IMG/VR virus record: IMGVR_UViG_3300042558_002277
Span: 1 to 46,318 of that record
Source of the DNA: a virus
Reading direction: 5' to 3' (one strand)
Length of the DNA stretch: 46,318 bases
The notes under the pieces were generated by a model. The model saw only the letters and a program-made list of their open reading frames with translations. It had not been told where the DNA came from and did not search any database. Of this stretch, positions 1 through 46,318 are shown one piece after another (position 1 is the stretch's first letter; each line of letters starts with the position of its first letter). A program made the translations under genes and the position numbers.

Positions 1-33
1 ACACACACTCAACAAAAGGATGGAACTACTAAC

Positions 34-954
34 ATGAAAGTTTTTTACAACGAAAACTACACAGCGTCAAAGTACGCATTTGACACCACACGCAAGTCAA
101 AGGCTATTGTCGCATCTCTAGACTCAAACCCAATCAAGGGTTTGACAATCACCGACCCAGAAACAGACGCATTTACCGATGTTGACGGGCAAGTAACCAA
201 TAGCGAATTCTCAAAGGTGGCAATTAATCACCTTCAGAAACTCCACGACAATACATATTTTGATGCTGTTCTCAAGGGCAACCCTAAGAACTTGGCTGAA
301 TCACAGGGATTTGACTGGGATGAGGGCATCTTCAAGATGGGCGTTGCTCACGCATCGGGTCTAATTGCTGCAACATATGAAGCAATGACGAACAAGACAA
401 CCGCTGGAAGTCTTTCATCAGGTCTCCACCATGCTCACCTTTCACATGGCGCAGGATTCTGCACATTTAATGGTCTTGCTGCTGCTGCTGATTATGCTGT
501 TGAGTCTTTTGGCGCAGAGCGTGTTCTTATTCTTGACTTTGACGCTCATGCTGGCGGTGGAACTTGGGAAATTGTAAACACATATCACCCCGACAATGTT
601 GTACAGGTTGATGTAACTTGTGCTGCTTTTGATACTTGGACACCTGAGGGCGAGAGTTCTATTTGGTATACAGGGCATCAGGATTACCGCAAGGACATTG
701 ACCGTGCGCTTGTCTATGCTTCTAAGAAGTTGGACAAGTTTGACCTAGTTATTTACAACGCAGGAATGGACCCCCTCAATAGCGGTGTCTCTATGAAGGA
801 TATTGTTTACCGTGAAAACGCTGTGCGTGACTTCATTGGCGAAACACCCGCTATCTATGCTCTTGCTGGTGGATACACCTGGGGCAACAAGACAATGGAT
901 GATGTCGTTGATTGGCACCGTATTACCCTTGAAACTTGGGCTAACGCACAATAA
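34..954 (+). CDS. Histone deacetylase/acetylpolyamine amidohydrolase-fold hydrolase
   Basis: 306 aa. The protein carries the arginase/deacetylase-fold signature. A His pair at 132-133 is followed by GFCTFN (141-146). The zinc ligands Asp170 and His172 lie in DFDAHAGGGT, Asp246 in NAGMDPL, and the catalytic Tyr281 in AGGYTW. All metal ligands and the Tyr are therefore present. Members of this family remove acetyl groups from lysine or polyamines, or hydrolyse acetoin-type amides; the substrate here cannot be read from sequence. The second His of the usual HHG is Ala. The start follows AAAGGA about 14 nt upstream. The next gene begins 20 nt downstream. Whether it acts on a protein or a small molecule is open. 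Confidence 0.85.
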   Translation: MKVFYNENYTASKYAFDTTRKSKAIVASLDSNPIKGLTITDPETDAFTDVDGQVTNSEFSKVAINHLQKLHDNTYFDAVLKGNPKNLAESQGFDWDEGIFKMGVAHASGLIAATYEAMTNKTTAGSLSSGLHHAHLSHGAGFCTFNGLAAAADYAVESFGAERVLILDFDAHAGGGTWEIVNTYHPDNVVQVDVTCAAFDTWTPEGESSIWYTGHQDYRKDIDRALVYASKKLDKFDLVIYNAGMDPLNSGVSMKDIVYRENAVRDFIGETPAIYALAGGYTWGNKTMDDVVDWHRITLETWANAQ

Positions 955-974
955 CGGCAAACTACAATGGTTCA

Positions 975-2183
975 ATGACATTGTTTCGCAAAAAGGCTGG
1001 AGAAGAGACCCTCGCTCGTTTGGGCGGGGGTCTTCCCATGTCTGAAAAAGCCCTTGGCGAAACTATCGGTCAAGCCTCATCTGCTGTCAAGCCTTCAGAA
1101 GAAGATGGAGACGGGGACGGGTTTAGGACTGGTCGGGATGGTAGAGACAACATTCCAGTCACAAAACCAGTAGTTAACGCAATTAAAGAACTCTGGTCAG
1201 ACAAAAGACAAAATGCTCTTAAAAAAGACGAAGAGCGTATTGCTGGAGTAGCAAAAAAGTTAAAAGGTCGTAAGCCTAAATACAAAGTTAAAGAACTTGA
1301 AGACCTTATCAATGATGCAAAATCAAGAGAAGATATTGCTAAAGCCCGTAGAGAAGTGCGCCAGTTAGCAAAATCCATTTTTGAATTAGATGGCCTAGGT
1401 CAAAATAGAGAATACAAAACCCGCATCTACAAAGGAAAAGATGGGGTCAGAATTTTTGGGTCTAAGGGCGCATTTCAGGAACGGCATCCATATTCATACA
1501 TTGAAGTAAGCGGAGAAGTACTGGACAAAGACGGCAACAAAGTCGGAATGTTTATCCGAAAAATTTATATGAGTCCAACCCCCTCGTCTAAAAAAGGCCC
1601 CCATGTTTATCACGATTATCTTCGCCTAGATGCCGACCAAAAGGGTCAGGGAATCGGTTCTGATTTTACGCTTGCCACAGAAATGATGTACAAGCAAATG
1701 GGCATCAATGAAGTTCATTTAAATGCTGCACTATCAGACGGCGCATACACATGGCTTCGCGCTGGGTACAACTTCAAATCAGATGAAGAAAGAAAAAAAG
1801 TAGCGAAAATCGTTGAAGAGCGATATCAGATGATGCTCAAAGATGCTGGCTCTAAAGAGAAACTTGTTGCTGGCGGATTCATGACGGCTGCTGGAAGGCA
1901 TCATTCCGACCCAGGCGACCCAGGCGACCCAGTGAAGATGCCAGAACCAATGTTTGAAAGTATGGAAGATTTAGACAAGTTTCTTAAAATTTTGGGTCAA
2001 TTGAAGACACATGAAGTTGGCTCTGAAAAACAACTCCCCCCTATTGCAGTAACTCTTTTCGGTGAGTTTTCTAAGAGGATGCTCAAAGGTGTAGTTGTTG
2101 ATGTCAAAAAGCCAATAGGTACGCCAAACGGAGAAAAATCCCTCACAATCAGGGGATTTGACAAACTCTTTACAAGGGTGTAG
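975..2183 (+). CDS. Unknown protein with C-terminal GNAT-like acetyltransferase segment
   Basis: 402 aa. The N-terminus has an Asp/Gly-rich stretch (DGDGDGFRTGRDGRDN, about residues 44-59) of the Ca-binding-loop type often seen in actinophage virion-associated proteins. This is followed by a Lys/Arg-rich helical segment (70-140). Residues about 215-275 contain DQKGQGIGSDF and a later AGYNF, resembling the acetyl-CoA-binding Q/R-x-x-G-x-G/A loop of GNAT enzymes. A second possible start (ATG at 1037) follows a GGCGGGGG stretch and would give 381 aa. The function is not known; a virion-delivered acetyltransferase-like protein is one possibility. Confidence 0.6.
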   Translation: MTLFRKKAGEETLARLGGGLPMSEKALGETIGQASSAVKPSEEDGDGDGFRTGRDGRDNIPVTKPVVNAIKELWSDKRQNALKKDEERIAGVAKKLKGRKPKYKVKELEDLINDAKSREDIAKARREVRQLAKSIFELDGLGQNREYKTRIYKGKDGVRIFGSKGAFQERHPYSYIEVSGEVLDKDGNKVGMFIRKIYMSPTPSSKKGPHVYHDYLRLDADQKGQGIGSDFTLATEMMYKQMGINEVHLNAALSDGAYTWLRAGYNFKSDEERKKVAKIVEERYQMMLKDAGSKEKLVAGGFMTAAGRHHSDPGDPGDPVKMPEPMFESMEDLDKFLKILGQLKTHEVGSEKQLPPIAVTLFGEFSKRMLKGVVVDVKKPIGTPNGEKSLTIRGFDKLFTRV

Positions 2184-2193
2184 GATAATCAAC

Positions 2194-2376
2194 ATGAATT
2201 ACGAAGTAGAAATTATCAAGTTACTCATGGATAGTCCTCAACTCAGAACTGACTATCCACGCATCTGTGCTGTCGCTCACCTCGTTGCAAAAAACGAAGA
2301 CGACTTCCTGCCCTATGTATGGGCATACGCAACAGGAAAGAGTGACTGGGAAGAACTCGAAAAGCAACTATCGTAA
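2194..2376 (+). CDS. Small unknown protein, 60 aa
   Basis: Acidic protein (MNYEVEIIKLLMDSPQ...) predicted to be largely helical. The ATG at 2194 is preferred over the upstream in-frame start at 2158, which would overlap the previous gene. It begins 10 nt after the preceding stop, so it is likely co-transcribed. No family recognised. Confidence 0.55.
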   Translation: MNYEVEIIKLLMDSPQLRTDYPRICAVAHLVAKNEDDFLPYVWAYATGKSDWEELEKQLS

Positions 2377-2484
2377 GTTGCGAAAATAAGACACCACTGT
2401 TATACTGATTTCCTCACGCAAGGAAAGCAATCATGGTTACATGAACGCCAGACTCAGTGGTACTAGATTCAATAAAAGGAAAAC

Positions 2485-2727
2485 ATGGACGAAGAAATTA
2501 AACACGGCACATATGCCGCATACACAAACAAAAAGTGTCGTTGCGAAGAATGCAAATCAGCGGCACGCGAATATATGCGCGAATACCGCAAAACAGAAGG
2601 CGGACGAGCACGCTCCCGTCTCTACACCCACATTGCAACAAAGCGAAACAGCAAGGCTGCAGGATGGGTAAAAGAAAATCATCCTGATGTATGGGAAAAA
2701 ATCTGTTCAGAAGTGACGGCAAAATAA
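2485..2727 (+). CDS. Small basic protein with paired-Cys motif
   Basis: 80 aa. It begins MDEEIKHGTYAAYTNKKCRC and continues EECKSAAREYMREYR, a CRCEEC cluster (Cys-x-Cys-x-x-Cys) followed by a basic helix. Short proteins with an HGT..GY..KCRC..C start are common in actinophages and probably bind zinc and nucleic acid, but no precise role is known to me. The start is preceded by AAAAGGA. The upstream 108 nt contain a direct repeat around AAGGAAA but no clear promoter. Confidence 0.65.
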   Translation: MDEEIKHGTYAAYTNKKCRCEECKSAAREYMREYRKTEGGRARSRLYTHIATKRNSKAAGWVKENHPDVWEKICSEVTAK

Positions 2728-2730
2728 CAA

Positions 2731-2991
2731 ATGTGCGAATTTCTTAAAGGTCCAGAACATAAAGACATGAAAAAAATTGCCGAACTTACCATTCGTGCAA
2801 ATGCAGAAAAACATGTATGCGACGCACTATTTGCTACGCTTTCAGAAGCAAAACGCAACCCTTCTTCACCAAAGATGAACGAAGCATCAGACATTTACTC
2901 CCGTCTCCTTTTGGCACGAAGCACAAACGACTTTTCAGGTATTGAAGAAATCGCACATCACATTATGGGCGAGCAAAATGGACAGTTATGA
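2731..2991 (+). CDS. Unknown protein, 86 aa
   Basis: Helical, mixed-charge protein starting MCEFLKGPEHKD, 3 nt after the previous stop. No clear family. It probably belongs to one transcript with 2485-2727 and the overlapping gene at 2978. Confidence 0.55.
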   Translation: MCEFLKGPEHKDMKKIAELTIRANAEKHVCDALFATLSEAKRNPSSPKMNEASDIYSRLLLARSTNDFSGIEEIAHHIMGEQNGQL

Positions 2992-3178
2992 AATGCGTAA
3001 AGCATTCATAAATTCTATCCCAGTTGATTTTGTGACATCACAACTCAACAATTACATAGACAAGCCCAATACCTATTCAGTTAACGACACGGTTGCGTTA
3101 GTTAGTCTTGCAGTAGGGCTTATCACCCGCATGAGTAAAGAATTGATTAATGAAGATGATGGCTCGCTTCAAAATTGA
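2978..3178 (+). CDS. Unknown protein, 66 aa
   Basis: Starts at ATG 2978 (MDSYEMRKAFINSIP), overlapping the previous gene by 14 nt; an upstream in-frame ATG at 2942 lies deep inside that gene. The C-terminal half is hydrophobic (VALVSLAVGLITRM), possibly one amphipathic or membrane-associated helix. No family recognised. Confidence 0.5.
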   Translation: MDSYEMRKAFINSIPVDFVTSQLNNYIDKPNTYSVNDTVALVSLAVGLITRMSKELINEDDGSLQN

Positions 3179-3437
3179 TAATCTATATAACACAAGAGAA
3201 GTTGGCATTCATTACTTTGCCGACGGATATGAACGAATGGCTGGAGTTGCATTATGGGACAAATTAGTTGGGGTGGAATGGCAAGCGGGGAATCGCAAAC
3301 CGAAGTTCTCAAAAAAGAAGTATCTGAACTCCGTGCAAGAATGCTCGGAAACGATATTCCAATTGAACCTTCAGAACTACCCCCATCAACGCTCGGGGCA
3401 AAACTCGGAACAATCGGAAGCAAATTTAAATCCTTGA
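3159..3437 (+). CDS. Unknown protein, zero-frame part of a possible -1 frameshift pair
   Basis: Begins MARFKIDNLYNTREVGIHYF, overlapping the preceding gene by 20 nt. The first ~50 residues look protein-like; the remainder of this frame (NSVQECSETIFQLNLQNYPH...) looks like out-of-frame translation. At 3311-3317 the frame reads TCA AAA AAG, a perfect A_AAA_AAG slippery heptamer. A -1 slip there would continue into the frame that ends at 3457, giving about 99 aa. An assembly indel in the A6 run is the other explanation. Confidence 0.45.
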   Translation: MARFKIDNLYNTREVGIHYFADGYERMAGVALWDKLVGVEWQAGNRKPKFSKKKYLNSVQECSETIFQLNLQNYPHQRSGQNSEQSEANLNP

Positions 3438-3457
3438 CACGCTTTAAGTCTCTCTGA
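3254..3457 (+). CDS. Unknown protein, -1-frame partner of the 3159 gene
   Basis: 67 aa. It contains a short coiled-coil-like helix (TEVLKKEVSELRARM, about residues 16-30) and a basic C-terminus (GTIGSKFKSLTRFKSL). It can start alone at ATG 3254, with GGAG 9 nt upstream, or be reached by -1 frameshifting from the 3159 frame at A_AAA_AAG. The downstream promoter at 3434 overlaps its 3' end. Confidence 0.5.
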   Translation: MGQISWGGMASGESQTEVLKKEVSELRARMLGNDIPIEPSELPPSTLGAKLGTIGSKFKSLTRFKSL

Positions 3458-3493
3458 TAAAATAAACCAATACCTACTAGAAAAAAGGAAAAC
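3434..3493 (+). promoter_or_regulatory. Promoter and ACCTACTA leader for 3494
   Basis: -35 TTGACA (3434-3439), 18-nt spacer, -10 TAAAAT (3458-3463). The leader carries TACCTACTAGA followed by AAAAAAGGA. The spacer lacks the ACACCC box found in most other ACCTACTA promoters. Confidence 0.65.
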
Positions 3494-3799
3494 ATGTTTG
3501 TATTTAATCCGCCGATGGATAGTCCATTGGCTACTGAAGTTCCATGCGTTGTGTACCTCTCGCAACCAAATGCTTCACCCCGCATGTACGGACCATTCGC
3601 AAGTCTTATAGAAGCAATTGACTGGTGCTCAAGCCAGGACTTCAATTACTCATTCCAAATTGCACCAATGCGTCGCACAGACAAAGTTCGCAATAGCAGT
3701 AACGACTGGTTCGGACCAGAACACATCGACATTGAAATGTTTATTGATGATATTTACGACATCGAAAAGTTCCGTGAATACGAGCAGGGAATCCAATGA
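3494..3799 (+). CDS. Unknown protein, 101 aa
   Basis: Starts MFVFNPPMDSPLATEVPCVV behind an ACCTACTA leader and AAAAAAGGA. The middle (PRMYGPFASLIEAIDWC) resembles the strand-helix element of small phage proteins that modulate host enzymes, but I cannot assign it. The C-terminus is acidic. The stop overlaps the next start (ATGA). Confidence 0.65.
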   Translation: MFVFNPPMDSPLATEVPCVVYLSQPNASPRMYGPFASLIEAIDWCSSQDFNYSFQIAPMRRTDKVRNSSNDWFGPEHIDIEMFIDDIYDIEKFREYEQGIQ

Positions 3800-4773
3800 G
3801 TGCTCGTATTGCGCATAGCGCAAACGATGCATACGACTACCACACCGAAATTGTCAAGTCTGTCATTAGTCCACTTCGTGGCGATATTGACGACAGGCTT
3901 CGTTGCATCATTTCCGATGCAGACGCAGCAAAAAAACCGCAATCTGAACAATTTGCGATGATTGGTCAAGTGTTTGAAGTTGAAACAGTCATGCTCAACA
4001 AGTCACAAACAATCTTCGTATCAGGAGAAATAGTTGACGAAATACTTGAAGCAGAAAAAACACTCATCGACACGGCAATAATTGAACAAGACCTGTTTAC
4101 ACCAGCAGGTCTCATCGTGCTTGAGAAACCACTGAAATACGAACTGCCAGTAGATGACAACGAATACATCGAAACATGGCTTGTCACATCAATCTGCTAC
4201 ACGACATTAGATGAACAAATCAATATCAACATCTACGGAAACCTACATTCAATCCGCGAAGCATCAGGAGAACTGGTGTACTCAATAGATGACGACAAAA
4301 ATGAATATACTTACACCAAATCTATAAAAGAAATTCCCCGAAGTCGTATCTGTTTAGCAGACATAACCGTATTTGGGTTTGGCGAAACAACAATTGCATA
4401 CGATGATGCACTCCTCCAAATCAAACGCTTCCTCATCGCTTTCTTCCGACTCACATATGAATATTTAGAGCGTCACACAGAGAAACCTCCACGCACATCA
4501 CGGCGTAGAGCAGAACGAGAGAACCGTCCACAAGATGGTTACACCGTCTATATGAAATTACGCAGAACTCTTCACGATGGCGATAATGGTGGAACGACCT
4601 CTTCTCCTGCATACGCTTTTCGTGTTCGTGGACATTGGAAACGGGCGTATCTCCGCTCGCGCGGTTTCCCCGTGGGAGACCCTCGTTCGTACCGTCATGT
4701 TTATGTAAAGGATTACATTAAAGGTCGCGGCGATTTCATTGAATCAAAGCGTCTAGTGAAAGTTGAAAAATGA
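3796..4773 (+). CDS. Unknown protein with C-terminal VRGHWKR/VKDYIKGRG motif
   Basis: 325 aa. The N-terminal two thirds is an acidic, mostly helical and beta region with no recognised motif. The C-terminal 90 residues are basic (SRRRAERENRP) and contain FRVRGHWKRAYLRSRG followed by YVKDYIKGRGDF. This C-terminal signature recurs in phage and plasmid proteins of unknown function as I remember them. ATGA overlaps join it to both neighbours, so the three genes 3494-4916 are translationally coupled. Confidence 0.7.
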   Translation: MSARIAHSANDAYDYHTEIVKSVISPLRGDIDDRLRCIISDADAAKKPQSEQFAMIGQVFEVETVMLNKSQTIFVSGEIVDEILEAEKTLIDTAIIEQDLFTPAGLIVLEKPLKYELPVDDNEYIETWLVTSICYTTLDEQININIYGNLHSIREASGELVYSIDDDKNEYTYTKSIKEIPRSRICLADITVFGFGETTIAYDDALLQIKRFLIAFFRLTYEYLERHTEKPPRTSRRRAERENRPQDGYTVYMKLRRTLHDGDNGGTTSSPAYAFRVRGHWKRAYLRSRGFPVGDPRSYRHVYVKDYIKGRGDFIESKRLVKVEK

Positions 4774-4916
4774 CAGAAGAACAAACAGCACTACTTGTCT
4801 GCATTGATGAGTTTATTTCAGACATTGCAAAGCAGAGTGTCATTGATACTGGCTCTGTCGTTGACCGTCTTTTAGATATCCGAAATCTTGCTGAGGACAC
4901 CGTAGTCCCTGTTTAA
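4770..4916 (+). CDS. Small unknown protein, 48 aa
   Basis: MTEEQTALLVCIDEFISDIA..., an acidic helical peptide ending TVVPV. The ATG overlaps the stop of the preceding gene, which supports translation. No family. Confidence 0.5.
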   Translation: MTEEQTALLVCIDEFISDIAKQSVIDTGSVVDRLLDIRNLAEDTVVPV

Positions 4917-4953
4917 ATAAATTTATCTGCCACAGAAAGGTTGTTGTATATTT

Positions 4954-5604
4954 ATGAGGTGGATAGCCCTCTACACCCAGAAAATCGTTGCCCTCCACTC
5001 GCTAACAAAGCATGCTGAAACCACCCCAGCGGCTCTGTGCGAGGCATACGCAGACGCAAAAACCCAAAACGGACTCCTCAAGGCTGACATCTTTAAAAGC
5101 GCTCTCACAGGCAACTACACAGCCAGACAAGTGCTGCATATCAACGAAGTGTGCAACCTTCCACACAACCGAGACACCCGAACCTCATTGCAATACGCAA
5201 CCGACCTAATCATCGGATGGCTCTCCGAAGACGCAATCCTAAAAATGATTCCAAACGCGCAACCCATCGGGGCAGACAAAGACCGTGACTTCCTCACAAA
5301 AGGGGCAATCAGCCACACCGCTGACATCCAAACCCCCACCAAAACAATAGAACTCATCTTCGACTACACCAACCACTGGTCAAAAGCAGACAAACTAGAC
5401 CTCCGAGACAACAAACTCGACTACCTCAAACAAAACAACATCACACTATTAGGTGTCGCACCACGCACAGGAAAAGCACTAGTCATCACAAACTACGACA
5501 ACTTCACATACGGCGAAATCCCCGCATACGGCAAGTCAGGGTGGACACTCCAAAAAGTATCCCAACACCTAAAACCCATCAACGAAGCAATAAACGAAAT
5601 ATAA
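4954..5604 (+). CDS. Unknown protein, possible degenerate nuclease fold
   Basis: 216 aa. An N-terminal helical region is followed by a segment at about 120-170 (ADIQTPTKTIELIFDYTNHW) whose strand pattern recalls PD-(D/E)XK folds, but the E-x-K is not clear (ELI), so a nuclease is only a guess. Codon third positions are strongly A/C-rich, as in the next gene and unlike 3494-4916. An AGAAAGG site lies upstream of ATG 4954. Confidence 0.6.
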   Translation: MRWIALYTQKIVALHSLTKHAETTPAALCEAYADAKTQNGLLKADIFKSALTGNYTARQVLHINEVCNLPHNRDTRTSLQYATDLIIGWLSEDAILKMIPNAQPIGADKDRDFLTKGAISHTADIQTPTKTIELIFDYTNHWSKADKLDLRDNKLDYLKQNNITLLGVAPRTGKALVITNYDNFTYGEIPAYGKSGWTLQKVSQHLKPINEAINEI

Positions 5605-5677
5605 GCGCGAAGCGCACAACGCAAAAATTGAAAAACGCGCCCAAATTCACGACCATCCACGACTAGAAAAACACAAT

Positions 5678-6112
5678 ATGCGTGAATACGACATCCAACC
5701 AAACTTCCTAAAAGACCTCGCACACGGCGAACAAGGCGAAGAAACAATCAAAACCTTCCTCACAAACCTCGCCCAAGGCGCAATAGAAGTAAAAACAGAC
5801 CGATACCGCAACGGCAGAATCGTCATAGAAACAAACCAAAAACCACCAGGCCAAAACTGGAAACCCTCAGGCATCAATATCACCACAGCCCAATGGTGGG
5901 TCTACCAATACCACCTAGACGGCGCATTCATCACCATCAAAACCGACAGACTCAAACGCTACCTCAGAGCCAACAAACAACGATACAACGAACAAACCAA
6001 ACAAACAATGGGAACAAACGGAGACAACCCAACAAAAGGGTGGCTACTCCAACCACACGAAGTACAAGACCTCATGCTCAACGAGAAGTACGACACTCCC
6101 CAATCGGTTTAA
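5678..6112 (+). CDS. PD-(D/E)XK-type nuclease
   Basis: 144 aa. The core is GEQGEETI (17-24) followed by AIEVKTDRYRNGRIVIETNQ (about 35-54), giving the Glu37-x-Lys39 of the E-x-K motif and a further acidic Glu51. SGINITTAQWWVYQY (64-78) follows, a pattern typical of small phage nucleases of the restriction-endonuclease/resolvase fold. A role in recombination or DNA turnover is likely; the substrate is unknown. Strongly A/C-rich codons match the upstream gene. It ends the leftward + block. Confidence 0.75.
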   Translation: MREYDIQPNFLKDLAHGEQGEETIKTFLTNLAQGAIEVKTDRYRNGRIVIETNQKPPGQNWKPSGINITTAQWWVYQYHLDGAFITIKTDRLKRYLRANKQRYNEQTKQTMGTNGDNPTKGWLLQPHEVQDLMLNEKYDTPQSV

Positions 6113-6294
6113 TTTAAATGAAGTCATCAGGAATATAAAAATTTATCACGGGCACGCCCACTATACCCAGCCTCTGCCCTCAGGAAGAGTCCCGCACTTG
6201 AACCGTTACTCTGGCATAACTCGCACTATCAAAACTTCCAGCCCCTTATTTTTTGACGAAATCGGTTTTTGCATGGGACTTTTTTTACGAGGTC

Positions 6295-6395
6295 GTGTTT
6301 TTGTAGGTCATGCTTTTAGAGTGTTCGTTGTTTTGTAGGTCATGCTTTTGTGTTGTTCGTTGTTTTTTGGCTGATGTTTTTGTCATGCTTTTGTT
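6295..6395 (+). repeat. Imperfect tandem repeats, GTAGGTCATGCTTTT unit
   Basis: Two copies of a roughly 34-nt unit (TTTTGTAGGTCATGCTTTT then GTTCGTTG) at about 6299-6331 and 6332-6361, plus a shorter third copy (TTTTTGTCATGCTTTTGTTG). Non-coding. No function is evident. Confidence 0.7.
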
Positions 6396-6418
6396 GGTTT
6401 TGTTTTGCTACTTAGTTG

Positions 6419-6432
6419 CGAACATTTGTTCG
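6419..6432. promoter_or_regulatory. LexA-type box (SOS operator)
   Basis: CGAACATTTGTTCG, a perfect palindrome fitting the Gram-positive LexA consensus CGAAC-N4-GTTCG. It lies 98 nt upstream of the 6531 gene, paired with a second copy at 6464. Confidence 0.7.
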
Positions 6433-6463
6433 TGTTGTTGTTGTGTTGTTAGTCGTGCCTAAG

Positions 6464-6477
6464 CGAACATGTGTTCG
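6464..6477. promoter_or_regulatory. LexA-type box (SOS operator)
   Basis: CGAACATGTGTTCG. It lies directly upstream of a plausible promoter (TTGTGT, 17 nt, TAGTAT) for the 6531 gene, where repressor binding would block RNA polymerase. Confidence 0.7.
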
Positions 6478-6530
6478 TGTTGTGTTCTGTATTACTAGTG
6501 TGTAGTATGTGTGCATGAAAGAAAGAAGGT

Positions 6531-6716
6531 ATGACTATGGGAAACCATGTCACAGAACTGCACAAGGCATGGTCTCGTGAGATGCTTATTGGCGATGATG
6601 GCAAGATGTTGCACAATGTAGATGTTGCTCTGCTTGTTGCTCATCTCCTCGCTGATAGAGAGGCGTTGAGAAATGCGTTGCTTGACCTTGAGGACTTACG
6701 GGTGGCTAACGGGTAG
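6531..6716 (+). CDS. Small unknown protein, putatively SOS-regulated
   Basis: 61 aa helical protein (MTMGNHVTELHKAWSREMLIG...), preceded by AGAAAGAAGG. Two LexA-type boxes lie just upstream, so induction by DNA damage is inferred. No family recognised. An alternative start two codons downstream is equally possible. Confidence 0.6.
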   Translation: MTMGNHVTELHKAWSREMLIGDDGKMLHNVDVALLVAHLLADREALRNALLDLEDLRVANG

Positions 6717-6764
6717 ATAGAGAGAGGGGGTAGTGATGCTCCCTCTTTTTCTTTGTCTAATGAC

Positions 6765-6800
6765 TTGACAGTGATACACCCATAGTGTAATATCTAATAC
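6765..6800 (+). promoter_or_regulatory. Box promoter, leaderless, for 6801
   Basis: -35 TTGACA (6765-6770), 17-nt spacer GTGATACACCCATAGTG, -10 TAATAT (6788-6793). The ATG at 6801 lies 7 nt after the -10, so the transcript should begin at or next to the start codon. Confidence 0.8.
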
Positions 6801-7043
6801 ATGAAGGAAACATACCTACATAGCGACATGACACTACGGGAAACAATCACCCACCTAGTCGCAACAGAACGAGAAGCACGAAGCAGATTCCGATGGGGGT
6901 CACCATGTCGCCTCATCCGCACAATAGACATCCTCGTACACATCGTTCTCCCCGAACTAATAGAAGATGCAATGCCTCAGACAACCAAATACCTGAGAAG
7001 CACAAGCCCCCGATGGGGACGCTCATGGAGAGAGTGGGACTAA
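6801..7043 (+). CDS. Unknown protein, leaderless mRNA
   Basis: 80 aa, basic and rich in Arg/Trp at the C-terminus (SPRWGRSWREWD). There is no Shine-Dalgarno sequence; the ATG coincides with the predicted transcription start. The stop overlaps the stop of the convergent gene (CTAA at 7040-7043). No family. Confidence 0.6.
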   Translation: MKETYLHSDMTLRETITHLVATEREARSRFRWGSPCRLIRTIDILVHIVLPELIEDAMPQTTKYLRSTSPRWGRSWREWD

Positions 7044-7258
7044 CCCGCTCTCCACTTGCGGGCGTTGTACGCATGAATCCCAATGTACGCAACAGCACCA
7101 AAGATAAACCCATACTGCCTAGTGACTAGCGCATACCCAATCCACAGGCACTCATTCAGAGCAGTGACACCCCACGCCCACCAATACCTGCGCCCAACCA
7201 GCAGAAGCCCCGTCACACCAATACATGACAACACCCACGACCAGAGTTGCTCACTCAT
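7040..7258 (-). CDS. Small membrane protein
   Basis: 72 aa with about three hydrophobic segments: residues 6-22, WWAWGVTALNECLWIGYALV (about 25-44) and FIFGAVAYIGIHAYNARKW near the C-terminus. The layout resembles small actinophage membrane proteins of unknown role. The ATG overlaps the end of the upstream 27-aa gene by 8 nt (ATGAGTGA). Confidence 0.65.
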   Translation of the reverse strand: MSEQLWSWVLSCIGVTGLLLVGRRYWWAWGVTALNECLWIGYALVTRQYGFIFGAVAYIGIHAYNARKWRAG

Positions 7259-7334
7259 CAAACAACATAGACAGCAGTATCACAATCCCAGCAAGAAGAG
7301 GAACCGCAAAGAACAAACGGACAAACCAAATCAT
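7251..7334 (-). CDS. 27-aa single-span membrane peptide
   Basis: MIWFVRLFFAVPLLAGIVIL followed by LSMLFDE, one hydrophobic helix. Its ATG overlaps the stop of the MazG-like gene (ATGA), and its end overlaps the next start by 8 nt. This chain of overlaps argues that it is translated. Function unknown. Confidence 0.55.
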   Translation of the reverse strand: MIWFVRLFFAVPLLAGIVILLSMLFDE

Positions 7335-7678
7335 CGGGTATCGCCGTCACCGCCAATGACCCCACGGGTATCACGGTCACCAAGTTTATCCAAGTTCATA
7401 ACAGCCACATCAGACAAATCAGTCTCAAGTTCAGTAGCAACCATAGCCACATACCAAAGCACATCACCCAACTCAGCCAGCAACACAGCCTTACGCTCAG
7501 AGGAAATAACACCACCCTCATCACGGATAGCCTTCTTCAGTTTCCCAGCAACCTCGCCAGCCTCAGAAGCCATACCGAGGACTGTATAGACAAGTCCTGA
7601 CTCCTTCGGGTACTTAGCAGTCGTGGAGGCAAACATTTGGTAATCGTCAATATTCATGGGCGTGACTCTATCACTCAC
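7331..7678 (-). CDS. MazG-like nucleotide pyrophosphohydrolase
   Basis: 115 aa. It has the all-alpha NTP pyrophosphatase pattern: LGMASEAGEVAGKLKKAIRD supplies the first E-x-x-E pair and LLAELGDVLWYVAMVATEL the downstream E-x-x-D. The end KLGDRDTRGVIGGDGDTR matches the KL..R..RG....GD.R tail of phage MazG-like enzymes. These hydrolyse (d)NTPs or alarmones to monophosphates and may alter nucleotide pools or ppGpp during infection. The GTG at 7678 overlaps the previous stop (GTGAGTGA); an ATG at 7657 is the alternative. Confidence 0.85.
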   Translation of the reverse strand: MSDRVTPMNIDDYQMFASTTAKYPKESGLVYTVLGMASEAGEVAGKLKKAIRDEGGVISSERKAVLLAELGDVLWYVAMVATELETDLSDVAVMNLDKLGDRDTRGVIGGDGDTR

Positions 7679-7925
7679 TTACCCACTGCCATGAACCGTC
7701 CTGATTCAGAACCATGTACTGAGGAGCGACACACTTAGTGACATCTACGGGTGCATCAGATGCCCACAGAGCAGGTGAAGCGGAGACGATGCGGATATCG
7801 CATAGTGGGGTGTCGTCACCGAAGTAACTGACGAATCCGAGGAGTAGACCTAGTGCTAAGCCTCCCCACACTGTTGTGCGAACGAGGCTACGGATGGTGT
7901 AGTAGATAGGGGCGTGTTTCTTCAT
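7671..7925 (-). CDS. Single-span membrane protein
   Basis: 84 aa. A basic N-terminus (MKKHAPIYYTIRSLVR) and a hydrophobic segment (VWGGLALGLLLGFVSYF, about 19-35) are followed by an outward-facing tail with two Cys. It is an anchored or secreted protein of unknown role. It is first in a four-gene operon (7925 to 7040) and appears leaderless. Confidence 0.65.
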   Translation of the reverse strand: MKKHAPIYYTIRSLVRTTVWGGLALGLLLGFVSYFGDDTPLCDIRIVSASPALWASDAPVDVTKCVAPQYMVLNQDGSWQWVSE

Positions 7926-7961
7926 GTGGATAAGTATTACACACGGGTGTATCCATGTCAA
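7926..7961 (-). promoter_or_regulatory. Box promoter, leaderless, for the 7925 operon
   Basis: On the minus strand: TTGACA (7961-7956), 16-nt spacer containing GGATACACCC, -10 TAATAC (7939-7934), then TTATCCAC and ATG. Confidence 0.75.
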
Positions 7962-7964
7962 GGA

Positions 7965-8585
7965 TTATCGGTAATTGACCTCAAAGCCCAAATCTGTGAG
8001 CCCCTTAGCCAGCAACTCCCGAAGCAGGTCGCCGTTGTAACCCATCTCCTCATGGTCAATCTCAATAGACAACGCACGATGCAGAGACATCGGGTATCGC
8101 CCATCACGCAAGACAGTCGCACCCTTATGTTGCAACGGGTCAGAGTACAGCACCCTACGGGGAGGCTCATACTTGTACGGAACCACCACAAACAGCAACT
8201 CATCTTCCTCCACATGGGTGAAAGCCAGACACTCCCTCACAAAGTCACAAGAGGGGGACGCAAACAACTGAGCCATGTCATTCCCCCGACTCTCATTAGG
8301 ATTCGTGGAACAGAAACCCTCAGCAACCATCGTGAAAGCAGTCGCATCCCAGCCTTGACGGAGGATGCAAGCCGCCTGAACCATCAACCCATACCTCTCG
8401 TCGTGGTCAGCCATCAGAAGCCCCGACAACTGAGCAACAGCAACCAGTTCGTCGTCGCACCAAGCCATCAGGCTGAAGGACAAATCCTCACCGATACCCT
8501 CTTGTTGGACGATGAGCGACTTTGCTATTTTAGAACTCTCGACAGCGAGTGCAACCTTGTCAAGTGTTTCGGGGTAGAAATCCAT
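7965..8585 (-). CDS. Unknown protein, 206 aa
   Basis: Starts MDFYPETLDKVALAVESSKI. An upstream in-frame ATG at 8642 would add 19 residues, and anything further upstream is the antisense of the Lys-rich gene. It has alternating hydrophobic strands and helices and several Cys (WCDDE, AACILRQ, GFCSTN, SPSCDF) but no zinc-like pairing. No family recognised. It converges with the 7671-7925 promoter. Confidence 0.65.
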   Translation of the reverse strand: MDFYPETLDKVALAVESSKIAKSLIVQQEGIGEDLSFSLMAWCDDELVAVAQLSGLLMADHDERYGLMVQAACILRQGWDATAFTMVAEGFCSTNPNESRGNDMAQLFASPSCDFVRECLAFTHVEEDELLFVVVPYKYEPPRRVLYSDPLQHKGATVLRDGRYPMSLHRALSIEIDHEEMGYNGDLLRELLAKGLTDLGFEVNYR

Positions 8586-8660
8586 GAAACTGTACGCTAC
8601 TAGAGAAATAACTGCTGATAGTGTAGAAATCTCAAGAAACATCGGACTAAGGTGAGACTC

Positions 8661-9017
8661 ATGGCAACAAAGAAACAACCAGCAAAGAAAACAGCAGCGA
8701 AGAAGCAGGTCGCAAAAAAGACGACTGCTAAGAAGTCTGCACCAAAGAAGAAGGCTGCGCCGAAGAAGAAGCCAGCATCCAAGGGTGAAACAACAAAGAA
8801 GTTGAAGACAAGCCCCGACACCAGCGCAACACTTGTTGATGCAGTGGTAGAGGCAGTCATCACAACTCCTGAAATCCAAGAGAAGATTGAGTTCGTTGAG
8901 GACAAGATTGAAGAAGCCAAGGACATCGCTGAAGAAGTTTCGTCACTCATTCGCATGAACGATGTGAAAACCGCACGCATCCGCAAGAAGATGCTCGCTT
9001 GGTTCCGCAAGAAATAG
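8661..9017 (+). CDS. Histone H1-like Lys/Ala-rich DNA-binding protein
   Basis: 118 aa. Residues 1-55 consist of KKxAAKK/KKPAPKK-type repeats, like histone H1, AlgP or the C-terminal tail of actinobacterial HU. Residues 60-100 are an acidic amphipathic helix region (TTPEIQEKIEFVEDKIEEAK) and the C-terminus is again basic (RIRKKMLAWFRKK). The Lys-rich region should bind DNA without specificity and could be a target of lysine acetylation. The ATG 8661 follows AAGGTGAG. The gene stands alone between two minus-strand blocks. Confidence 0.75.
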   Translation: MATKKQPAKKTAAKKQVAKKTTAKKSAPKKKAAPKKKPASKGETTKKLKTSPDTSATLVDAVVEAVITTPEIQEKIEFVEDKIEEAKDIAEEVSSLIRMNDVKTARIRKKMLAWFRKK

Positions 9018-9027
9018 CGGAGTTGTT

Positions 9028-9834
9028 CTAGAAGTCTGCGTGAGACTCTAGAAAATCAATCAGTTTAGATGGTGTGGTGTCGCCAGCGATACCCGCATCG
9101 GAACGCAACCAGCGAAGAAAGTCGTACCAACGGCGTTGCTGTTCAGGTGAATCAAACACAAGTGAGTATTGAACAACTGCTTTGGACGAACCGCTCATCC
9201 CCCCAGATGTAGAACCCTGAGTCACGAGTGATTTCGTGTCAGAGTCTTTCGGGGCCTCAAGACGAACCTCGCCCTCGGAGTCCCGCGTTGTGACAGGAGA
9301 AGAGTTTGACTGCGAAGGAAGAGATGGCGGACGCACAGGTGCTTCGTCATCCAGGAGTTGAATGATTGGCTGCTCGTAAACTCCAGGTGTTGCAAGTGCG
9401 CTTGTTTCAGTGGACAAATCAAGCATTGCTAACTCAAACTCGTCCCATTGCAACTCTTCCAGCAGGTCGCCGTAGTCATCAATGATTGTTCCAAGTGCGT
9501 CAGCAAGCAGTGAGTCATCAGTGTGACCCAACTCGTTTGTGCGGTTATCAGCGATTGCGAAAGCCATTGCACGGGCATCATCAACATCCATTGGTACCAC
9601 AGCGATGTGTGACCATCCAAGTCGTTGAGCCGCTTGGAACTGGTGGTTTCCTGCAATAACAGTCATTGTCCCATCATCGTTCGGGCGAACAACGATTGGT
9701 TTAACTTGTCCGAACTCGTCGTAGGAGGCGCAGATGGCATCAATGTTGCCGATGCGGGGATTGCCGACCAGAGTGCGAAGATTCTCTAGCGGGGCTGCTA
9801 GATGCTCAATTGATGAATGGATTTTGTGACTCAT
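9028..9834 (-). CDS. ParB/Srx-fold nuclease-domain protein
   Basis: 268 aa. The N-terminal ~120 residues carry a ParB-like domain: NLRTLVGNPRIGNIDAICAS, GQVKPIVVRPNDDG and VIAGNHQFQAAQRLG (the counterpart of GHRR..A...LG), then DDARAMAFAIADNR. The remainder is a Pro/Ser/Glu-rich linker and a C-terminal helical domain (QQRRWYDFLRWLRSD). Phage members are often nucleases or ATPase-like DNA-binding proteins rather than partition factors, and no ParA is present here. It is last in the 15.5-9.0 kb replication operon; its ATG overlaps the previous TAA by one base. Confidence 0.8.
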   Translation of the reverse strand: MSHKIHSSIEHLAAPLENLRTLVGNPRIGNIDAICASYDEFGQVKPIVVRPNDDGTMTVIAGNHQFQAAQRLGWSHIAVVPMDVDDARAMAFAIADNRTNELGHTDDSLLADALGTIIDDYGDLLEELQWDEFELAMLDLSTETSALATPGVYEQPIIQLLDDEAPVRPPSLPSQSNSSPVTTRDSEGEVRLEAPKDSDTKSLVTQGSTSGGMSGSSKAVVQYSLVFDSPEQQRRWYDFLRWLRSDAGIAGDTTPSKLIDFLESHADF

Positions 9835-10184
9835 TAGTGGTGTCCAATCTGGGTTCTGACATTCGCATTCAGTGTGCGGAGTGCATCAATGGATGTACGC
9901 AAAGAGATTAGTTTCTCTCGCTTTGCTTTCACGAGTGCTTCAGAGATTTTGTAGTCATACGACTCATCTGACAGTTTGTAGTCAGCCCATGCTTCTCGCT
10001 CACGGATAGACCCCTTGGCAGACAGGTATTCCTTAGCCCAGTTGGACTTGTAAAGGGCTTCTTTCTTGGCAGAGTCCTCTGCAAGTTGCTCAAACGCTTC
10101 GGTGTGTTCTTCCAACAGTTCCATAAGTCGCATAATTTCTGATTCGACTTCCACCTGCGAGATGGGTGCATTTCTTTTATTCAC
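9834..10184 (-). CDS. Coiled-coil protein, 116 aa
   Basis: Almost entirely charged helix: VESEIMRLMELLEEHTEAFE, then repeated K/E-rich heptads to about residue 95. Proteins of this type lie beside recombination or replication genes in many actinophages, where they have no assigned role. It starts 2 nt after the RuvC-like gene. Confidence 0.65.
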   Translation of the reverse strand: MNKRNAPISQVEVESEIMRLMELLEEHTEAFEQLAEDSAKKEALYKSNWAKEYLSAKGSIREREAWADYKLSDESYDYKISEALVKAKREKLISLRTSIDALRTLNANVRTQIGHH

Positions 10185-10186
10185 GG

Positions 10187-10699
10187 CTATCTTTCTAGCG
10201 CAGACCAGTCCACTTTGTCAAGTGCTGTAATTTGTTCTTTTGTCCATGTGAACTCAGTAAAACCGAGTTTAGTAAGAGCCATCTGCTCCAAAACCCAAGC
10301 ATCGCATTCATCATTCCCGCCAGCACCAGCAAAGATGCGTCCAGTCTTAGCGGAGATTGCAGAAATAACTTCGCCTTTTGATGCGTTTCCTCGGCCCGTC
10401 GCAAACTTAGCGCGCGATGTTGGCGGGACTTCTACGAAGGGGATGCCCATGTCAAACAGCAGCACACGAACAACTCCTCCGAGTTCACCGATGCTGTGGG
10501 CCTGAGAATTCTTTGAGCCAAACGAGTAACCCTCGATGACCGCATGTGTAACTTGACAATCCAAAAAGATTTCAGTAAACTGACTTCGTAAATCAGCGAG
10601 CCGTTCCACGCCCTTTTTCTTACACGAAACGACACGGGTAGAACCAGCAATGGATACACCCGAAGATGTTAGAGACAAATCAAGTCCAACAAGTTTCAT
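10187..10699 (-). CDS. RuvC-like Holliday junction resolvase
   Basis: 170 aa, RNase H fold. The first catalytic Asp7 is in VGLDLSLTSSGVSI, Glu56 is in HAVIEGYSFG, and the C-terminal acidic cluster is NDECDAW (129-135). Conserved AHSIGELGGVVR corresponds to the GxxxGxxR segment of RuvC. It would cleave four-way junctions before packaging. The ATG 10699 overlaps the preceding TAA by one base; an upstream start at 10711 would extend into the HNH gene. Confidence 0.82.
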   Translation of the reverse strand: MKLVGLDLSLTSSGVSIAGSTRVVSCKKKGVERLADLRSQFTEIFLDCQVTHAVIEGYSFGSKNSQAHSIGELGGVVRVLLFDMGIPFVEVPPTSRAKFATGRGNASKGEVISAISAKTGRIFAGAGGNDECDAWVLEQMALTKLGFTEFTWTKEQITALDKVDWSALER

Positions 10700-11001
10700 T
10701 ATTCGTCCCATGCGTGCTTGGCTAAACCTAAATCAAAAGCAAGTTGCGGGTAATTACCGATACGGGTGTGGCACCTTCTACAGACACACATGAGATTGCC
10801 CTCATCTAAGATAGACCCTCCCTGTGAACGGCGTACAAGTTCGTGGACATCAACAGAGCGATTGCGCACATAAGTGACAAGTTCATCATGTTCAGCAAAG
10901 ACTGGACACGCCTCGCAATAAGGTCTTTCACCCAGAAGTTTCTCAACAAGCGGACGACGAAGTTTGTACTCCGCCTCCTTCTTCTTAGAGCGATGCTTCA
11001 T
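10699..11001 (-). CDS. HNH endonuclease
   Basis: 100 aa. Zinc-binding Cys pairs CEAC (about 29-32) and CRRC flank the core DVHELVRRSQGGSILDEGNL then MCVCRRCHTRIG, a canonical HNH/beta-beta-alpha-metal arrangement (H...N...H). It could nick DNA at packaging or act as a free-standing nuclease. The start overlaps the upstream gene (ATGA). Confidence 0.85.
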   Translation of the reverse strand: MKHRSKKKEAEYKLRRPLVEKLLGERPYCEACPVFAEHDELVTYVRNRSVDVHELVRRSQGGSILDEGNLMCVCRRCHTRIGNYPQLAFDLGLAKHAWDE

Positions 11002-11369
11002 CCGCCTCGTTCAGCGCGGGGCTTCTTCTTGTCGTGAATCCACTTCTCGCCGCACTGCAAGCAGGTTGTTGCCCACGGAAAGAAACGCTTCATGTTTGAT
11101 GGGTGAGAACAGTCAAGAATGTCTCCAACAGCAGAGTTCACCGCATCACGGATAAACTCAGCCATAGAAACGCCTTTTTTCTCTGCGGCTGCTTTCCAAC
11201 GAAGATGGTCATTCTCTGTGGCACGCAAAAGTACTTGCTTTCCAGCAGTTTCGCCCTCGGCTGCACCAGTCTTTGGCTTGCGGGTAGGACGGATGCTTTT
11301 CGCAACATCGTCCATCGCCATCTCTAAGTTATCTTCTACTACGAAATCTTCGTCATTCATTTGATTCAA
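10998..11369 (-). CDS. Ribbon-helix-helix-like protein with C-terminal Cys motif
   Basis: 123 aa. An acidic N-terminus is followed by QVLLRATENDHLRWKAAAEK and KGVSMAEFIRDAVNSAV (about 46-82), the strand-helix-helix pattern of RHH regulators. The C-terminus has CSHP...CLQCGEKW, a possible zinc site. It may regulate the operon. The start may be ATG 11369 or 11360; the latter overlaps the upstream gene by only 8 nt. Confidence 0.65.
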   Translation of the reverse strand: MNQMNDEDFVVEDNLEMAMDDVAKSIRPTRKPKTGAAEGETAGKQVLLRATENDHLRWKAAAEKKGVSMAEFIRDAVNSAVGDILDCSHPSNMKRFFPWATTCLQCGEKWIHDKKKPRAERGG

Positions 11370-11988
11370 CCACCTCTGCGTCTACAATGTCTGACTCTAC
11401 TCTACTTTGCTCCAACTGCGGAGCAGTCCCGAGAAGTTGATTAATCGTTGCTGGCGGCAGCACACCAGAGTTGCCCATAATTTCCAGCAACTTCTTGACT
11501 TCAGTTTCTGGGTCGAACGCGTGAACATCGATTGCTTTGTTGTTTGCACCAGCCAATGTTGCACGAATCGGCTCGTCAGTACCAGCGATATCCATCTGAA
11601 CATTGATATTCGTCTGCTCCATGCCAAGTAACTTGGAACGCCTGTCCATAATGGACAATGCGGTTTGCACAGCCTTCATGTCAGGCTCCACGGTCACCTC
11701 AGTCCCATCGTCCATTCGCACCTTACGATGCTGCGTCAGAGGCCAAATTGACTGTTGCAGAGCATCAAGTCGTTCAAGTTCCATACGAAGAACTTCTGGG
11801 TAAGCCATCAGTGCTTCTGAGTTCATACGCTGAAGTTGACGCCGCACGGCGGTCCCCACAGCAGCGGTTGTCATGCCGAAACGACGGGCGATTTCATTGT
11901 TCGGGACTCCTGCCTGTCGCATCTTAAAGATACGCAAGTCTCGGTCAGCGAGGAACTCTCGCGTTAACCCTTGGTTTGAGTTGCTCAT
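11353..11988 (-). CDS. Helix-turn-helix protein, terminase-small-subunit-like
   Basis: 211 aa. N-terminal HTH: RIFKMRQAGVPNNEIARRFG then MTTAAVGTAVRRQLQ (about 19-53). It is followed by EVLRMELERLDALQQSIWPL and a KAVQTALSIMDRRSKLLGME helix, which closely resembles the layout of phage small terminase/HTH proteins. No large terminase is in the window, so a replication or regulatory role is equally possible. It starts by an ATGA overlap with the primase-helicase gene. Confidence 0.65.
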   Translation of the reverse strand: MSNSNQGLTREFLADRDLRIFKMRQAGVPNNEIARRFGMTTAAVGTAVRRQLQRMNSEALMAYPEVLRMELERLDALQQSIWPLTQHRKVRMDDGTEVTVEPDMKAVQTALSIMDRRSKLLGMEQTNINVQMDIAGTDEPIRATLAGANNKAIDVHAFDPETEVKKLLEIMGNSGVLPPATINQLLGTAPQLEQSRVESDIVDAEVVESNE

Positions 11989-13769
11989 TCGTCTACCTTC
12001 ATGAACTCTAAGACCTCAAATGGGAAAACTTTTCCTCTACGCATCTTCGTTGGGAACTTTCGTCTGTCTCGTGCGCCTCGGAAATGGGACACATTGTAGA
12101 CAAAACCTTCCGTAGATGTTGGGTCTGGTGTCAATGATAGACCGAACTCGGGCCAGCGAGACCAAACTGCTGAACCGAACGGACGCAAATCCCTGGAACC
12201 CATTGACGAGCCAAGTGGAGCGTGATGCTCAAGCCACATCGCACACCCATAGGTGTCCCGCAATCCATCCAGATACTTAGCAACCTCAATCGCAATCGAC
12301 TCAGAGGTCCGTCCGCCTGGGTCTACGAATGCTTTGTACAAAGGACCCATCACAAGTAACTGCGGTTTTGATTCCTCAATCGCTTTCTCTAACACAGCAC
12401 GGTCAGACATTTTAAGTAAATCTAAACCAGCAGGTTTGATGAGCAGTTCAGCGTGGACAGTAGATGAATGTCCCAATCGCTTGGCTGCATTCATGATGTT
12501 GCGTGATGTGCGACGGATGATTCGTTCAGGGTTCTCCAAGTCCACAGTCAATGTACGGACAGGTTCCATCTTTGACATAGTGAACGGGTTGATACCAGCA
12601 CTTGCACAAATGGCAACTTGTCGTGCCAGCATCGTTTTACCAACACCTTCGGCTGCAACAACAATAACTCGTTCTTGCTTCTCAATCACACCAGGAATTA
12701 CCCAGTCGTATGAGTCGTCGTCTGCTTCTTCCAAGAAATCTTCCCAGTGAACAAGCCGCCCGATGTCAGTTGCTGCTCCACGAGTGAATGAGTTGAGCAG
12801 AATGCCAGCACGGTTGATGCGGGACTCTTCAGAGAGGTCATCACGATGGAGGAGTTTGGTGAGTCCAGAGAGAAGTTCGTCCATGTGCGACGATTCTTCA
12901 GTTTCTTCTGTTTCTTCGGGTGCTTCTTCCAGTTCATCTGGGTCGGTAGGAATCAGTTCATCTACCACTTCGGAGTAAGCCCTAATGTCTACTACGGAAC
13001 GACCATCTTCATACAAATCTGTAACATCTTTGTATCCATCAGGCGGTATTACAATACTAACACTACAGCCAGCCTTTGTCAAGTTTTCTGCAACATTCAA
13101 TGCGTGCTTACGCCCAGGTTCATCATTGTCTGCACAAACAATTACTTTTGCGCCAGCCAAAGTTTCGGTGTGCATCTCAGTCCAATTTCCAGCACCGTTC
13201 GGCATGGTTGTTGCTTCGTATCCAGCATCAACGAGAGTGTCAACATCTTTTTCGCCCTCAACAACCCAGATTGGAGAGTTGTTCGCAACAGCATTCGCAA
13301 TCTGCGGGAGTCGGTAAAGAACACGCGGGACTTCTCCCAACTGGTACGACCAGCCGCCGTTGCCATCAGGTTTGCGCTGACGGAAAGTTTTCTTCCCGTT
13401 TTCATCAACAAAGCGTTGCTTCTGGAACAAGAGTTCGCCAAGAGCATCTCGGTAATCATATGTTGCGATTAGAGATAAACTTTTAGACAACTTTTCGGAT
13501 GTAACTTTCACTTGCGAAGGTTCTGCATCCTTTTTGGGGAACAAATCCTGCTTCTTTATTTTCATTGCATCGCAAATCTCATCAAGTGAACAACCGCCAC
13601 CTCGATGGCAAGTTGCAAGTACACGACCATCATTGCCTTGTCCGATGCTGAGCGACGGGTTCATGTCGTCGTTGCGACACGGGCATCTGGCGTACCAGTT
13701 AGTCCCGCTTTTCTTTACGCCTTCCAGTTTGGAGAGGAATTCAGCAATCTGTGGCGATGCGTAGGTCAT
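11985..13769 (-). CDS. DNA primase with RepA/DnaB-type ATPase domain
   Basis: 594 aa, three parts. A CHC2-type zinc domain contains C29, C31, C54 and C60. A TOPRIM domain has EGEKD (171-175) and ADNDEPG (213-219). After a Glu/Thr-rich acidic linker (about 270-295) comes an ATPase with Walker A AAEGVGKT (372-379) and later LLVMGPLYKA and WLEHHAPLG motifs like those of RepA-family hexameric helicases. It should lay primers and probably unwind the fork. It is the central gene of the operon, coupled on both sides by ATGA overlaps. Confidence 0.88.
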   Translation of the reverse strand: MTYASPQIAEFLSKLEGVKKSGTNWYARCPCRNDDMNPSLSIGQGNDGRVLATCHRGGGCSLDEICDAMKIKKQDLFPKKDAEPSQVKVTSEKLSKSLSLIATYDYRDALGELLFQKQRFVDENGKKTFRQRKPDGNGGWSYQLGEVPRVLYRLPQIANAVANNSPIWVVEGEKDVDTLVDAGYEATTMPNGAGNWTEMHTETLAGAKVIVCADNDEPGRKHALNVAENLTKAGCSVSIVIPPDGYKDVTDLYEDGRSVVDIRAYSEVVDELIPTDPDELEEAPEETEETEESSHMDELLSGLTKLLHRDDLSEESRINRAGILLNSFTRGAATDIGRLVHWEDFLEEADDDSYDWVIPGVIEKQERVIVVAAEGVGKTMLARQVAICASAGINPFTMSKMEPVRTLTVDLENPERIIRRTSRNIMNAAKRLGHSSTVHAELLIKPAGLDLLKMSDRAVLEKAIEESKPQLLVMGPLYKAFVDPGGRTSESIAIEVAKYLDGLRDTYGCAMWLEHHAPLGSSMGSRDLRPFGSAVWSRWPEFGLSLTPDPTSTEGFVYNVSHFRGARDRRKFPTKMRRGKVFPFEVLEFMKVDE

Positions 13770-14452
13770 GGGCAGACCTTACCGAACTCCACCCATGCTT
13801 TCCAAGTTTCTGGCATTTGTTCAGCGAATAACTTTTCTACTGCGTCTGCAAACTCACGAATTTCACGCTGTGCGTTCGGGTCGGTGCGTAAAGCGAGAAA
13901 GTTCATCAAAGACCTTGCGTTTACTGTCCAATAAAACTGTGTATACATAGAAACAGGAAGAACCATGCGGGCAACTTCCTTCGCTACACCTGACTGAACA
14001 AGATGTGCGTATGTTTCGTATGCTTTTTCATTTACGGAAGCAATCATCTCGACTGTGCTTTTCGCCAATTTTTCATCAACTGGTTCAAATGTGTATGCGC
14101 CTGGCTTTCCGACCTGGGTGCGGATTGCTGACTCGTCTGGGGTGAAGAATTCGTTCGGGACTTCTGAGTACCGTGCAGAGAACTCGTTGAAGGAACCGAT
14201 GCGATGACGGAACCATTCTCGTGCTACAAACACTGGGCACTTGACATGAAAACGAAATGCGTTATGTTCAAACGGTGTTCCGTGATGTTCACGCATTAAA
14301 AACTTAATAAGTCCTTTGTCTGCGCCAGTTAATTCGCCATGAAGTTCGCTTTGTTTTGCAAAACTTACTCGTGCTGAGTTGATAACTGATTCGTCGTCCG
14401 CCATTGATGCGTCCAGACGGACAAAGCCGTCGCTGATGTTTAGTTGGTTCAT
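13766..14452 (-). CDS. thyX: Flavin-dependent thymidylate synthase ThyX
   Basis: 228 aa. The diagnostic ThyX motif RHRxxSxNExSxRY is present as RHRIGSFNEFSARY (82-95). It makes dTMP from dUMP using methylene-tetrahydrofolate and FADH2, independently of host ThyA. LPVSMYTQFYWTVNARSLMN then FLALR is the conserved C-terminal active-site helix. Full length for the family. It is coupled to the WhiB gene and primase gene by ATGA overlaps, consistent with nucleotide supply for replication. Confidence 0.95.
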   Translation of the reverse strand: MNQLNISDGFVRLDASMADDESVINSARVSFAKQSELHGELTGADKGLIKFLMREHHGTPFEHNAFRFHVKCPVFVAREWFRHRIGSFNEFSARYSEVPNEFFTPDESAIRTQVGKPGAYTFEPVDEKLAKSTVEMIASVNEKAYETYAHLVQSGVAKEVARMVLPVSMYTQFYWTVNARSLMNFLALRTDPNAQREIREFADAVEKLFAEQMPETWKAWVEFGKVCP

Positions 14453-14772
14453 ACGGAGTCCCGCTCTTTGTCTAATCGGCGTGATGCACGCCTTGTTGAG
14501 TTGCTAATAGATGAAAGTGCTTCGGCAGTTAAATGAATATTTCTGCGTCGGCGTTCTAGTTCTCGTTCGGATTCTCGCAATCCGCCCCATATTCCATGAG
14601 TTTCGTTTGGTAATGAATACATCAAACACGCATTACGAACTGCGCATTGGTTGCAAATCTTTACTGCGGTTCGCCCGTTTCTGATTGCTGTAACGCTTTT
14701 GTCTGGATACCACCAGTCTGTGGGGTAATCCCGACACGCACCTTTTTCAGCATCAAAAGTAATTTCTGGCAT
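14449..14772 (-). CDS. WhiB-like Fe-S transcription regulator 1
   Basis: 107 aa. Four Cys at 13, 40, 43 and 49 (C..CxxCxxxxxC) bind a [4Fe-4S] cluster, followed by GIWGG (60-64) and a basic C-terminus (LERRRRN) for DNA contact. WhiB proteins are confined to actinobacteria and their phages and act through region 4 of the primary sigma factor. It may redirect host or phage promoters. Confidence 0.93.
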   Translation of the reverse strand: MPEITFDAEKGACRDYPTDWWYPDKSVTAIRNGRTAVKICNQCAVRNACLMYSLPNETHGIWGGLRESERELERRRRNIHLTAEALSSISNSTRRASRRLDKERDSV

Positions 14773-14819
14773 TGCTCTCCCCGTGTTGCGTGAAGCCTAC
14801 ACGGTAAGAGAGTCAATAG

Positions 14820-15281
14820 TCAAACTGCTTTTCTGTCAGCCTTTGGGTCACGAATTTCGTAAAGCCCACGCTTCAGTTTGCGGAAAAGGTCAGGTCGGTC
14901 TCCGATGAACTTGAGTGCTGTCGGATATGAAATCTCACCAATCTCCATGATTGTGTTTGCAGTTATCTGCTCAAAAACATGCTCTTGTGTCCAGTCAATG
15001 ATTGACTGATACTTGTCAGTGCGCTTTTGGCGCTTAGAGAAAATCTCTGACTCCTCAGGTAGTTCGCTCAGATAGAAACCCCATACACGCCTGTCAATAG
15101 AGTAAGTCCTAAAGACCTCTGTTGGTGTCGTGGATGGATTAGAAAGAAGTGCATAGCCAGCACGGAGTCGTTCCCCTGCAAGGTATTGCTCCTCTGTTGG
15201 TACTTCCGATGGGTTACCGTACTCGTCAATGAGTGCGGTAATCGTTTCCTTGTATATGCGTGAGATTACTTCTGTATTCAC
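14820..15281 (-). CDS. Unknown protein, 153 aa
   Basis: Helical, charged protein (MNTEVISRIYKETITALIDE...) with a C-terminal basic section (LFRKLKRGLYEIRDPKADRK). NTIMEIGEISYPTALKFIGD reads like a winged-helix or HTH recognition region, so DNA binding is possible but unproven. The ATG overlaps the previous gene's TGA. Second gene of the replication operon. Confidence 0.6.
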   Translation of the reverse strand: MNTEVISRIYKETITALIDEYGNPSEVPTEEQYLAGERLRAGYALLSNPSTTPTEVFRTYSIDRRVWGFYLSELPEESEIFSKRQKRTDKYQSIIDWTQEHVFEQITANTIMEIGEISYPTALKFIGDRPDLFRKLKRGLYEIRDPKADRKAV

Positions 15282-15541
15282 TTGACCTCTCCTGTTACCT
15301 TTGCTTCATACTGCTCTGCCTTGTAGCGGTGATATGTAGCGAGCGTTGCGTTTGCACGCTCAATGAAGCCGTTGATGTTCTTTGCGAGACGAGCGAACTC
15401 TTGGTTCTCCATGACTCGCTCAATCTCAAGGACATTCCCTTGATTGTTGTCAATGCGCTGACCTAACTCTAAGAGGTAGTCAGCCAGCATCTTCATATCT
15501 TCGGTTGCGTCGTTGATAATGAACTTGTGGTTGTTTTCCAT
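15278..15541 (-). CDS. Unknown protein, 87 aa, first gene of the replication operon
   Basis: Acidic helical protein (MENNHKFIINDATEDMKMLA...). Its start follows a strong AAGGAGGA site 9 nt upstream and a box promoter, and eleven genes follow with hardly any gap down to 9028. No family recognised. Confidence 0.6.
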   Translation of the reverse strand: MENNHKFIINDATEDMKMLADYLLELGQRIDNNQGNVLEIERVMENQEFARLAKNINGFIERANATLATYHRYKAEQYEAKVTGEVK

Positions 15542-15603
15542 GTTTAGTAGTCCTCCTTGTGAACCATTGAGATAACTTTATCAGAAGGGTGTGTCAAAAG
15601 CAA
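15542..15603 (-). promoter_or_regulatory. Box promoter of the replication operon
   Basis: Minus strand: -35 TTGCTT, 17-nt spacer TTGACACACCCTTCTGA, -10 TAAAGT (15580-15575), then a leader with AAGGAGGACTACTAAAC before the ATG. It is the only promoter seen for 15541 to 9028. The leader has a reduced ACTACTA version of the leader word. Confidence 0.7.
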
Positions 15604-15604
15604 A

Positions 15605-16042
15605 TCATTCATCGCCCATGTGTGCAAGACGCTTGGCTGTAGACAAATCCATGAACACCATCACATAGCGTGCTTGCAAATCGCCCGAATCATCAACTTC
15701 TGAAACAACCTCAACCGCTTCTGGGGACAGCCCCAGAGCCAGGACTAAGCCAGCCCGCAACCGTCCCGCATCCACCTCATACTCAGCATCAGCGTCGTAC
15801 CACGGTTCCTCTAGCGGGACTTCAGCGTAAGTCTCCCGCACAGCCAGAGATGCAAGTTCTTCGGCTTTCTCCTCCGCCACAACACACCACGAGCAGGCAA
15901 TCTTTGGCGCACTCGATGGTCGCTTCCGTACCTCGGTGTGTCCGCAGGTCAGTCGGTGTCGGTACTCAACTTTGCCCCACTCGCCAGTTCGGTCGATGGA
16001 GAGGATGTCTTGCTGTGGTGCTTTTTTGAGGTTGATATCCAT
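15605..16042 (-). CDS. Unknown protein with N-terminal Cys pair
   Basis: 145 aa. Residues 27-52 contain RLTCGHTEVRK...IACSWC, a possible zinc site (C-x-H...C-x-x-C). The rest is acidic (EVPLEEPWYDADAEYEV) with an AGLVLALGLSPEAVEVV helix. No family recognised. Its 5' end is divergent from the 16109 promoter, with shared DNA. Confidence 0.6.
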   Translation of the reverse strand: MDINLKKAPQQDILSIDRTGEWGKVEYRHRLTCGHTEVRKRPSSAPKIACSWCVVAEEKAEELASLAVRETYAEVPLEEPWYDADAEYEVDAGRLRAGLVLALGLSPEAVEVVSEVDDSGDLQARYVMVFMDLSTAKRLAHMGDE

Positions 16043-16046
16043 AAAC

Positions 16047-16108
16047 TTGACTTTGATACACCCATGTTGTAAGATGTTCTACATAACCTACTAGATGAAA
16101 GGAACATC
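16047..16108 (+). promoter_or_regulatory. Box promoter for 16109
   Basis: TTGACT (16047-16052), spacer TTGATACACCCATGTTG, -10 TAAGAT (16070-16075). The leader has AACCTACTAGA then GAAAGGA. Confidence 0.85.
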
Positions 16109-16315
16109 ATGGCAGAAGTCGTTTACGACTACACCGTTGAGTTCGTAGACGATGATACGACAATCAGTATCGTCATCACGGAAGAAACAGCAGACCTTGA
16201 CCACGACAACATTAGCAAAGAAGCAGAAAAGCGTCTCTGTGAAATGTGGGGAGTCAAGAAAATCCCATCAAACTACACCATCGTGAATGTTGAGGTTCAC
16301 GAAGTAGAAATCTAA
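16109..16315 (+). CDS. Unknown protein, 68 aa
   Basis: Acidic, beta-rich (VVYDYTVEFVDDDTTISIVI) with an IVNVEVHEVEI end. It is a monocistronic unit: box promoter, one gene, terminator at 16329. Small acidic proteins like this one may bind and inhibit host factors; that is inference. Confidence 0.65.
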   Translation: MAEVVYDYTVEFVDDDTTISIVITEETADLDHDNISKEAEKRLCEMWGVKKIPSNYTIVNVEVHEVEI

Positions 16316-16328
16316 AACACCCAAAACC

Positions 16329-16359
16329 AGCCCTCGTCTTTATCAGGCGGGGGCTTTTT
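16329..16359. terminator. Bidirectional terminator hairpin
   Basis: Stem AGCCC(T)CG...CG(G)GGGCT followed by TTTTT on the + strand; on the minus strand the stem is followed by GGTTTT. It serves 16109-16315 and the convergent 16747 gene, overlapping the last codons of the latter. Confidence 0.75.
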
Positions 16360-16747
16360 GGCGTTCTATCAAATATTCCTTGGCTTCCATGACAGCATCG
16401 GCAAGGTCAGCCGACCAATCAAACAACAGAGTCACAGCCCACGACTTAATAGCCCAAACAGGCAACTCGCCCTTCATCGCAAGTTCCTGAGTCATTGGCT
16501 CGGCTTTCTGCAAAACCTCCTGCACCCGCATCGCTTCTGTCTGGGCATCAGCCTGGCGAGCGAACCAGTCCCGCACCAATTCCTGCTGCGCATCACCACG
16601 CGGGGCTATTACGCCCTTCTCAGCAAGCAGGGCATCACGAACAAATCTGGGCGGGAGCATCTTGTCCATCTCAACATCGGGGTGCTTTTCATTCCACAGG
16701 CTGAGGATAAGGTTCTGGATATCTTCTGGGAGAAGTTCGGAAATCAT
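16343..16747 (-). CDS. Unknown protein, 134 aa
   Basis: MISELLPEDIQNLILSLWNE..., mostly helical with a Gln/Ala/Glu-rich middle. Inside the gene lies one AGTCCCGC...GCGGGGCT palindrome (16567-16607). A LexA-type box sits 5 nt upstream of the ATG. The last codons lie in the terminator stem. No family recognised. Confidence 0.6.
   Translation of the reverse strand: MISELLPEDIQNLILSLWNEKHPDVEMDKMLPPRFVRDALLAEKGVIAPRGDAQQELVRDWFARQADAQTEAMRVQEVLQKAEPMTQELAMKGELPVWAIKSWAVTLLFDWSADLADAVMEAKEYLIERQKAPA
16567..16607. repeat. AGYCCCGC/GCGGGRCT palindrome
   Basis: Arms AGTCCCGC (16567-16574) and GCGGGGCT (16600-16607), 25-nt loop, inside a minus-strand gene. One G.T wobble. Confidence 0.65.
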
Positions 16748-16751
16748 GAGG

Positions 16752-16765
16752 CGAACACTAGTTCG
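16752..16765. promoter_or_regulatory. LexA-type box
   Basis: CGAACACTAGTTCG, 5 nt upstream of the minus-strand start at 16747 and 26 nt upstream of the -35 of the divergent 16860 promoter. It could control either. Confidence 0.65.
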
Positions 16766-16790
16766 GTCTTGGTCGTCTGTCTAGCACGAT

Positions 16791-16859
16791 TTGACAATGA
16801 CACACCCTTTTGGTATGATTTATCCATAACTACTAGACGCACCTGAGGAGGTGAACTAA
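16791..16859 (+). promoter_or_regulatory. Box promoter for the metallophosphatase
   Basis: TTGACA (16791-16796), spacer ATGACACACCCTTTTGG, -10 TATGAT (16814-16819). The leader holds ATAACTACTAGA and a very strong GAGGAGGTG site. Confidence 0.85.
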
Positions 16860-17558
16860 ATGAATACACGAGTAATGTTCGCAGGAGACATTCACGGGAA
16901 CCTTGACCATGCAGAATGGCTGTTCGGTCATGGCGTGGAGAACAAGGTAGATGTCATCATCGCTTGTGGAGACTTCGGCTTCTGGCCTCACTACGGCTGG
17001 GGCAAGACATACCTCAACGGCATTGAGCGTCTCGCACGAAAGTCAAACATCAAGTTGTACTGGATTGACGGCAATCACGAGAACCACGACATCATTGACG
17101 AGTTGGTTGCTGAGAATGGCTCAGAAAACCTTATCCCTATTGGTAGCGAGTGGATTCAGTACATCCCACGAGGCTGTCGTTTCACGCTCGGTTCCAAGAC
17201 AATCATGGGATACGGCGGTGCATACAGTTGGGACTGGGATAGGCGGGAACTTGGGCTTTCCTACTGGAAGCAAGAACTCATCAATGAATACAAGATTGAC
17301 GAGATTGCTGAAGAGAAGGTAGATATCCTTGTGACTCACGAAGCACCTTTCGGTAAGGAAATCTCCTACAAGGACGAAATCCCCATCTCTATCCGTCAGC
17401 GTGAACTTGTCTTGGAAATCCAGAACAAAGTCAATCCCGACCTTCATGTGTGCGGTCACCACCACACACGGGAGAACTGGCAATCAGGAATTACTGATGT
17501 TCATGTTCTTGGTCGTGACGACATGGAAGATGAGTCCGTGTTAATCATGGATATTTAA
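16860..17558 (+). CDS. Calcineurin-like metallophosphoesterase
   Basis: 232 aa. All motifs of the two-metal phosphoesterase fold are visible: GDIHGN (9-14), GDFGFW, GNHEN, THEAPFG and GHHHTRENW. Such enzymes dephosphorylate proteins or hydrolyse nucleotides; the GDIHGN/GNHE form is like PP1/lambda-type phosphatases. The unusually strong ribosome site (GAGGAGGTG) suggests high expression. Monocistronic with its own terminator. Confidence 0.9.
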   Translation: MNTRVMFAGDIHGNLDHAEWLFGHGVENKVDVIIACGDFGFWPHYGWGKTYLNGIERLARKSNIKLYWIDGNHENHDIIDELVAENGSENLIPIGSEWIQYIPRGCRFTLGSKTIMGYGGAYSWDWDRRELGLSYWKQELINEYKIDEIAEEKVDILVTHEAPFGKEISYKDEIPISIRQRELVLEIQNKVNPDLHVCGHHHTRENWQSGITDVHVLGRDDMEDESVLIMDI

Positions 17559-17574
17559 TCCCCCCAAAAAGAAA

Positions 17575-17613
17575 ACCCCCACTCCGAGTTAATCCTCAGG
17601 GTGGGGGTTTTTC
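17575..17613 (+). terminator. Rho-independent terminator
   Basis: Stem ACCCCCAC...GTGGGGGT followed by TTTTTC, 17 nt after the metallophosphatase stop. Confidence 0.85.
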
Positions 17614-17650
17614 TTATTGTTCGTTACGCCTCACAGGACGGTTTAACGAA

Positions 17651-18091
17651 TTAGAAAGGTTCGTCTTCCTCAACAACCTTTGCGGTTGCCTTCTTGACTG
17701 GGTTTGCCTTCTTGACTCCGCCTTCGCCTTCGGTACGAGCCTTGCGAGTTACCTCGGAAAGTCCACCGACATTTGCGCCGATTCGGTCAGCCAGAAGTTG
17801 TACTCGTGAACGCTTTGCGCCACTTTCCTTGTCTTCCCATGTTTGCTGTTCCAAGCGACCAACGATGATGACGCTCATTCCCTTTTCAAGAATGTTCGCT
17901 GCGTCTTCAGCGAGGTTTCTCCATGCAACAACATCAAAGTACGAGGTCTTTTCTTGACGCTCGCCATCTTTGTCGTTCCAATACTCGTTACAAGCAATAC
18001 TGAATTCCAACTTGGGTGCTCCACCCGTTAGAAACTTCAACTCTGGGTCACTTGTCAAGTTCCCATAAATTGTTACTGCTGTAGATGCCAT
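17651..18091 (-). CDS. ssb: Single-stranded DNA-binding protein
   Basis: 146 aa. OB fold typical of bacterial SSB: TAVTIYGNLTSDPELKFLTG, SYFDVVAWRNLAEDAANILE and KGMSVIIVGRLEQQTWEDKE. The linker is Lys-rich (KKANPVKKATAK) and ends in the acidic tip EEDEPF, the counterpart of the DDDIPF tail that recruits partner proteins. It protects ssDNA at the phage fork. It stands apart from the main replication operon. Confidence 0.93.
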   Translation of the reverse strand: MASTAVTIYGNLTSDPELKFLTGGAPKLEFSIACNEYWNDKDGERQEKTSYFDVVAWRNLAEDAANILEKGMSVIIVGRLEQQTWEDKESGAKRSRVQLLADRIGANVGGLSEVTRKARTEGEGGVKKANPVKKATAKVVEEDEPF

Positions 18092-18172
18092 ACTAATGCT
18101 CCTCAGATTGATGAAGCACGGAAGTCCCGTGGTTCACCGTGAATAGTAACAGGATGTGCTAGAAATAGCAAC

Positions 18173-18400
18173 ATGAATTCTAACGAAGCACGCCTTAAAG
18201 TTCACGGGGCTATTACGGAAGTTCTAGTAGCGATGGCCGTTGAGGACGAAGCGACCGACGACGATATCGAGTCGCTCACAGAAGAAATGGGTGAACTTGC
18301 TGATGTCATCATGGAAGACCTCGGCTTGGAAGTTGTTTCAGTAAACGAAGATAAGTCAATCAATGCTGTTCTGCGTCTGTTTATTGACGAGGAAAACTAA
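18173..18400 (+). CDS. Unknown acidic protein, 75 aa
   Basis: Strongly acidic helical protein (VEDEATDDDIESLTEEMGEL). No Shine-Dalgarno is obvious; the ATG follows TAGCAAC, and a weak -10 (TAGAAA) lies about 10 nt upstream, so a leaderless transcript is possible. The stop overlaps the start of the next gene. Confidence 0.6.
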   Translation: MNSNEARLKVHGAITEVLVAMAVEDEATDDDIESLTEEMGELADVIMEDLGLEVVSVNEDKSINAVLRLFIDEEN

Positions 18401-18561
18401 TGAAACGCCGTGATTATCTAGCGAAATGCGATGAATGCGGTGCGATGTACGACCCAGATGCGGTTGAGCACATCATAGTAGAGGGTCAACCTTTGGCGAA
18501 GTGTTTGGTTGTTCCCTCTCCAACACCTCCCGAACCGCGCGGGTTAGATAAGTTTGGCTGA
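18400..18561 (+). CDS. Small Cys-containing protein, 53 aa
   Basis: MKRRDYLAKCDECGAMYDPD... with CDEC and a later KC, like a half zinc ribbon, then a Pro-rich end. It starts at the TAATG overlap with 18173. The last 89 nt run opposite the 3' end of the convergent minus gene, so at least one of the two ends is unusual. Confidence 0.5.
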   Translation: MKRRDYLAKCDECGAMYDPDAVEHIIVEGQPLAKCLVVPSPTPPEPRGLDKFG

Positions 18562-18925
18562 GAGCAAAAACTTCTCGTCGGTAATCTGACATCGCAGAAG
18601 TCCCGAGTACTTTACGCCAGATGTTTTCGTCAAAGATGTTGTGGCTACCCAGTAGATAATCCTCAACTTCGTACTTTTCCATCAGGATTTCTATGTCCCA
18701 GCCCATCTTGGTGCTGATGTAATTCATAAGCGAGATAGATACTTCGTCTTCTCCATGCTTTTCGTAAAGTTTGTCCAACAATCGAGATACTTCTTTGTTC
18801 ACTCGCTTCTCTCTTCTGTCGGCTTCTATAAAGAACTGGCTGACCAGGTACGAAACAGTTTGTTCTGTGTCGGGTAGGTCAAGTGGGAACAGTTCGTCGT
18901 CGTCTTCGTCTTCGTAGTCGTACAT
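18473..18925 (-). CDS. Unknown acidic protein, 150 aa
   Basis: Starts MYDYEDEDDDELFPLDLPD; an upstream in-frame start at 18979 would run into the terminator. Helical, with RREKRVNKEVSRLLDKLYEK and a conserved-looking LMNYISTKMGWDIEILMEKY. It overlaps the 3' end of the 18400 gene in antisense by 89 nt. No family recognised. Confidence 0.6.
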   Translation of the reverse strand: MYDYEDEDDDELFPLDLPDTEQTVSYLVSQFFIEADRREKRVNKEVSRLLDKLYEKHGEDEVSISLMNYISTKMGWDIEILMEKYEVEDYLLGSHNIFDENIWRKVLGTSAMSDYRREVFALSQTYLTRAVREVLEREQPNTSPKVDPLL

Positions 18926-18959
18926 TCTTGCCTCACTTCTACTTGCTCTATCATAAACG

Positions 18960-18996
18960 AAAAGGGTGCCCCTCCGCACTGGAAGGACACCCTTTT
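18960..18996 (-). terminator. Terminator of the 20034 gene
   Basis: AAAAGGGTG(C)CC...GG(A)CACCCTTTT hairpin, symmetrical; on the minus strand it follows the 19009 stop and is followed by TTTTCG. Confidence 0.75.
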
Positions 18997-19008
18997 GTTG
19001 TTTTTGTT

Positions 19009-20034
19009 TTAGACGAGTTGCATAACTGCGTGTTGTGTCTCAATCTTCTTTCGTGTTACCCACGAGTTGTCGTCCATTGACGCTTGCGCCATAGCCAACT
19101 TGTCGTCGTCACGATAGTGGTCGAGATACTCCACGATGGAGTTGTAGATGCTCCAGCCGTTGTAGCCGTAGTTCTTTCCGTTTCGTTCATTGACATAAAG
19201 CCCACGAACGAGTTGATTGATTTCGTCACGGTTCTTGCGCTGACGGTCTGTTTCGTCTCTCTTCGCTGGGAAGACAGCATTAACAACCTTGTCAAGCGAT
19301 GCCGAACCAAGAGGTACAGGGATAGCAAGCATGCGCTCTGCTGTTTCCTTAAACGACTTAGCCCAATCAATGGAGATACGCAACGCTTCGTTAGCGTCCT
19401 GAATTGCTGTGTCCACATTGCGTGTGTGACGAGCAGTAAAGGTGCGCTCAGCGTCTTTGAGACCCATGATTACGGTGTTCTGACATACAGCACGGATATC
19501 GGTATTTGCATATCGAATCGGCCAAATGCCGTCATGACCAGTACTAACTACTAGGTAGCGAGCAATACGGTCGTTTACACCCATAGGGTCAATTACAAGA
19601 CTCCCAAGGTCAATCGTGGAGAAGAAACGAGCGCCACCCTTGAGTACGCCACATGTATCAAGCACTGCGTCGCCCTTGGTTGCACCGACAACTGCCAATG
19701 CACGCTCCATTACTTCACGGTTCTGACGCACTTCATAACGAGTACCAACTGTTGCCAGTGGGTCGTAAGTGTTGTCGTCATTCTTGCGAATAGTTGCACG
19801 ACTGTCCTCGATGATTACTGGGTGACCATTCTTATCAAGAATGAGTTTTCCATCGTCATCAACCGCTGCGACCTTTGTTAATACAACATCGTAATCAGCC
19901 TGAGCCGCTTCCAACATTGCATCAAGGGTTTGGAGACCCTTCATTGGTTTTCCGAGACGGTGCCACGGTGCTTCACGGTCTGCGTATGCGAACCGAGCCT
20001 GTCCGTCTTTGTTGACTTCTAAGTTATGTGCCAT
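19009..20034 (-). CDS. DUF932-family protein
   Basis: 341 aa. The N-terminus FAYADREAPWHRLGKPMKGL and later LATVGTRYEVRQNREVMERA, WPIRYANTDIRAVCQNTVIM and RTFTARHTRN fit the phage/plasmid DUF932 (TIGR03299-type) family, whose biochemical role is not established. It has its own promoter (TTGACA, 17 nt, TAAACT) without the box, and its own terminator. Confidence 0.8.
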   Translation of the reverse strand: MAHNLEVNKDGQARFAYADREAPWHRLGKPMKGLQTLDAMLEAAQADYDVVLTKVAAVDDDGKLILDKNGHPVIIEDSRATIRKNDDNTYDPLATVGTRYEVRQNREVMERALAVVGATKGDAVLDTCGVLKGGARFFSTIDLGSLVIDPMGVNDRIARYLVVSTGHDGIWPIRYANTDIRAVCQNTVIMGLKDAERTFTARHTRNVDTAIQDANEALRISIDWAKSFKETAERMLAIPVPLGSASLDKVVNAVFPAKRDETDRQRKNRDEINQLVRGLYVNERNGKNYGYNGWSIYNSIVEYLDHYRDDDKLAMAQASMDDNSWVTRKKIETQHAVMQLV

Positions 20035-20107
20035 GCCTTACCTTTCTAATAAAACAAACCTTATGGCTTGTTGAGATAAGTTTATCGGGTTACGACTGGT
20101 TTGTCAA
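20035..20107 (-). promoter_or_regulatory. Box-less promoter for the DUF932 gene
   Basis: Minus strand TTGACA (20107-20102), 17 nt, TAAACT (20084-20079), with a leader ending AGAAAGGTAAGGC before the ATG. The -10 region (GATAAACTTATCTCAA) resembles that of the 15541 promoter. Confidence 0.75.
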
Positions 20108-20116
20108 CTTAATTTA

Positions 20117-21085
20117 TCAGCCACGCCCAGAAGACGCTGACCAGTGACCAATACCGCCATTATTAAGCAAATACCTAGCCACCTTCAAGTTGCATCTTGA
20201 GTTCAGCAGAACATTCATGCTGGTTCCGCCACAGACCTGTCTCGTCACAGTCCTCCACGAAGAGTTAATTTGGAGCAACCCGTAATCTTTCGTGCCATTG
20301 GAATTTGGTTTAGAAACAATCTTTTCCTGACATCTGCTTTCACGCCACATAATGTATGAAAACTTTTTGACTGGGACAAGGCCGTGCGCCTTCAGTTGGG
20401 CTTCCCACTGCGGGCATCTCTTCACCTGGTTGCTCTGTGCCGAAACACGCCCCGAAAGCCCCGCAGCGCTAACTGCTGGTGTTGCAACGCGGGACTTCTT
20501 CCATTCAGCCATTCCTTCTTCGGTGAAACGAAGATGATTTGGTTTGCGGGTTTTCCAGTTGACGCAGTTCTTTCCCCAGTTTTTTGCGTTTCTCCAACCG
20601 ATGGCTGGGCGGAAAAACGGCTTGTTGTTCTGCTTGTCATCGAGAGAACCGAATGTGTTACGGGTTTGGAATCCAAAAAAAGCGATGCGGTTGCCGACAA
20701 CAATTTGCTCTTCTTTTGTTGCCTTCTTTGGTGTTTTTGCAAATTCCCATCCGCCGTATCCTCGCCATGCGCTTTGAGCAATACCGAGTCCACCTGCGTA
20801 GTAGCCACCATCGTTCCAATTGTGGTTTGTCTCACACCACGAAACTGCTTCCCAAAACTTTACAGACCCTGCTTTTTTCGTTTTGAGTTGCTCAGCAAGT
20901 TCTGGATGAATTGCGTTGATGGTTGTTGCGTGGATGCCGAATGACAGCACGGGGCTCTTGGCTTCGGGGTTCGGAGCCTGGGTTGTTGTGGTGACGATTG
21001 GGGCGCTATGTGCAGTAGTTAGTGGAATTGCGGTTCCAAGTAGAAGTGATGTGGATACGGAAAACAGGGTTATTGTTTTGTTCAT
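20117..21085 (-). CDS. Secreted Rpf-like plus lysozyme-like cell-wall hydrolase (endolysin candidate)
   Basis: 322 aa. Sec-type signal peptide, residues 1-28 (hydrophobic 4-24, AHSA-P). The resuscitation-promoting-factor-like domain is at about 75-115, with FWEAVSWCETNHNWNDGGYY and the catalytic Glu85. A linker follows, then a second transglycosylase/lysozyme-like domain from about 240: MWRESRCQ with Glu249, DYGLLQINSSW and a Cys-bearing LLNSRCNLKVARYLL helix. It would cut peptidoglycan glycan strands outside the membrane. The signal peptide suggests Sec-dependent export. A palindrome lies inside the gene at 20456. GAAGGAG precedes the start. Confidence 0.88.
   Translation of the reverse strand: MNKTITLFSVSTSLLLGTAIPLTTAHSAPIVTTTTQAPNPEAKSPVLSFGIHATTINAIHPELAEQLKTKKAGSVKFWEAVSWCETNHNWNDGGYYAGGLGIAQSAWRGYGGWEFAKTPKKATKEEQIVVGNRIAFFGFQTRNTFGSLDDKQNNKPFFRPAIGWRNAKNWGKNCVNWKTRKPNHLRFTEEGMAEWKKSRVATPAVSAAGLSGRVSAQSNQVKRCPQWEAQLKAHGLVPVKKFSYIMWRESRCQEKIVSKPNSNGTKDYGLLQINSSWRTVTRQVCGGTSMNVLLNSRCNLKVARYLLNNGGIGHWSASSGRG
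20456..20497. repeat. AGYCCCGC/GCGGGRCT palindrome
   Basis: Arms AAGCCCCGC (20456-20464) and GCGGGACTT (20489-20497), inside the coding region of the lysin. The minus-strand RNA pairs fully with one G.U. Confidence 0.65.
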
Positions 21086-21241
21086 GGTTTTCTCCTTCGC
21101 TAGGCGGATAAGGAACGCTGTCTGTCGGAAGGTAGTTAGGCGCAGACAACGCTTTCTATGTCAAGTAGTCACAAGTTCTAGTTTACCAACTGATGGCTGA
21201 GAGTTCTAGTGGTTCATACTTTGTATTGTTAGATAAACCAG

Positions 21242-21263
21242 AAAACCCCCCGTTTAAGGGGAG
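21242..21263 (-). terminator. Terminator of the 21889 gene
   Basis: Minus strand CTCCCC-ttaaac-GGGGGG followed by TTTTCT. Confidence 0.65.
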
Positions 21264-21304
21264 TTCTCGGTGAAGAAATTGTTAGATAATTGGGGCTAAA
21301 ACCC

Positions 21305-21889
21305 CTAATCTCCTGAATAATTATTGACACTTCGGGTCTCGTAAGAGTGCCCACACTCGCAAGTAAACACGGTACGAAGGTTGTGCGTACCGAGAACATG
21401 ATTACTCTTGCCGAATGTCTCCGATGTGTAGCAATGAAAGTGCGCTGTTGCGATGTGCTTCATTGCTTCTGCGTGAGTCGCTCCCGTGTTGTCCTTACGA
21501 AAAGCCTCGTATTCATTGGGGTATTCACTCGCCAACGCTTCTCGTGCTTTTGCTATGTCCATATCCTCGTAGCGCACAACAAGCCGTGTCACATAATCGC
21601 TTGCATCCCACTTGCCCGTGAGTGTTTCACCGAAGTAAATCTCCACTAGGTCATTCCACTTGGATGAGTACTTGTAGCCCAACTGCACAAGAGAGTTGAG
21701 GTCTTGGGTTAAACGGTACGAGAGATACTGAGGGTACTTTGAGCCGTTCTCCGCTTCCCATGCGAGGAGAGTGTTATGACCGACCATGCGTGCGTTCTGC
21801 ATGATTCGGTTGCGCTCATTGCCTTCGGGAAGTACGGCAGGCACGAGGTTGAGCATTGGTGTTATGTCTAGTTTGGTCTTTGTTTCCAT
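21305..21889 (-). CDS. Unknown protein with C-terminal Cys site
   Basis: 194 aa, starting METKTKLDITPMLNLVPAVL. It has helical segments through the middle; the C-terminus contains HFHCYTSE...FTCECGHSYE, a possible metal site. Leaderless: the ATG lies 6 nt after the -10. No family recognised. Confidence 0.65.
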   Translation of the reverse strand: METKTKLDITPMLNLVPAVLPEGNERNRIMQNARMVGHNTLLAWEAENGSKYPQYLSYRLTQDLNSLVQLGYKYSSKWNDLVEIYFGETLTGKWDASDYVTRLVVRYEDMDIAKAREALASEYPNEYEAFRKDNTGATHAEAMKHIATAHFHCYTSETFGKSNHVLGTHNLRTVFTCECGHSYETRSVNNYSGD

Positions 21890-21924
21890 ACACACATCTT
21901 ACAGCAGGGGTGTATCAATGTCAA
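21890..21924 (-). promoter_or_regulatory. Box promoter, leaderless, for 21889
   Basis: Minus strand TTGACA (21924-21919), spacer TTGATACACCCCTGCTG, -10 TAAGAT (21901-21896), six bases, ATG. One of the best matches to the full consensus. Confidence 0.85.
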
Positions 21925-21948
21925 GTGTTTCAGAGAAACTTATCCAGT

Positions 21949-22020
21949 GGGTCACCTGGGATTCGAACCCAGAACCTGCGGATTAAAAGTCCGTTACTCT
22001 AACCGTTGAGTTAGTGACCC
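21949..22020 (-). tRNA. tRNA-Lys (anticodon UUU)
   Basis: 72 nt. Acceptor GGGTCAC/GTGACCC, D arm ACTC-AACGGTTA-GAGT, anticodon loop CTTTTAA (anticodon TTT), T arm CTGGG-TTCGAAT-CCCAG. The first pair of the anticodon stem is an A.C mismatch. CCA is not encoded. It reads AAA/AAG, common in this Lys-rich, low-GC genome. Confidence 0.92.
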
Positions 22021-22023
22021 CAG

Positions 22024-22064
22024 CAGCCCCGCGCCACCCATTGCCGTGTCGCAACGCGGGGCTG
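22024..22064. repeat. Perfect 10-bp palindrome next to the tRNA
   Basis: Arms CAGCCCCGCG (22024-22033) and CGCGGGGCTG (22055-22064), 21-nt loop, starting 4 nt beyond the tRNA 5' end. Member of the AGYCCCGC family. Confidence 0.75.
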
Positions 22065-22110
22065 CGCACAGTATGGCACGCCCAGAACAAGAAGGCAAAT
22101 GCGGGCAAAA

Positions 22111-22137
22111 GAAAAGCCCCCACCCGAAGGCAGGGGC
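22111..22137 (-). terminator. Terminator of the 22311 gene
   Basis: Minus strand GCCCCTGCC-TTCG-GGTGGGGGC followed by TTTTC. Confidence 0.85.
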
Positions 22138-22143
22138 AAAACT

Positions 22144-22311
22144 TTATTTTCCTCTTATTTGTTTCTCGCACTCCAAGCAGATGACTGCCGACTCTCCAGC
22201 ATTAGCAGAGGCTACGGCAAACGGTAAGCGAGCGTAAACCACTCGTGTTTCATCTGTTGTTATTTCTCCGCAATCATCACAGAATGTGAAGTCATCCTGT
22301 TCGTTTCCCAT
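22144..22311 (-). CDS. Zinc-ribbon microprotein, 55 aa
   Basis: MGNEQDDFTFCDDCGEITTD ... VICLECEKQIRGK. Two C-x-x-C knuckles about 35 residues apart form a small treble-clef or ribbon. It is a single-gene unit with box promoter, ACCTACTA leader (AAAAAGGA) and terminator. Function unknown; nucleic-acid or protein binding is likely. Confidence 0.7.
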   Translation of the reverse strand: MGNEQDDFTFCDDCGEITTDETRVVYARLPFAVASANAGESAVICLECEKQIRGK

Positions 22312-22372
22312 TTTCTATTTTCCTTTTTCTAGTAGGTAATTACATCTTACTGCAAGGGTGTGTCGGGGTAAT
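22312..22372 (-). promoter_or_regulatory. Box promoter for 22311
   Basis: Minus strand spacer CCGACACACCCTTGCAG, -10 TAAGAT (22349-22344), leader TTACCTACTAGAAAAAGGA. The -35 position reads ATTACC. Confidence 0.75.
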
Positions 22373-22381
22373 CCTGATGGG

Positions 22382-22531
22382 CTAGAAGGGCTGTTCGCCC
22401 TCCACCTCACGGAGCAGGTAACCCACTTCCTTGTCGGAGAGGTGCTCCAAAGACCGCTTGGTCTCTGCGTAAGACTCATTCCATATGTTGGAAAGAATCT
22501 CAATCTTGTAATCTCGGCTTGCTGTTTTCAT
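22382..22531 (-). CDS. Small unknown protein, 49 aa
   Basis: MKTASRDYKIEILSNIWNES then YAETKRSLEHLSDKEVGYLL, one or two helices. The start follows AAAGGAGCG 6 nt upstream. A TATATA lies about 15 nt further up with no good -35. No family. Confidence 0.55.
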   Translation of the reverse strand: MKTASRDYKIEILSNIWNESYAETKRSLEHLSDKEVGYLLREVEGEQPF

Positions 22532-22587
22532 GTTCGCTCCTTTGCGCTTGTACCTATATAGCGCACGAGAACAGAAACATTCACGGT

Positions 22588-24504
22588 TTAGGTCAAACCC
22601 CGTTGCGTGAAAAGACCAACAAGAGCAGAACCAAGACTCTCACCCACCGCAACACCGCCCTCAGTCGCTGCGTCCACAATGCTTCGCTTCTTCTCAATCA
22701 AGTCGAACATATGTTCGTCAATAGTCCCCTCGCACAGCAGATAGGTAACGACAACGCTTCCCTTCTGTCCAAGTCGGTGACAGCGTGAATAAGTTTGGTC
22801 AAGGTCGCTTGGTGTCCACGGCAGTTCCATGAAAATCACATCTTGCGCCGCCGTCAAAGTGTGCCCAGTCTTTGCGGCTTGGATGCTCAGCACCATCACA
22901 GGAGCAGTCCCGACAGGTTCTTCCTGAAAACGGGACTTACACGCCTCAACATCTTCGATGTCCATTCCGCCCTGAATTTTCAGGTTTCCGAACTTCGCTG
23001 CTAATTCATCAACAATGTCTCGGTGATGTGCGGCAATAACAACTTTTTGTCCAGCCTCAATGTGTTGCTCGATGATTTCCATTGCTGCTGGCATCTTTGC
23101 TTTTGCAGAAAGGCGACGCAAAACAGACATTTCAACAAGTGCTTGGTTGTATTCGGCTTTGATTCGTGCAAGAACAGCAGCAGATTTTGGTGATTTTCCA
23201 ATTTCTTCAGCAATTCTTCTGGCTTGCTCAACCAGATATTCAACAATGTCGTCCTCGGCTTTCTTGTATTCCCGCATCGCCGCATCCGTCCCGCTTACAT
23301 AAACAGGATTATGTCGTACTGGCGGCAGGTCCAGAAGAACTTGGTCTTTGGTGCGTCGGATGTAGCAGTTTCCACGCAACTTTTCGTTTAATTCATCCAT
23401 GTGGCTGTGTCCAGAAATGTTCCATTGACCAAATCTGTCTCGAAATGCACCGCAATACCTTCGGTAAAAACCCCAAAGCCCGCCGAAATCATCAAGTTTT
23501 CCAAGTGCATCGAGTTGCGGTCCGTATTCGGCTGGGCGATTCGTGATTGGTGTCCCAGTGAGGCAAAGAACAACTCCGTCTTGCGGGGCTGATTTGGCTA
23601 TCTTGATGGCTGATTTGGTGCGTTGAGCCGTCGGGGATTTGATGTAGTGGGACTCGTCAAAGACATAACCGTTGTGGTTGATGAGTTGTTTCTGCCAAGT
23701 TTGTATGTTGGAGTAACCAATTACCAGCACTTCGTATTCGGTGTCTGGGAAGTCTTTGCGGTTTGTAACCGTCACAACCTTTCGGTTGGGTAACCACTTT
23801 GCATATTCTTTTGCCCAGTTCAGGACAAGGTTAGGTGGACACACTATAACAGAGGGGTATGTCATGGTTGTTTCCAGCGTTGCAATCGCCTGAAGAGTTT
23901 TTCCAAGTCCCATGTCGTCAGCAATAAAACATCTTCTGGCTGCCGCTGCGTATTCAACACCTGCTCGTTGATATGGAAGCAATGGGAGCCCCGCCACATC
24001 TATCGTTCCTTCTGTAGCGCGGGACTTCTCTACCGACGACTGATGCTTGTTACGGAGGTCCTGAGACAACTGCGCCAGGTCTTCTGGGAGAACTTCACGA
24101 AACTTGCTTGCCCAATCGATTACTTCGTGGATGGAACTCAGGGGAGCACGCCATGCTTTGGTCTTTGCGTGCCAAGTTATGCTCGCAATTGTCTTTACGG
24201 CTTTGACTTTTACTGGGTCATACGCAAAACTTAGGTAAATCCAGTCATCTTCTTTGGTGATTCCAAATACATTGTTGTCGGGCCTTGGCAAATCAAACAG
24301 TAAAACTTCTGGTTCTATGTCAAACTCGTGTTTTGTTGCGTAGTCCCGCGTTTCGTTGAGGCTTGTCATCGGGACTCTCCAGACTTTTGCGAGTTTGTCC
24401 CACTTTGCGCCGTCTATTTGTTTGATTTCTGCGACCTGAAGTGCGTCGTATGGGAAATCCAGAATGAGATGGTCGTCGTTGAGGAAAAGTCGTGAAGTCG
24501 TCAT
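22588..24504 (-). CDS. SNF2-family DNA translocase with two HARP-like repeats
   Basis: 638 aa. Residues about 11-45 and 87-121 are two copies of one unit (LILDFPYDALQVAEIK...WRVP and IYLSFAYDPVKVKAVK...WRAP) resembling the HARP domains of SMARCAL1/HARP annealing helicases. The SNF2 core follows with DDMGLGKT (196-203, Walker A), VFDESHYIK (DExH), LTGTPITNRP and the final TYSRCHRLGQKG motif VI. Eukaryotic relatives rewind RPA-coated ssDNA and remodel forks. ATG 24504 is chosen because the upstream extension runs through the repeat at 24541. Three palindromes and one LexA-type box lie inside the gene. Confidence 0.88.
   Translation of the reverse strand: MTTSRLFLNDDHLILDFPYDALQVAEIKQIDGAKWDKLAKVWRVPMTSLNETRDYATKHEFDIEPEVLLFDLPRPDNNVFGITKEDDWIYLSFAYDPVKVKAVKTIASITWHAKTKAWRAPLSSIHEVIDWASKFREVLPEDLAQLSQDLRNKHQSSVEKSRATEGTIDVAGLPLLPYQRAGVEYAAAARRCFIADDMGLGKTLQAIATLETTMTYPSVIVCPPNLVLNWAKEYAKWLPNRKVVTVTNRKDFPDTEYEVLVIGYSNIQTWQKQLINHNGYVFDESHYIKSPTAQRTKSAIKIAKSAPQDGVVLCLTGTPITNRPAEYGPQLDALGKLDDFGGLWGFYRRYCGAFRDRFGQWNISGHSHMDELNEKLRGNCYIRRTKDQVLLDLPPVRHNPVYVSGTDAAMREYKKAEDDIVEYLVEQARRIAEEIGKSPKSAAVLARIKAEYNQALVEMSVLRRLSAKAKMPAAMEIIEQHIEAGQKVVIAAHHRDIVDELAAKFGNLKIQGGMDIEDVEACKSRFQEEPVGTAPVMVLSIQAAKTGHTLTAAQDVIFMELPWTPSDLDQTYSRCHRLGQKGSVVVTYLLCEGTIDEHMFDLIEKKRSIVDAATEGGVAVGESLGSALVGLFTQRGLT
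22704..22717. promoter_or_regulatory. LexA-type box inside the SNF2 gene
   Basis: CGAACATATGTTCG in the C-terminal coding region; function doubtful at this place but it matches the consensus perfectly. Confidence 0.45.
22906..22937. repeat. AGYCCCG/CGGGRCT palindrome
   Basis: AGTCCCG (22906-22912) and CGGGACT (22931-22937), perfect 7-bp arms, inside the SNF2 gene. Confidence 0.6.
23987..24026. repeat. AGYCCCGC/GCGGGRCT palindrome
   Basis: AGCCCCGC (23987-23994) and GCGGGACT (24019-24026), inside the SNF2 gene. Confidence 0.65.
24342..24376. repeat. AGYCCCG/CGGGRCT palindrome
   Basis: AGTCCCG (24342-24348) and CGGGACT (24370-24376), inside the SNF2 gene. Confidence 0.6.
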
Positions 24505-24540
24505 CGTTCCTGATGATAGTCGCAAAAATCTAGAAGTACT

Positions 24541-24550
24541 GACGGTGGCG
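24541..24550 (+). repeat. GACGGTGGCG dispersed repeat, copy 1
   Basis: CTGACGGTGGCGTAAAGC, 37 nt upstream of the minus-strand SNF2 start. TAAAGC variant. Confidence 0.75.
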
Positions 24551-24563
24551 TAAAGCGGGGGAA

Positions 24564-24645
24564 TTGGGATTGACACACCCCCCTGATATTCTTTGTGTAT
24601 CGCTTGACAGCCCGTCAAGCCTGACCCACATGAAAGGTGGCTCCG
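24564..24645 (+). promoter_or_regulatory. Box promoter for 24646 with hairpin leader
   Basis: TTGGGA (24564-24569), spacer TTGACACACCCCCCTGA, -10 TATTCT (24587-24592). The leader lacks ACCTACTA; instead it has a CTTGAC...GTCAAG hairpin and GAAAGGTGG. Confidence 0.7.
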
Positions 24646-25146
24646 ATGAGCGCAACACTTGCCCCCATCTCCGTATCCGAACTCGCAGGCTGGCTTGCCC
24701 AGCAGAACTGGTCATCGTTTGCACTGTCCCTTGCACAGCAGTTTGCTCGCAATGGTCGTCTCTCCGACAAGCAGGAAGCATCCGCTCGCTCCATGTACGA
24801 GAAGTCGCAGGCTCGTCAGGCTCAGCGTCAAGTTGAGGCTCCAGCGAACCCAGTGACCGAAATTGGGATGTACATCAACGCTGAAGGCGTTGCGTTCCGT
24901 GTCAAGCAGTCAAAGGCTGGTCGTCTCTACGCTTCACGCTTCGTTCCTGAGGCTCAGGCTCGTGCTGACCGCTTCGTGTACGAAGGTGGTGCGGTGTACC
25001 GCTTGGATGCTTCCATGCGCATGACGCTGGAGCAGGCTAAGGCGTTGGGTGCGCAGTACTCGCAGTGTTGCGTGTGTGGGCGTGACCTCTCCGCTGAGGA
25101 ATCAGTTGAGGCTGGTATCGGACCCGTCTGCGCAGGACGGCTCTAA
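24646..25146 (+). CDS. Phage protein with C-terminal DUF6011-like Cys domain
   Basis: 166 aa. The helical N-terminal half (LAGWLAQQNWSSFALSLAQQ, then RNGRLSDKQEASARSMYEK) is a common actinophage module. The C-terminus CCVCGRDLSAEESVEAGIGP then VCAGRL is the DUF6011-type zinc motif. Codon use is GC-richer than its neighbours. Function unknown. A strong terminator follows. Confidence 0.78.
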   Translation: MSATLAPISVSELAGWLAQQNWSSFALSLAQQFARNGRLSDKQEASARSMYEKSQARQAQRQVEAPANPVTEIGMYINAEGVAFRVKQSKAGRLYASRFVPEAQARADRFVYEGGAVYRLDASMRMTLEQAKALGAQYSQCCVCGRDLSAEESVEAGIGPVCAGRL

Positions 25147-25182
25147 CCCCCTCTGCGCCCCTCACACGGGCGTAGCCACTCA

Positions 25183-25220
25183 GACCCTCACCTCGCTACG
25201 GGGTGGGGGTCTTTTGGCGT
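25183..25220 (+). terminator. Rho-independent terminator
   Basis: GACCC(T)CACC...GGGTG(G)GGGTC followed by TTTT, 37 nt after the 24646 gene. Confidence 0.85.
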
Positions 25221-25291
25221 TCTAGGGGCAATGTCCGATTATGTGACTGAACACGCCTCTATGCAGGTGTAAGCAAACGAAAGGGCTGACC

Positions 25292-25456
25292 ATGACAACC
25301 AACACCGCCATCTGTGCGTACTGCGTAGACGACTACAACCAAATGCAACTTATCCGTCTCTACGGAGAAGAGTTCAGCAACCACTCAGAAGAGAACGCAA
25401 GCACCTCAACACTCTGCGCTATCTGCGACCTTCCATGTGGGAGAACCCGCTACTAA
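25292..25456 (+). CDS. Zinc-ribbon microprotein, 54 aa
   Basis: MTTNTAICAYCVDDYNQMQL...LCAICDLPCGRTRY: two C-x-x-C knuckles. It starts after CGAAAGGG. No box promoter is visible. Function unknown. Confidence 0.6.
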   Translation: MTTNTAICAYCVDDYNQMQLIRLYGEEFSNHSEENASTSTLCAICDLPCGRTRY

Positions 25457-25538
25457 AACCACCGCCCCCCCCCGCAGCGGTGTGAAGTTTTACAATATCC
25501 TCTTGTATTCCAGCGATGCTTCCAGTAAGTTTTACCAA

Positions 25539-25691
25539 ATGCACCCACTTATCAAATGGTTATTCATAATGCTCTGGACTTGCTGGACAATCTTGGTAGT
25601 CCCGCCCTGGCTGCTGCCGTTTATGGTCGGGGCTTCTGTGTATGCGCTGAGTCGTGTGATTCGTGAGTGGCGTTTGTGGTCTGAAGAATGA
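25539..25691 (+). CDS. Small membrane protein, 50 aa, possibly leaderless
   Basis: MHPLIKWLFIMLWTCWTILV then VPPWLLPFMVGASVYALSR, two hydrophobic helices and a charged tail. The ATG lies 7 nt after a TAAGTT that is 17 nt downstream of TTGTAT, so it may be leaderless. An AGTCCCG...CGGGGCT palindrome lies in the coding region. Confidence 0.55.
   Translation: MHPLIKWLFIMLWTCWTILVVPPWLLPFMVGASVYALSRVIREWRLWSEE
25598..25634. repeat. AGYCCCG/CGGGRCT palindrome
   Basis: AGTCCCG (25598-25604) and CGGGGCT (25628-25634), inside a + strand gene. Confidence 0.6.
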
Positions 25692-25694
25692 CAT

Positions 25695-25723
25695 GAAAAA
25701 ACCCCGCCATTTCTGACGGGGTT
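25695..25723 (-). terminator. Terminator of the 26064 gene
   Basis: Minus strand AACCCCGTCAG...GGCGGGGTT followed by TTTTCAT. It is nearly identical to the terminator at 26566. Confidence 0.8.
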
Positions 25724-25737
25724 AGTTCGGTTTTGAT

Positions 25738-26064
25738 TTAGCGGAAGATTGACGCTTGATATGCCACTTCTGCGATTTGGTCGCAGTAGATATCTTGCGC
25801 TTCATATTCCACGATGTCATCGCCTCTGCGTTCACCTCTGACGATGTGACGATAACGCCGTACCGTGTAGGTGTCCATAAATGACAGGGTGACCTCCACT
25901 GTGCGATTGGTTCCGCATGGTAATGAGATACCGATTGCGTTGCCATCGCTGGTGCGGATGCTTGACCACTTACCACCAGAGATTGCCAGCACGGTCATTA
26001 GACCGATTTGGTCACGGATTACTGTTGGGTCGCAATAACGACCTTCACGAATTCGTGTATTCAT
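25738..26064 (-). CDS. Unknown protein, 108 aa
   Basis: Starts MNTRIREGRYCDPTVIRDQI; beta-rich (RTVEVTLSFMDTYTVRRYRH). An extended ORF to 26124 would read through the promoter. Monocistronic between box promoter and terminator. No family. Confidence 0.65.
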   Translation of the reverse strand: MNTRIREGRYCDPTVIRDQIGLMTVLAISGGKWSSIRTSDGNAIGISLPCGTNRTVEVTLSFMDTYTVRRYRHIVRGERRGDDIVEYEAQDIYCDQIAEVAYQASIFR

Positions 26065-26124
26065 GATTTTCCTTTCATGTTTAGTAGGTAAGCACATTGT
26101 ACTGGGTGGGTGTGTCAGGGTCAA
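26065..26124 (-). promoter_or_regulatory. Box promoter for 26064
   Basis: Minus strand TTGACC (26124-26119), spacer CTGACACACCCACCCAG, -10 TACAAT (26101-26096), leader TTACCTACTAAAC then GAAAGGA. Confidence 0.85.
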
Positions 26125-26136
26125 GTTCAGATAAAA

Positions 26137-26194
26137 CTATCCGTGATACACCCCTGCGGTATCATGTACGCATACCTACTAGACAGGAGAAAAA
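26137..26194 (+). promoter_or_regulatory. Box promoter for 26195
   Basis: Spacer GTGATACACCCCTGCGG, -10 TATCAT (26160-26165), leader CATACCTACTAGACAGGAG. It is back-to-back with the 26064 promoter; the two -35 regions are 12 nt apart. Confidence 0.8.
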
Positions 26195-26350
26195 ATGGGT
26201 TACCCGACAATGGCTAGGGTTCGCATCTTTGATTTTGTGGCTAACACATTCTCGGAGATTTGGTACAACACCTACAGCGAAGCACTCAAGGCGAAAAAAA
26301 CGGATGCAAAAATTCTTTACTTCATTGATGTTGTAGAAATGGCACGATAA
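26195..26350 (+). CDS. Small unknown protein, 51 aa
   Basis: MGYPTMARVRIFDFVANTFS... with a C-terminal ILYFIDVVEMAR strand. Own box promoter and terminator. No family. Confidence 0.6.
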   Translation: MGYPTMARVRIFDFVANTFSEIWYNTYSEALKAKKTDAKILYFIDVVEMAR

Positions 26351-26358
26351 ATACTGAA

Positions 26359-26390
26359 GATGCCCCTGCCGAAAGGTGGGGGTATTTTTA
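26359..26390 (+). terminator. Rho-independent terminator
   Basis: TGCCCCTGCC-GAAA-GGTGGGGGTA followed by TTTTT, directly after the 26195 gene. Confidence 0.8.
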
Positions 26391-26404
26391 TGTCTAAGTT
26401 CAGA

Positions 26405-26445
26405 AGCCCCGCCCTCAAAAACGAACAAATGTTCGCCTCGGGACT
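26405..26445. repeat. AGYCCCG palindrome enclosing a LexA-type box
   Basis: Arms AGCCCCG (26405-26411) and CGGGACT (26439-26445); the loop carries CGAACAAATGTTCG (26422-26435). Intergenic. Confidence 0.6.
26422..26435. promoter_or_regulatory. LexA-type box
   Basis: CGAACAAATGTTCG in an intergenic stretch with no adjacent promoter that I can see. Confidence 0.5.
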
Positions 26446-26542
26446 GTTGCCGTGTTATGCTTTTCATTGGGGTGCATCGGGGTGTTTCCTTCCTTTCTAC
26501 CCGATGCGCCCCACCTTTCTTTTGTTAAATCCAACAACAAGT

Positions 26543-26552
26543 GACGGTGGCG
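26543..26552 (+). repeat. GACGGTGGCG repeat, copy 2
   Basis: Full context AAGTGACGGTGGCGTATAGC, intergenic. Confidence 0.75.
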
Positions 26553-26565
26553 TATAGCGGGCATA

Positions 26566-26592
26566 GAAAAACCCCGCCATTGCTGACGGGGT
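26566..26592 (-). terminator. Terminator of the 26799 gene
   Basis: Minus strand ACCCCGTCAG...GGCGGGGTTTTT; a near-duplicate of the hairpin at 25695. Confidence 0.8.
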
Positions 26593-26607
26593 AATTCGTT
26601 AGTTTTA

Positions 26608-26799
26608 TTAGAGAACTTCTCGTATCTGAACTTCATGGAAGTACTTGCGGAAAGTTTCTGCCTTTCCTTCCGCTTGACGCTTACCGTGAACTCCGTCAAA
26701 GATAATCCACTCTGTCGGGTGAAGTGCGAAGTCTCCCCTGAAGATAGGGTCGTTATGGTCTAGCGGTAAATGGGCTAGGACTATGTACTTTGGGTGCAT
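26608..26799 (-). CDS. Small unknown protein, 63 aa
   Basis: MHPKYIVLAHLPLDHNDPIF, then FALHPTEWIIFDGVHGKRQA and a basic/acidic helix. Its box promoter, leader and terminator are all visible. No family recognised. Confidence 0.62.
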   Translation of the reverse strand: MHPKYIVLAHLPLDHNDPIFRGDFALHPTEWIIFDGVHGKRQAEGKAETFRKYFHEVQIREVL

Positions 26800-26856
26800 A
26801 GTGTTCCTTTCTAGTAGGTATGGCACAAGTGTACCAAAGGGGTATGTCATAGATAG
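26800..26856 (-). promoter_or_regulatory. Box promoter for 26799
   Basis: Minus strand spacer ATGACATACCCCTTTGG, -10 TACACT (26833-26828), leader CATACCTACTAGAAAGGA. The -35 is weak (CTATCT). Confidence 0.75.
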
Positions 26857-26870
26857 GTTTATCTAAAGAC

Positions 26871-26905
26871 TTGACATTGACGCACCCTTCTGTCATAATC
26901 TATGT
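26871..26905 (+). promoter_or_regulatory. Box promoter, leaderless, for 26906
   Basis: TTGACA (26871-26876), spacer TTGACGCACCCTTCTGT, -10 CATAAT (26894-26899), six bases, ATG. Confidence 0.85.
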
Positions 26906-27118
26906 ATGAATTATTTACGACTAGACAAAGTGCTACGCCATTTAGAGCGTCACGCTTCGGTTAGCACCTACTACAAAGGTCTACTCCGTCAGTACGAATT
27001 GCTAGGACGACTCTCTGAGAAACAAATAGCAAGCGTGGAAAGAGCGATGGCGCAGGACGAACAAAGGGCGCAGGCTCAGGCACGGCGTAACATTCTGGAG
27101 TGGGACTCTACCCACTAA
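26906..27118 (+). CDS. Unknown helical protein, leaderless mRNA
   Basis: 70 aa. MNYLRLDKVLRHLERHASVS then LRQYELLGRLSEKQIASVER resembles the N-terminal helical module of the 24646 protein (RLSDKQEASARSMYEK versus RLSEKQIASVERAMAQ), suggesting a shared domain. No Shine-Dalgarno. Confidence 0.65.
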   Translation: MNYLRLDKVLRHLERHASVSTYYKGLLRQYELLGRLSEKQIASVERAMAQDEQRAQAQARRNILEWDSTH

Positions 27119-27175
27119 CTCCGACACACCCCTGCGATATAATAATCGCATACCTACTAGACAAAGGAAAAAATA
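27115..27175 (+). promoter_or_regulatory. Box promoter for 27176
   Basis: Spacer CCGACACACCCCTGCGA, consensus -10 TATAAT (27138-27143), leader CATACCTACTAGACAAAGGA. It begins over the stop codon of 26906-27118. Confidence 0.85.
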
Positions 27176-27289
27176 ATGCTTGCTGATGTAGTAATCACAA
27201 CTTGGTTCATTGAGGTCTCACTCCTCATCGTTCTTAGTGTAACCCTTGGGTTCACTCTTGGACTTATCGCAACACTTCGGGCAAAGTAG
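27176..27289 (+). CDS. 37-aa single-span membrane peptide
   Basis: MLADVVITTWFIEVSLLIVL then SVTLGFTLGLIATLRAK: one long hydrophobic helix and a basic end. The promoter, leader (AAAGGA) and terminator immediately around it show that it is a real transcription unit. Confidence 0.65.
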   Translation: MLADVVITTWFIEVSLLIVLSVTLGFTLGLIATLRAK

Positions 27290-27303
27290 TCCGAGCCGAA
27301 GAT

Positions 27304-27336
27304 GCCCCCAGCCAGAAATGGTTGGGGGTTTTTCTT
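27304..27336 (+). terminator. Rho-independent terminator
   Basis: CCCCCAGCC-AGAAAT-GGTTGGGGG followed by TTTTTC. Confidence 0.85.
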
Positions 27337-27345
27337 TACCCCCGA

Positions 27346-27386
27346 AAGCCCCGCCTAGTCAAATAGCCCGACATCGTTGCGGGACT
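27346..27386. repeat. AGYCCCGC/GCGGGRCT palindrome
   Basis: AAGCCCCGC (27346-27354) and GCGGGACT (27379-27386), covering the 3' end of the 27552 gene. Confidence 0.65.
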
Positions 27387-27552
27387 CTCCGCCTGTTTCT
27401 AAACAAATCTTGTGTGCATAGCCGAGCGGGGCTGATGCTTTCGTGATTGTTGTTGTTTGTTTGCCGTTCTTGACGACTGCCCATGCGATTACTTTGTGGG
27501 CTCTTGCTTGCCCTTGACCTATTTCGTTGTCGCATATTTCGCAGATAATCAT
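27355..27552 (-). CDS. Zinc-ribbon microprotein, 65 aa, leaderless
   Basis: MIICEICDNEIGQGQARAHK ... KICLETGG. C-x-x-C near the start and a later H-K-x-C. Upstream on the minus strand: TTGCGT, 17 nt, TAAACT, 6 nt, ATG, so leaderless. No family. Confidence 0.65.
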   Translation of the reverse strand: MIICEICDNEIGQGQARAHKVIAWAVVKNGKQTTTITKASAPLGYAHKICLETGGESRNDVGLFD

Positions 27553-27595
27553 GACAACAGTTTATCGGGTGAGTATTTTTCACGCAACGCTGTGG

Positions 27596-27630
27596 ATAAC
27601 CTTGATACACCCTGCTGTCAAACTACACAC
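27596..27630 (+). promoter_or_regulatory. Box promoter, leaderless, for 27631
   Basis: ATAACC at -35, spacer TTGATACACCCTGCTGT, -10 CAAACT (27619-27624), six bases, ATG. Confidence 0.7.
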
Positions 27631-27708
27631 ATGACATTTACATACATTGTTGCAATTATCGGATTACCTATCTACACCCTTTATCAGTTATGGAATTACA
27701 AACCATAA
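27631..27708 (+). CDS. 25-aa membrane peptide, leaderless
   Basis: MTFTYIVAIIGLPIYTLYQL then WNYKP. One hydrophobic helix. Its ATG sits exactly where the box promoter would start transcription, which is the main reason to believe it is a gene. Confidence 0.5.
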   Translation: MTFTYIVAIIGLPIYTLYQLWNYKP

Positions 27709-27716
27709 CCGCCGAC

Positions 27717-27779
27717 TTGACCTTGATACACCCCTAGTGTAATATCTACTACATACCTACTAAACCAAAAGGAACAGCG
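27717..27779 (+). promoter_or_regulatory. Box promoter for 27780
   Basis: TTGACC (27717-27722), spacer TTGATACACCCCTAGTG, -10 TAATAT (27740-27745), leader CATACCTACTAAAC then AAAAGGA. Best full-length representative of the class. Confidence 0.9.
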
Positions 27780-28253
27780 ATGAAAGTTTTACTCCGCAAC
27801 CACATTTACACACAAGCCCACAAAAAGAAATTGTCCGTCCCCGCTATTGAGGAAATTGCTCATCAGCGTTCGCAAGTGTTCTACATTCGTGAGAACAAAC
27901 TCGGCAAGTGCGACTCATGCGGAACAGCAAAGGAAGGCTGGAACGGCATCGGAACAATTGACGGAGTGCGCTACGCAATAGAGATGGTTGTCTGTCCTAC
28001 TTGCGGAGATGCACGAACTGTCTACATGATGAACAATGCAGGTTGCACACCTATCCGTCAAGACCAATGGAATGACGGTCAGCGTCGTTTCACACGGCAG
28101 TGTGGCGACTGTGGCAAGTCGTTCACCATCACTGCACAGACTTGGGAGAAGTTGTCTGAACAGACAATGCACAAGTGCAAGAACGGCAAGCGAGTAGACC
28201 TCATTGCTGACGAACACCGAGACATGAAGGGCAAGTATTTCCCGAAAGGGTGA
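27780..28253 (+). CDS. Protein with two zinc-ribbon segments, 157 aa
   Basis: After a basic N-terminus the protein has CDSCG (about 42-46), CPTCGDARTVYMM, CGDCGKSFTITAQTWE and a late HKC. The pairs form two ribbons, as in recruitment or nucleic-acid-binding adaptors. CGDCGKSFTITAQTWEKL resembles the zinc-finger domains attached to phage nucleases. Function unknown. Confidence 0.7.
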   Translation: MKVLLRNHIYTQAHKKKLSVPAIEEIAHQRSQVFYIRENKLGKCDSCGTAKEGWNGIGTIDGVRYAIEMVVCPTCGDARTVYMMNNAGCTPIRQDQWNDGQRRFTRQCGDCGKSFTITAQTWEKLSEQTMHKCKNGKRVDLIADEHRDMKGKYFPKG

Positions 28254-28303
28254 TACACCCCTATGTCATACTGATGACATCACCTACTAGAAAGAAGCAC
28301 GAA
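28244..28303 (+). promoter_or_regulatory. Box promoter for 28304
   Basis: Spacer GTGATACACCCCTATGT, -10 CATACT (28267-28272), leader TCACCTACTAGAAAGAAG. The spacer overlaps the stop codon of 27780-28253. Confidence 0.8.
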
Positions 28304-28468
28304 ATGGCTAAGAAGCGTCACAATATAAAAGCAGGGCACAAACAACGCCCACTCACACCTGAGCAGTTGCGTGAAGCAATGGAAGCGAAGTTGAGAGCGC
28401 AAACAATTCCTGACCGTCGCAAGGTCAAGGACAAGAGAGAGTGTCGTGACTTCCGTTGGCAAGGCTAA
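28304..28468 (+). CDS. Small basic protein, 54 aa
   Basis: MAKKRHNIKAGHKQRPLTPE then LREAMEAKLRAQTIPDRRKV: Lys/Arg-rich with one amphipathic helix, possibly nucleic-acid binding. The upstream in-frame ATG at 28250 lies inside the promoter and is not used. Confidence 0.6.
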   Translation: MAKKRHNIKAGHKQRPLTPEQLREAMEAKLRAQTIPDRRKVKDKRECRDFRWQG

Positions 28469-28500
28469 CGGGGGCACACGCCTATCCACGAAAGGACAGC

Positions 28501-28710
28501 ATGAGGCTGACATACAACTACACAAAAGACGATTACGCACTTCACCCTGAGGAACACACCGAGAAGGTTGTTTCCGTTGTGAAAGAAATAAACGACTACA
28601 CAGAAACATACGACATTACGCATTGGACATTTGATGATGTCCTTGCGTTTGAGGCACTTGCAACTGCAGACCGTATTGGGCTTATGGAAGGACTGGAGAC
28701 CGTACAATGA
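28501..28710 (+). CDS. Unknown protein, 69 aa
   Basis: MRLTYNYTKDDYALHPEEHT, then TETYDITHWTFDDVLAFEAL. Acidic with aromatic residues. GAAAGGA precedes the start, and the stop overlaps the next gene (ATGA). Confidence 0.62.
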   Translation: MRLTYNYTKDDYALHPEEHTEKVVSVVKEINDYTETYDITHWTFDDVLAFEALATADRIGLMEGLETVQ

Positions 28711-28889
28711 GCAAAGGGCAACGCATCAGGCTTATCCACACCGCAGACCCGTACACACGGCTTGTAGCAGGCGATGAGGGCACTGTAACAAGCATTGACG
28801 ACATGGGTACTGTCCATGTCAAATGGGATAATGGTTCTTCTCTTGGGCTTATTCCACGAGAGGACAGTTGGGTGGTTGTCGGGGAATAA
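28707..28889 (+). CDS. DUF4314-like small beta-barrel protein
   Basis: 60 aa. RIRLIHTADPYTRLVAGDEG then TVTSIDDMGTVHVKWDNGSS and LGLIPREDSW match the DUF4314 pattern (GDEGTV..IDD.GT.HV.WDNG..LGL), a short SH3-like barrel common in phages and mobile elements. Function not established. Coupled to 28501-28710. Confidence 0.8.
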   Translation: MSKGQRIRLIHTADPYTRLVAGDEGTVTSIDDMGTVHVKWDNGSSLGLIPREDSWVVVGE

Positions 28890-28944
28890 CCCCGATACAC
28901 CCGCCTGCCATAATAGAGACATCACCTACTAGACAAAGGAAACC
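28886..28944 (+). promoter_or_regulatory. Box promoter for 28945
   Basis: ATAACC, spacer CCGATACACCCGCCTGC, -10 CATAAT (28909-28914), leader TCACCTACTAGACAAAGGA. The -35 includes the previous TAA. Confidence 0.85.
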
Positions 28945-29193
28945 ATGAAGGGCTTAGATAACTTTCTCACGAAGGCATCGTATGATTACGATTACTTCAC
29001 CCCTGTCACATCGGAGTCATTCTCCGAGTCGGTTGAGGGTAAGGATATTCCTATCTTCATTGACGAAGTGCAGTGCGCTAACTGTGACGCTGGAATTGGT
29101 TGGTCATCAGACGGAACTTTTACCGACTTCTGGACAAACCAAACAGAAACTCAATACCTTTGCGACGACTGTTGCGAAGATAACTGGAAATAA
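28945..29193 (+). CDS. Zinc-ribbon protein, 82 aa
   Basis: MKGLDNFLTKASYDYDYFTP ... VQCANCDAGIGWSSDG ... LCDDCCEDNWK. Two C-x-x-C knuckles frame a Trp/Thr-rich middle. A terminator follows. Function unknown. Confidence 0.68.
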   Translation: MKGLDNFLTKASYDYDYFTPVTSESFSESVEGKDIPIFIDEVQCANCDAGIGWSSDGTFTDFWTNQTETQYLCDDCCEDNWK

Positions 29194-29200
29194 CGAAGGG

Positions 29201-29226
29201 CTCCAACTCGCAAGGGTTGGAGTTTT
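29201..29226 (+). terminator. Rho-independent terminator
   Basis: CTCCAAC-TCGCAAGG-GTTGGAG followed by TTTT, 7 nt after the 28945 gene. Confidence 0.85.
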
Positions 29227-29353
29227 CCAGCAGCCCCGCCGCAGCGCGTTTGACAAGTAGACCCAGAAGCCCCGCCGCCTGTTTGTGCAGGAATTGGGGC
29301 GGGACGCACGAGCGCACGCACGCAGGGGCGCATGAGGGTTTCCTACAACAACT

Positions 29354-29363
29354 GACGGTGGCG
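29354..29363 (+). repeat. GACGGTGGCG repeat, copy 3
   Basis: Context ACAACTGACGGTGGCGTATA, intergenic. Confidence 0.8.
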
Positions 29364-29422
29364 TATAGCGGAGAAAATAGTTGCGAGCGCAACTTGTTGG
29401 TGAGTTTACTTCACTCACTAAA

Positions 29423-29451
29423 TCAACCTTGACACACCCTTCTGGCATAAT
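29423..29451 (+). promoter_or_regulatory. Orphan box promoter
   Basis: TCAACC, spacer TTGACACACCCTTCTGG, -10 CATAAT (29446-29451). No gene follows within the 30 nt before the next box. Confidence 0.7.
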
Positions 29452-29479
29452 GTTGGGACACGGCGCAGTTCGGATAAAC

Positions 29480-29508
29480 TAAACCGTGATACACCCCTCT
29501 GATAAAGT
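29480..29508 (+). promoter_or_regulatory. Orphan box promoter
   Basis: TAAACC, spacer GTGATACACCCCTCTGA, -10 TAAAGT (29503-29508). No gene directly downstream. Confidence 0.7.
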
Positions 29509-29538
29509 GGTGGTTATCAAGACGAGGGATACCAACCC

Positions 29539-29598
29539 GAAACCCTGATACACCCACCTAGTAAGATGAGTGTTACCTACTAAGCAAAGGAAGAAATA
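29539..29598 (+). promoter_or_regulatory. Box promoter for 29599
   Basis: GAAACC, spacer CTGATACACCCACCTAG, -10 TAAGAT (29562-29567), leader TTACCTACTAAGCAAAGGA. Confidence 0.8.
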
Positions 29599-29754
29599 AT
29601 GAACACACTAATCGGTATTTACATCTCGGATGAAGTGAGCGAAATCGCTGGCGGAATTGTCATCTACACCGTTCACGAAGATGGTGAGCGTGTACGCAAT
29701 GTCATCGCACCAGAAATGGTGAACGCATACAAGGTTCCAGTCCTCAACCGATAA
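29599..29754 (+). CDS. Small unknown protein, 51 aa
   Basis: MNTLIGIYISDEVSEIAGGI then VIYTVHEDGERVRNVIAPEM: beta-strand pattern. Start behind AAAGGA. No family. Confidence 0.6.
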   Translation: MNTLIGIYISDEVSEIAGGIVIYTVHEDGERVRNVIAPEMVNAYKVPVLNR

Positions 29755-29781
29755 CGGGAAGGTCAGGGGAGTACCGAAAGG

Positions 29782-29845
29782 GAAACCCTGACACACCCGC
29801 CTGTCATAATGTTCACATACCTACTAAGCCTAGAAAGAAGGAAAC
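29782..29845 (+). promoter_or_regulatory. Box promoter for 29846
   Basis: GAAACC, spacer CTGACACACCCGCCTGT, -10 CATAAT (29805-29810), leader CATACCTACTAAGCC then GAAAGAAGGA. Confidence 0.8.
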
Positions 29846-30154
29846 ATGAAGTATCCAGAAATCACCGTCCCACTTGTCGGAGAGGACGGAAATGCGTTCT
29901 CAATCCTCGGTCGTGTCTCACGCATCATGCGTCAGAACGGTCTGAAAGACGAGTGGACAGTATTCCACTCAGAAGCAACCTCAGGGGATTACGACAACCT
30001 TCTGCGTACCGTTATGGCGTGGTTCTCTACTGAGACCGACACAGAGGCGGATGAAGAGGAATGGTACGAGAACCACCCCGACGGCTGTTATGACTGCAAG
30101 GAAATCTACGCAGTCGGTGGCTGTCCGTCATGCGGAGACGAGGGCGGGTACTAA
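29846..30154 (+). CDS. Protein with N-terminal nucleotide-binding-like and C-terminal Cys region
   Basis: 102 aa. VPLVGEDGNAFSILGRVSRI and LRTVMAWFSTETDTEAD resemble short domains found in many actinobacterial proteins of unknown role. The C-terminus has CYDCKE...GGCPSCGDEGGY (paired Cys). Own box promoter. Confidence 0.65.
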   Translation: MKYPEITVPLVGEDGNAFSILGRVSRIMRQNGLKDEWTVFHSEATSGDYDNLLRTVMAWFSTETDTEADEEEWYENHPDGCYDCKEIYAVGGCPSCGDEGGY

Positions 30155-30210
30155 CCCTGATACACCCCCCTGTCATAATGTCTACATACCTACTAAACGA
30201 AAGGGACGAA
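30151..30210 (+). promoter_or_regulatory. Box promoter for 30211
   Basis: CTAACC, spacer CTGATACACCCCCCTGT, -10 CATAAT (30174-30179), leader CATACCTACTAAACGAAAGG. Confidence 0.85.
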
Positions 30211-30390
30211 ATGAACGACTACAACAAGTTCGTTATTGAGACTTACCTCAATATTCGTCAGGCAATATCCGAAACCCCATCAGGCGACACAGCAATCTGG
30301 AACGCTCTGGTCGGCTCGCTCAACCTCGCACAAATTGCGCTGAACGAGCAGGGCATCACCCACGAAGAAATTGAGTCTGTCAGAGTTTAA
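30211..30390 (+). CDS. Small helical protein, 59 aa
   Basis: MNDYNKFVIETYLNIRQAIS..., two helices and an acidic end (GITHEEIESVRV). No family recognised. The next box promoter starts over its stop codon. Confidence 0.6.
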   Translation: MNDYNKFVIETYLNIRQAISETPSGDTAIWNALVGSLNLAQIALNEQGITHEEIESVRV

Positions 30391-30415
30391 CCCTGACACA
30401 CCCCCCCGATATAAT
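30387..30415 (+). promoter_or_regulatory. Orphan box promoter
   Basis: TTAACC, spacer CTGACACACCCCCCCGA, consensus -10 TATAAT (30410-30415). It is followed by about 60 nt without a gene, including GGGTA...TACCC, before the next box. Confidence 0.75.
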
Positions 30416-30475
30416 GGGGGTAGTTGATAGGGAGTACCCGTAGAAGCACGAAGGAATAACCAAGAGTGTGACGGG

Positions 30476-30535
30476 GAAACCTTGATACACCCCATTGTTA
30501 TAATGGGGATATACCTACTAAGCAAAGGAAATCAA
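30476..30535 (+). promoter_or_regulatory. Box promoter for 30536
   Basis: GAAACC, spacer TTGATACACCCCATTGT, -10 TATAAT (30499-30504), leader ATACCTACTAAGCAAAGGA. Confidence 0.85.
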
Positions 30536-30934
30536 ATGAACACAAAAACAGCAACCAAAGCATATCTTGAGGCTCGCAAGGCTCTTGAAATTGCAGAAGC
30601 AATCAAGAAGCAAGCAGAAGCAGAGATGAAGAAAGCACTCGCTCAGGACGGCGTAGACTTCGCAATCGTGGACGGCGTGAAGGTCACAGTCGTACAGGGT
30701 GAGCGTCCTAACTACAACGCTGAGACGCTCCGTGCGCTCGTTGATGAGGCAACCTTTGAGGCAGTCACCAAGACTGCTGTGGACGGCTCAAAGATGAAGT
30801 CAGCAGTCAATGTCGGGATGGTCACCGCAGAGGTCGCAGAAGCGGTCACAACGGTCACCTACTACGACCAAGTGCGAGTCACAGAAGTCGCTAAGGCAGT
30901 CGCTGAGACAACCGAAGCGGTCAAGGTCGCTTAG
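30536..30934 (+). CDS. Unknown Ala/Val-rich helical protein, 132 aa
   Basis: A coiled-coil N-terminus (MNTKTATKAYLEARKALEIA then EAIKKQAEAEMKKALAQDG), a central beta segment (DFAIVDGVKVTVVQGERPNY) and an Ala/Val-rich C-terminal helix. Phage proteins with this layout are common but unassigned. No recognised motif. Confidence 0.68.
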   Translation: MNTKTATKAYLEARKALEIAEAIKKQAEAEMKKALAQDGVDFAIVDGVKVTVVQGERPNYNAETLRALVDEATFEAVTKTAVDGSKMKSAVNVGMVTAEVAEAVTTVTYYDQVRVTEVAKAVAETTEAVKVA

Positions 30935-30937
30935 TGG

Positions 30938-30957
30938 GTCGGGGGGGTAACTCCCCC
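30938..30957 (+). terminator. Possible terminator hairpin
   Basis: GGGGGGG-TAA-CTCCCCCC-type stem shortly after the 30536 gene, without a T tract. Confidence 0.4.
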
Positions 30958-30970
30958 CACTCGCCCACCA

Positions 30971-31030
30971 ATGTTGGAAATGTATGACATACCCGTTATA
31001 CTGAAATTACCTACTAGAAAGAAGAACGCA
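30971..31030 (+). promoter_or_regulatory. Divergent box promoter for 31031
   Basis: TATGACATACCC followed after only 2 nt by -10 TATACT (30997-31002), so the box sits 3-4 nt closer to the -10 than in other members. Leader TTACCTACTAGAAAGAAG. Confidence 0.6.
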
Positions 31031-31519
31031 ATGGGCTTAGACAATATGCCAAATAACTACCCCTGCAAGACGCAGGGAACGGCTGTAATGACACAGCGCA
31101 AGAACCACGAAGGTACACTCCTCACAGAAGAGGACGGCTCACCAATGATGAGCATTGACTGTGACGCTACTCAGGCGTGTGGTCAATGTCCTTACAAGAA
31201 CGCATTTGACAAGTCAGGACTTGACGGCGGTGCGGTCTACGGGATGTTCGGAACACCGTGCTGGTACAGAGGTAAGTACGGCAATCACTTGCTGGAAATC
31301 GCTGACATTGACACCGACCAGCACAACTTCTACGGCGACAACGAAGATGGAACAGAGAAGTCAGCACAGTCGTGCAAGTCTCTCGCAGACACCATCAGCG
31401 AAGCACTCGCAGAAATGGAAATCAAAGTCGCTGAGGAATACGCAGACGAACTCCGATACGCAGAATGGTACTTGCGTTGGGCGAGCGAAGAATGTAACGG
31501 ACTTGGGGCGTGGTACTAA
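31031..31519 (+). CDS. Cys-containing unknown protein, 162 aa
   Basis: MGLDNMPNNYPCKTQGTAVM, with CDATQACGQCPYKN (about 44-57), TPCWYRGKYG and SCKSLADTISE. The spacing of four or five Cys could hold a metal or Fe-S cluster. The C-terminus is a Trp/Tyr/Glu-rich helix. A GACGGTGGCG repeat follows 10 nt after the stop. No family. Confidence 0.65.
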   Translation: MGLDNMPNNYPCKTQGTAVMTQRKNHEGTLLTEEDGSPMMSIDCDATQACGQCPYKNAFDKSGLDGGAVYGMFGTPCWYRGKYGNHLLEIADIDTDQHNFYGDNEDGTEKSAQSCKSLADTISEALAEMEIKVAEEYADELRYAEWYLRWASEECNGLGAWY

Positions 31520-31528
31520 CTACAACTT

Positions 31529-31538
31529 GACGGTGGCG
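31529..31538 (+). repeat. GACGGTGGCG repeat, copy 4
   Basis: Context ACAACTTGACGGTGGCGTAT, 10 nt after a stop codon. Confidence 0.8.
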
Positions 31539-31643
31539 TATAGCCACCAGCCAGCGTTAGAAATAACGCAACGACAGGATAACAACGGTTCTGCCTCACC
31601 CGAAAGGGTGGGGTTGAGCCATACTCAAAAGGATTTATTAGAA

Positions 31644-31877
31644 ATGACATTACAACTAGAACAAACATGGGAAGGTACTGGTCAGGCGTGGAAGCGTTTG
31701 ATTATTCGCAACTTCTCTGGTGGCGTACAGGGCATCATGATGGATGCTGGTGGGTACATCAAGGACGAAACAATTGACCTTTCTCATCACAAGACTCTTG
31801 ACGAAGCAATCAACGACATAACAAACCGAGACTTGGCGATGTATAACGATGTACTTGTGGACGGCGAAGAAGGCTGA
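31644..31877 (+). CDS. Unknown protein, 77 aa
   Basis: MTLQLEQTWEGTGQAWKRLI, then QGIMMDAGGYIKDETIDLSH. It starts after AAAAGGATTTATTAGAA. A CACCC-GAAA-GGGTG hairpin lies upstream (about 31609). No box is present. No family. Confidence 0.6.
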   Translation: MTLQLEQTWEGTGQAWKRLIIRNFSGGVQGIMMDAGGYIKDETIDLSHHKTLDEAINDITNRDLAMYNDVLVDGEEG

Positions 31878-31923
31878 CACACCCCTCTGTCATAATGACA
31901 GTACCTACTAGAAAAGGAAAAAA
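31868..31923 (+). promoter_or_regulatory. Box promoter for the 31924-33465 operon
   Basis: Spacer CTGACACACCCCTCTGT over the previous stop codon, -10 CATAAT (31891-31896), leader GTACCTACTAGAAAAGGA. Confidence 0.85.
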
Positions 31924-32178
31924 ATGACCACACAAATTATGAACACAGAAGAAGGTGAAGCAGTAACACGCATAAATGTTATGCGGTTATTCACCTATGA
32001 AGTAGACGCAATCGTTCAGCAACTACGGGAAGATAACCGTTGTGGAGATGATGACGAACTGGAAATCACTCTTGACGATGTTTTAGAGCGTATTGAATAC
32101 ATTGCAGAAGAGGATTTCAATTCTCAATTCAAGGTACGAGAGTTGCTGTTTAGCGACGAACACGGGAATGACTACTAA
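31924..32178 (+). CDS. Unknown acidic protein, 84 aa
   Basis: MTTQIMNTEEGEAVTRINVM, VDAIVQQLREDNRCGDDDEL. First of seven genes linked by one-base TAATG overlaps (31924-33465). No family. Confidence 0.62.
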   Translation: MTTQIMNTEEGEAVTRINVMRLFTYEVDAIVQQLREDNRCGDDDELEITLDDVLERIEYIAEEDFNSQFKVRELLFSDEHGNDY

Positions 32179-32324
32179 TGAAAGAATACCGAGTAAGCGT
32201 TTACGCTTCCGTCAATGTGGAAGCAGAAACAGAAGAACAGGCTCGTGCTATTGCGCACGACATGGTTCTAAACCAAGAAGTAAAGATGCGTGACTACGAG
32301 TTTGAGGCTCAGGAAAGGGACTAA
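32178..32324 (+). CDS. Small protein, 48 aa
   Basis: MKEYRVSVYASVNVEAETEE then QARAIAHDMVLNQEV: a beta-alpha unit typical of small phage proteins. Start and stop both overlap neighbours by one base. Confidence 0.6.
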   Translation: MKEYRVSVYASVNVEAETEEQARAIAHDMVLNQEVKMRDYEFEAQERD

Positions 32325-32473
32325 TGGAAGTTTCAGAAAAACTTATCTGTGCAATCTGTGGACAAGAAACACATGACGACTTCAGCGAAGTCTTTGATGT
32401 GTTCTACGGAGACGGCATGACACAAGAGCGTCACTGCTTTGACTGTGACCCCGCAGATGCTGAGGTCATGTAA
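32324..32473 (+). CDS. Zinc-ribbon microprotein, 49 aa
   Basis: MEVSEKLICAICGQETHDDF ... RHCFDCDPADAEVM: two C-x-x-C knuckles. TAATG overlaps on both sides. Confidence 0.65.
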   Translation: MEVSEKLICAICGQETHDDFSEVFDVFYGDGMTQERHCFDCDPADAEVM

Positions 32474-32643
32474 TGACACAAGTTATTTACTTTGACAAAG
32501 AGGACGCAGAGATGGACGGCAACGGCTGGAACATCATCAGCGACATAGAGGACACAACACCCATACGCTTCTCTTCGCTTTTTAACGCAAAGAGATGGTG
32601 CGTAGACAACAACCACGAATACACAGTAGACAAGGGGAAATAA
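32473..32643 (+). CDS. Small unknown protein, 56 aa
   Basis: MTQVIYFDKEDAEMDGNGWN then SLFNAKRWCVDNNHEYTVDK. TAATG overlaps on both sides. No family. Confidence 0.6.
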   Translation: MTQVIYFDKEDAEMDGNGWNIISDIEDTTPIRFSSLFNAKRWCVDNNHEYTVDKGK

Positions 32644-32864
32644 TGGCACGATACATCATCCGTTGGGAAATGATTTATGAGGACGCAGAAAACGAGTTTG
32701 ACGCAGTAGCGCAGGCTTACGGACATATCTGCGAAATTGCACAAGACCCATCAGTTGGGGCGAACTTCGTTCAGGTAATCAACCCTGACACACCCAACTG
32801 TCATACTTCAGTCATGTTGGACGAGGCACTTCTCGTCCACGAACTAATGAAAGAGAACATCTAA
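32643..32864 (+). CDS. Unknown protein with a box promoter inside its coding region
   Basis: 73 aa. MARYIIRWEMIYEDAENEFD, then YGHICEIAQDPSVGANFVQV. The segment INPDTPNCHTSVM is encoded by a perfect box promoter, and the in-frame ATG at 32814 stands 6 nt after its -10. A 16-residue C-terminal peptide could be made from a leaderless internal transcript. Confidence 0.6.
   Translation: MARYIIRWEMIYEDAENEFDAVAQAYGHICEIAQDPSVGANFVQVINPDTPNCHTSVMLDEALLVHELMKENI
32779..32813 (+). promoter_or_regulatory. Intragenic box promoter
   Basis: TCAACC, spacer CTGACACACCCAACTGT, -10 CATACT (32802-32807), six bases, in-frame ATG 32814. Also a possible internal start for 32864-33465. Confidence 0.6.
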
Positions 32865-33193
32865 TGCTAGACGAACTAAAAGAACAACAAGTAGACAAGT
32901 GGCTTGCAGACTACAAACCAGTCACAAACCACCTCAACGACAGTTCAGGCTGGATTATCAACGAGAAAGCAATCTTGTTTGAGACCTACGGTGAAGAACT
33001 TGACTTTGTGCGTCAGCAACCCGATAACCATGTTTGGACTTGGGTAGACGGAGATGAAGGAACAGTCATTGTGGCTGGTCTGGCGTTCGTGAACCGCATC
33101 GGCTACTTTGTTACAGAGAAAGCATGGGCAGACCTCAGCGAGTTCGTTGAGGTGGACACATACGATAACGACGAGGACGAGGGAGACGAATAA
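32864..33193 (+). CDS. Unknown acidic protein, 109 aa
   Basis: MLDELKEQQVDKWLADYKPV, a beta-rich middle (VWTWVDGDEGTVIVAGLAFV) and a very acidic end (VDTYDNDEDEGDE). TAATG overlaps both neighbours. It may act as a DNA-mimic or protein binder; no family recognised. Confidence 0.63.
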   Translation: MLDELKEQQVDKWLADYKPVTNHLNDSSGWIINEKAILFETYGEELDFVRQQPDNHVWTWVDGDEGTVIVAGLAFVNRIGYFVTEKAWADLSEFVEVDTYDNDEDEGDE

Positions 33194-33465
33194 TGACATC
33201 ACCAAACGAAACAATCCACAACATCGTTGATTTGCTGGACGAAGAGTATTACTCAATCGGAGTTCAGTCAGGTCACGATGCAATCGCAACGCTCCTAGAT
33301 GACTTCTTCTCAGGGAAACTTGATGAGTTCCTCGTTGAGCAAGAAAGCAGTAAGCACGAGTTTCATAAACTTATCTTCTGGGTTCTCGCTAAGAAGTGGA
33401 TACATGAAGGAAAGATGTGGCAAGCGCAGGACAAGTGGTACGAACTTCAGAGGGAGTACCGCTAA
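33193..33465 (+). CDS. Unknown protein, 90 aa
   Basis: MTSPNETIHNIVDLLDEEYY, then a helical middle and a KKWIHEGKMWQAQDKWYELQ helix. Last gene of the seven-gene operon. Confidence 0.6.
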   Translation: MTSPNETIHNIVDLLDEEYYSIGVQSGHDAIATLLDDFFSGKLDEFLVEQESSKHEFHKLIFWVLAKKWIHEGKMWQAQDKWYELQREYR

Positions 33466-33511
33466 CTGCCTGTTAGTCCCGCCGCTAACACTTTGGCGAA
33501 ATAGAAGACAG

Positions 33512-33543
33512 AAGCCCCGCCAGGCTTTTGTAGCGCGGGGCTT
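33512..33543. repeat. Perfect AGYCCCGC palindrome
   Basis: AAGCCCCGC (33512-33520) and GCGGGGCTT (33535-33543), 14-nt loop, intergenic; an unpaired AGTCCCGCC lies upstream (33474). Confidence 0.75.
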
Positions 33544-33585
33544 GCGGGTGTGTGTAGGTGCGAGATGGTTGCGCTAACAACTATC

Positions 33586-33595
33586 GACGGTGGCG
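33586..33595 (+). repeat. GACGGTGGCG repeat, copy 5
   Basis: Context ACTATCGACGGTGGCGGATA; first copy with GGA instead of GTA downstream. Confidence 0.8.
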
Positions 33596-33629
33596 GATAG
33601 CCAGGCTGTTTCGCATAAATCTTTCCGAT

Positions 33630-33658
33630 TTGACTTTGATACACCCCTGATGTAAGAT
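33630..33658 (+). promoter_or_regulatory. Orphan box promoter with good -35
   Basis: TTGACT, spacer TTGATACACCCCTGATG, -10 TAAGAT (33653-33658). Followed by a 30-nt gap and a second box. Confidence 0.85.
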
Positions 33659-33684
33659 GTGTGTCTGTCGAGGTTGCAGACCAA

Positions 33685-33744
33685 ATAACCTTGATACACC
33701 CCCTTGGTATTCTTGGGGCATACCTACTAAACAAAGGAGTCCAA
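33685..33744 (+). promoter_or_regulatory. Box promoter for 33745
   Basis: ATAACC, spacer TTGATACACCCCCTTGG, -10 TATTCT (33708-33713), leader CATACCTACTAAACAAAGGAG. The gene begins with GTG. Confidence 0.8.
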
Positions 33745-34008
33745 GTGGACATTCAGACCATTAGCACAAAAATCGCAAAGGGAGTAAAGGGACACCTATT
33801 CTTTGATGGGATGTCTCCCGACTCAGAGACCAACGACTTTGATAGAGGTCAGATGGCACTCAGTATCTTGTTTGAGTTTATCGGTGACAAGAATCTTGAC
33901 CAGTTCACATCAGAGCAGGGACGCAACTTCCTTATTGAGTGTGGCTTAGGTTCAGAAGTCGCACTCCGAATCATCAACAGCGACACAGACCCGCTCTGTA
34001 TCTACTAA
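33745..34008 (+). CDS. Unknown protein, 87 aa, GTG start
   Basis: GTG is chosen because it lies 8 nt after AAAGGAG in the conserved leader and no ATG is near. DIQTISTKIAKGVKGHLFFD, then MALSILFEFIGDKNLDQFTS. No family. Confidence 0.6.
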   Translation: MDIQTISTKIAKGVKGHLFFDGMSPDSETNDFDRGQMALSILFEFIGDKNLDQFTSEQGRNFLIECGLGSEVALRIINSDTDPLCIY

Positions 34009-34065
34009 CCACGACACACCCCCTCGCTACAATGTGGCATACCTACTAAATCTAAAGGAAATCAA
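34005..34065 (+). promoter_or_regulatory. Box promoter for 34066
   Basis: CTAACC, spacer ACGACACACCCCCTCGC, -10 TACAAT (34028-34033), leader CATACCTACTAAATC then AAAGGA. Confidence 0.85.
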
Positions 34066-34401
34066 ATGACAACAGCACTACTAATCAAGACCGATGGTGA
34101 ACTCAGCAAAGTAACCATCACAGAAGGCTCAGAAGGACTTTACGAACTCCAAGGGCATGTTGGCGGATACATCGATTGTGTTCGTGGAGAAGACATCGTT
34201 GGCTATGTGAACGATGAAGGCATCATCATGGGGCTTGAGTACAACCTCGTTGCTTCATCACTCTTCCAGCGTCACCTCTTCGGAGATGTAGTCGTTGTGG
34301 GCGCATACGATAAGGACGGCGTTTATGACGGCGCTAACTACGACATCCCATCGTGGCTCGGCGCAATCGTGTCAGACAACCTTGACACACCCGTCCGATA
34401 A
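34066..34401 (+). CDS. DUF3846-like protein, 111 aa
   Basis: MTTALLIKTDGELSKVTITE, YELQGHVGGYIDCVRGEDIV, GIIMGLEYNLVASSLFQRHL. The series LQ..VGGYI....V...D.V.YVN.EG...GL..N..A is the pattern I associate with DUF3846-type phage proteins. The next promoter overlaps its last codons (NLDTPVR is encoded by the box). Confidence 0.68.
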   Translation: MTTALLIKTDGELSKVTITEGSEGLYELQGHVGGYIDCVRGEDIVGYVNDEGIIMGLEYNLVASSLFQRHLFGDVVVVGAYDKDGVYDGANYDIPSWLGAIVSDNLDTPVR

Positions 34402-34433
34402 ACTTATTTGCATACCTACTAGAAAGACACAAA
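34376..34433 (+). promoter_or_regulatory. Box promoter for 34434, inside the previous gene's end
   Basis: ACAACC, spacer TTGACACACCCGTCCGA, -10 TAAACT (34399-34404), leader CATACCTACTAGAAAGA. Confidence 0.8.
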
Positions 34434-34655
34434 ATGCAGAACATTGACCGAGCATTCCAAGACATGATGGACTTGGGAGACAAGTTAGAGGCAGTCGCAG
34501 AACAATACGACGCTTCAGACCGATTCAAGGAAGAGTTCCTGCTTTGGCAAGATGGCGGAGATGGGACAGAAGAGCAATACACCGCTTCTGCTCGCTACGA
34601 AATCAACCTAGAGCGTTACGCAGACGAGTTGTACCCCCCTGAGGACTACAAATAA
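34434..34655 (+). CDS. Unknown helical protein, 73 aa
   Basis: MQNIDRAFQDMMDLGDKLEA then DRFKEEFLLWQDGGDGTEEQ. Acidic and helical. No family. Confidence 0.6.
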   Translation: MQNIDRAFQDMMDLGDKLEAVAEQYDASDRFKEEFLLWQDGGDGTEEQYTASARYEINLERYADELYPPEDYK

Positions 34656-34680
34656 CCCTGACACACCCCCCATATATAAT
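34652..34680 (+). promoter_or_regulatory. Orphan box promoter upstream of the MoxR gene
   Basis: ATAACC, spacer CTGACACACCCCCCATA, consensus -10 TATAAT (34675-34680). No ACCTACTA directly follows. Confidence 0.75.
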
Positions 34681-34717
34681 TAGGGGACAAGGCAGAGAAC
34701 AAGAAGTATCCGCCGAT

Positions 34718-34797
34718 TTGACAGGACATAACAAACCTGTCATACTAATCAAGTCGGGCAACCGACATACCTACTAAACACAGAAAGCAATAAACCT
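34718..34797 (+). promoter_or_regulatory. Box-less promoter for the MoxR gene
   Basis: TTGACA (34718-34723), 17 nt without box, -10 CATACT (34741-34746). The leader has a GTCGG-GCAA-CCGAC hairpin and then CATACCTACTAAAC. Together with the upstream box promoter this gives the MoxR gene two promoters of different type. Confidence 0.7.
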
Positions 34798-35514
34798 ATG
34801 AACAACCAACCACTACCACAGTGCTGGCAAGATGTTGAGGACGCACTCAACGCAGGCATCGACCGTCTCATCTTGTTCGGACCTCCAGGAACAGGAAAGA
34901 CCTACGCAGGTCTCAACTTCGGAGACACACAGGGAGGCGCATGGCGTCTCGTCTGCACCGACGACATGACCAACGCAGATGTGACAGGTCACTACATCCC
35001 ATCGGGCAACGATTGGGCATGGAAGGACGGCATGGCTGTCAAGGCATGGCAGGGTGACGGTCTCCGTGGCGGTCGTCTCGTAGTAGACGAAATTGACAAG
35101 GCAGGTGGCGATGTGTTCGCAACACTCCTCGCAATGACAGACACGCTTGACTCCGCAAAGTGGGAGCGTCCATCAGACGGTCGCAGTATCCGTCCAATGG
35201 AAGGCTACTCAGTCGTCATGACCACCAACATTGAAGACATGAGAGAACTCCCTGAGGCTCTTAAAGACCGCTTCCCTGTCGCTATCCGAATCAACCAACC
35301 GCACCCGAGCGCATTGGAGAAGTTGTCAGCAGACCTTCGTCCATACGCTCTGCGAATGGCTGACGCAGGAGCACGGCGAATCTCACTCCGCACATTCTTC
35401 GCATACGACCAGTTGCGTAAGAGCATGGGCGACGAGAAAGCAGCGAAGTTGGTCTTCCACGACCAGGCACAATCGTTCCTTGACGCAATCAAGATTGACA
35501 AAATCGCTATTTAG
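34798..35514 (+). CDS. MoxR-type AAA+ ATPase
   Basis: 238 aa. Walker A GPPGTGKT (28-35), Walker B LVVDEID (94-100), sensor-1 MTTN (141-144) and arginine-finger-like LKDRFP (155-160). The compact core fits MoxR/CobS/GvpN-like AAA_5 ATPases, which use ATP to remodel or load partners with a VWA domain. The next gene encodes such a partner. A role in maturing or dismantling a host or phage complex is inferred. Confidence 0.88.
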   Translation: MNNQPLPQCWQDVEDALNAGIDRLILFGPPGTGKTYAGLNFGDTQGGAWRLVCTDDMTNADVTGHYIPSGNDWAWKDGMAVKAWQGDGLRGGRLVVDEIDKAGGDVFATLLAMTDTLDSAKWERPSDGRSIRPMEGYSVVMTTNIEDMRELPEALKDRFPVAIRINQPHPSALEKLSADLRPYALRMADAGARRISLRTFFAYDQLRKSMGDEKAAKLVFHDQAQSFLDAIKIDKIAI

Positions 35515-35525
35515 TAGGTAGCAGG

Positions 35526-35617
35526 GAAACCCTGATACACCCCTAAAGTAAAATGGTGTGTATCGGGGTGACCCGCCAACTAGACCAACTACTAAACCTA
35601 GAAAGAGAGAAAACCAA
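35526..35617 (+). promoter_or_regulatory. Box promoter for the VWA gene
   Basis: GAAACC, spacer CTGATACACCCCTAAAG, -10 TAAAAT (35549-35554), longer leader (about 57 nt) with ACTACTAAACC and GAAAGAGAG. Confidence 0.75.
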
Positions 35618-37105
35618 ATGGCTGACATTCAGCACATACCGCTTCCCGAAATGTTGGGACGCAGAGACGCACAACACGGACAATGGACAGTAGACACCTG
35701 CGCTCCTACCCGTGGTCTCCCGCACACAAATATCGTAGACCGCAAGATGGTCGTTCCTGTATCCCCTGAGGAAACAGAGCGTGTCATCCGTGCGCATGAA
35801 ATGGTTCATGCAAGGGTTTCACCAGCAGAAGACTTTTGTCTTTGGATTCAGCGTGGAATTGCGACTGAGACAGCACTCCGTTCCGTTGAGGAACTACGAG
35901 TGAACTACCTCGTCAAGAAGGCTGGCTTTGACCCAATGAAGCACCTCGCAGACGGTTCAGAACTCGTCTCAGGTCAGCGCATCACCGAACAGGGTGATTG
36001 GGCTGGGGCTGTCTACACGGCTGTCGGTTTCGCTGGCTGTGCAGGTGGTAAGGACTTCCTGACAGGCGTTCGTCGTGTCAATCGTGCATGGGGCGAGACG
36101 CTTCGTGACATCGTGAAGAAGGTCGAAAAAGAAATCGCTAAGGCTGACAAGCGTGGCACACTCACCTCAACTGCTCGTGACCCACGAACAGGATTGGCTC
36201 CACTCGGCTTCGCTGATGTTGAGCGAATCGCAGAGATGATTGACCGTCTCGCTAACCCACCACAACCCGAACCTGAAGATGAAGGCGACAAGGGCGAGGC
36301 TGGCAAAGACGGAAACGACACACAAGATAATGACGGTGGCGGAAAGGCACAAAAAGGCGCAGAAAAGGGCGAACCAAAGGCTCCTCCAGTAAACAAGGAT
36401 GATGTCAAGAAGGCAAACCCAACCACCCCTCGTGGCGGTCGTGGCTCTGTCCCTCAGTGGGCAGAACTTAAAGTGCGCAAACTTGCTCTCACTCGTCACG
36501 CACCAGGCGGTCTCGGTCGCAAGCGTCGTGCAACAGACATGGGTCGCAACCCTCGTCGTATCGGCAATGCGCTCGCTGACCCACACAAGCGAATCTTTGA
36601 CTCTTCCAAGAAAGGCAACGGCGGTGTCGTCATCATTGACGGCTCAGGCTCAATGGCTCTCACAACGGAAGACATCGTAAAGATTGTTGATTCCGCTCAC
36701 GGCGCAACCGTTGCGGTCTACTCAACAGATTCAGCGAATGTCAAAGACAACTTGTTGATTCTCGCAGAGAAAGGCAAGATGGTTCAGGAACTTCCACATC
36801 GCAACGGCGGTAACGGAGTTGATGCTCCAGCACTCAAGTGGGGTATCGGACAGAAGCAACACGCTAAGGCTCCTGTGGTGTTCGTAACCGACGGCATGGT
36901 TCACGGAATTGGACAAGGCTACGAAGACCTTCTCGCAATGGACTGCATCAACCTTGTTCTCCGCAACAATGTCATCGTTCGCAAGAATGTCGTAGAAGCG
37001 GTCAAGGCATTAGATGAAATCAAGGCAGGACGCAAACCTGCTCGCTGGTTCCCCTCAGCGTGGAAGCGCACATGGAGCACCGTCAACGGAACGGAACTCC
37101 GCTAA
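35618..37105 (+). CDS. VWA-domain protein with HExxH metallopeptidase-like N-terminus
   Basis: 495 aa. HEMVH (60-64) is an exact HExxH zinc motif in a helical N-terminal domain. A Gly/Lys/Glu-rich linker covers about 212-275. The VWA domain has the MIDAS DGSGSM (341-346) and a later VVFVTDG. This order (zincin-like, linker, VWA) recalls the DUF2201 and CobT-like partners of MoxR ATPases. The ATPase likely acts on a target through this protein. A separate box promoter lets it be made independently of the ATPase. Confidence 0.85.
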   Translation: MADIQHIPLPEMLGRRDAQHGQWTVDTCAPTRGLPHTNIVDRKMVVPVSPEETERVIRAHEMVHARVSPAEDFCLWIQRGIATETALRSVEELRVNYLVKKAGFDPMKHLADGSELVSGQRITEQGDWAGAVYTAVGFAGCAGGKDFLTGVRRVNRAWGETLRDIVKKVEKEIAKADKRGTLTSTARDPRTGLAPLGFADVERIAEMIDRLANPPQPEPEDEGDKGEAGKDGNDTQDNDGGGKAQKGAEKGEPKAPPVNKDDVKKANPTTPRGGRGSVPQWAELKVRKLALTRHAPGGLGRKRRATDMGRNPRRIGNALADPHKRIFDSSKKGNGGVVIIDGSGSMALTTEDIVKIVDSAHGATVAVYSTDSANVKDNLLILAEKGKMVQELPHRNGGNGVDAPALKWGIGQKQHAKAPVVFVTDGMVHGIGQGYEDLLAMDCINLVLRNNVIVRKNVVEAVKALDEIKAGRKPARWFPSAWKRTWSTVNGTELR

Positions 37106-37208
37106 AAGGTCGGGGAGGGAAACCTCCCCACCAGCCAATCATGGTTTGGTCACCGTGATAGAGAGAGTGGAGAACTTTACTCCTTTCACTCCACTCGCTC
37201 CGATATGT

Positions 37209-37228
37209 CCCACCCCTTCGGGGGTGGG
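37209..37228. terminator. Hairpin between convergent genes
   Basis: CCCACCCC-TTCG-GGGGTGGG, a strong stem without a T tract on either side, between the VWA gene and the convergent 37240 gene. Confidence 0.5.
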
Positions 37229-37239
37229 CATTGTCGTAT

Positions 37240-37542
37240 CTAGCGGTCTTTCAGAAGACGACCAAAAGTAAATGTGTCGTATGCTCGCCAAAAAACATAG
37301 AGAGCACCGACAGATAGCGCGTTGCGATATGTAAGGTCAAAATCAAGGATGAGAGAGACCAACATAAGTGCTAACGCGTTGACGCTCGAAATAAGAAGAA
37401 AGCCAATAAGGGCTTTGATAATTATTCCGATTCCCATCGCAACAGAAGCGGTGGTGTTGTCTTCCACGACTGGTGCCTTCCATTCAACTTTGCGTCCGCT
37501 ACTACGGTCGCTTGGGAAACTAGGGTTCTTCCAATCGCTCAT
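37240..37542 (-). CDS. Membrane protein, holin-size
   Basis: 100 aa. A polar N-terminus (about 1-30) is followed by hydrophobic segments at about 34-52 (MGIGIIIKALIGFLLISSV) and 54-68 (ALALMLVSLILDF), with a possible third at 76-88. A holin is possible by size and topology, but the lysin is 16 kb away, so the function is unassigned. ATGA overlap with 37539-37922. Confidence 0.6.
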   Translation of the reverse strand: MSDWKNPSFPSDRSSGRKVEWKAPVVEDNTTASVAMGIGIIIKALIGFLLISSVNALALMLVSLILDFDLTYRNALSVGALYVFWRAYDTFTFGRLLKDR

Positions 37543-37922
37543 GCTTGACGACGGGCAATCTGATGGACACGCTGACGAGATACGCCGACCTGCTCAGCGA
37601 TTGCCTGGAGGCTTTTACCCTCTGAACGGAGACGGAGAATCTGCTCGTCACGCTCATTGTTGCTCGCAGGGCCAGGACGCAGTGGGCCCCAGGTCCAACC
37701 AGTGAGGCTTTGCAAACGCTCAACTCGTGCTGGCGACAGGATTCCCGTGCGGTAACGCTGTCTCATGTAACCGACCCATGCGCCGATAGGGGCATTGTTT
37801 CCTTCGTGGAGTTCTACATGGCTGGCTGGCACACGGGCGTTTCCTGTGCGGGTGGTGTATTGGGCGAGGGCTTGGAAGTTCCTCTCCCATCTGTCTGTGT
37901 TTGGGATGCGTGTTTCGCTCAT
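37539..37922 (-). CDS. Helicase-associated-domain plus HTH protein
   Basis: 127 aa. Residues 14-80 match the short helicase-associated (HA) domain: NFQALAQYTTRTGNARVPAS, GAWVGYMRQRYRTGILSPAR and LTGWTWGP. The C-terminus is a helix-turn-helix (EGKSLQAIAEQVGVSRQRVH) like sigma region 4 or resolvase DNA-binding ends. It could recognise the repeated promoter elements, which is testable; no direct evidence. No box promoter lies upstream. Confidence 0.78.
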   Translation of the reverse strand: MSETRIPNTDRWERNFQALAQYTTRTGNARVPASHVELHEGNNAPIGAWVGYMRQRYRTGILSPARVERLQSLTGWTWGPLRPGPASNNERDEQILRLRSEGKSLQAIAEQVGVSRQRVHQIARRQA

Positions 37923-37982
37923 GACACGAACACTAGTTGGTAACTCTTGACTTGTCTACTCATCTGCAATGTTTTTATCCAG

Positions 37983-38016
37983 AAGCCCCGCCGCTGCCGC
38001 AGAGGTGGGCGGGACT
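37983..38016. repeat. AGYCCCGC/GCGGGRCT palindrome
   Basis: AAGCCCCGCC (37983-37992) and GGCGGGACT (38008-38016), 15-nt loop, intergenic. Confidence 0.65.
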
Positions 38017-38158
38017 CTCGTGTTGTTTCAGGATGTCGGGGCTCGTGCGTAACTGAAATGGGTGAAACGCGTAACTGTGTGAAAATCTAGACGCGGGCGG
38101 ACGATGCGGGTGGTTTTGTTTGGAACGCAAAAAGTGATTTTTTGGAACGCTGTCCCCA

Positions 38159-38187
38159 GAAACCCTGACACACCCCTTTGATATCCT
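38159..38187 (+). promoter_or_regulatory. Orphan box promoter
   Basis: GAAACC, spacer CTGACACACCCCTTTGA, -10 TATCCT (38182-38187). It is 40 nt upstream of the second box. Confidence 0.7.
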
Positions 38188-38221
38188 GTGTGGGTTCCGA
38201 TAAATCTGTCGGGATAAAAAG

Positions 38222-38281
38222 TTGTTTTTGATACACCCAGGGTGTAAGATAGATAACACATACCTACTAGAAAGAAAATCA
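38222..38281 (+). promoter_or_regulatory. Box promoter for 38282
   Basis: TTGTTT, spacer TTGATACACCCAGGGTG, -10 TAAGAT (38245-38250), leader CATACCTACTAGAAAGA. Confidence 0.85.
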
Positions 38282-38476
38282 ATGAAACAAATTATTCTCA
38301 ACCCAGTCGTAGTTGTCACTATCGACGATGACGACATCACAGTTGATATGAACTTCTATTCTTCAATAGTAGAAGCGATGGATGATGACGGCGAGTTCCG
38401 TGAAGTAACCGATGAAGAACGAACCTTTATTGATGAGAGGGTTCTCCCCTTCATCCAGAAGGAAATCAATCTCTGA
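38282..38476 (+). CDS. Unknown acidic protein, 64 aa
   Basis: MKQIILNPVVVVTIDDDDIT, then SIVEAMDDDGEFREVTDEER. Beta then acidic. The next promoter overlaps its stop. Confidence 0.6.
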   Translation: MKQIILNPVVVVTIDDDDITVDMNFYSSIVEAMDDDGEFREVTDEERTFIDERVLPFIQKEINL

Positions 38477-38526
38477 TACACCCCTGGTGTAAGATGAGTT
38501 CCAATACCTACTAGAAAAGGAAAACA
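38467..38526 (+). promoter_or_regulatory. Box promoter for 38527
   Basis: Spacer CTGATACACCCCTGGTG, -10 TAAGAT (38490-38495), leader ATACCTACTAGAAAAGGA. Confidence 0.85.
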
Positions 38527-38949
38527 ATGGGTTATTCAGCAGAAAAGATTTACGGAGATGAAATCTCCATCCCAATGACAAAAGCAGTGGAGTTCGTAGA
38601 ACTTCTCCGCAAAGGGCAAAAAGACTACGGACACATCTCATGGTGTGAATCAGTAGAAGTGTACGAAGCACGCTTAGACAATAAGTATCCCACCATCGTT
38701 GAGGCAATTATGACCGACTATGGCTTCCTCACTACATGGGATGACAACGCAGAGAATGTTGTCCTCTACTCATGGGGTGGAGACAAGATTGGCTCATCTT
38801 GGGACAATGTATGGGACGCAATCACTCAGGTCGTGGAGCACGATGTTCTGTGGGTCATGGTTGGTGAAGACCAGCAGGTATGGGCAGAGCGTTTGTCTAA
38901 TGGTAAGCGAGTCTCCGATTCGGTGGACTTCACTCAGTTGGTGAAGTAA
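38527..38949 (+). CDS. Unknown protein, 140 aa
   Basis: MGYSAEKIYGDEISIPMTKA, YEARLDNKYPTIVEAIMTDY, VVLYSWGGDKIGSSWDNVWD, an alternating beta/alpha protein ending DSVDFTQLVK. No family recognised. Confidence 0.65.
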   Translation: MGYSAEKIYGDEISIPMTKAVEFVELLRKGQKDYGHISWCESVEVYEARLDNKYPTIVEAIMTDYGFLTTWDDNAENVVLYSWGGDKIGSSWDNVWDAITQVVEHDVLWVMVGEDQQVWAERLSNGKRVSDSVDFTQLVK

Positions 38950-39007
38950 CCCCGACACACCCCTCATATAAACTTATTCACACACACCTACTAGACGGAG
39001 AAAAACA
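38946..39007 (+). promoter_or_regulatory. Box promoter for 39008
   Basis: GTAACC, spacer CCGACACACCCCTCATA, -10 TAAACT (38969-38974), leader CACACCTACTAGACGGAG. Confidence 0.8.
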
Positions 39008-39313
39008 ATGAAATCAGTATTCAACATCACAGTCACATGGAAAGCGTTTGAGAAGTCACTCGGCATCGGAGAGGCTGTTACATCAGCGACAGTTTCATAC
39101 GAAGCACACCACGAAACAGACGACACCGACATTTGCGAATGGGTCTTCCGAGACACAAACAAGTATCAAGGCTCATTCTGGGATTTGGTTGAACCGCTCC
39201 TCCCTGAGAACCGCACACACACAGCATTGTCTGTTGGTGATGAGGTTGAGGTGAACGGAATCGTTTATCGATGCGAAGGTGCTGGCTGGCAACCAGTAGC
39301 AGTCGCTGAATAA
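39008..39313 (+). CDS. Unknown protein, 101 aa
   Basis: MKSVFNITVTWKAFEKSLGI, VSYEAHHETDDTDICEWVFR, ending YRCEGAGWQPVAVAE. Beta-rich. No family. Confidence 0.62.
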   Translation: MKSVFNITVTWKAFEKSLGIGEAVTSATVSYEAHHETDDTDICEWVFRDTNKYQGSFWDLVEPLLPENRTHTALSVGDEVEVNGIVYRCEGAGWQPVAVAE

Positions 39314-39369
39314 CCCTGATACACCCCCATGTCATACTTGGGATACACCTACTAAACAAAGGAAACAAA
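39310..39369 (+). promoter_or_regulatory. Box promoter for 39370
   Basis: ATAACC, spacer CTGATACACCCCCATGT, -10 CATACT (39333-39338), leader CACCTACTAAACAAAGGA. Confidence 0.85.
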
Positions 39370-39618
39370 ATGCAAAGACATACAGGAATCGAATGTGTAA
39401 TCGTTTGGACGGACAGTCCTGACGGCGAAGAAGATGTTTTTATCTCCTTCCAACCAGAGGAGTTTGACACAAAATCAGACTTGGAGACTTTCTACTACTT
39501 CGATGAAGAAGAAGTTGCTGGATTGATGAAAGCGATTGCAGACCGTCGTGAGCGTTACTCAGTAAACAAAGAGTGGTGGATTGAACTACTCTGCGACTAT
39601 GCGCTGGTCATAAAGTAA
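39370..39618 (+). CDS. Unknown protein, 82 aa
   Basis: MQRHTGIECVIVWTDSPDGE, then YFDEEEVAGLMKAIADRRER and WWIELLCDYALVIK. Acidic beta-alpha protein. No family. Confidence 0.6.
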   Translation: MQRHTGIECVIVWTDSPDGEEDVFISFQPEEFDTKSDLETFYYFDEEEVAGLMKAIADRRERYSVNKEWWIELLCDYALVIK

Positions 39619-39672
39619 CCCTGACACACCCTTCGGATAAAATTATCCACACCTACTAGAAAGCAGACAGAA
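39615..39672 (+). promoter_or_regulatory. Box promoter for 39673
   Basis: GTAACC, spacer CTGACACACCCTTCGGA, -10 TAAAAT (39638-39643), leader CACACCTACTAGAAAGCAG. Confidence 0.8.
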
Positions 39673-39903
39673 ATGGCATACAACGGCTGGAAGAACTACG
39701 AGACATGGAATATAAATCTGTGGCTCAACAATGAGGAGTACCTCTACCGCTTAGCGGTGAACTACGGCAAGGACAGGACATACGCTGACTTCGCTCGTAC
39801 TTTCCTGTTAGACATCTCAGTAGCGACCCCTGACGGCGTTGCATGGCTGAGCGAGTCGCTTGACTATGACGCACTAGATGAAGCGTTAGAAGAAATCGGC
39901 TAA
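39673..39903 (+). CDS. NGWxNYETWN-family small phage protein
   Basis: 76 aa. NGWKNYETWNINLWLNNEEY is the signature of a small protein family widespread in phages of many hosts; the function is unknown to me. The rest is helical and acidic. Confidence 0.75.
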   Translation: MAYNGWKNYETWNINLWLNNEEYLYRLAVNYGKDRTYADFARTFLLDISVATPDGVAWLSESLDYDALDEALEEIG

Positions 39904-39917
39904 CCCTAATACCCGAT

Positions 39918-39980
39918 TTGACATCGGGTGCCACGGCATACTACAATGTATGTCATACCTACTAGAAAGAAAAAAACCTA
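39918..39980 (+). promoter_or_regulatory. Box-less promoter for 39981
   Basis: TTGACA (39918-39923), 18 nt, TACAAT (39942-39947), leader CATACCTACTAGAAAGAA. An upstream AACCCTAATACCCGAT looks like a decayed box. Confidence 0.7.
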
Positions 39981-40418
39981 ATGGCTAAATACATTATTGA
40001 CACCCAGACGGGAACAATGGTCAGCACAGAGTACTGCTACATCGTTGATGACAGTGACATCAGCGAAGACCTGAACCCCATGTCCGACCGTGAACTGTCA
40101 GAACTAGCACAGAATGTCGGCGTAAGGCTCAGCACCATCGCACAAGACACAGGCTGGGGCGACAACGCATACCGCTACACCGTCTCATACTCACCACTAT
40201 CAATCAAAGATGAGGCGTACTCACTTATTGACGGCGGAGTGTACGAGGAAGGCGACCCTGAGCACGAGGCTCTCATGTGGGCTTCTACCGCTGACCCAAA
40301 AGACCTAGAGCGTGTCTCTAATGCAATCATGAGTCAGGACAGCGTATGGGATGGCTTCAGAGAGAACCTCACCGAAATGCTCACATTTGTTCACAAACTC
40401 CTCAAGGAAGAAAAGTAA
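39981..40418 (+). CDS. Unknown protein, 145 aa
   Basis: MAKYIIDTQTGTMVSTEYCY, LSELAQNVGVRLSTIAQDTG, ENLTEMLTFVHKLLKEEK. Acidic mixed fold. TAATG overlap with the next gene. No family. Confidence 0.63.
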   Translation: MAKYIIDTQTGTMVSTEYCYIVDDSDISEDLNPMSDRELSELAQNVGVRLSTIAQDTGWGDNAYRYTVSYSPLSIKDEAYSLIDGGVYEEGDPEHEALMWASTADPKDLERVSNAIMSQDSVWDGFRENLTEMLTFVHKLLKEEK

Positions 40419-40675
40419 TGAAAGTCTCACAACTTATCAAAGTACTCCAAGAACAAAACAAACCAGACGACGAGATTCTCGTTCTCTGGTGGGAAAAGCA
40501 TCACTTCGACTACAGCGATGATGACGAAATGAAACTCACCGATGAAGCATGGGCAAAAATCTCTAACGAGTTTGACTCCTGGGATAACGCAGGCGAAGAA
40601 ATCGGTGAATGGATTGCAGATGCAGTATCAGAACACGCAGAACTCAACACGGACGAGTTTGACAAAACAACATAG
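40418..40675 (+). CDS. Unknown acidic protein, 85 aa
   Basis: MKVSQLIKVLQEQNKPDDEI then LVLWWEKHHFDYSDDDEMKL. The N-terminus (KVSQLI..L...KPDDEI..LWW) is a recurrent start of small phage proteins. The GACGGTGGCG repeat follows 20 nt after the stop. Confidence 0.65.
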   Translation: MKVSQLIKVLQEQNKPDDEILVLWWEKHHFDYSDDDEMKLTDEAWAKISNEFDSWDNAGEEIGEWIADAVSEHAELNTDEFDKTT

Positions 40676-40694
40676 GAGTGATATCCTATGCCTT

Positions 40695-40704
40695 GACGGT
40701 GGCG
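40695..40704 (+). repeat. GACGGTGGCG repeat, copy 6
   Basis: Context GCCTTGACGGTGGCGGAAAC, 20 nt after a stop codon. Confidence 0.8.
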
Positions 40705-40768
40705 GAAACCCACACACCTGCGTCGCACTTCATTGTAAGCGGGTACACGGGAATCCGAAAGCGTAAGC

Positions 40769-40795
40769 ACTCGTAGGAATGGCGATACCTACGAA
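40769..40795 (+). repeat. Inverted repeat TCGTAGG...CCTACGA
   Basis: Perfect 7-bp arms with a 10-nt loop in the 170-nt gap before 40845. The element might be a terminator-less attenuator; no T tract follows. Confidence 0.55.
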
Positions 40796-40844
40796 CTGCT
40801 GAAACTGTTCTTCCGTCTCTAACTACTAAACAAAAGGAAACCTT

Positions 40845-41090
40845 ATGGCAACCGCAACAGATTCACGGTCTGACTACATCAAGAAAGAGTTCGGCTCCCT
40901 TGTTGGCAAAACAGTCAAGACCCTTCGACCATTAACCAGGGAAGAATGCGAAGACCTCGCATGGGAATACGACTATATGCAAGAAGCACTAGTCATTATC
41001 TTTACCGATGGCACCGCTGTCATCCCGATGTGTGACCCAGAAGGTAACGGAGCAGGACACCTATTCATGACAAAAGTGGAGAAGAAGTAA
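40845..41090 (+). CDS. Unknown protein, 81 aa
   Basis: MATATDSRSDYIKKEFGSLV then TVKTLRPLTREECEDLAWEY, a strand-rich end. The leader is ACTACTAAACAAAAGGA, but no box promoter lies upstream. It opens a block of overlapping genes (40845-42702). Confidence 0.62.
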   Translation: MATATDSRSDYIKKEFGSLVGKTVKTLRPLTREECEDLAWEYDYMQEALVIIFTDGTAVIPMCDPEGNGAGHLFMTKVEKK

Positions 41091-41392
41091 TGGATATTGA
41101 ATTCACCCCAGAAAAAGATGACGCGCTGCGTCTCACAATCGACCTCACATCAACAACACACGCATTCGATGTACCAAAATCTTTCCTGTTTATCCAGGGA
41201 AGCGAACACGGACTCATTGTTGATTTCATCAGTGAAGAAACAGGTGGAGTAATAACTGGGCACGCAATCACATACGGCGAGTTATACAGCATCATGCAAA
41301 AGCGAACGCGTGAACGCGCAGAAGCAATGGACCGACACCCATCGTCATTACTATTAATCGACGGTGGCGGAAACAAAGTAGAAGGTAAGTAA
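41090..41392 (+). CDS. Unknown protein, 100 aa, repeat at C-terminus
   Basis: MDIEFTPEKDDALRLTIDLT, DVPKSFLFIQGSEHGLIVDF, a helix with MQKRTRERAEAM. The C-terminal LLLIDGGGNKVEGK is encoded by a GACGGTGGCG repeat. One-base overlaps on both sides. Confidence 0.63.
   Translation: MDIEFTPEKDDALRLTIDLTSTTHAFDVPKSFLFIQGSEHGLIVDFISEETGGVITGHAITYGELYSIMQKRTRERAEAMDRHPSSLLLIDGGGNKVEGK
41360..41369 (+). repeat. GACGGTGGCG repeat, copy 7
   Basis: Context TTAATCGACGGTGGCGGAAA, inside a gene, 33 nt before its end. Confidence 0.8.
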
Positions 41393-41613
41393 TGAATGTC
41401 CCAAACATTTGTCCACGGTGTAAAACTGATTGGATTCCCAATAATGATAAACCTGGTGAGTACCCTGGTGCTATCTCGCGTGCGGATAATAAAACAGAGA
41501 TTTGCTCTGCGTGCGGAGAAGATGAAGCACTCAAAGATTACTTTGAAGGCGGATGCGAACCAGTAGAAGATTGGGCAGTGAAGCGCACATACACGGTCAA
41601 CTACAATGGTTAA
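41392..41613 (+). CDS. Zinc-ribbon protein, 73 aa
   Basis: MNVPNICPRCKTDWIPNNDK, AISRADNKTEICSACGEDEA, then a helix. The pair CPRC...CSACGEDEAL with ..G..SRADN.T.IC..CG is a widespread phage zinc-ribbon type. The function is unknown. Confidence 0.75.
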   Translation: MNVPNICPRCKTDWIPNNDKPGEYPGAISRADNKTEICSACGEDEALKDYFEGGCEPVEDWAVKRTYTVNYNG

Positions 41614-41848
41614 CCCCAGAGACGCTAAACAACTAGAACAATTTTTGACGATTCAGTCATACCCACCATTTGATATTGCGTGGGTTGACTGCGGACTCAA
41701 CGCGATTAAAGCAATAGACGAAGGAGAACCCGAGCGATGGCTCGACCTCCCAATGGCTGGTCACCAGATGACAGCAAAAGACATAACAGAATTTTTACAC
41801 ATTTCCAAACACTTGACGGTGGCGGAAAGCAAAGGCACAACACAATGA
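41606..41848 (+). CDS. Unknown protein, 80 aa, repeat at C-terminus
   Basis: MVNPRDAKQLEQFLTIQSYP then FDIAWVDCGLNAIKAIDEGE. The last residues (HLTVAESKGTTQ) are encoded by a GACGGTGGCG repeat read in another frame than in copies 7 and 10. Overlaps both neighbours. Confidence 0.6.
   Translation: MVNPRDAKQLEQFLTIQSYPPFDIAWVDCGLNAIKAIDEGEPERWLDLPMAGHQMTAKDITEFLHISKHLTVAESKGTTQ
41815..41824 (+). repeat. GACGGTGGCG repeat, copy 8
   Basis: Context CACTTGACGGTGGCGGAAAG, inside a gene, 34 nt before its end. Confidence 0.8.
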
Positions 41849-42162
41849 ATCACAAAATCGAATTTCAAGAAGAAGACGGAAACGATGTACTCGCGCGTCT
41901 CTACAACGAAGAACAAGGCTTTACAGTCACAATCATCACAGCACCAGAAGAAGTACTTCAAGAAGAAGGACCAGTTGTAAACCAAATCTCAAACGATGAA
42001 GTAATCATTGTTTATGCAGATGAATTTATTCAAAGAAAAATGGATGCTGCATATGAAAAGAACAAAGACGAGTTCGGAGAAATGGCACGCGGCATCGGCT
42101 TCGCATACATCATGGGCGAAGCAATGAAAGCGGCAGCAAAAAGTTTCGACGCTTCCAACTAA
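41845..42162 (+). CDS. Unknown acidic protein, 105 aa
   Basis: MNHKIEFQEEDGNDVLARLY, VNQISNDEVIIVYADEFIQR and a C-terminal helix with EMARGIGFAYIMGEAMKAAA. The start is chosen at the ATGA overlap; an upstream in-frame ATG at 41737 would overlap the previous gene by 112 nt. The repeat follows directly after the stop. Confidence 0.62.
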   Translation: MNHKIEFQEEDGNDVLARLYNEEQGFTVTIITAPEEVLQEEGPVVNQISNDEVIIVYADEFIQRKMDAAYEKNKDEFGEMARGIGFAYIMGEAMKAAAKSFDASN

Positions 42163-42164
42163 TC

Positions 42165-42174
42165 GACGGTGGCG
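42165..42174 (+). repeat. GACGGTGGCG repeat, copy 9
   Basis: Context TAATCGACGGTGGCGGAAAG, 2 nt after a stop codon. Confidence 0.8.
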
Positions 42175-42201
42175 GAAAGCGGCATGTGATAGAAATAAAA
42201 C

Positions 42202-42702
42202 ATGCCACAAACATGGGACGACGCAGCACACACCGCACTAGTGCGAATCTTTGAGAATGTACGACGCAAACCGCGCTCAGACATAGAACAACTTCGCACA
42301 GACCTTAACGGTTTCATTGATGAACAGTTCCACGCAGCGGCAGGATTCGAAAAAGCAAAAGTTGCATGGGCAATCATCGGTGCAAACGCATTAGAACTCG
42401 CAATCAAACGCGGTGAACCATTCACATTAGAAGAAGTTCACAATGTAGTCATTCGCAAACAACGCGACTACGGCCCAGAAAACATCCGCCGCTTCGGACG
42501 CCAAGGACTCATGGTACGAATGCACGACAAAGTGGCACGCCTCGAAAACCTCTTACTACAACTTGACGGTGGCGGAAAGCCAGAAAACGAATCCATCCAA
42601 GACAACCTTCTGGATGTAGTCGGCTACTCAACCATCGGAATCATGTGGGAATCAATGACATTCCTGCTGCCGCTCAAAAGCCCCGCAACAAAAGAACAGT
42701 AA
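42202..42702 (+). CDS. DUF1599-like (nucleotide-modification-associated) protein
   Basis: 166 aa. FTLEEVHNVVIRKQRDYGPE, NIRRFGRQGLMVRMHDKVAR and ESIQDNLLDVVGYSTIGIMW match the DUF1599/Nmad1 pattern (KqrDYGp.Ni..FG..G..VR..DK..Rl.nL....ESi.Dt..DlagYa.I). Proteins of this family are linked to phage nucleotide modification, biochemically unproven to my knowledge. LLQLDGGGKPEN is encoded by a GACGGTGGCG repeat in the middle of the domain. Confidence 0.8.
   Translation: MPQTWDDAAHTALVRIFENVRRKPRSDIEQLRTDLNGFIDEQFHAAAGFEKAKVAWAIIGANALELAIKRGEPFTLEEVHNVVIRKQRDYGPENIRRFGRQGLMVRMHDKVARLENLLLQLDGGGKPENESIQDNLLDVVGYSTIGIMWESMTFLLPLKSPATKEQ
42565..42574 (+). repeat. GACGGTGGCG repeat, copy 10
   Basis: Context CAACTTGACGGTGGCGGAAA, inside the DUF1599-like gene. 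Confidence 0.8.
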
Positions 42703-42712
42703 AGCGAAACGA

Positions 42713-42777
42713 CAGCCCCGCCTCAACTCTGAGAGAGTTGCAGGGGGCGGGAACTTCCATCGCCATCGAAGTCCCGC
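42713..42777. repeat. Cluster of AGYCCCGC words with nested hairpin
   Basis: AGCCCCGCC (about 42713), AACTCTGAGAGAGTT, GGGGGCGGGAACTTCC and AAGTCCCGCC (about 42768). Several alternative stems are possible. Confidence 0.6.
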
Positions 42778-42946
42778 CCGCACCTGCATTGACGCTAGGG
42801 GATTGCGTCGTATAACGAACACTACAACATCGTAAGCCCCGCCGCAACTCACATAACAATTTCTTTGTTATAGGTGTTGCGAAGGTACAGAACTCCCTGC
42901 TACCTTAGAGACCGCTCACCACAAGCACGAATACAGTAGTACTGCT

Positions 42947-42956
42947 GACGGTGGCG
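42947..42956 (+). repeat. GACGGTGGCG repeat, copy 11
   Basis: Context TACTGCTGACGGTGGCGGAA, intergenic. Confidence 0.8.
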
Positions 42957-43126
42957 GAAAGAAAATCTGGCGCGCCAATCACCAGAGAGTTTTCGCGATT
43001 AAATTCCGAAAACCTGTCTGTGCTGCCCTTTTTCTAAAACGGATTCGGTAAAGGTTCCCCCGAACCCCCTCCAAAATGGGGTTACTGTTTCCTTTATCTC
43101 TCTTTCTTTAAATCGTGGAACCTAAG

Positions 43127-43157
43127 TACTTAACCTTTAGTTACTTAAACTTAAAGT
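43127..43157 (+). repeat. Tandem TACTTAA-type repeat
   Basis: TACTTAACCTTTAGT (43127-43141) followed at once by TACTTAAACTTAAAGT (43142-43157): two imperfect AT-rich copies near replication-like genes. Candidate iterons or unwinding element. Confidence 0.55.
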
Positions 43158-43171
43158 GTTGTTCAGAGATT

Positions 43172-43206
43172 TGACTTTCCTGAAACTCCACGATAAGATG
43201 CTTGCT
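43172..43206 (+). promoter_or_regulatory. Leaderless promoter for 43207
   Basis: TTGACT, 17-nt spacer without box (TTCCTGAAACTCCACGA), -10 TAAGAT, seven bases, ATG 43207. Confidence 0.7.
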
Positions 43207-43365
43207 ATGGATATTCTTTCACTCAAACGCAAGAAGCAGGTCATCGCCAAAGTCCTCATCGCTCATGGCATTCCAATCTGGTACGGAATCCCCGACCACA
43301 TTGTTGACGCTCTCCGTGAAGAGGGTTATGTCATTAGAAAGAAAAAGGGATATGGCCAGGACTAA
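43207..43365 (+). CDS. Small basic protein, 52 aa, leaderless
   Basis: MDILSLKRKKQVIAKVLIAH then GIPIWYGIPDHIVDALREEG. Basic and helical. The ATG coincides with the predicted transcript start. Overlaps the next gene by 14 nt. No family. Confidence 0.62.
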   Translation: MDILSLKRKKQVIAKVLIAHGIPIWYGIPDHIVDALREEGYVIRKKKGYGQD

Positions 43366-43699
43366 ATCTGAGACGAAGAAGTCTCGCCCTGCAAAAGCAG
43401 CATCTGTTCCCGAAGAACAAATCGAACATGTGTTCGCTTACTGGAAACTCGTCATGAACAAAGCAGACAGGGCCTTGCTGTCGCCCGAAAGAAAAGAACT
43501 GATAGGTGCTTCCATCCACGACTATGGATTAGAGGGAGTGATGGAGGCTATTAGGGGTTGTAGTTTGTCTGCGTTCCATATGGGGGCTAATAAGCAGAAG
43601 AAGCGTTATGACTCGCTTGATTTGATTTTGCGTAATGCTGACAAGATTGAGGGGTTTTTGCAGGTTGCTGAGGAGAATCCGTATGTGGAGCCGTTTTGA
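43352..43699 (+). CDS. Replisome-organiser-like phage protein
   Basis: 115 aa. A basic N-terminus (MARTKSETKKSRPAKAASVP) precedes VFAYWKLVMNKADRALLSPE, VMEAIRGCSLSAFHMGANKQ and KKRYDSLDLILRNADKIEGF, the arrangement of actinophage replication-associated proteins (YW...........L...R......L.DG...A..G....FHMG.N.....Y..L.LI.R...) that often precede a helicase loader. A LexA-type box lies inside the 5' part. The second half is much more G/T-rich than the first. Confidence 0.65.
   Translation: MARTKSETKKSRPAKAASVPEEQIEHVFAYWKLVMNKADRALLSPERKELIGASIHDYGLEGVMEAIRGCSLSAFHMGANKQKKRYDSLDLILRNADKIEGFLQVAEENPYVEPF
43423..43436. promoter_or_regulatory. LexA-type box
   Basis: CGAACATGTGTTCG inside the 43352 gene, 216 nt downstream of the 43207 start. 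Confidence 0.45.
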
Positions 43700-44130
43700 T
43701 GGTTAAGGAGGAGATGAAGGCGGTTGTGGACCGTGTGCATGCTTCTTGGAATATTCAGCCGTTGCCTGCTCAGTTGCAGTCGATGTATCGGGCTTGGTTT
43801 GATGTGTTGGGTGATTTTGAGTTTGATGTTGTGAATGATGTTGTTAGTGCGCTTGTGAAGGAGGATGGGTGGGCTCCCCGCCCTGGGACTGTCTACAAGC
43901 GGGTTAAGGATGTTCTTAGCGATGCACCGCCCTTGTCAGTTCATCTGGCTTGGGAGGAGTATCGCCGCCTGGCTGCACAGTTGGATACTGGTGTGTGGGA
44001 GGAGCAGCCGATGCATAGGACTTTACAGAAATGTATTAGTGTGATTGGTGGTTATCACTTGCATACCAATTCAGACCGTGAACATTTCACACAAATCTAT
44101 ACACAACTCGTGAATGAGGAATACCGATGA
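43699..44130 (+). CDS. Helicase-loader-like protein
   Basis: 143 aa. MVKEEMKAVVDRVHASWNIQ, YRAWFDVLGDFEFDVVNDVV and WAPRPGTVYKRVKDVL fit the N-terminal helical domain of phage replicative helicase loaders (YW..L.d.....v..Av......WaP.pg.i..). No ATPase domain is present, so a loader or inhibitor without Walker motifs is likely. The sequence is T/G-rich until about 44040. ATG 43699 overlaps the previous TGA. Confidence 0.65.
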   Translation: MVKEEMKAVVDRVHASWNIQPLPAQLQSMYRAWFDVLGDFEFDVVNDVVSALVKEDGWAPRPGTVYKRVKDVLSDAPPLSVHLAWEEYRRLAAQLDTGVWEEQPMHRTLQKCISVIGGYHLHTNSDREHFTQIYTQLVNEEYR

Positions 44131-44294
44131 GCCGTAACGGACGCCCACCCAAAACAGCCGACAAGCCAACAACGCTGACAATCAAAATCCCCGCCGACCT
44201 CAAAAACAAAATCATTGAGTTAGCCGACGGGTACGACATGAGCATCACCGAATACATCACAACGCTTGTCAACAAAGATGCCTCTAACACCTAA
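44127..44294 (+). CDS. RHH-type DNA-binding protein, 55 aa
   Basis: MSRNGRPPKTADKPTTLTIK then IPADLKNKIIELADGYDMSI and TEYITTLVNKD: a strand followed by two helices as in Arc/CopG repressors. ATGA overlap with the preceding gene. A/C-rich codons. A phage regulator is likely. Confidence 0.7.
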   Translation: MSRNGRPPKTADKPTTLTIKIPADLKNKIIELADGYDMSITEYITTLVNKDASNT

Positions 44295-44619
44295 ACGCGC
44301 CAAACACCCAGACCAAAAATACAACCTAGTAGTATTAGTAGAGGGCTGGCTCAAAAACGCCATACAAGACGCAGCCGCCGAACAACAAGTCTCAATACAA
44401 CAATGGTGTAACACCATCCTACTAGACGCAATCAGAAGCGGCAAAAAACTCCCAGCCCTACAAGACGGCACACACCTCCCCACACCAGCCGAAGCACTAC
44501 ACGCCTACCTCACAGGCACCACCACACTCCAACCCTGCGGACGCACAGACTGCACCCCCGACCCAATCACCGCAGACCAACACACCTACTGCAACACATG
44601 CGGATGCCGATTCAAATAA
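44278..44619 (+). CDS. RHH-like protein with C-terminal zinc ribbon
   Basis: 113 aa. LVVLVEGWLKNAIQDAAAEQ then QVSIQQWCNTILLDAIRSGK has the RHH helix-turn-helix pattern. The C-terminus CGRTDC...YCNTCGCRFK supplies a possible zinc site. It overlaps the preceding RHH gene by 17 nt. The two may form a regulatory pair. Confidence 0.65.
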   Translation: MPLTPKRAKHPDQKYNLVVLVEGWLKNAIQDAAAEQQVSIQQWCNTILLDAIRSGKKLPALQDGTHLPTPAEALHAYLTGTTTLQPCGRTDCTPDPITADQHTYCNTCGCRFK

Positions 44620-44736
44620 ACTAAACCAAACCCCCCAGAAACAACAACAAAAGAATTCGAATAGCCCAAAAAGCCACTCGCTGACCCGTTCCCCGTGTTT
44701 TCCCTCATTTTCTTTTTCTGCGGTGGGGGTGCTATC

Positions 44737-45048
44737 TCATTTGGGGAACATTTGGGCGATGGAGGGTTTTGTGGGTGTGAGTCCTCTGCGTCTTTGTTCT
44801 TGTAGTAACTGTCGTGAGGTGAGTCCTGCCCATACTCCGTGCATGTCTGCTGTGGGGTATTGGAGTGCGTAGTTGAGGCAGTGTTGTTTGGCTGGGCAGT
44901 CGCTGCAGATTTGTCGTGCTTGTTTGATGTAGGTGATGTCTTTGTAGTCTTTGGGGAACATGAGGTTTGTTTTGCCTTTGCAGTTGGCGTGTTCTCTCCA
45001 GTTTTGTTCGTGTATATCGTTTAAATTTGTTTCGTTTTGTTGTTTCAT
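44737..45048 (-). CDS. WhiB-like Fe-S transcription regulator 2
   Basis: 103 aa. Four Cys at 23, 48, 51 and 57, then GVWAG (71-75) and a basic tail (LLQEQRRRGLTPTKP). Different from the 14449 copy in spacing and sequence, so not a recent duplicate. It would bind [4Fe-4S] and the host sigma factor. Confidence 0.93.
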   Translation of the reverse strand: MKQQNETNLNDIHEQNWREHANCKGKTNLMFPKDYKDITYIKQARQICSDCPAKQHCLNYALQYPTADMHGVWAGLTSRQLLQEQRRRGLTPTKPSIAQMFPK

Positions 45049-45060
45049 GTTTCGTCCTTG

Positions 45061-45657
45061 TTATTTGTCTTGCAGGTAGGTTTGTACTGGTGGGCCTGTG
45101 TATGGGTCGAATTTTGCGGTGATGTTGAGTGCTTTGATGGCGATGTTTTTTGATTGTTGTGGGGTGGGGGGTGTTTTGGGCATGAGGGCTTGTATGGCTC
45201 CTAGGGCGTATGGTGCTCCTGAGCCGATTGCGTATATGCCGTTTGATTCTGAGGTCCAGGAATAATCGGATTCAATAATATAAATGATGCTGTTGATGAC
45301 GACTAGAATGGTTGACCCTTGTTCGGCTTGTTCGTCTTTGGTTGATGGTGCGTACCCTGCTTCTTCAAAGGTGTCTCTTAAAGCAGGTACAAACCTGGTG
45401 GTAATAAAAGCATCCAGTTTCTTGCCTTCAAGAGTTGGCAAAGGCGCTGGGGGGATAAAAGCATGATGAAGAATGTTCAACGCCCTGACATCACCTGCAG
45501 CCCCCAACAAGTACTTGCCGTTCTGCGCTATCTTCCCAGACCCCGTACCAAGAGTAGACACCTGATAAGCGTTCCCATCAGACCCCAAAGAACTAATCCG
45601 TGAATCAGTAGCAACAACAGCAAAGCCATCACCCTGAATACCTACAATTGTCGTCAT
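45061..45657 (-). CDS. Proteasome beta/HslV-like Ntn hydrolase
   Basis: 198 aa. It starts MTTIVGIQGDGFAVVATDSR, the pattern of 20S beta subunits (T-T-x-V/I-G..x-D-G-x-V-x-x-A-D-S-R). Thr2 would be the nucleophile after Met removal, Asp18 the acidic partner, and Lys42 in SGKIAQNG the counterpart of Lys33. GAAGDVRALNIL and GSGAPYALGAIQAL complete the fold. It should be a threonine peptidase or an assembly relative. No ATPase partner adjoins. A sharp base-composition change crosses the gene near 45370. Confidence 0.85.
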   Translation of the reverse strand: MTTIVGIQGDGFAVVATDSRISSLGSDGNAYQVSTLGTGSGKIAQNGKYLLGAAGDVRALNILHHAFIPPAPLPTLEGKKLDAFITTRFVPALRDTFEEAGYAPSTKDEQAEQGSTILVVINSIIYIIESDYSWTSESNGIYAIGSGAPYALGAIQALMPKTPPTPQQSKNIAIKALNITAKFDPYTGPPVQTYLQDK

Positions 45658-45755
45658 AAAATATGTTCTCTCTCCCCCTAGGTAAGTCTCTCTCTCCCTA
45701 CGGGTATTTGTTACTGGCAGTCGTGGACGGATTTAATGCGCCCATCGTGCAATCC

Positions 45756-45950
45756 TTATACTGGGCGGGTTTCCCAGTAGTTCATGGCGATTGCCATCTC
45801 TTCGGCTTCTTCGTAACTTTCTAATGTTGCTACGATGTAATATCTGAATCCGTCGCCTTTGCAGACATAGTGGTTGTCGAAGTCTTCGTCTTCTCCGCTG
45901 GACACGACGACCCATTGGTATTTGGGTTCTCTGTGGATAATGTCAGTCAT
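45756..45950 (-). CDS. Small unknown protein, 64 aa
   Basis: MTDIIHREPKYQWVVVSSGE then YYIVATLESYEEAEEMAIAM. A beta-alpha unit with an acidic helix. It overlaps the previous gene by 8 nt. No family. Confidence 0.6.
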   Translation of the reverse strand: MTDIIHREPKYQWVVVSSGEDEDFDNHYVCKGDGFRYYIVATLESYEEAEEMAIAMNYWETRPV

Positions 45951-46158
45951 AGATTTCCCTGTCTGGTTCGTGTAGTGCTAGTCGTGCTTTGTAGTAGTCA
46001 AGGTCTGCTTCTAGGTTGTCGATGAGTTCTGCTGCTTGGGTGAGGTAGAAGGGTGCCATTTTGAGTGGGGTTTCTGTGTGGCCTTCTTGGAGCATCTTTA
46101 CTATGAGAAGCAAAGTATCCTGTATGGATAAATTAATCTCTTCTTTTGGATTGTTCAT
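45943..46158 (-). CDS. Small helical protein, 71 aa
   Basis: MNNPKEEINLSIQDTLLLIV then KMLQEGHTETPLKMAPFYLT and a coiled-coil C-terminus (LEADLDYYKARLALHE). It starts within the end of the truncated gene upstream. No family. Confidence 0.6.
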   Translation of the reverse strand: MNNPKEEINLSIQDTLLLIVKMLQEGHTETPLKMAPFYLTQAAELIDNLEADLDYYKARLALHEPDREIYD

Positions 46159-46318
46159 GCTCTGCTATCTCTTTCTCCCACTTCAGTGTGACTTGAAGCA
46201 TTTGATGATTGTTTTCTGGTCTGCTTGGCGTGAAGTAGTACCTCAACCCCTTGAACTTCTCTTTAATTTGAAAGATTTTGTATTCGGGGTCTATGGCTAG
46301 TAGTTCTTCGTGGCATTT
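46133..46318 (-). CDS. Partial gene, cut by the window edge
   Basis: The C-terminal 61 residues are visible: CHEELLAIDPEYKIFQIKEK then FKGLRYYFTPSRPEN. The pattern CHE.L..IDP.Y...QIKEK.GGLR.Y recurs in actinophage proteins of unknown role. Only the 3' part is present; the start lies beyond 46318. It overlaps the next gene by 26 nt. Confidence 0.65.
   Translation of the reverse strand, partial: KCHEELLAIDPEYKIFQIKEKFKGLRYYFTPSRPENNHQMLQVTLKWEKEIAEHEQSKRRD

Follow-up and report, generated by a model that had tools for sequence, protein, structure and literature searches.

A conserved element within the promoter spacer as a candidate substitute for the −35 hexamer in a virus of an uncultured actinobacterium

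Thirty-nine predicted promoters in a virus of an uncultured actinobacterium share an asymmetric 10-letter element, TGAYACACCC, at approximately −28 to −19. The window analyzed comprises positions 1–46,318 of IMG/VR record IMGVR_UViG_3300042558_002277. The sites are best read, with a probability of roughly 0.55, as a phage promoter class that pairs a host sigma-A −10 with an element peculiar to the phage, the latter taking over from the −35 under a phage-encoded, MotA-like activator. A MotA-like substitution had been suggested in the first-pass annotation of this DNA and provides the best fit, although the activity of these promoters, their control by activation and not repression, the order of firing, and the presence of a reader, along with its identity, are all points that we infer.

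A motif model iterated from YTGAYACACCC-like seeds yields exactly 39 sites spanning 6765–39643 (32 on the plus and 7 on the minus strand), such that the count of about 39 on both strands and the extent given by the first-pass annotation are both right. The model, which had been proposed there as a check, splits cleanly, with true sites scoring 19.7–40.5 and the top non-site of the window scoring 8.0. The window holds 36 matches to the strict pattern GAYACACCC-N7-ANNNT, whereas 100 shuffles average 0.03 and never exceed 1. GAYACACCC itself occurs 37 times, and the −10 (A...T) is found at a single constant spacing in 36 of these; ACACCC has A...T behind it in 37 cases when the gap is 7 nt, versus 0–6 cases for each of the remaining spacings. 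Each of the 39 copies is oriented with its own promoter.

The −35 region is degenerate at most sites. It reads TTGACN at nine sites, nnAAC[CT] at 21, and otherwise at nine, and TTGAC is thus missing at 30/39. Because TTGAC is present in 9/39 sites with the element versus 4/4 element-free leader-type starts (Fisher p 0.006), the element apparently takes the place of the −35. All five positions annotated earlier as carrying a good −35 (6765, 16047, 21924, 27717, and 33630) are correct, and TTGAC is also borne by the sites 7955−, 16797+, 26118−, and 26877+. The nnAACC sequence described in place of the −35 at many sites corresponds to the 21-site class, and its reported construction from the previous gene's stop holds at 10 sites, where the upstream stop lies inside TAACC; at 4–5 other sites, the TGA of the element itself is the upstream gene's stop. 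An extended −10 (TGn) is present at 20/39 sites. The distance to the start codon is 27–35 nt for most, and four promoters are leaderless, with the ATG 6–7 nt past the −10. A leader, ACCTACTAR.AAAGGA, is shared downstream of the element promoters. Plain TTGACA promoters without the element exist in the same window, and the promoters of two candidate regulators, WhiB-A and HA-r4, lack it (Table 1). A standard promoter scan returns 19 promoter-like matches against 18.2 expected, which is the chance level, and overlooks most of the element promoters.

Table 1. Predicted promoters and candidate regulators in the window
Feature	Coordinates	Strand
Predicted element promoter, −35 TTGACA, leaderless, ATG 7 nt past −10	6765..6793	+
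Predicted element promoter (7955−), TTGACA, leaderless, −10 displaced by ~1 base	7933..7961	−
Predicted element promoter ahead of leftward replication operon	15575..15603	−
Predicted element promoter, TTGACT	16047..16075	+
Predicted element promoter (16797+), TTGACA	16791..16819	+
Predicted element promoter, TTGACA, leaderless	21896..21924	−
Predicted element promoter	22344..22372	−
Element-like site (23865−) within SNF2-helicase reading frame, doubtful	23843..23871	−
Predicted element promoter (24570+), overlaps annotated 5′ end of SNF2-helicase gene	24564..24592	+
Predicted element promoter (26118−), TTGACC	26096..26124	−
Predicted element promoter, divergent with 26118−	26137..26165	+
Predicted element promoter (26850−)	26828..26856	−
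Predicted element promoter (26877+), TTGACA, leaderless, divergent with 26850−	26871..26899	+
Predicted element promoter	27115..27143	+
Predicted element promoter	27596..27624	+
Predicted element promoter, TTGACC	27717..27745	+
Predicted element promoter, upstream gene's stop is element TGA	28244..28272	+
Predicted element promoter	28886..28914	+
Predicted element promoter, tandem 1/3	29423..29451	+
Predicted element promoter, tandem 2/3	29480..29508	+
Predicted element promoter, tandem 3/3	29539..29567	+
Predicted element promoter	29782..29810	+
Predicted element promoter, −35 zone holds TAA stop	30151..30179	+
Predicted element promoter, top score of window (40.5)	30387..30415	+
Predicted element promoter	30476..30504	+
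Predicted element promoter	31868..31896	+
Predicted element promoter	32779..32807	+
Predicted element promoter (33636), TTGACT	33630..33658	+
Predicted element promoter, tandem with 33636	33685..33713	+
Predicted element promoter	34005..34033	+
Predicted element promoter	34376..34404	+
Predicted element promoter	34652..34680	+
Predicted element promoter	35526..35554	+
Predicted element promoter	38159..38187	+
Predicted element promoter	38222..38250	+
Predicted element promoter, upstream stop is element TGA	38467..38495	+
Predicted element promoter	38946..38974	+
Predicted element promoter	39310..39338	+
Predicted element promoter	39615..39643	+
Plain promoter without element, TTGACA-N17-TAAACT	20079..20107	−
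Plain promoter without element, TTGACA-N18-TACAAT	39918..39947	+
HA domain + sigma-region-4-like HTH protein (HA-r4), candidate RNAP/DNA-binding regulator, own promoter element-free	37539..37922	−
WhiB-like protein A, plain TTGACT promoter, candidate sigma-A partner	14449..14772	−
WhiB-like protein B	44737..45048	−
153-aa protein, C-terminal winged helix, candidate regulator	14820..15281	−

At least 10 related phage lineages share the promoter architecture with 15–40 sites each, and each has its own element, which in most related viruses differs from TGAYACACCC; one lineage (G040) uses plain TTGACA promoters. G027 retains the element and TACACT although its −35 is wholly gone, and in G003/G004, G018, and L186, the −35 hexamer is absorbed into the element (TGCGCY, TGGTAT, AGATAA). 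A further layout, with the element adjoining the −10 and TTG retained, is seen in lineages C, D, G021/22, and G033. The array has no DNA match among named phages. It is conceivable, at somewhat less than even odds, that this uncultured actinobacterial phage group possesses a takeover system in which a lineage's own element is read by a member of an undescribed family of DNA-binding proteins, with the element having been swapped several times, at all of its 15–40 promoters per genome together, and having shifted between the −35 and −10 sides of the spacer.

The substitution mechanism can be outlined as follows. The −10 (TAnnnT, often with TGn in front) would be recognized by host RNA polymerase carrying the primary sigma factor, while TGAYACACCC would supply the usual contribution of the −35. 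Its reader would be a phage-encoded activator, or the host sigma complexed with a phage protein, and would touch the polymerase. The element-free TTGACA promoters, including those of the regulators WhiB-A and HA-r4, would fire first, and the element promoters, mostly one for each small gene, would then come on jointly. The suggestion of one regulon covering most of the array is reasonable, although no reader protein was identified. Counting against an activator are the nine promoters that combine a good −35 with the element, a combination that activation would not require, and lineages C, D, G021/22, and G033, which break a single contact geometry, as well as the failure of every tested candidate protein to track the element across lineages.

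HA-r4, the main candidate, loses ground because lineages whose elements are unrelated have almost the same recognition helix (SRQRVHQI) and GAWVGYMRQR segment. As the sole reader, HA-r4 is further disfavored by lineage G040, which carries it yet has plain TTGACA promoters, and by G032, which carries it with no array in 17.5 kb. WhiB-A/B, RHH1-3, and the 153-aa winged-helix protein occur across lineages, but the parts of them that read DNA do not sort with the element. A structure search with models of HA-r4 and the 153-aa protein gives generic HTH/winged-helix matches only, none at E < 0.001, and tblastn of HA-r4 against named phages finds no match. Comparing gene presence and absence with lineage G040-42, which has no element, is uninformative, as those contigs are without whole modules. 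A phage sigma factor is rejected, since sigma region 2 (PF04542) is absent from 18 records, and Pfam/PHROGs scans of part of the proteins of a partial contig give no match to a MotA/AsiA homologue.

The closest described analogues are the ESAS/SAS of cluster K mycobacteriophages, whose function is unknown (Pope 2011 PMC3203893; Adephagia 2024 PMC11373665). Both systems repeat near-identical SigA-like promoters with an extra conserved sequence ahead of small non-structural genes. ESAS/SAS have a −35/−10 spacing of 17–18 bp followed by a conserved start-proximal sequence, and the seven ESAS copies in Adephagia contain an imperfect inverted repeat (PMC3203893; PMC11373665). In contrast, the virus described here has 39 short asymmetric copies within the spacer, has usually lost the −35, and has at least 10 related lineages with other elements; there is neither an imperfect 15–17 bp inverted repeat nor a start-proximal GGGATAGGAGCCC, the leader being that given above. 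T4 middle promoters likewise replace the −35 with a phage element and keep the host −10, about half with TGn, at dozens of promoters. However, the MotA box spans −35 to −26 (when 13 bp separate it from the −10) and is tolerant of change while its −10 is strict (PMC2988021), whereas TGAYACACCC is not a MotA-box sequence, lies closer to the −10, and is the strictest part of the promoter. The 17-bp palindromes of cluster O also exceed 30 copies per actinophage genome, but are palindromic, occur within genes as well, and have no fixed promoter spacing (PMC4351075).

An unlikely alternative is a phage repressor operator, in which a repressor acting as a monomer would bind the asymmetric element and silence every promoter, and the elements would differ among lineages as immunity types diverge. 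The precedent is the cluster A immunity repressor, a monomer that reads 20–30 asymmetric, lineage-specific operators/stoperators per genome (PMC6550527, PMC9283540), the copies being oriented with transcription; repression would not need a single geometry across lineages, and perfect-TTGACA promoters with the element exist. The resemblance to stoperators raised in the first-pass annotation found no support, given that most stoperators are not promoter-associated (PMC6550527), whereas here nearly all sites lie in promoters at fixed spacing, with zero bare intergenic stoperators and a −10 at 36/37 GAYACACCC. Tyrosine integrase, large serine recombinase, and ParA (PF00589, PF07508, PF13614) are absent from 14 related records of up to 151 kb (some fragments, others contigs of 107–151 kb), and plain repression would hardly explain why most sites have lost the −35. 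With neither integrase nor ParA found in these records and almost all sites forming part of predicted promoters, a stoperator or repressor system is less likely than an activator. Less probable again is a loading site for a Q/AlpA-type antiterminator, which would bind between the −35 and −10 and travel with polymerase past terminators. The binding element of phage 21 Q does sit in this interval, where a sigma-R4-like HTH reads it (PMC6606751); HA-r4 has such an HTH, and terminator-like hairpins are enriched at 26–45 kb (47 vs 17.4 expected). However, that element is a direct-repeat site accompanied by a downstream pause (PMC6606751). No direct repeat is seen at the sites here, and the motif-model columns, which reach ~11 nt past the −10, show no conserved TAnnnT or other −10-like pause sequence. 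Q systems also serve one late promoter versus ~39 here, and the elements change while the recognition residues of HA-r4 are nearly constant.

The chances are slimmer still that the element has no phage reader and reflects an intrinsic preference of host polymerase, through sigma-A or some other host factor, lineage differences being host differences. In favor of this view, the −10 is ordinary, TGn is present at about half of the sites, and an extended −10 can function without a −35. However, the genome scan that had been proposed as a check, run on likely hosts, gives a background level, with 166 matches versus 112 for a reversed control in 198 Actinomycetes-class genomes (896 Mb) and at most six per genome, and element-free TTGACA-N17-TAnnnT promoters occur in the same phage and in the relatives G019/L030 and G040. 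This background, the plain promoters, and the other elements of relatives bear out the earlier view that a conserved spacer is no feature of a primary sigma factor. Recent copying of promoter cassettes, in which the repeat is duplication alone with no selected reader, would account for the tandem promoters and the common leader but is highly improbable: the 6 bases separating the element from the −10, as well as the flanks, vary freely from site to site while the element is kept. Orthologous promoters moreover show selection, as per-base change is 0.005–0.039 in the element and 0.000 at the −10 A and T versus 0.25–0.37 in the upstream flank, an inequality that counts against duplication alone.

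To our knowledge, how phages re-aim host polymerase to their own promoters is understood in detail for only a few models, e.g., T4 and lambda. The actinobacterial phage group offers at least 10 natural variants of one architecture with 15–40 matched sites per genome, which open the way to following the joint change of a regulator and its dozens of sites and to learning what contacts may stand in for a −35. Because the tag sits at a fixed spot, often replaces the usual signal, and differs in most relatives, the finding points to a virus-made switch for the takeover of host transcription in a virus of an uncultured actinobacterium.

A conserved element, TGAYACACCC, lies inside the spacer of a large class of putative promoters, in which the −35 position is separated from the −10 by 17 nt. 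A position weight matrix built from YTGAYACACCC-like seeds and iterated over the 46,318-base window gives 39 sites after one round and is stable thereafter, in agreement with the count, coordinates, and class description of the first-pass annotation. The lowest true site scores 19.7, compared with 8.0 for the best other place in the window. Columns with little or no variation are the G-A and ACACCC of the element and, in the −10, the second A and the final T. GAYACACCC-N7-ANNNT occurs in 36 strict copies in the window versus 0.03 expected, with a single extra GAYACACCC outside this pattern. The weakest members are 23865−, within the SNF2 helicase frame, and 7955−, whose −10 is shifted.

Orthologous promoter pairs were compared between the window and two relatives, G001 (n = 23) and G002 (n = 17). 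Per-base change is 0.005 and 0.039, respectively, in the element minus its Y, 0.10 and 0.31 in the 6-nt stretch separating the element from the −10, and 0.25 and 0.37 in the upstream flank; the −10 A and T show zero changes in both sets.

A downstream ORF start was located for 37 sites. The ATG mostly lies 27–35 nt past the −10, after the leader ACCTACTAR.AAAGGA, which presumably resembles an extended Shine-Dalgarno sequence for the actinobacterial 16S end. At 6771, 7955, 21918, and 26877 it lies 6–7 nt past the −10, the spacing that leaderless messages would show; a tRNA-Lys(TTT) gene adjoins the putative leaderless promoter at 21918−. The upstream ORF's stop is the TAA of TAACC in the −35 zone at ten sites and the element's own TGA at four or five.

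An actinobacterial host is inferred from an RPF-like transglycosylase, WhiB, ThyX, actinophage matches, and one actinobacterial MAG contig. In 198 genomes (896 Mb) from the class of an actinobacterial MAG bearing a related phage gene, the element pattern occurs 166 times versus 112 for its reversed control, with a maximum of 6 copies per genome and a density of 0.009 per window length versus 36 in the window. On this evidence, the element is not a host feature, and the window itself contains ordinary promoter sequences that lack it. Among element-free starts picked by leader sequence alone, the four convincing ones all carry TTGACA, compared with 9 of 39 element-bearing sites (Fisher p 0.006). 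This suggests that the element tends to substitute for the −35.

Putative promoters, repeated motif, and genes of the window, and elements of related records
Feature	Record	Position (strand)	Sequence or remark
Ordinary element-free promoters	window	2158+, 3434+, 14823−, 20107−, 39918+, 40659+, 43171+	TTGAC
HA-r4 promoter, element-free	window		TAGACA-N17-TAGTGT
HA-r4 gene	window	37539-37922 (−)	
tRNA-Lys(TTT)	window	21947-22020 (−)	
AAA_5 (MoxR-like) ATPase	window	34798-35514	
515-aa protein	window	35558-37105	unknown family
Histone-deacetylase-like protein	window	34-954	
HslV-peptidase-like protein	window	45061-45657	
DUF932 protein	window	19009-20034	
Second repeated motif	window	24541, 26543, 29354, 31529, 33586, 36332, 40695, 41360, 41815, 42165, 42565, 42947 (all +)	GACGGTGGCGKAWAGC
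Element	G019/G023		nnAACT rTGTnACACCC
Element	G027		YTGTCACACCC-N6-TACACT, without −35
Element	G003/G004		TGCGCY, then GRATGA
Element	G018		TGGTAT CTGTCCTGTG
Element	G036/G038		TTGT..TATAACCGA, abutting −10
Element	G033/G034		TTGT..TACTACCGA
Element	G035		CTTATTACGG
Element	G021/G022		CATTATTGCCTG|TAAGGT
Element	L186		AGATAAGTCTG; 8 sites, weak

The second repeated motif occurs in 12 copies versus 0.13 expected in the window, all oriented with transcription. Its invariant core is GACGGTGGCG, it has no match in Rfam, and it is also present in G005, G018, G019, G023, and G038, in G018 immediately upstream of the promoters of the small-gene array. Between 26000 and 45000, terminator-like hairpins are enriched (47 versus 17.4 expected), and a standard sigma-70 scan finds promoters at chance level (19 versus 18.2). 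The ATPase and 515-aa protein genes, adjoining in the window, are adjacent in many related phage contigs; histone-deacetylase-like, HslV-peptidase-like, and DUF932 proteins are also encoded.

The relatives are all IMG/VR records, many of them fragments, and those that share the promoter architecture but have other elements were reached via HA-r4 protein, helicase, and primase searches. The element and its spacing are identical in G001, G002, G005, G006, and G007, including G006/G007, whose leader is unlike that of the window. Refined models for the lineages recover 15–40 sites each. The element thus changes in sequence and moves within the spacer between lineages, while the −10 remains host-like.

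HA-r4 combines a helicase-associated (HA) domain (PF03457, E 1.9e-16) with a C-terminal sigma-region-4-like HTH (PF04545, above its cut-off). It is conserved in G005, G006, and G007, and its structure model has a mean pLDDT of 87. It is attractive as the reader of the element because 21Q uses a sigma-R4-like HTH on a spacer site (PMC6606751). As a lone specificity factor it is unlikely, since its recognition segments are near-identical across lineages with unrelated elements; it may be a shared partner. G040 has the gene, and its promoters are plain TTGACA-N17-TAnnnT. Two WhiB, three RHH, and one winged-helix protein were also compared across lineages, and none sorts with the element. HA-r4 belongs to a family of ~125-aa phage proteins with this architecture (L123, L129, and others); of 43 related records, 20 contain the HA domain. 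The window protein has no match among INPHARED isolate phages.

The nearest described system is the cluster K ESAS, in which a SigA-like promoter recurs with additional conserved sequence and precedes a start-associated sequence (PMC3203893, PMC11373665), and the nearest in logic are the T4 MotA boxes (PMC2988021); membership is claimed for neither. A lysogeny repressor reading the element would account well for the lineage-specific element sets, for which cluster A offers a parallel (PMC6550527, PMC9283540). It is less likely, given that almost all sites are putative promoters and that searches of 14 records turned up neither an integrase nor a serine recombinase nor ParA. Q-type antitermination has a lower probability; no conserved pause element was seen within roughly 11 nt past the −10. 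The reading slightly favored here, at a probability of about 0.55, is a phage activator that would replace the −35 contact at the element promoters. Such an activator would explain why the geometry is constant within any one phage, why the −35 has been lost, and why regulator genes have promoters that lack the element.
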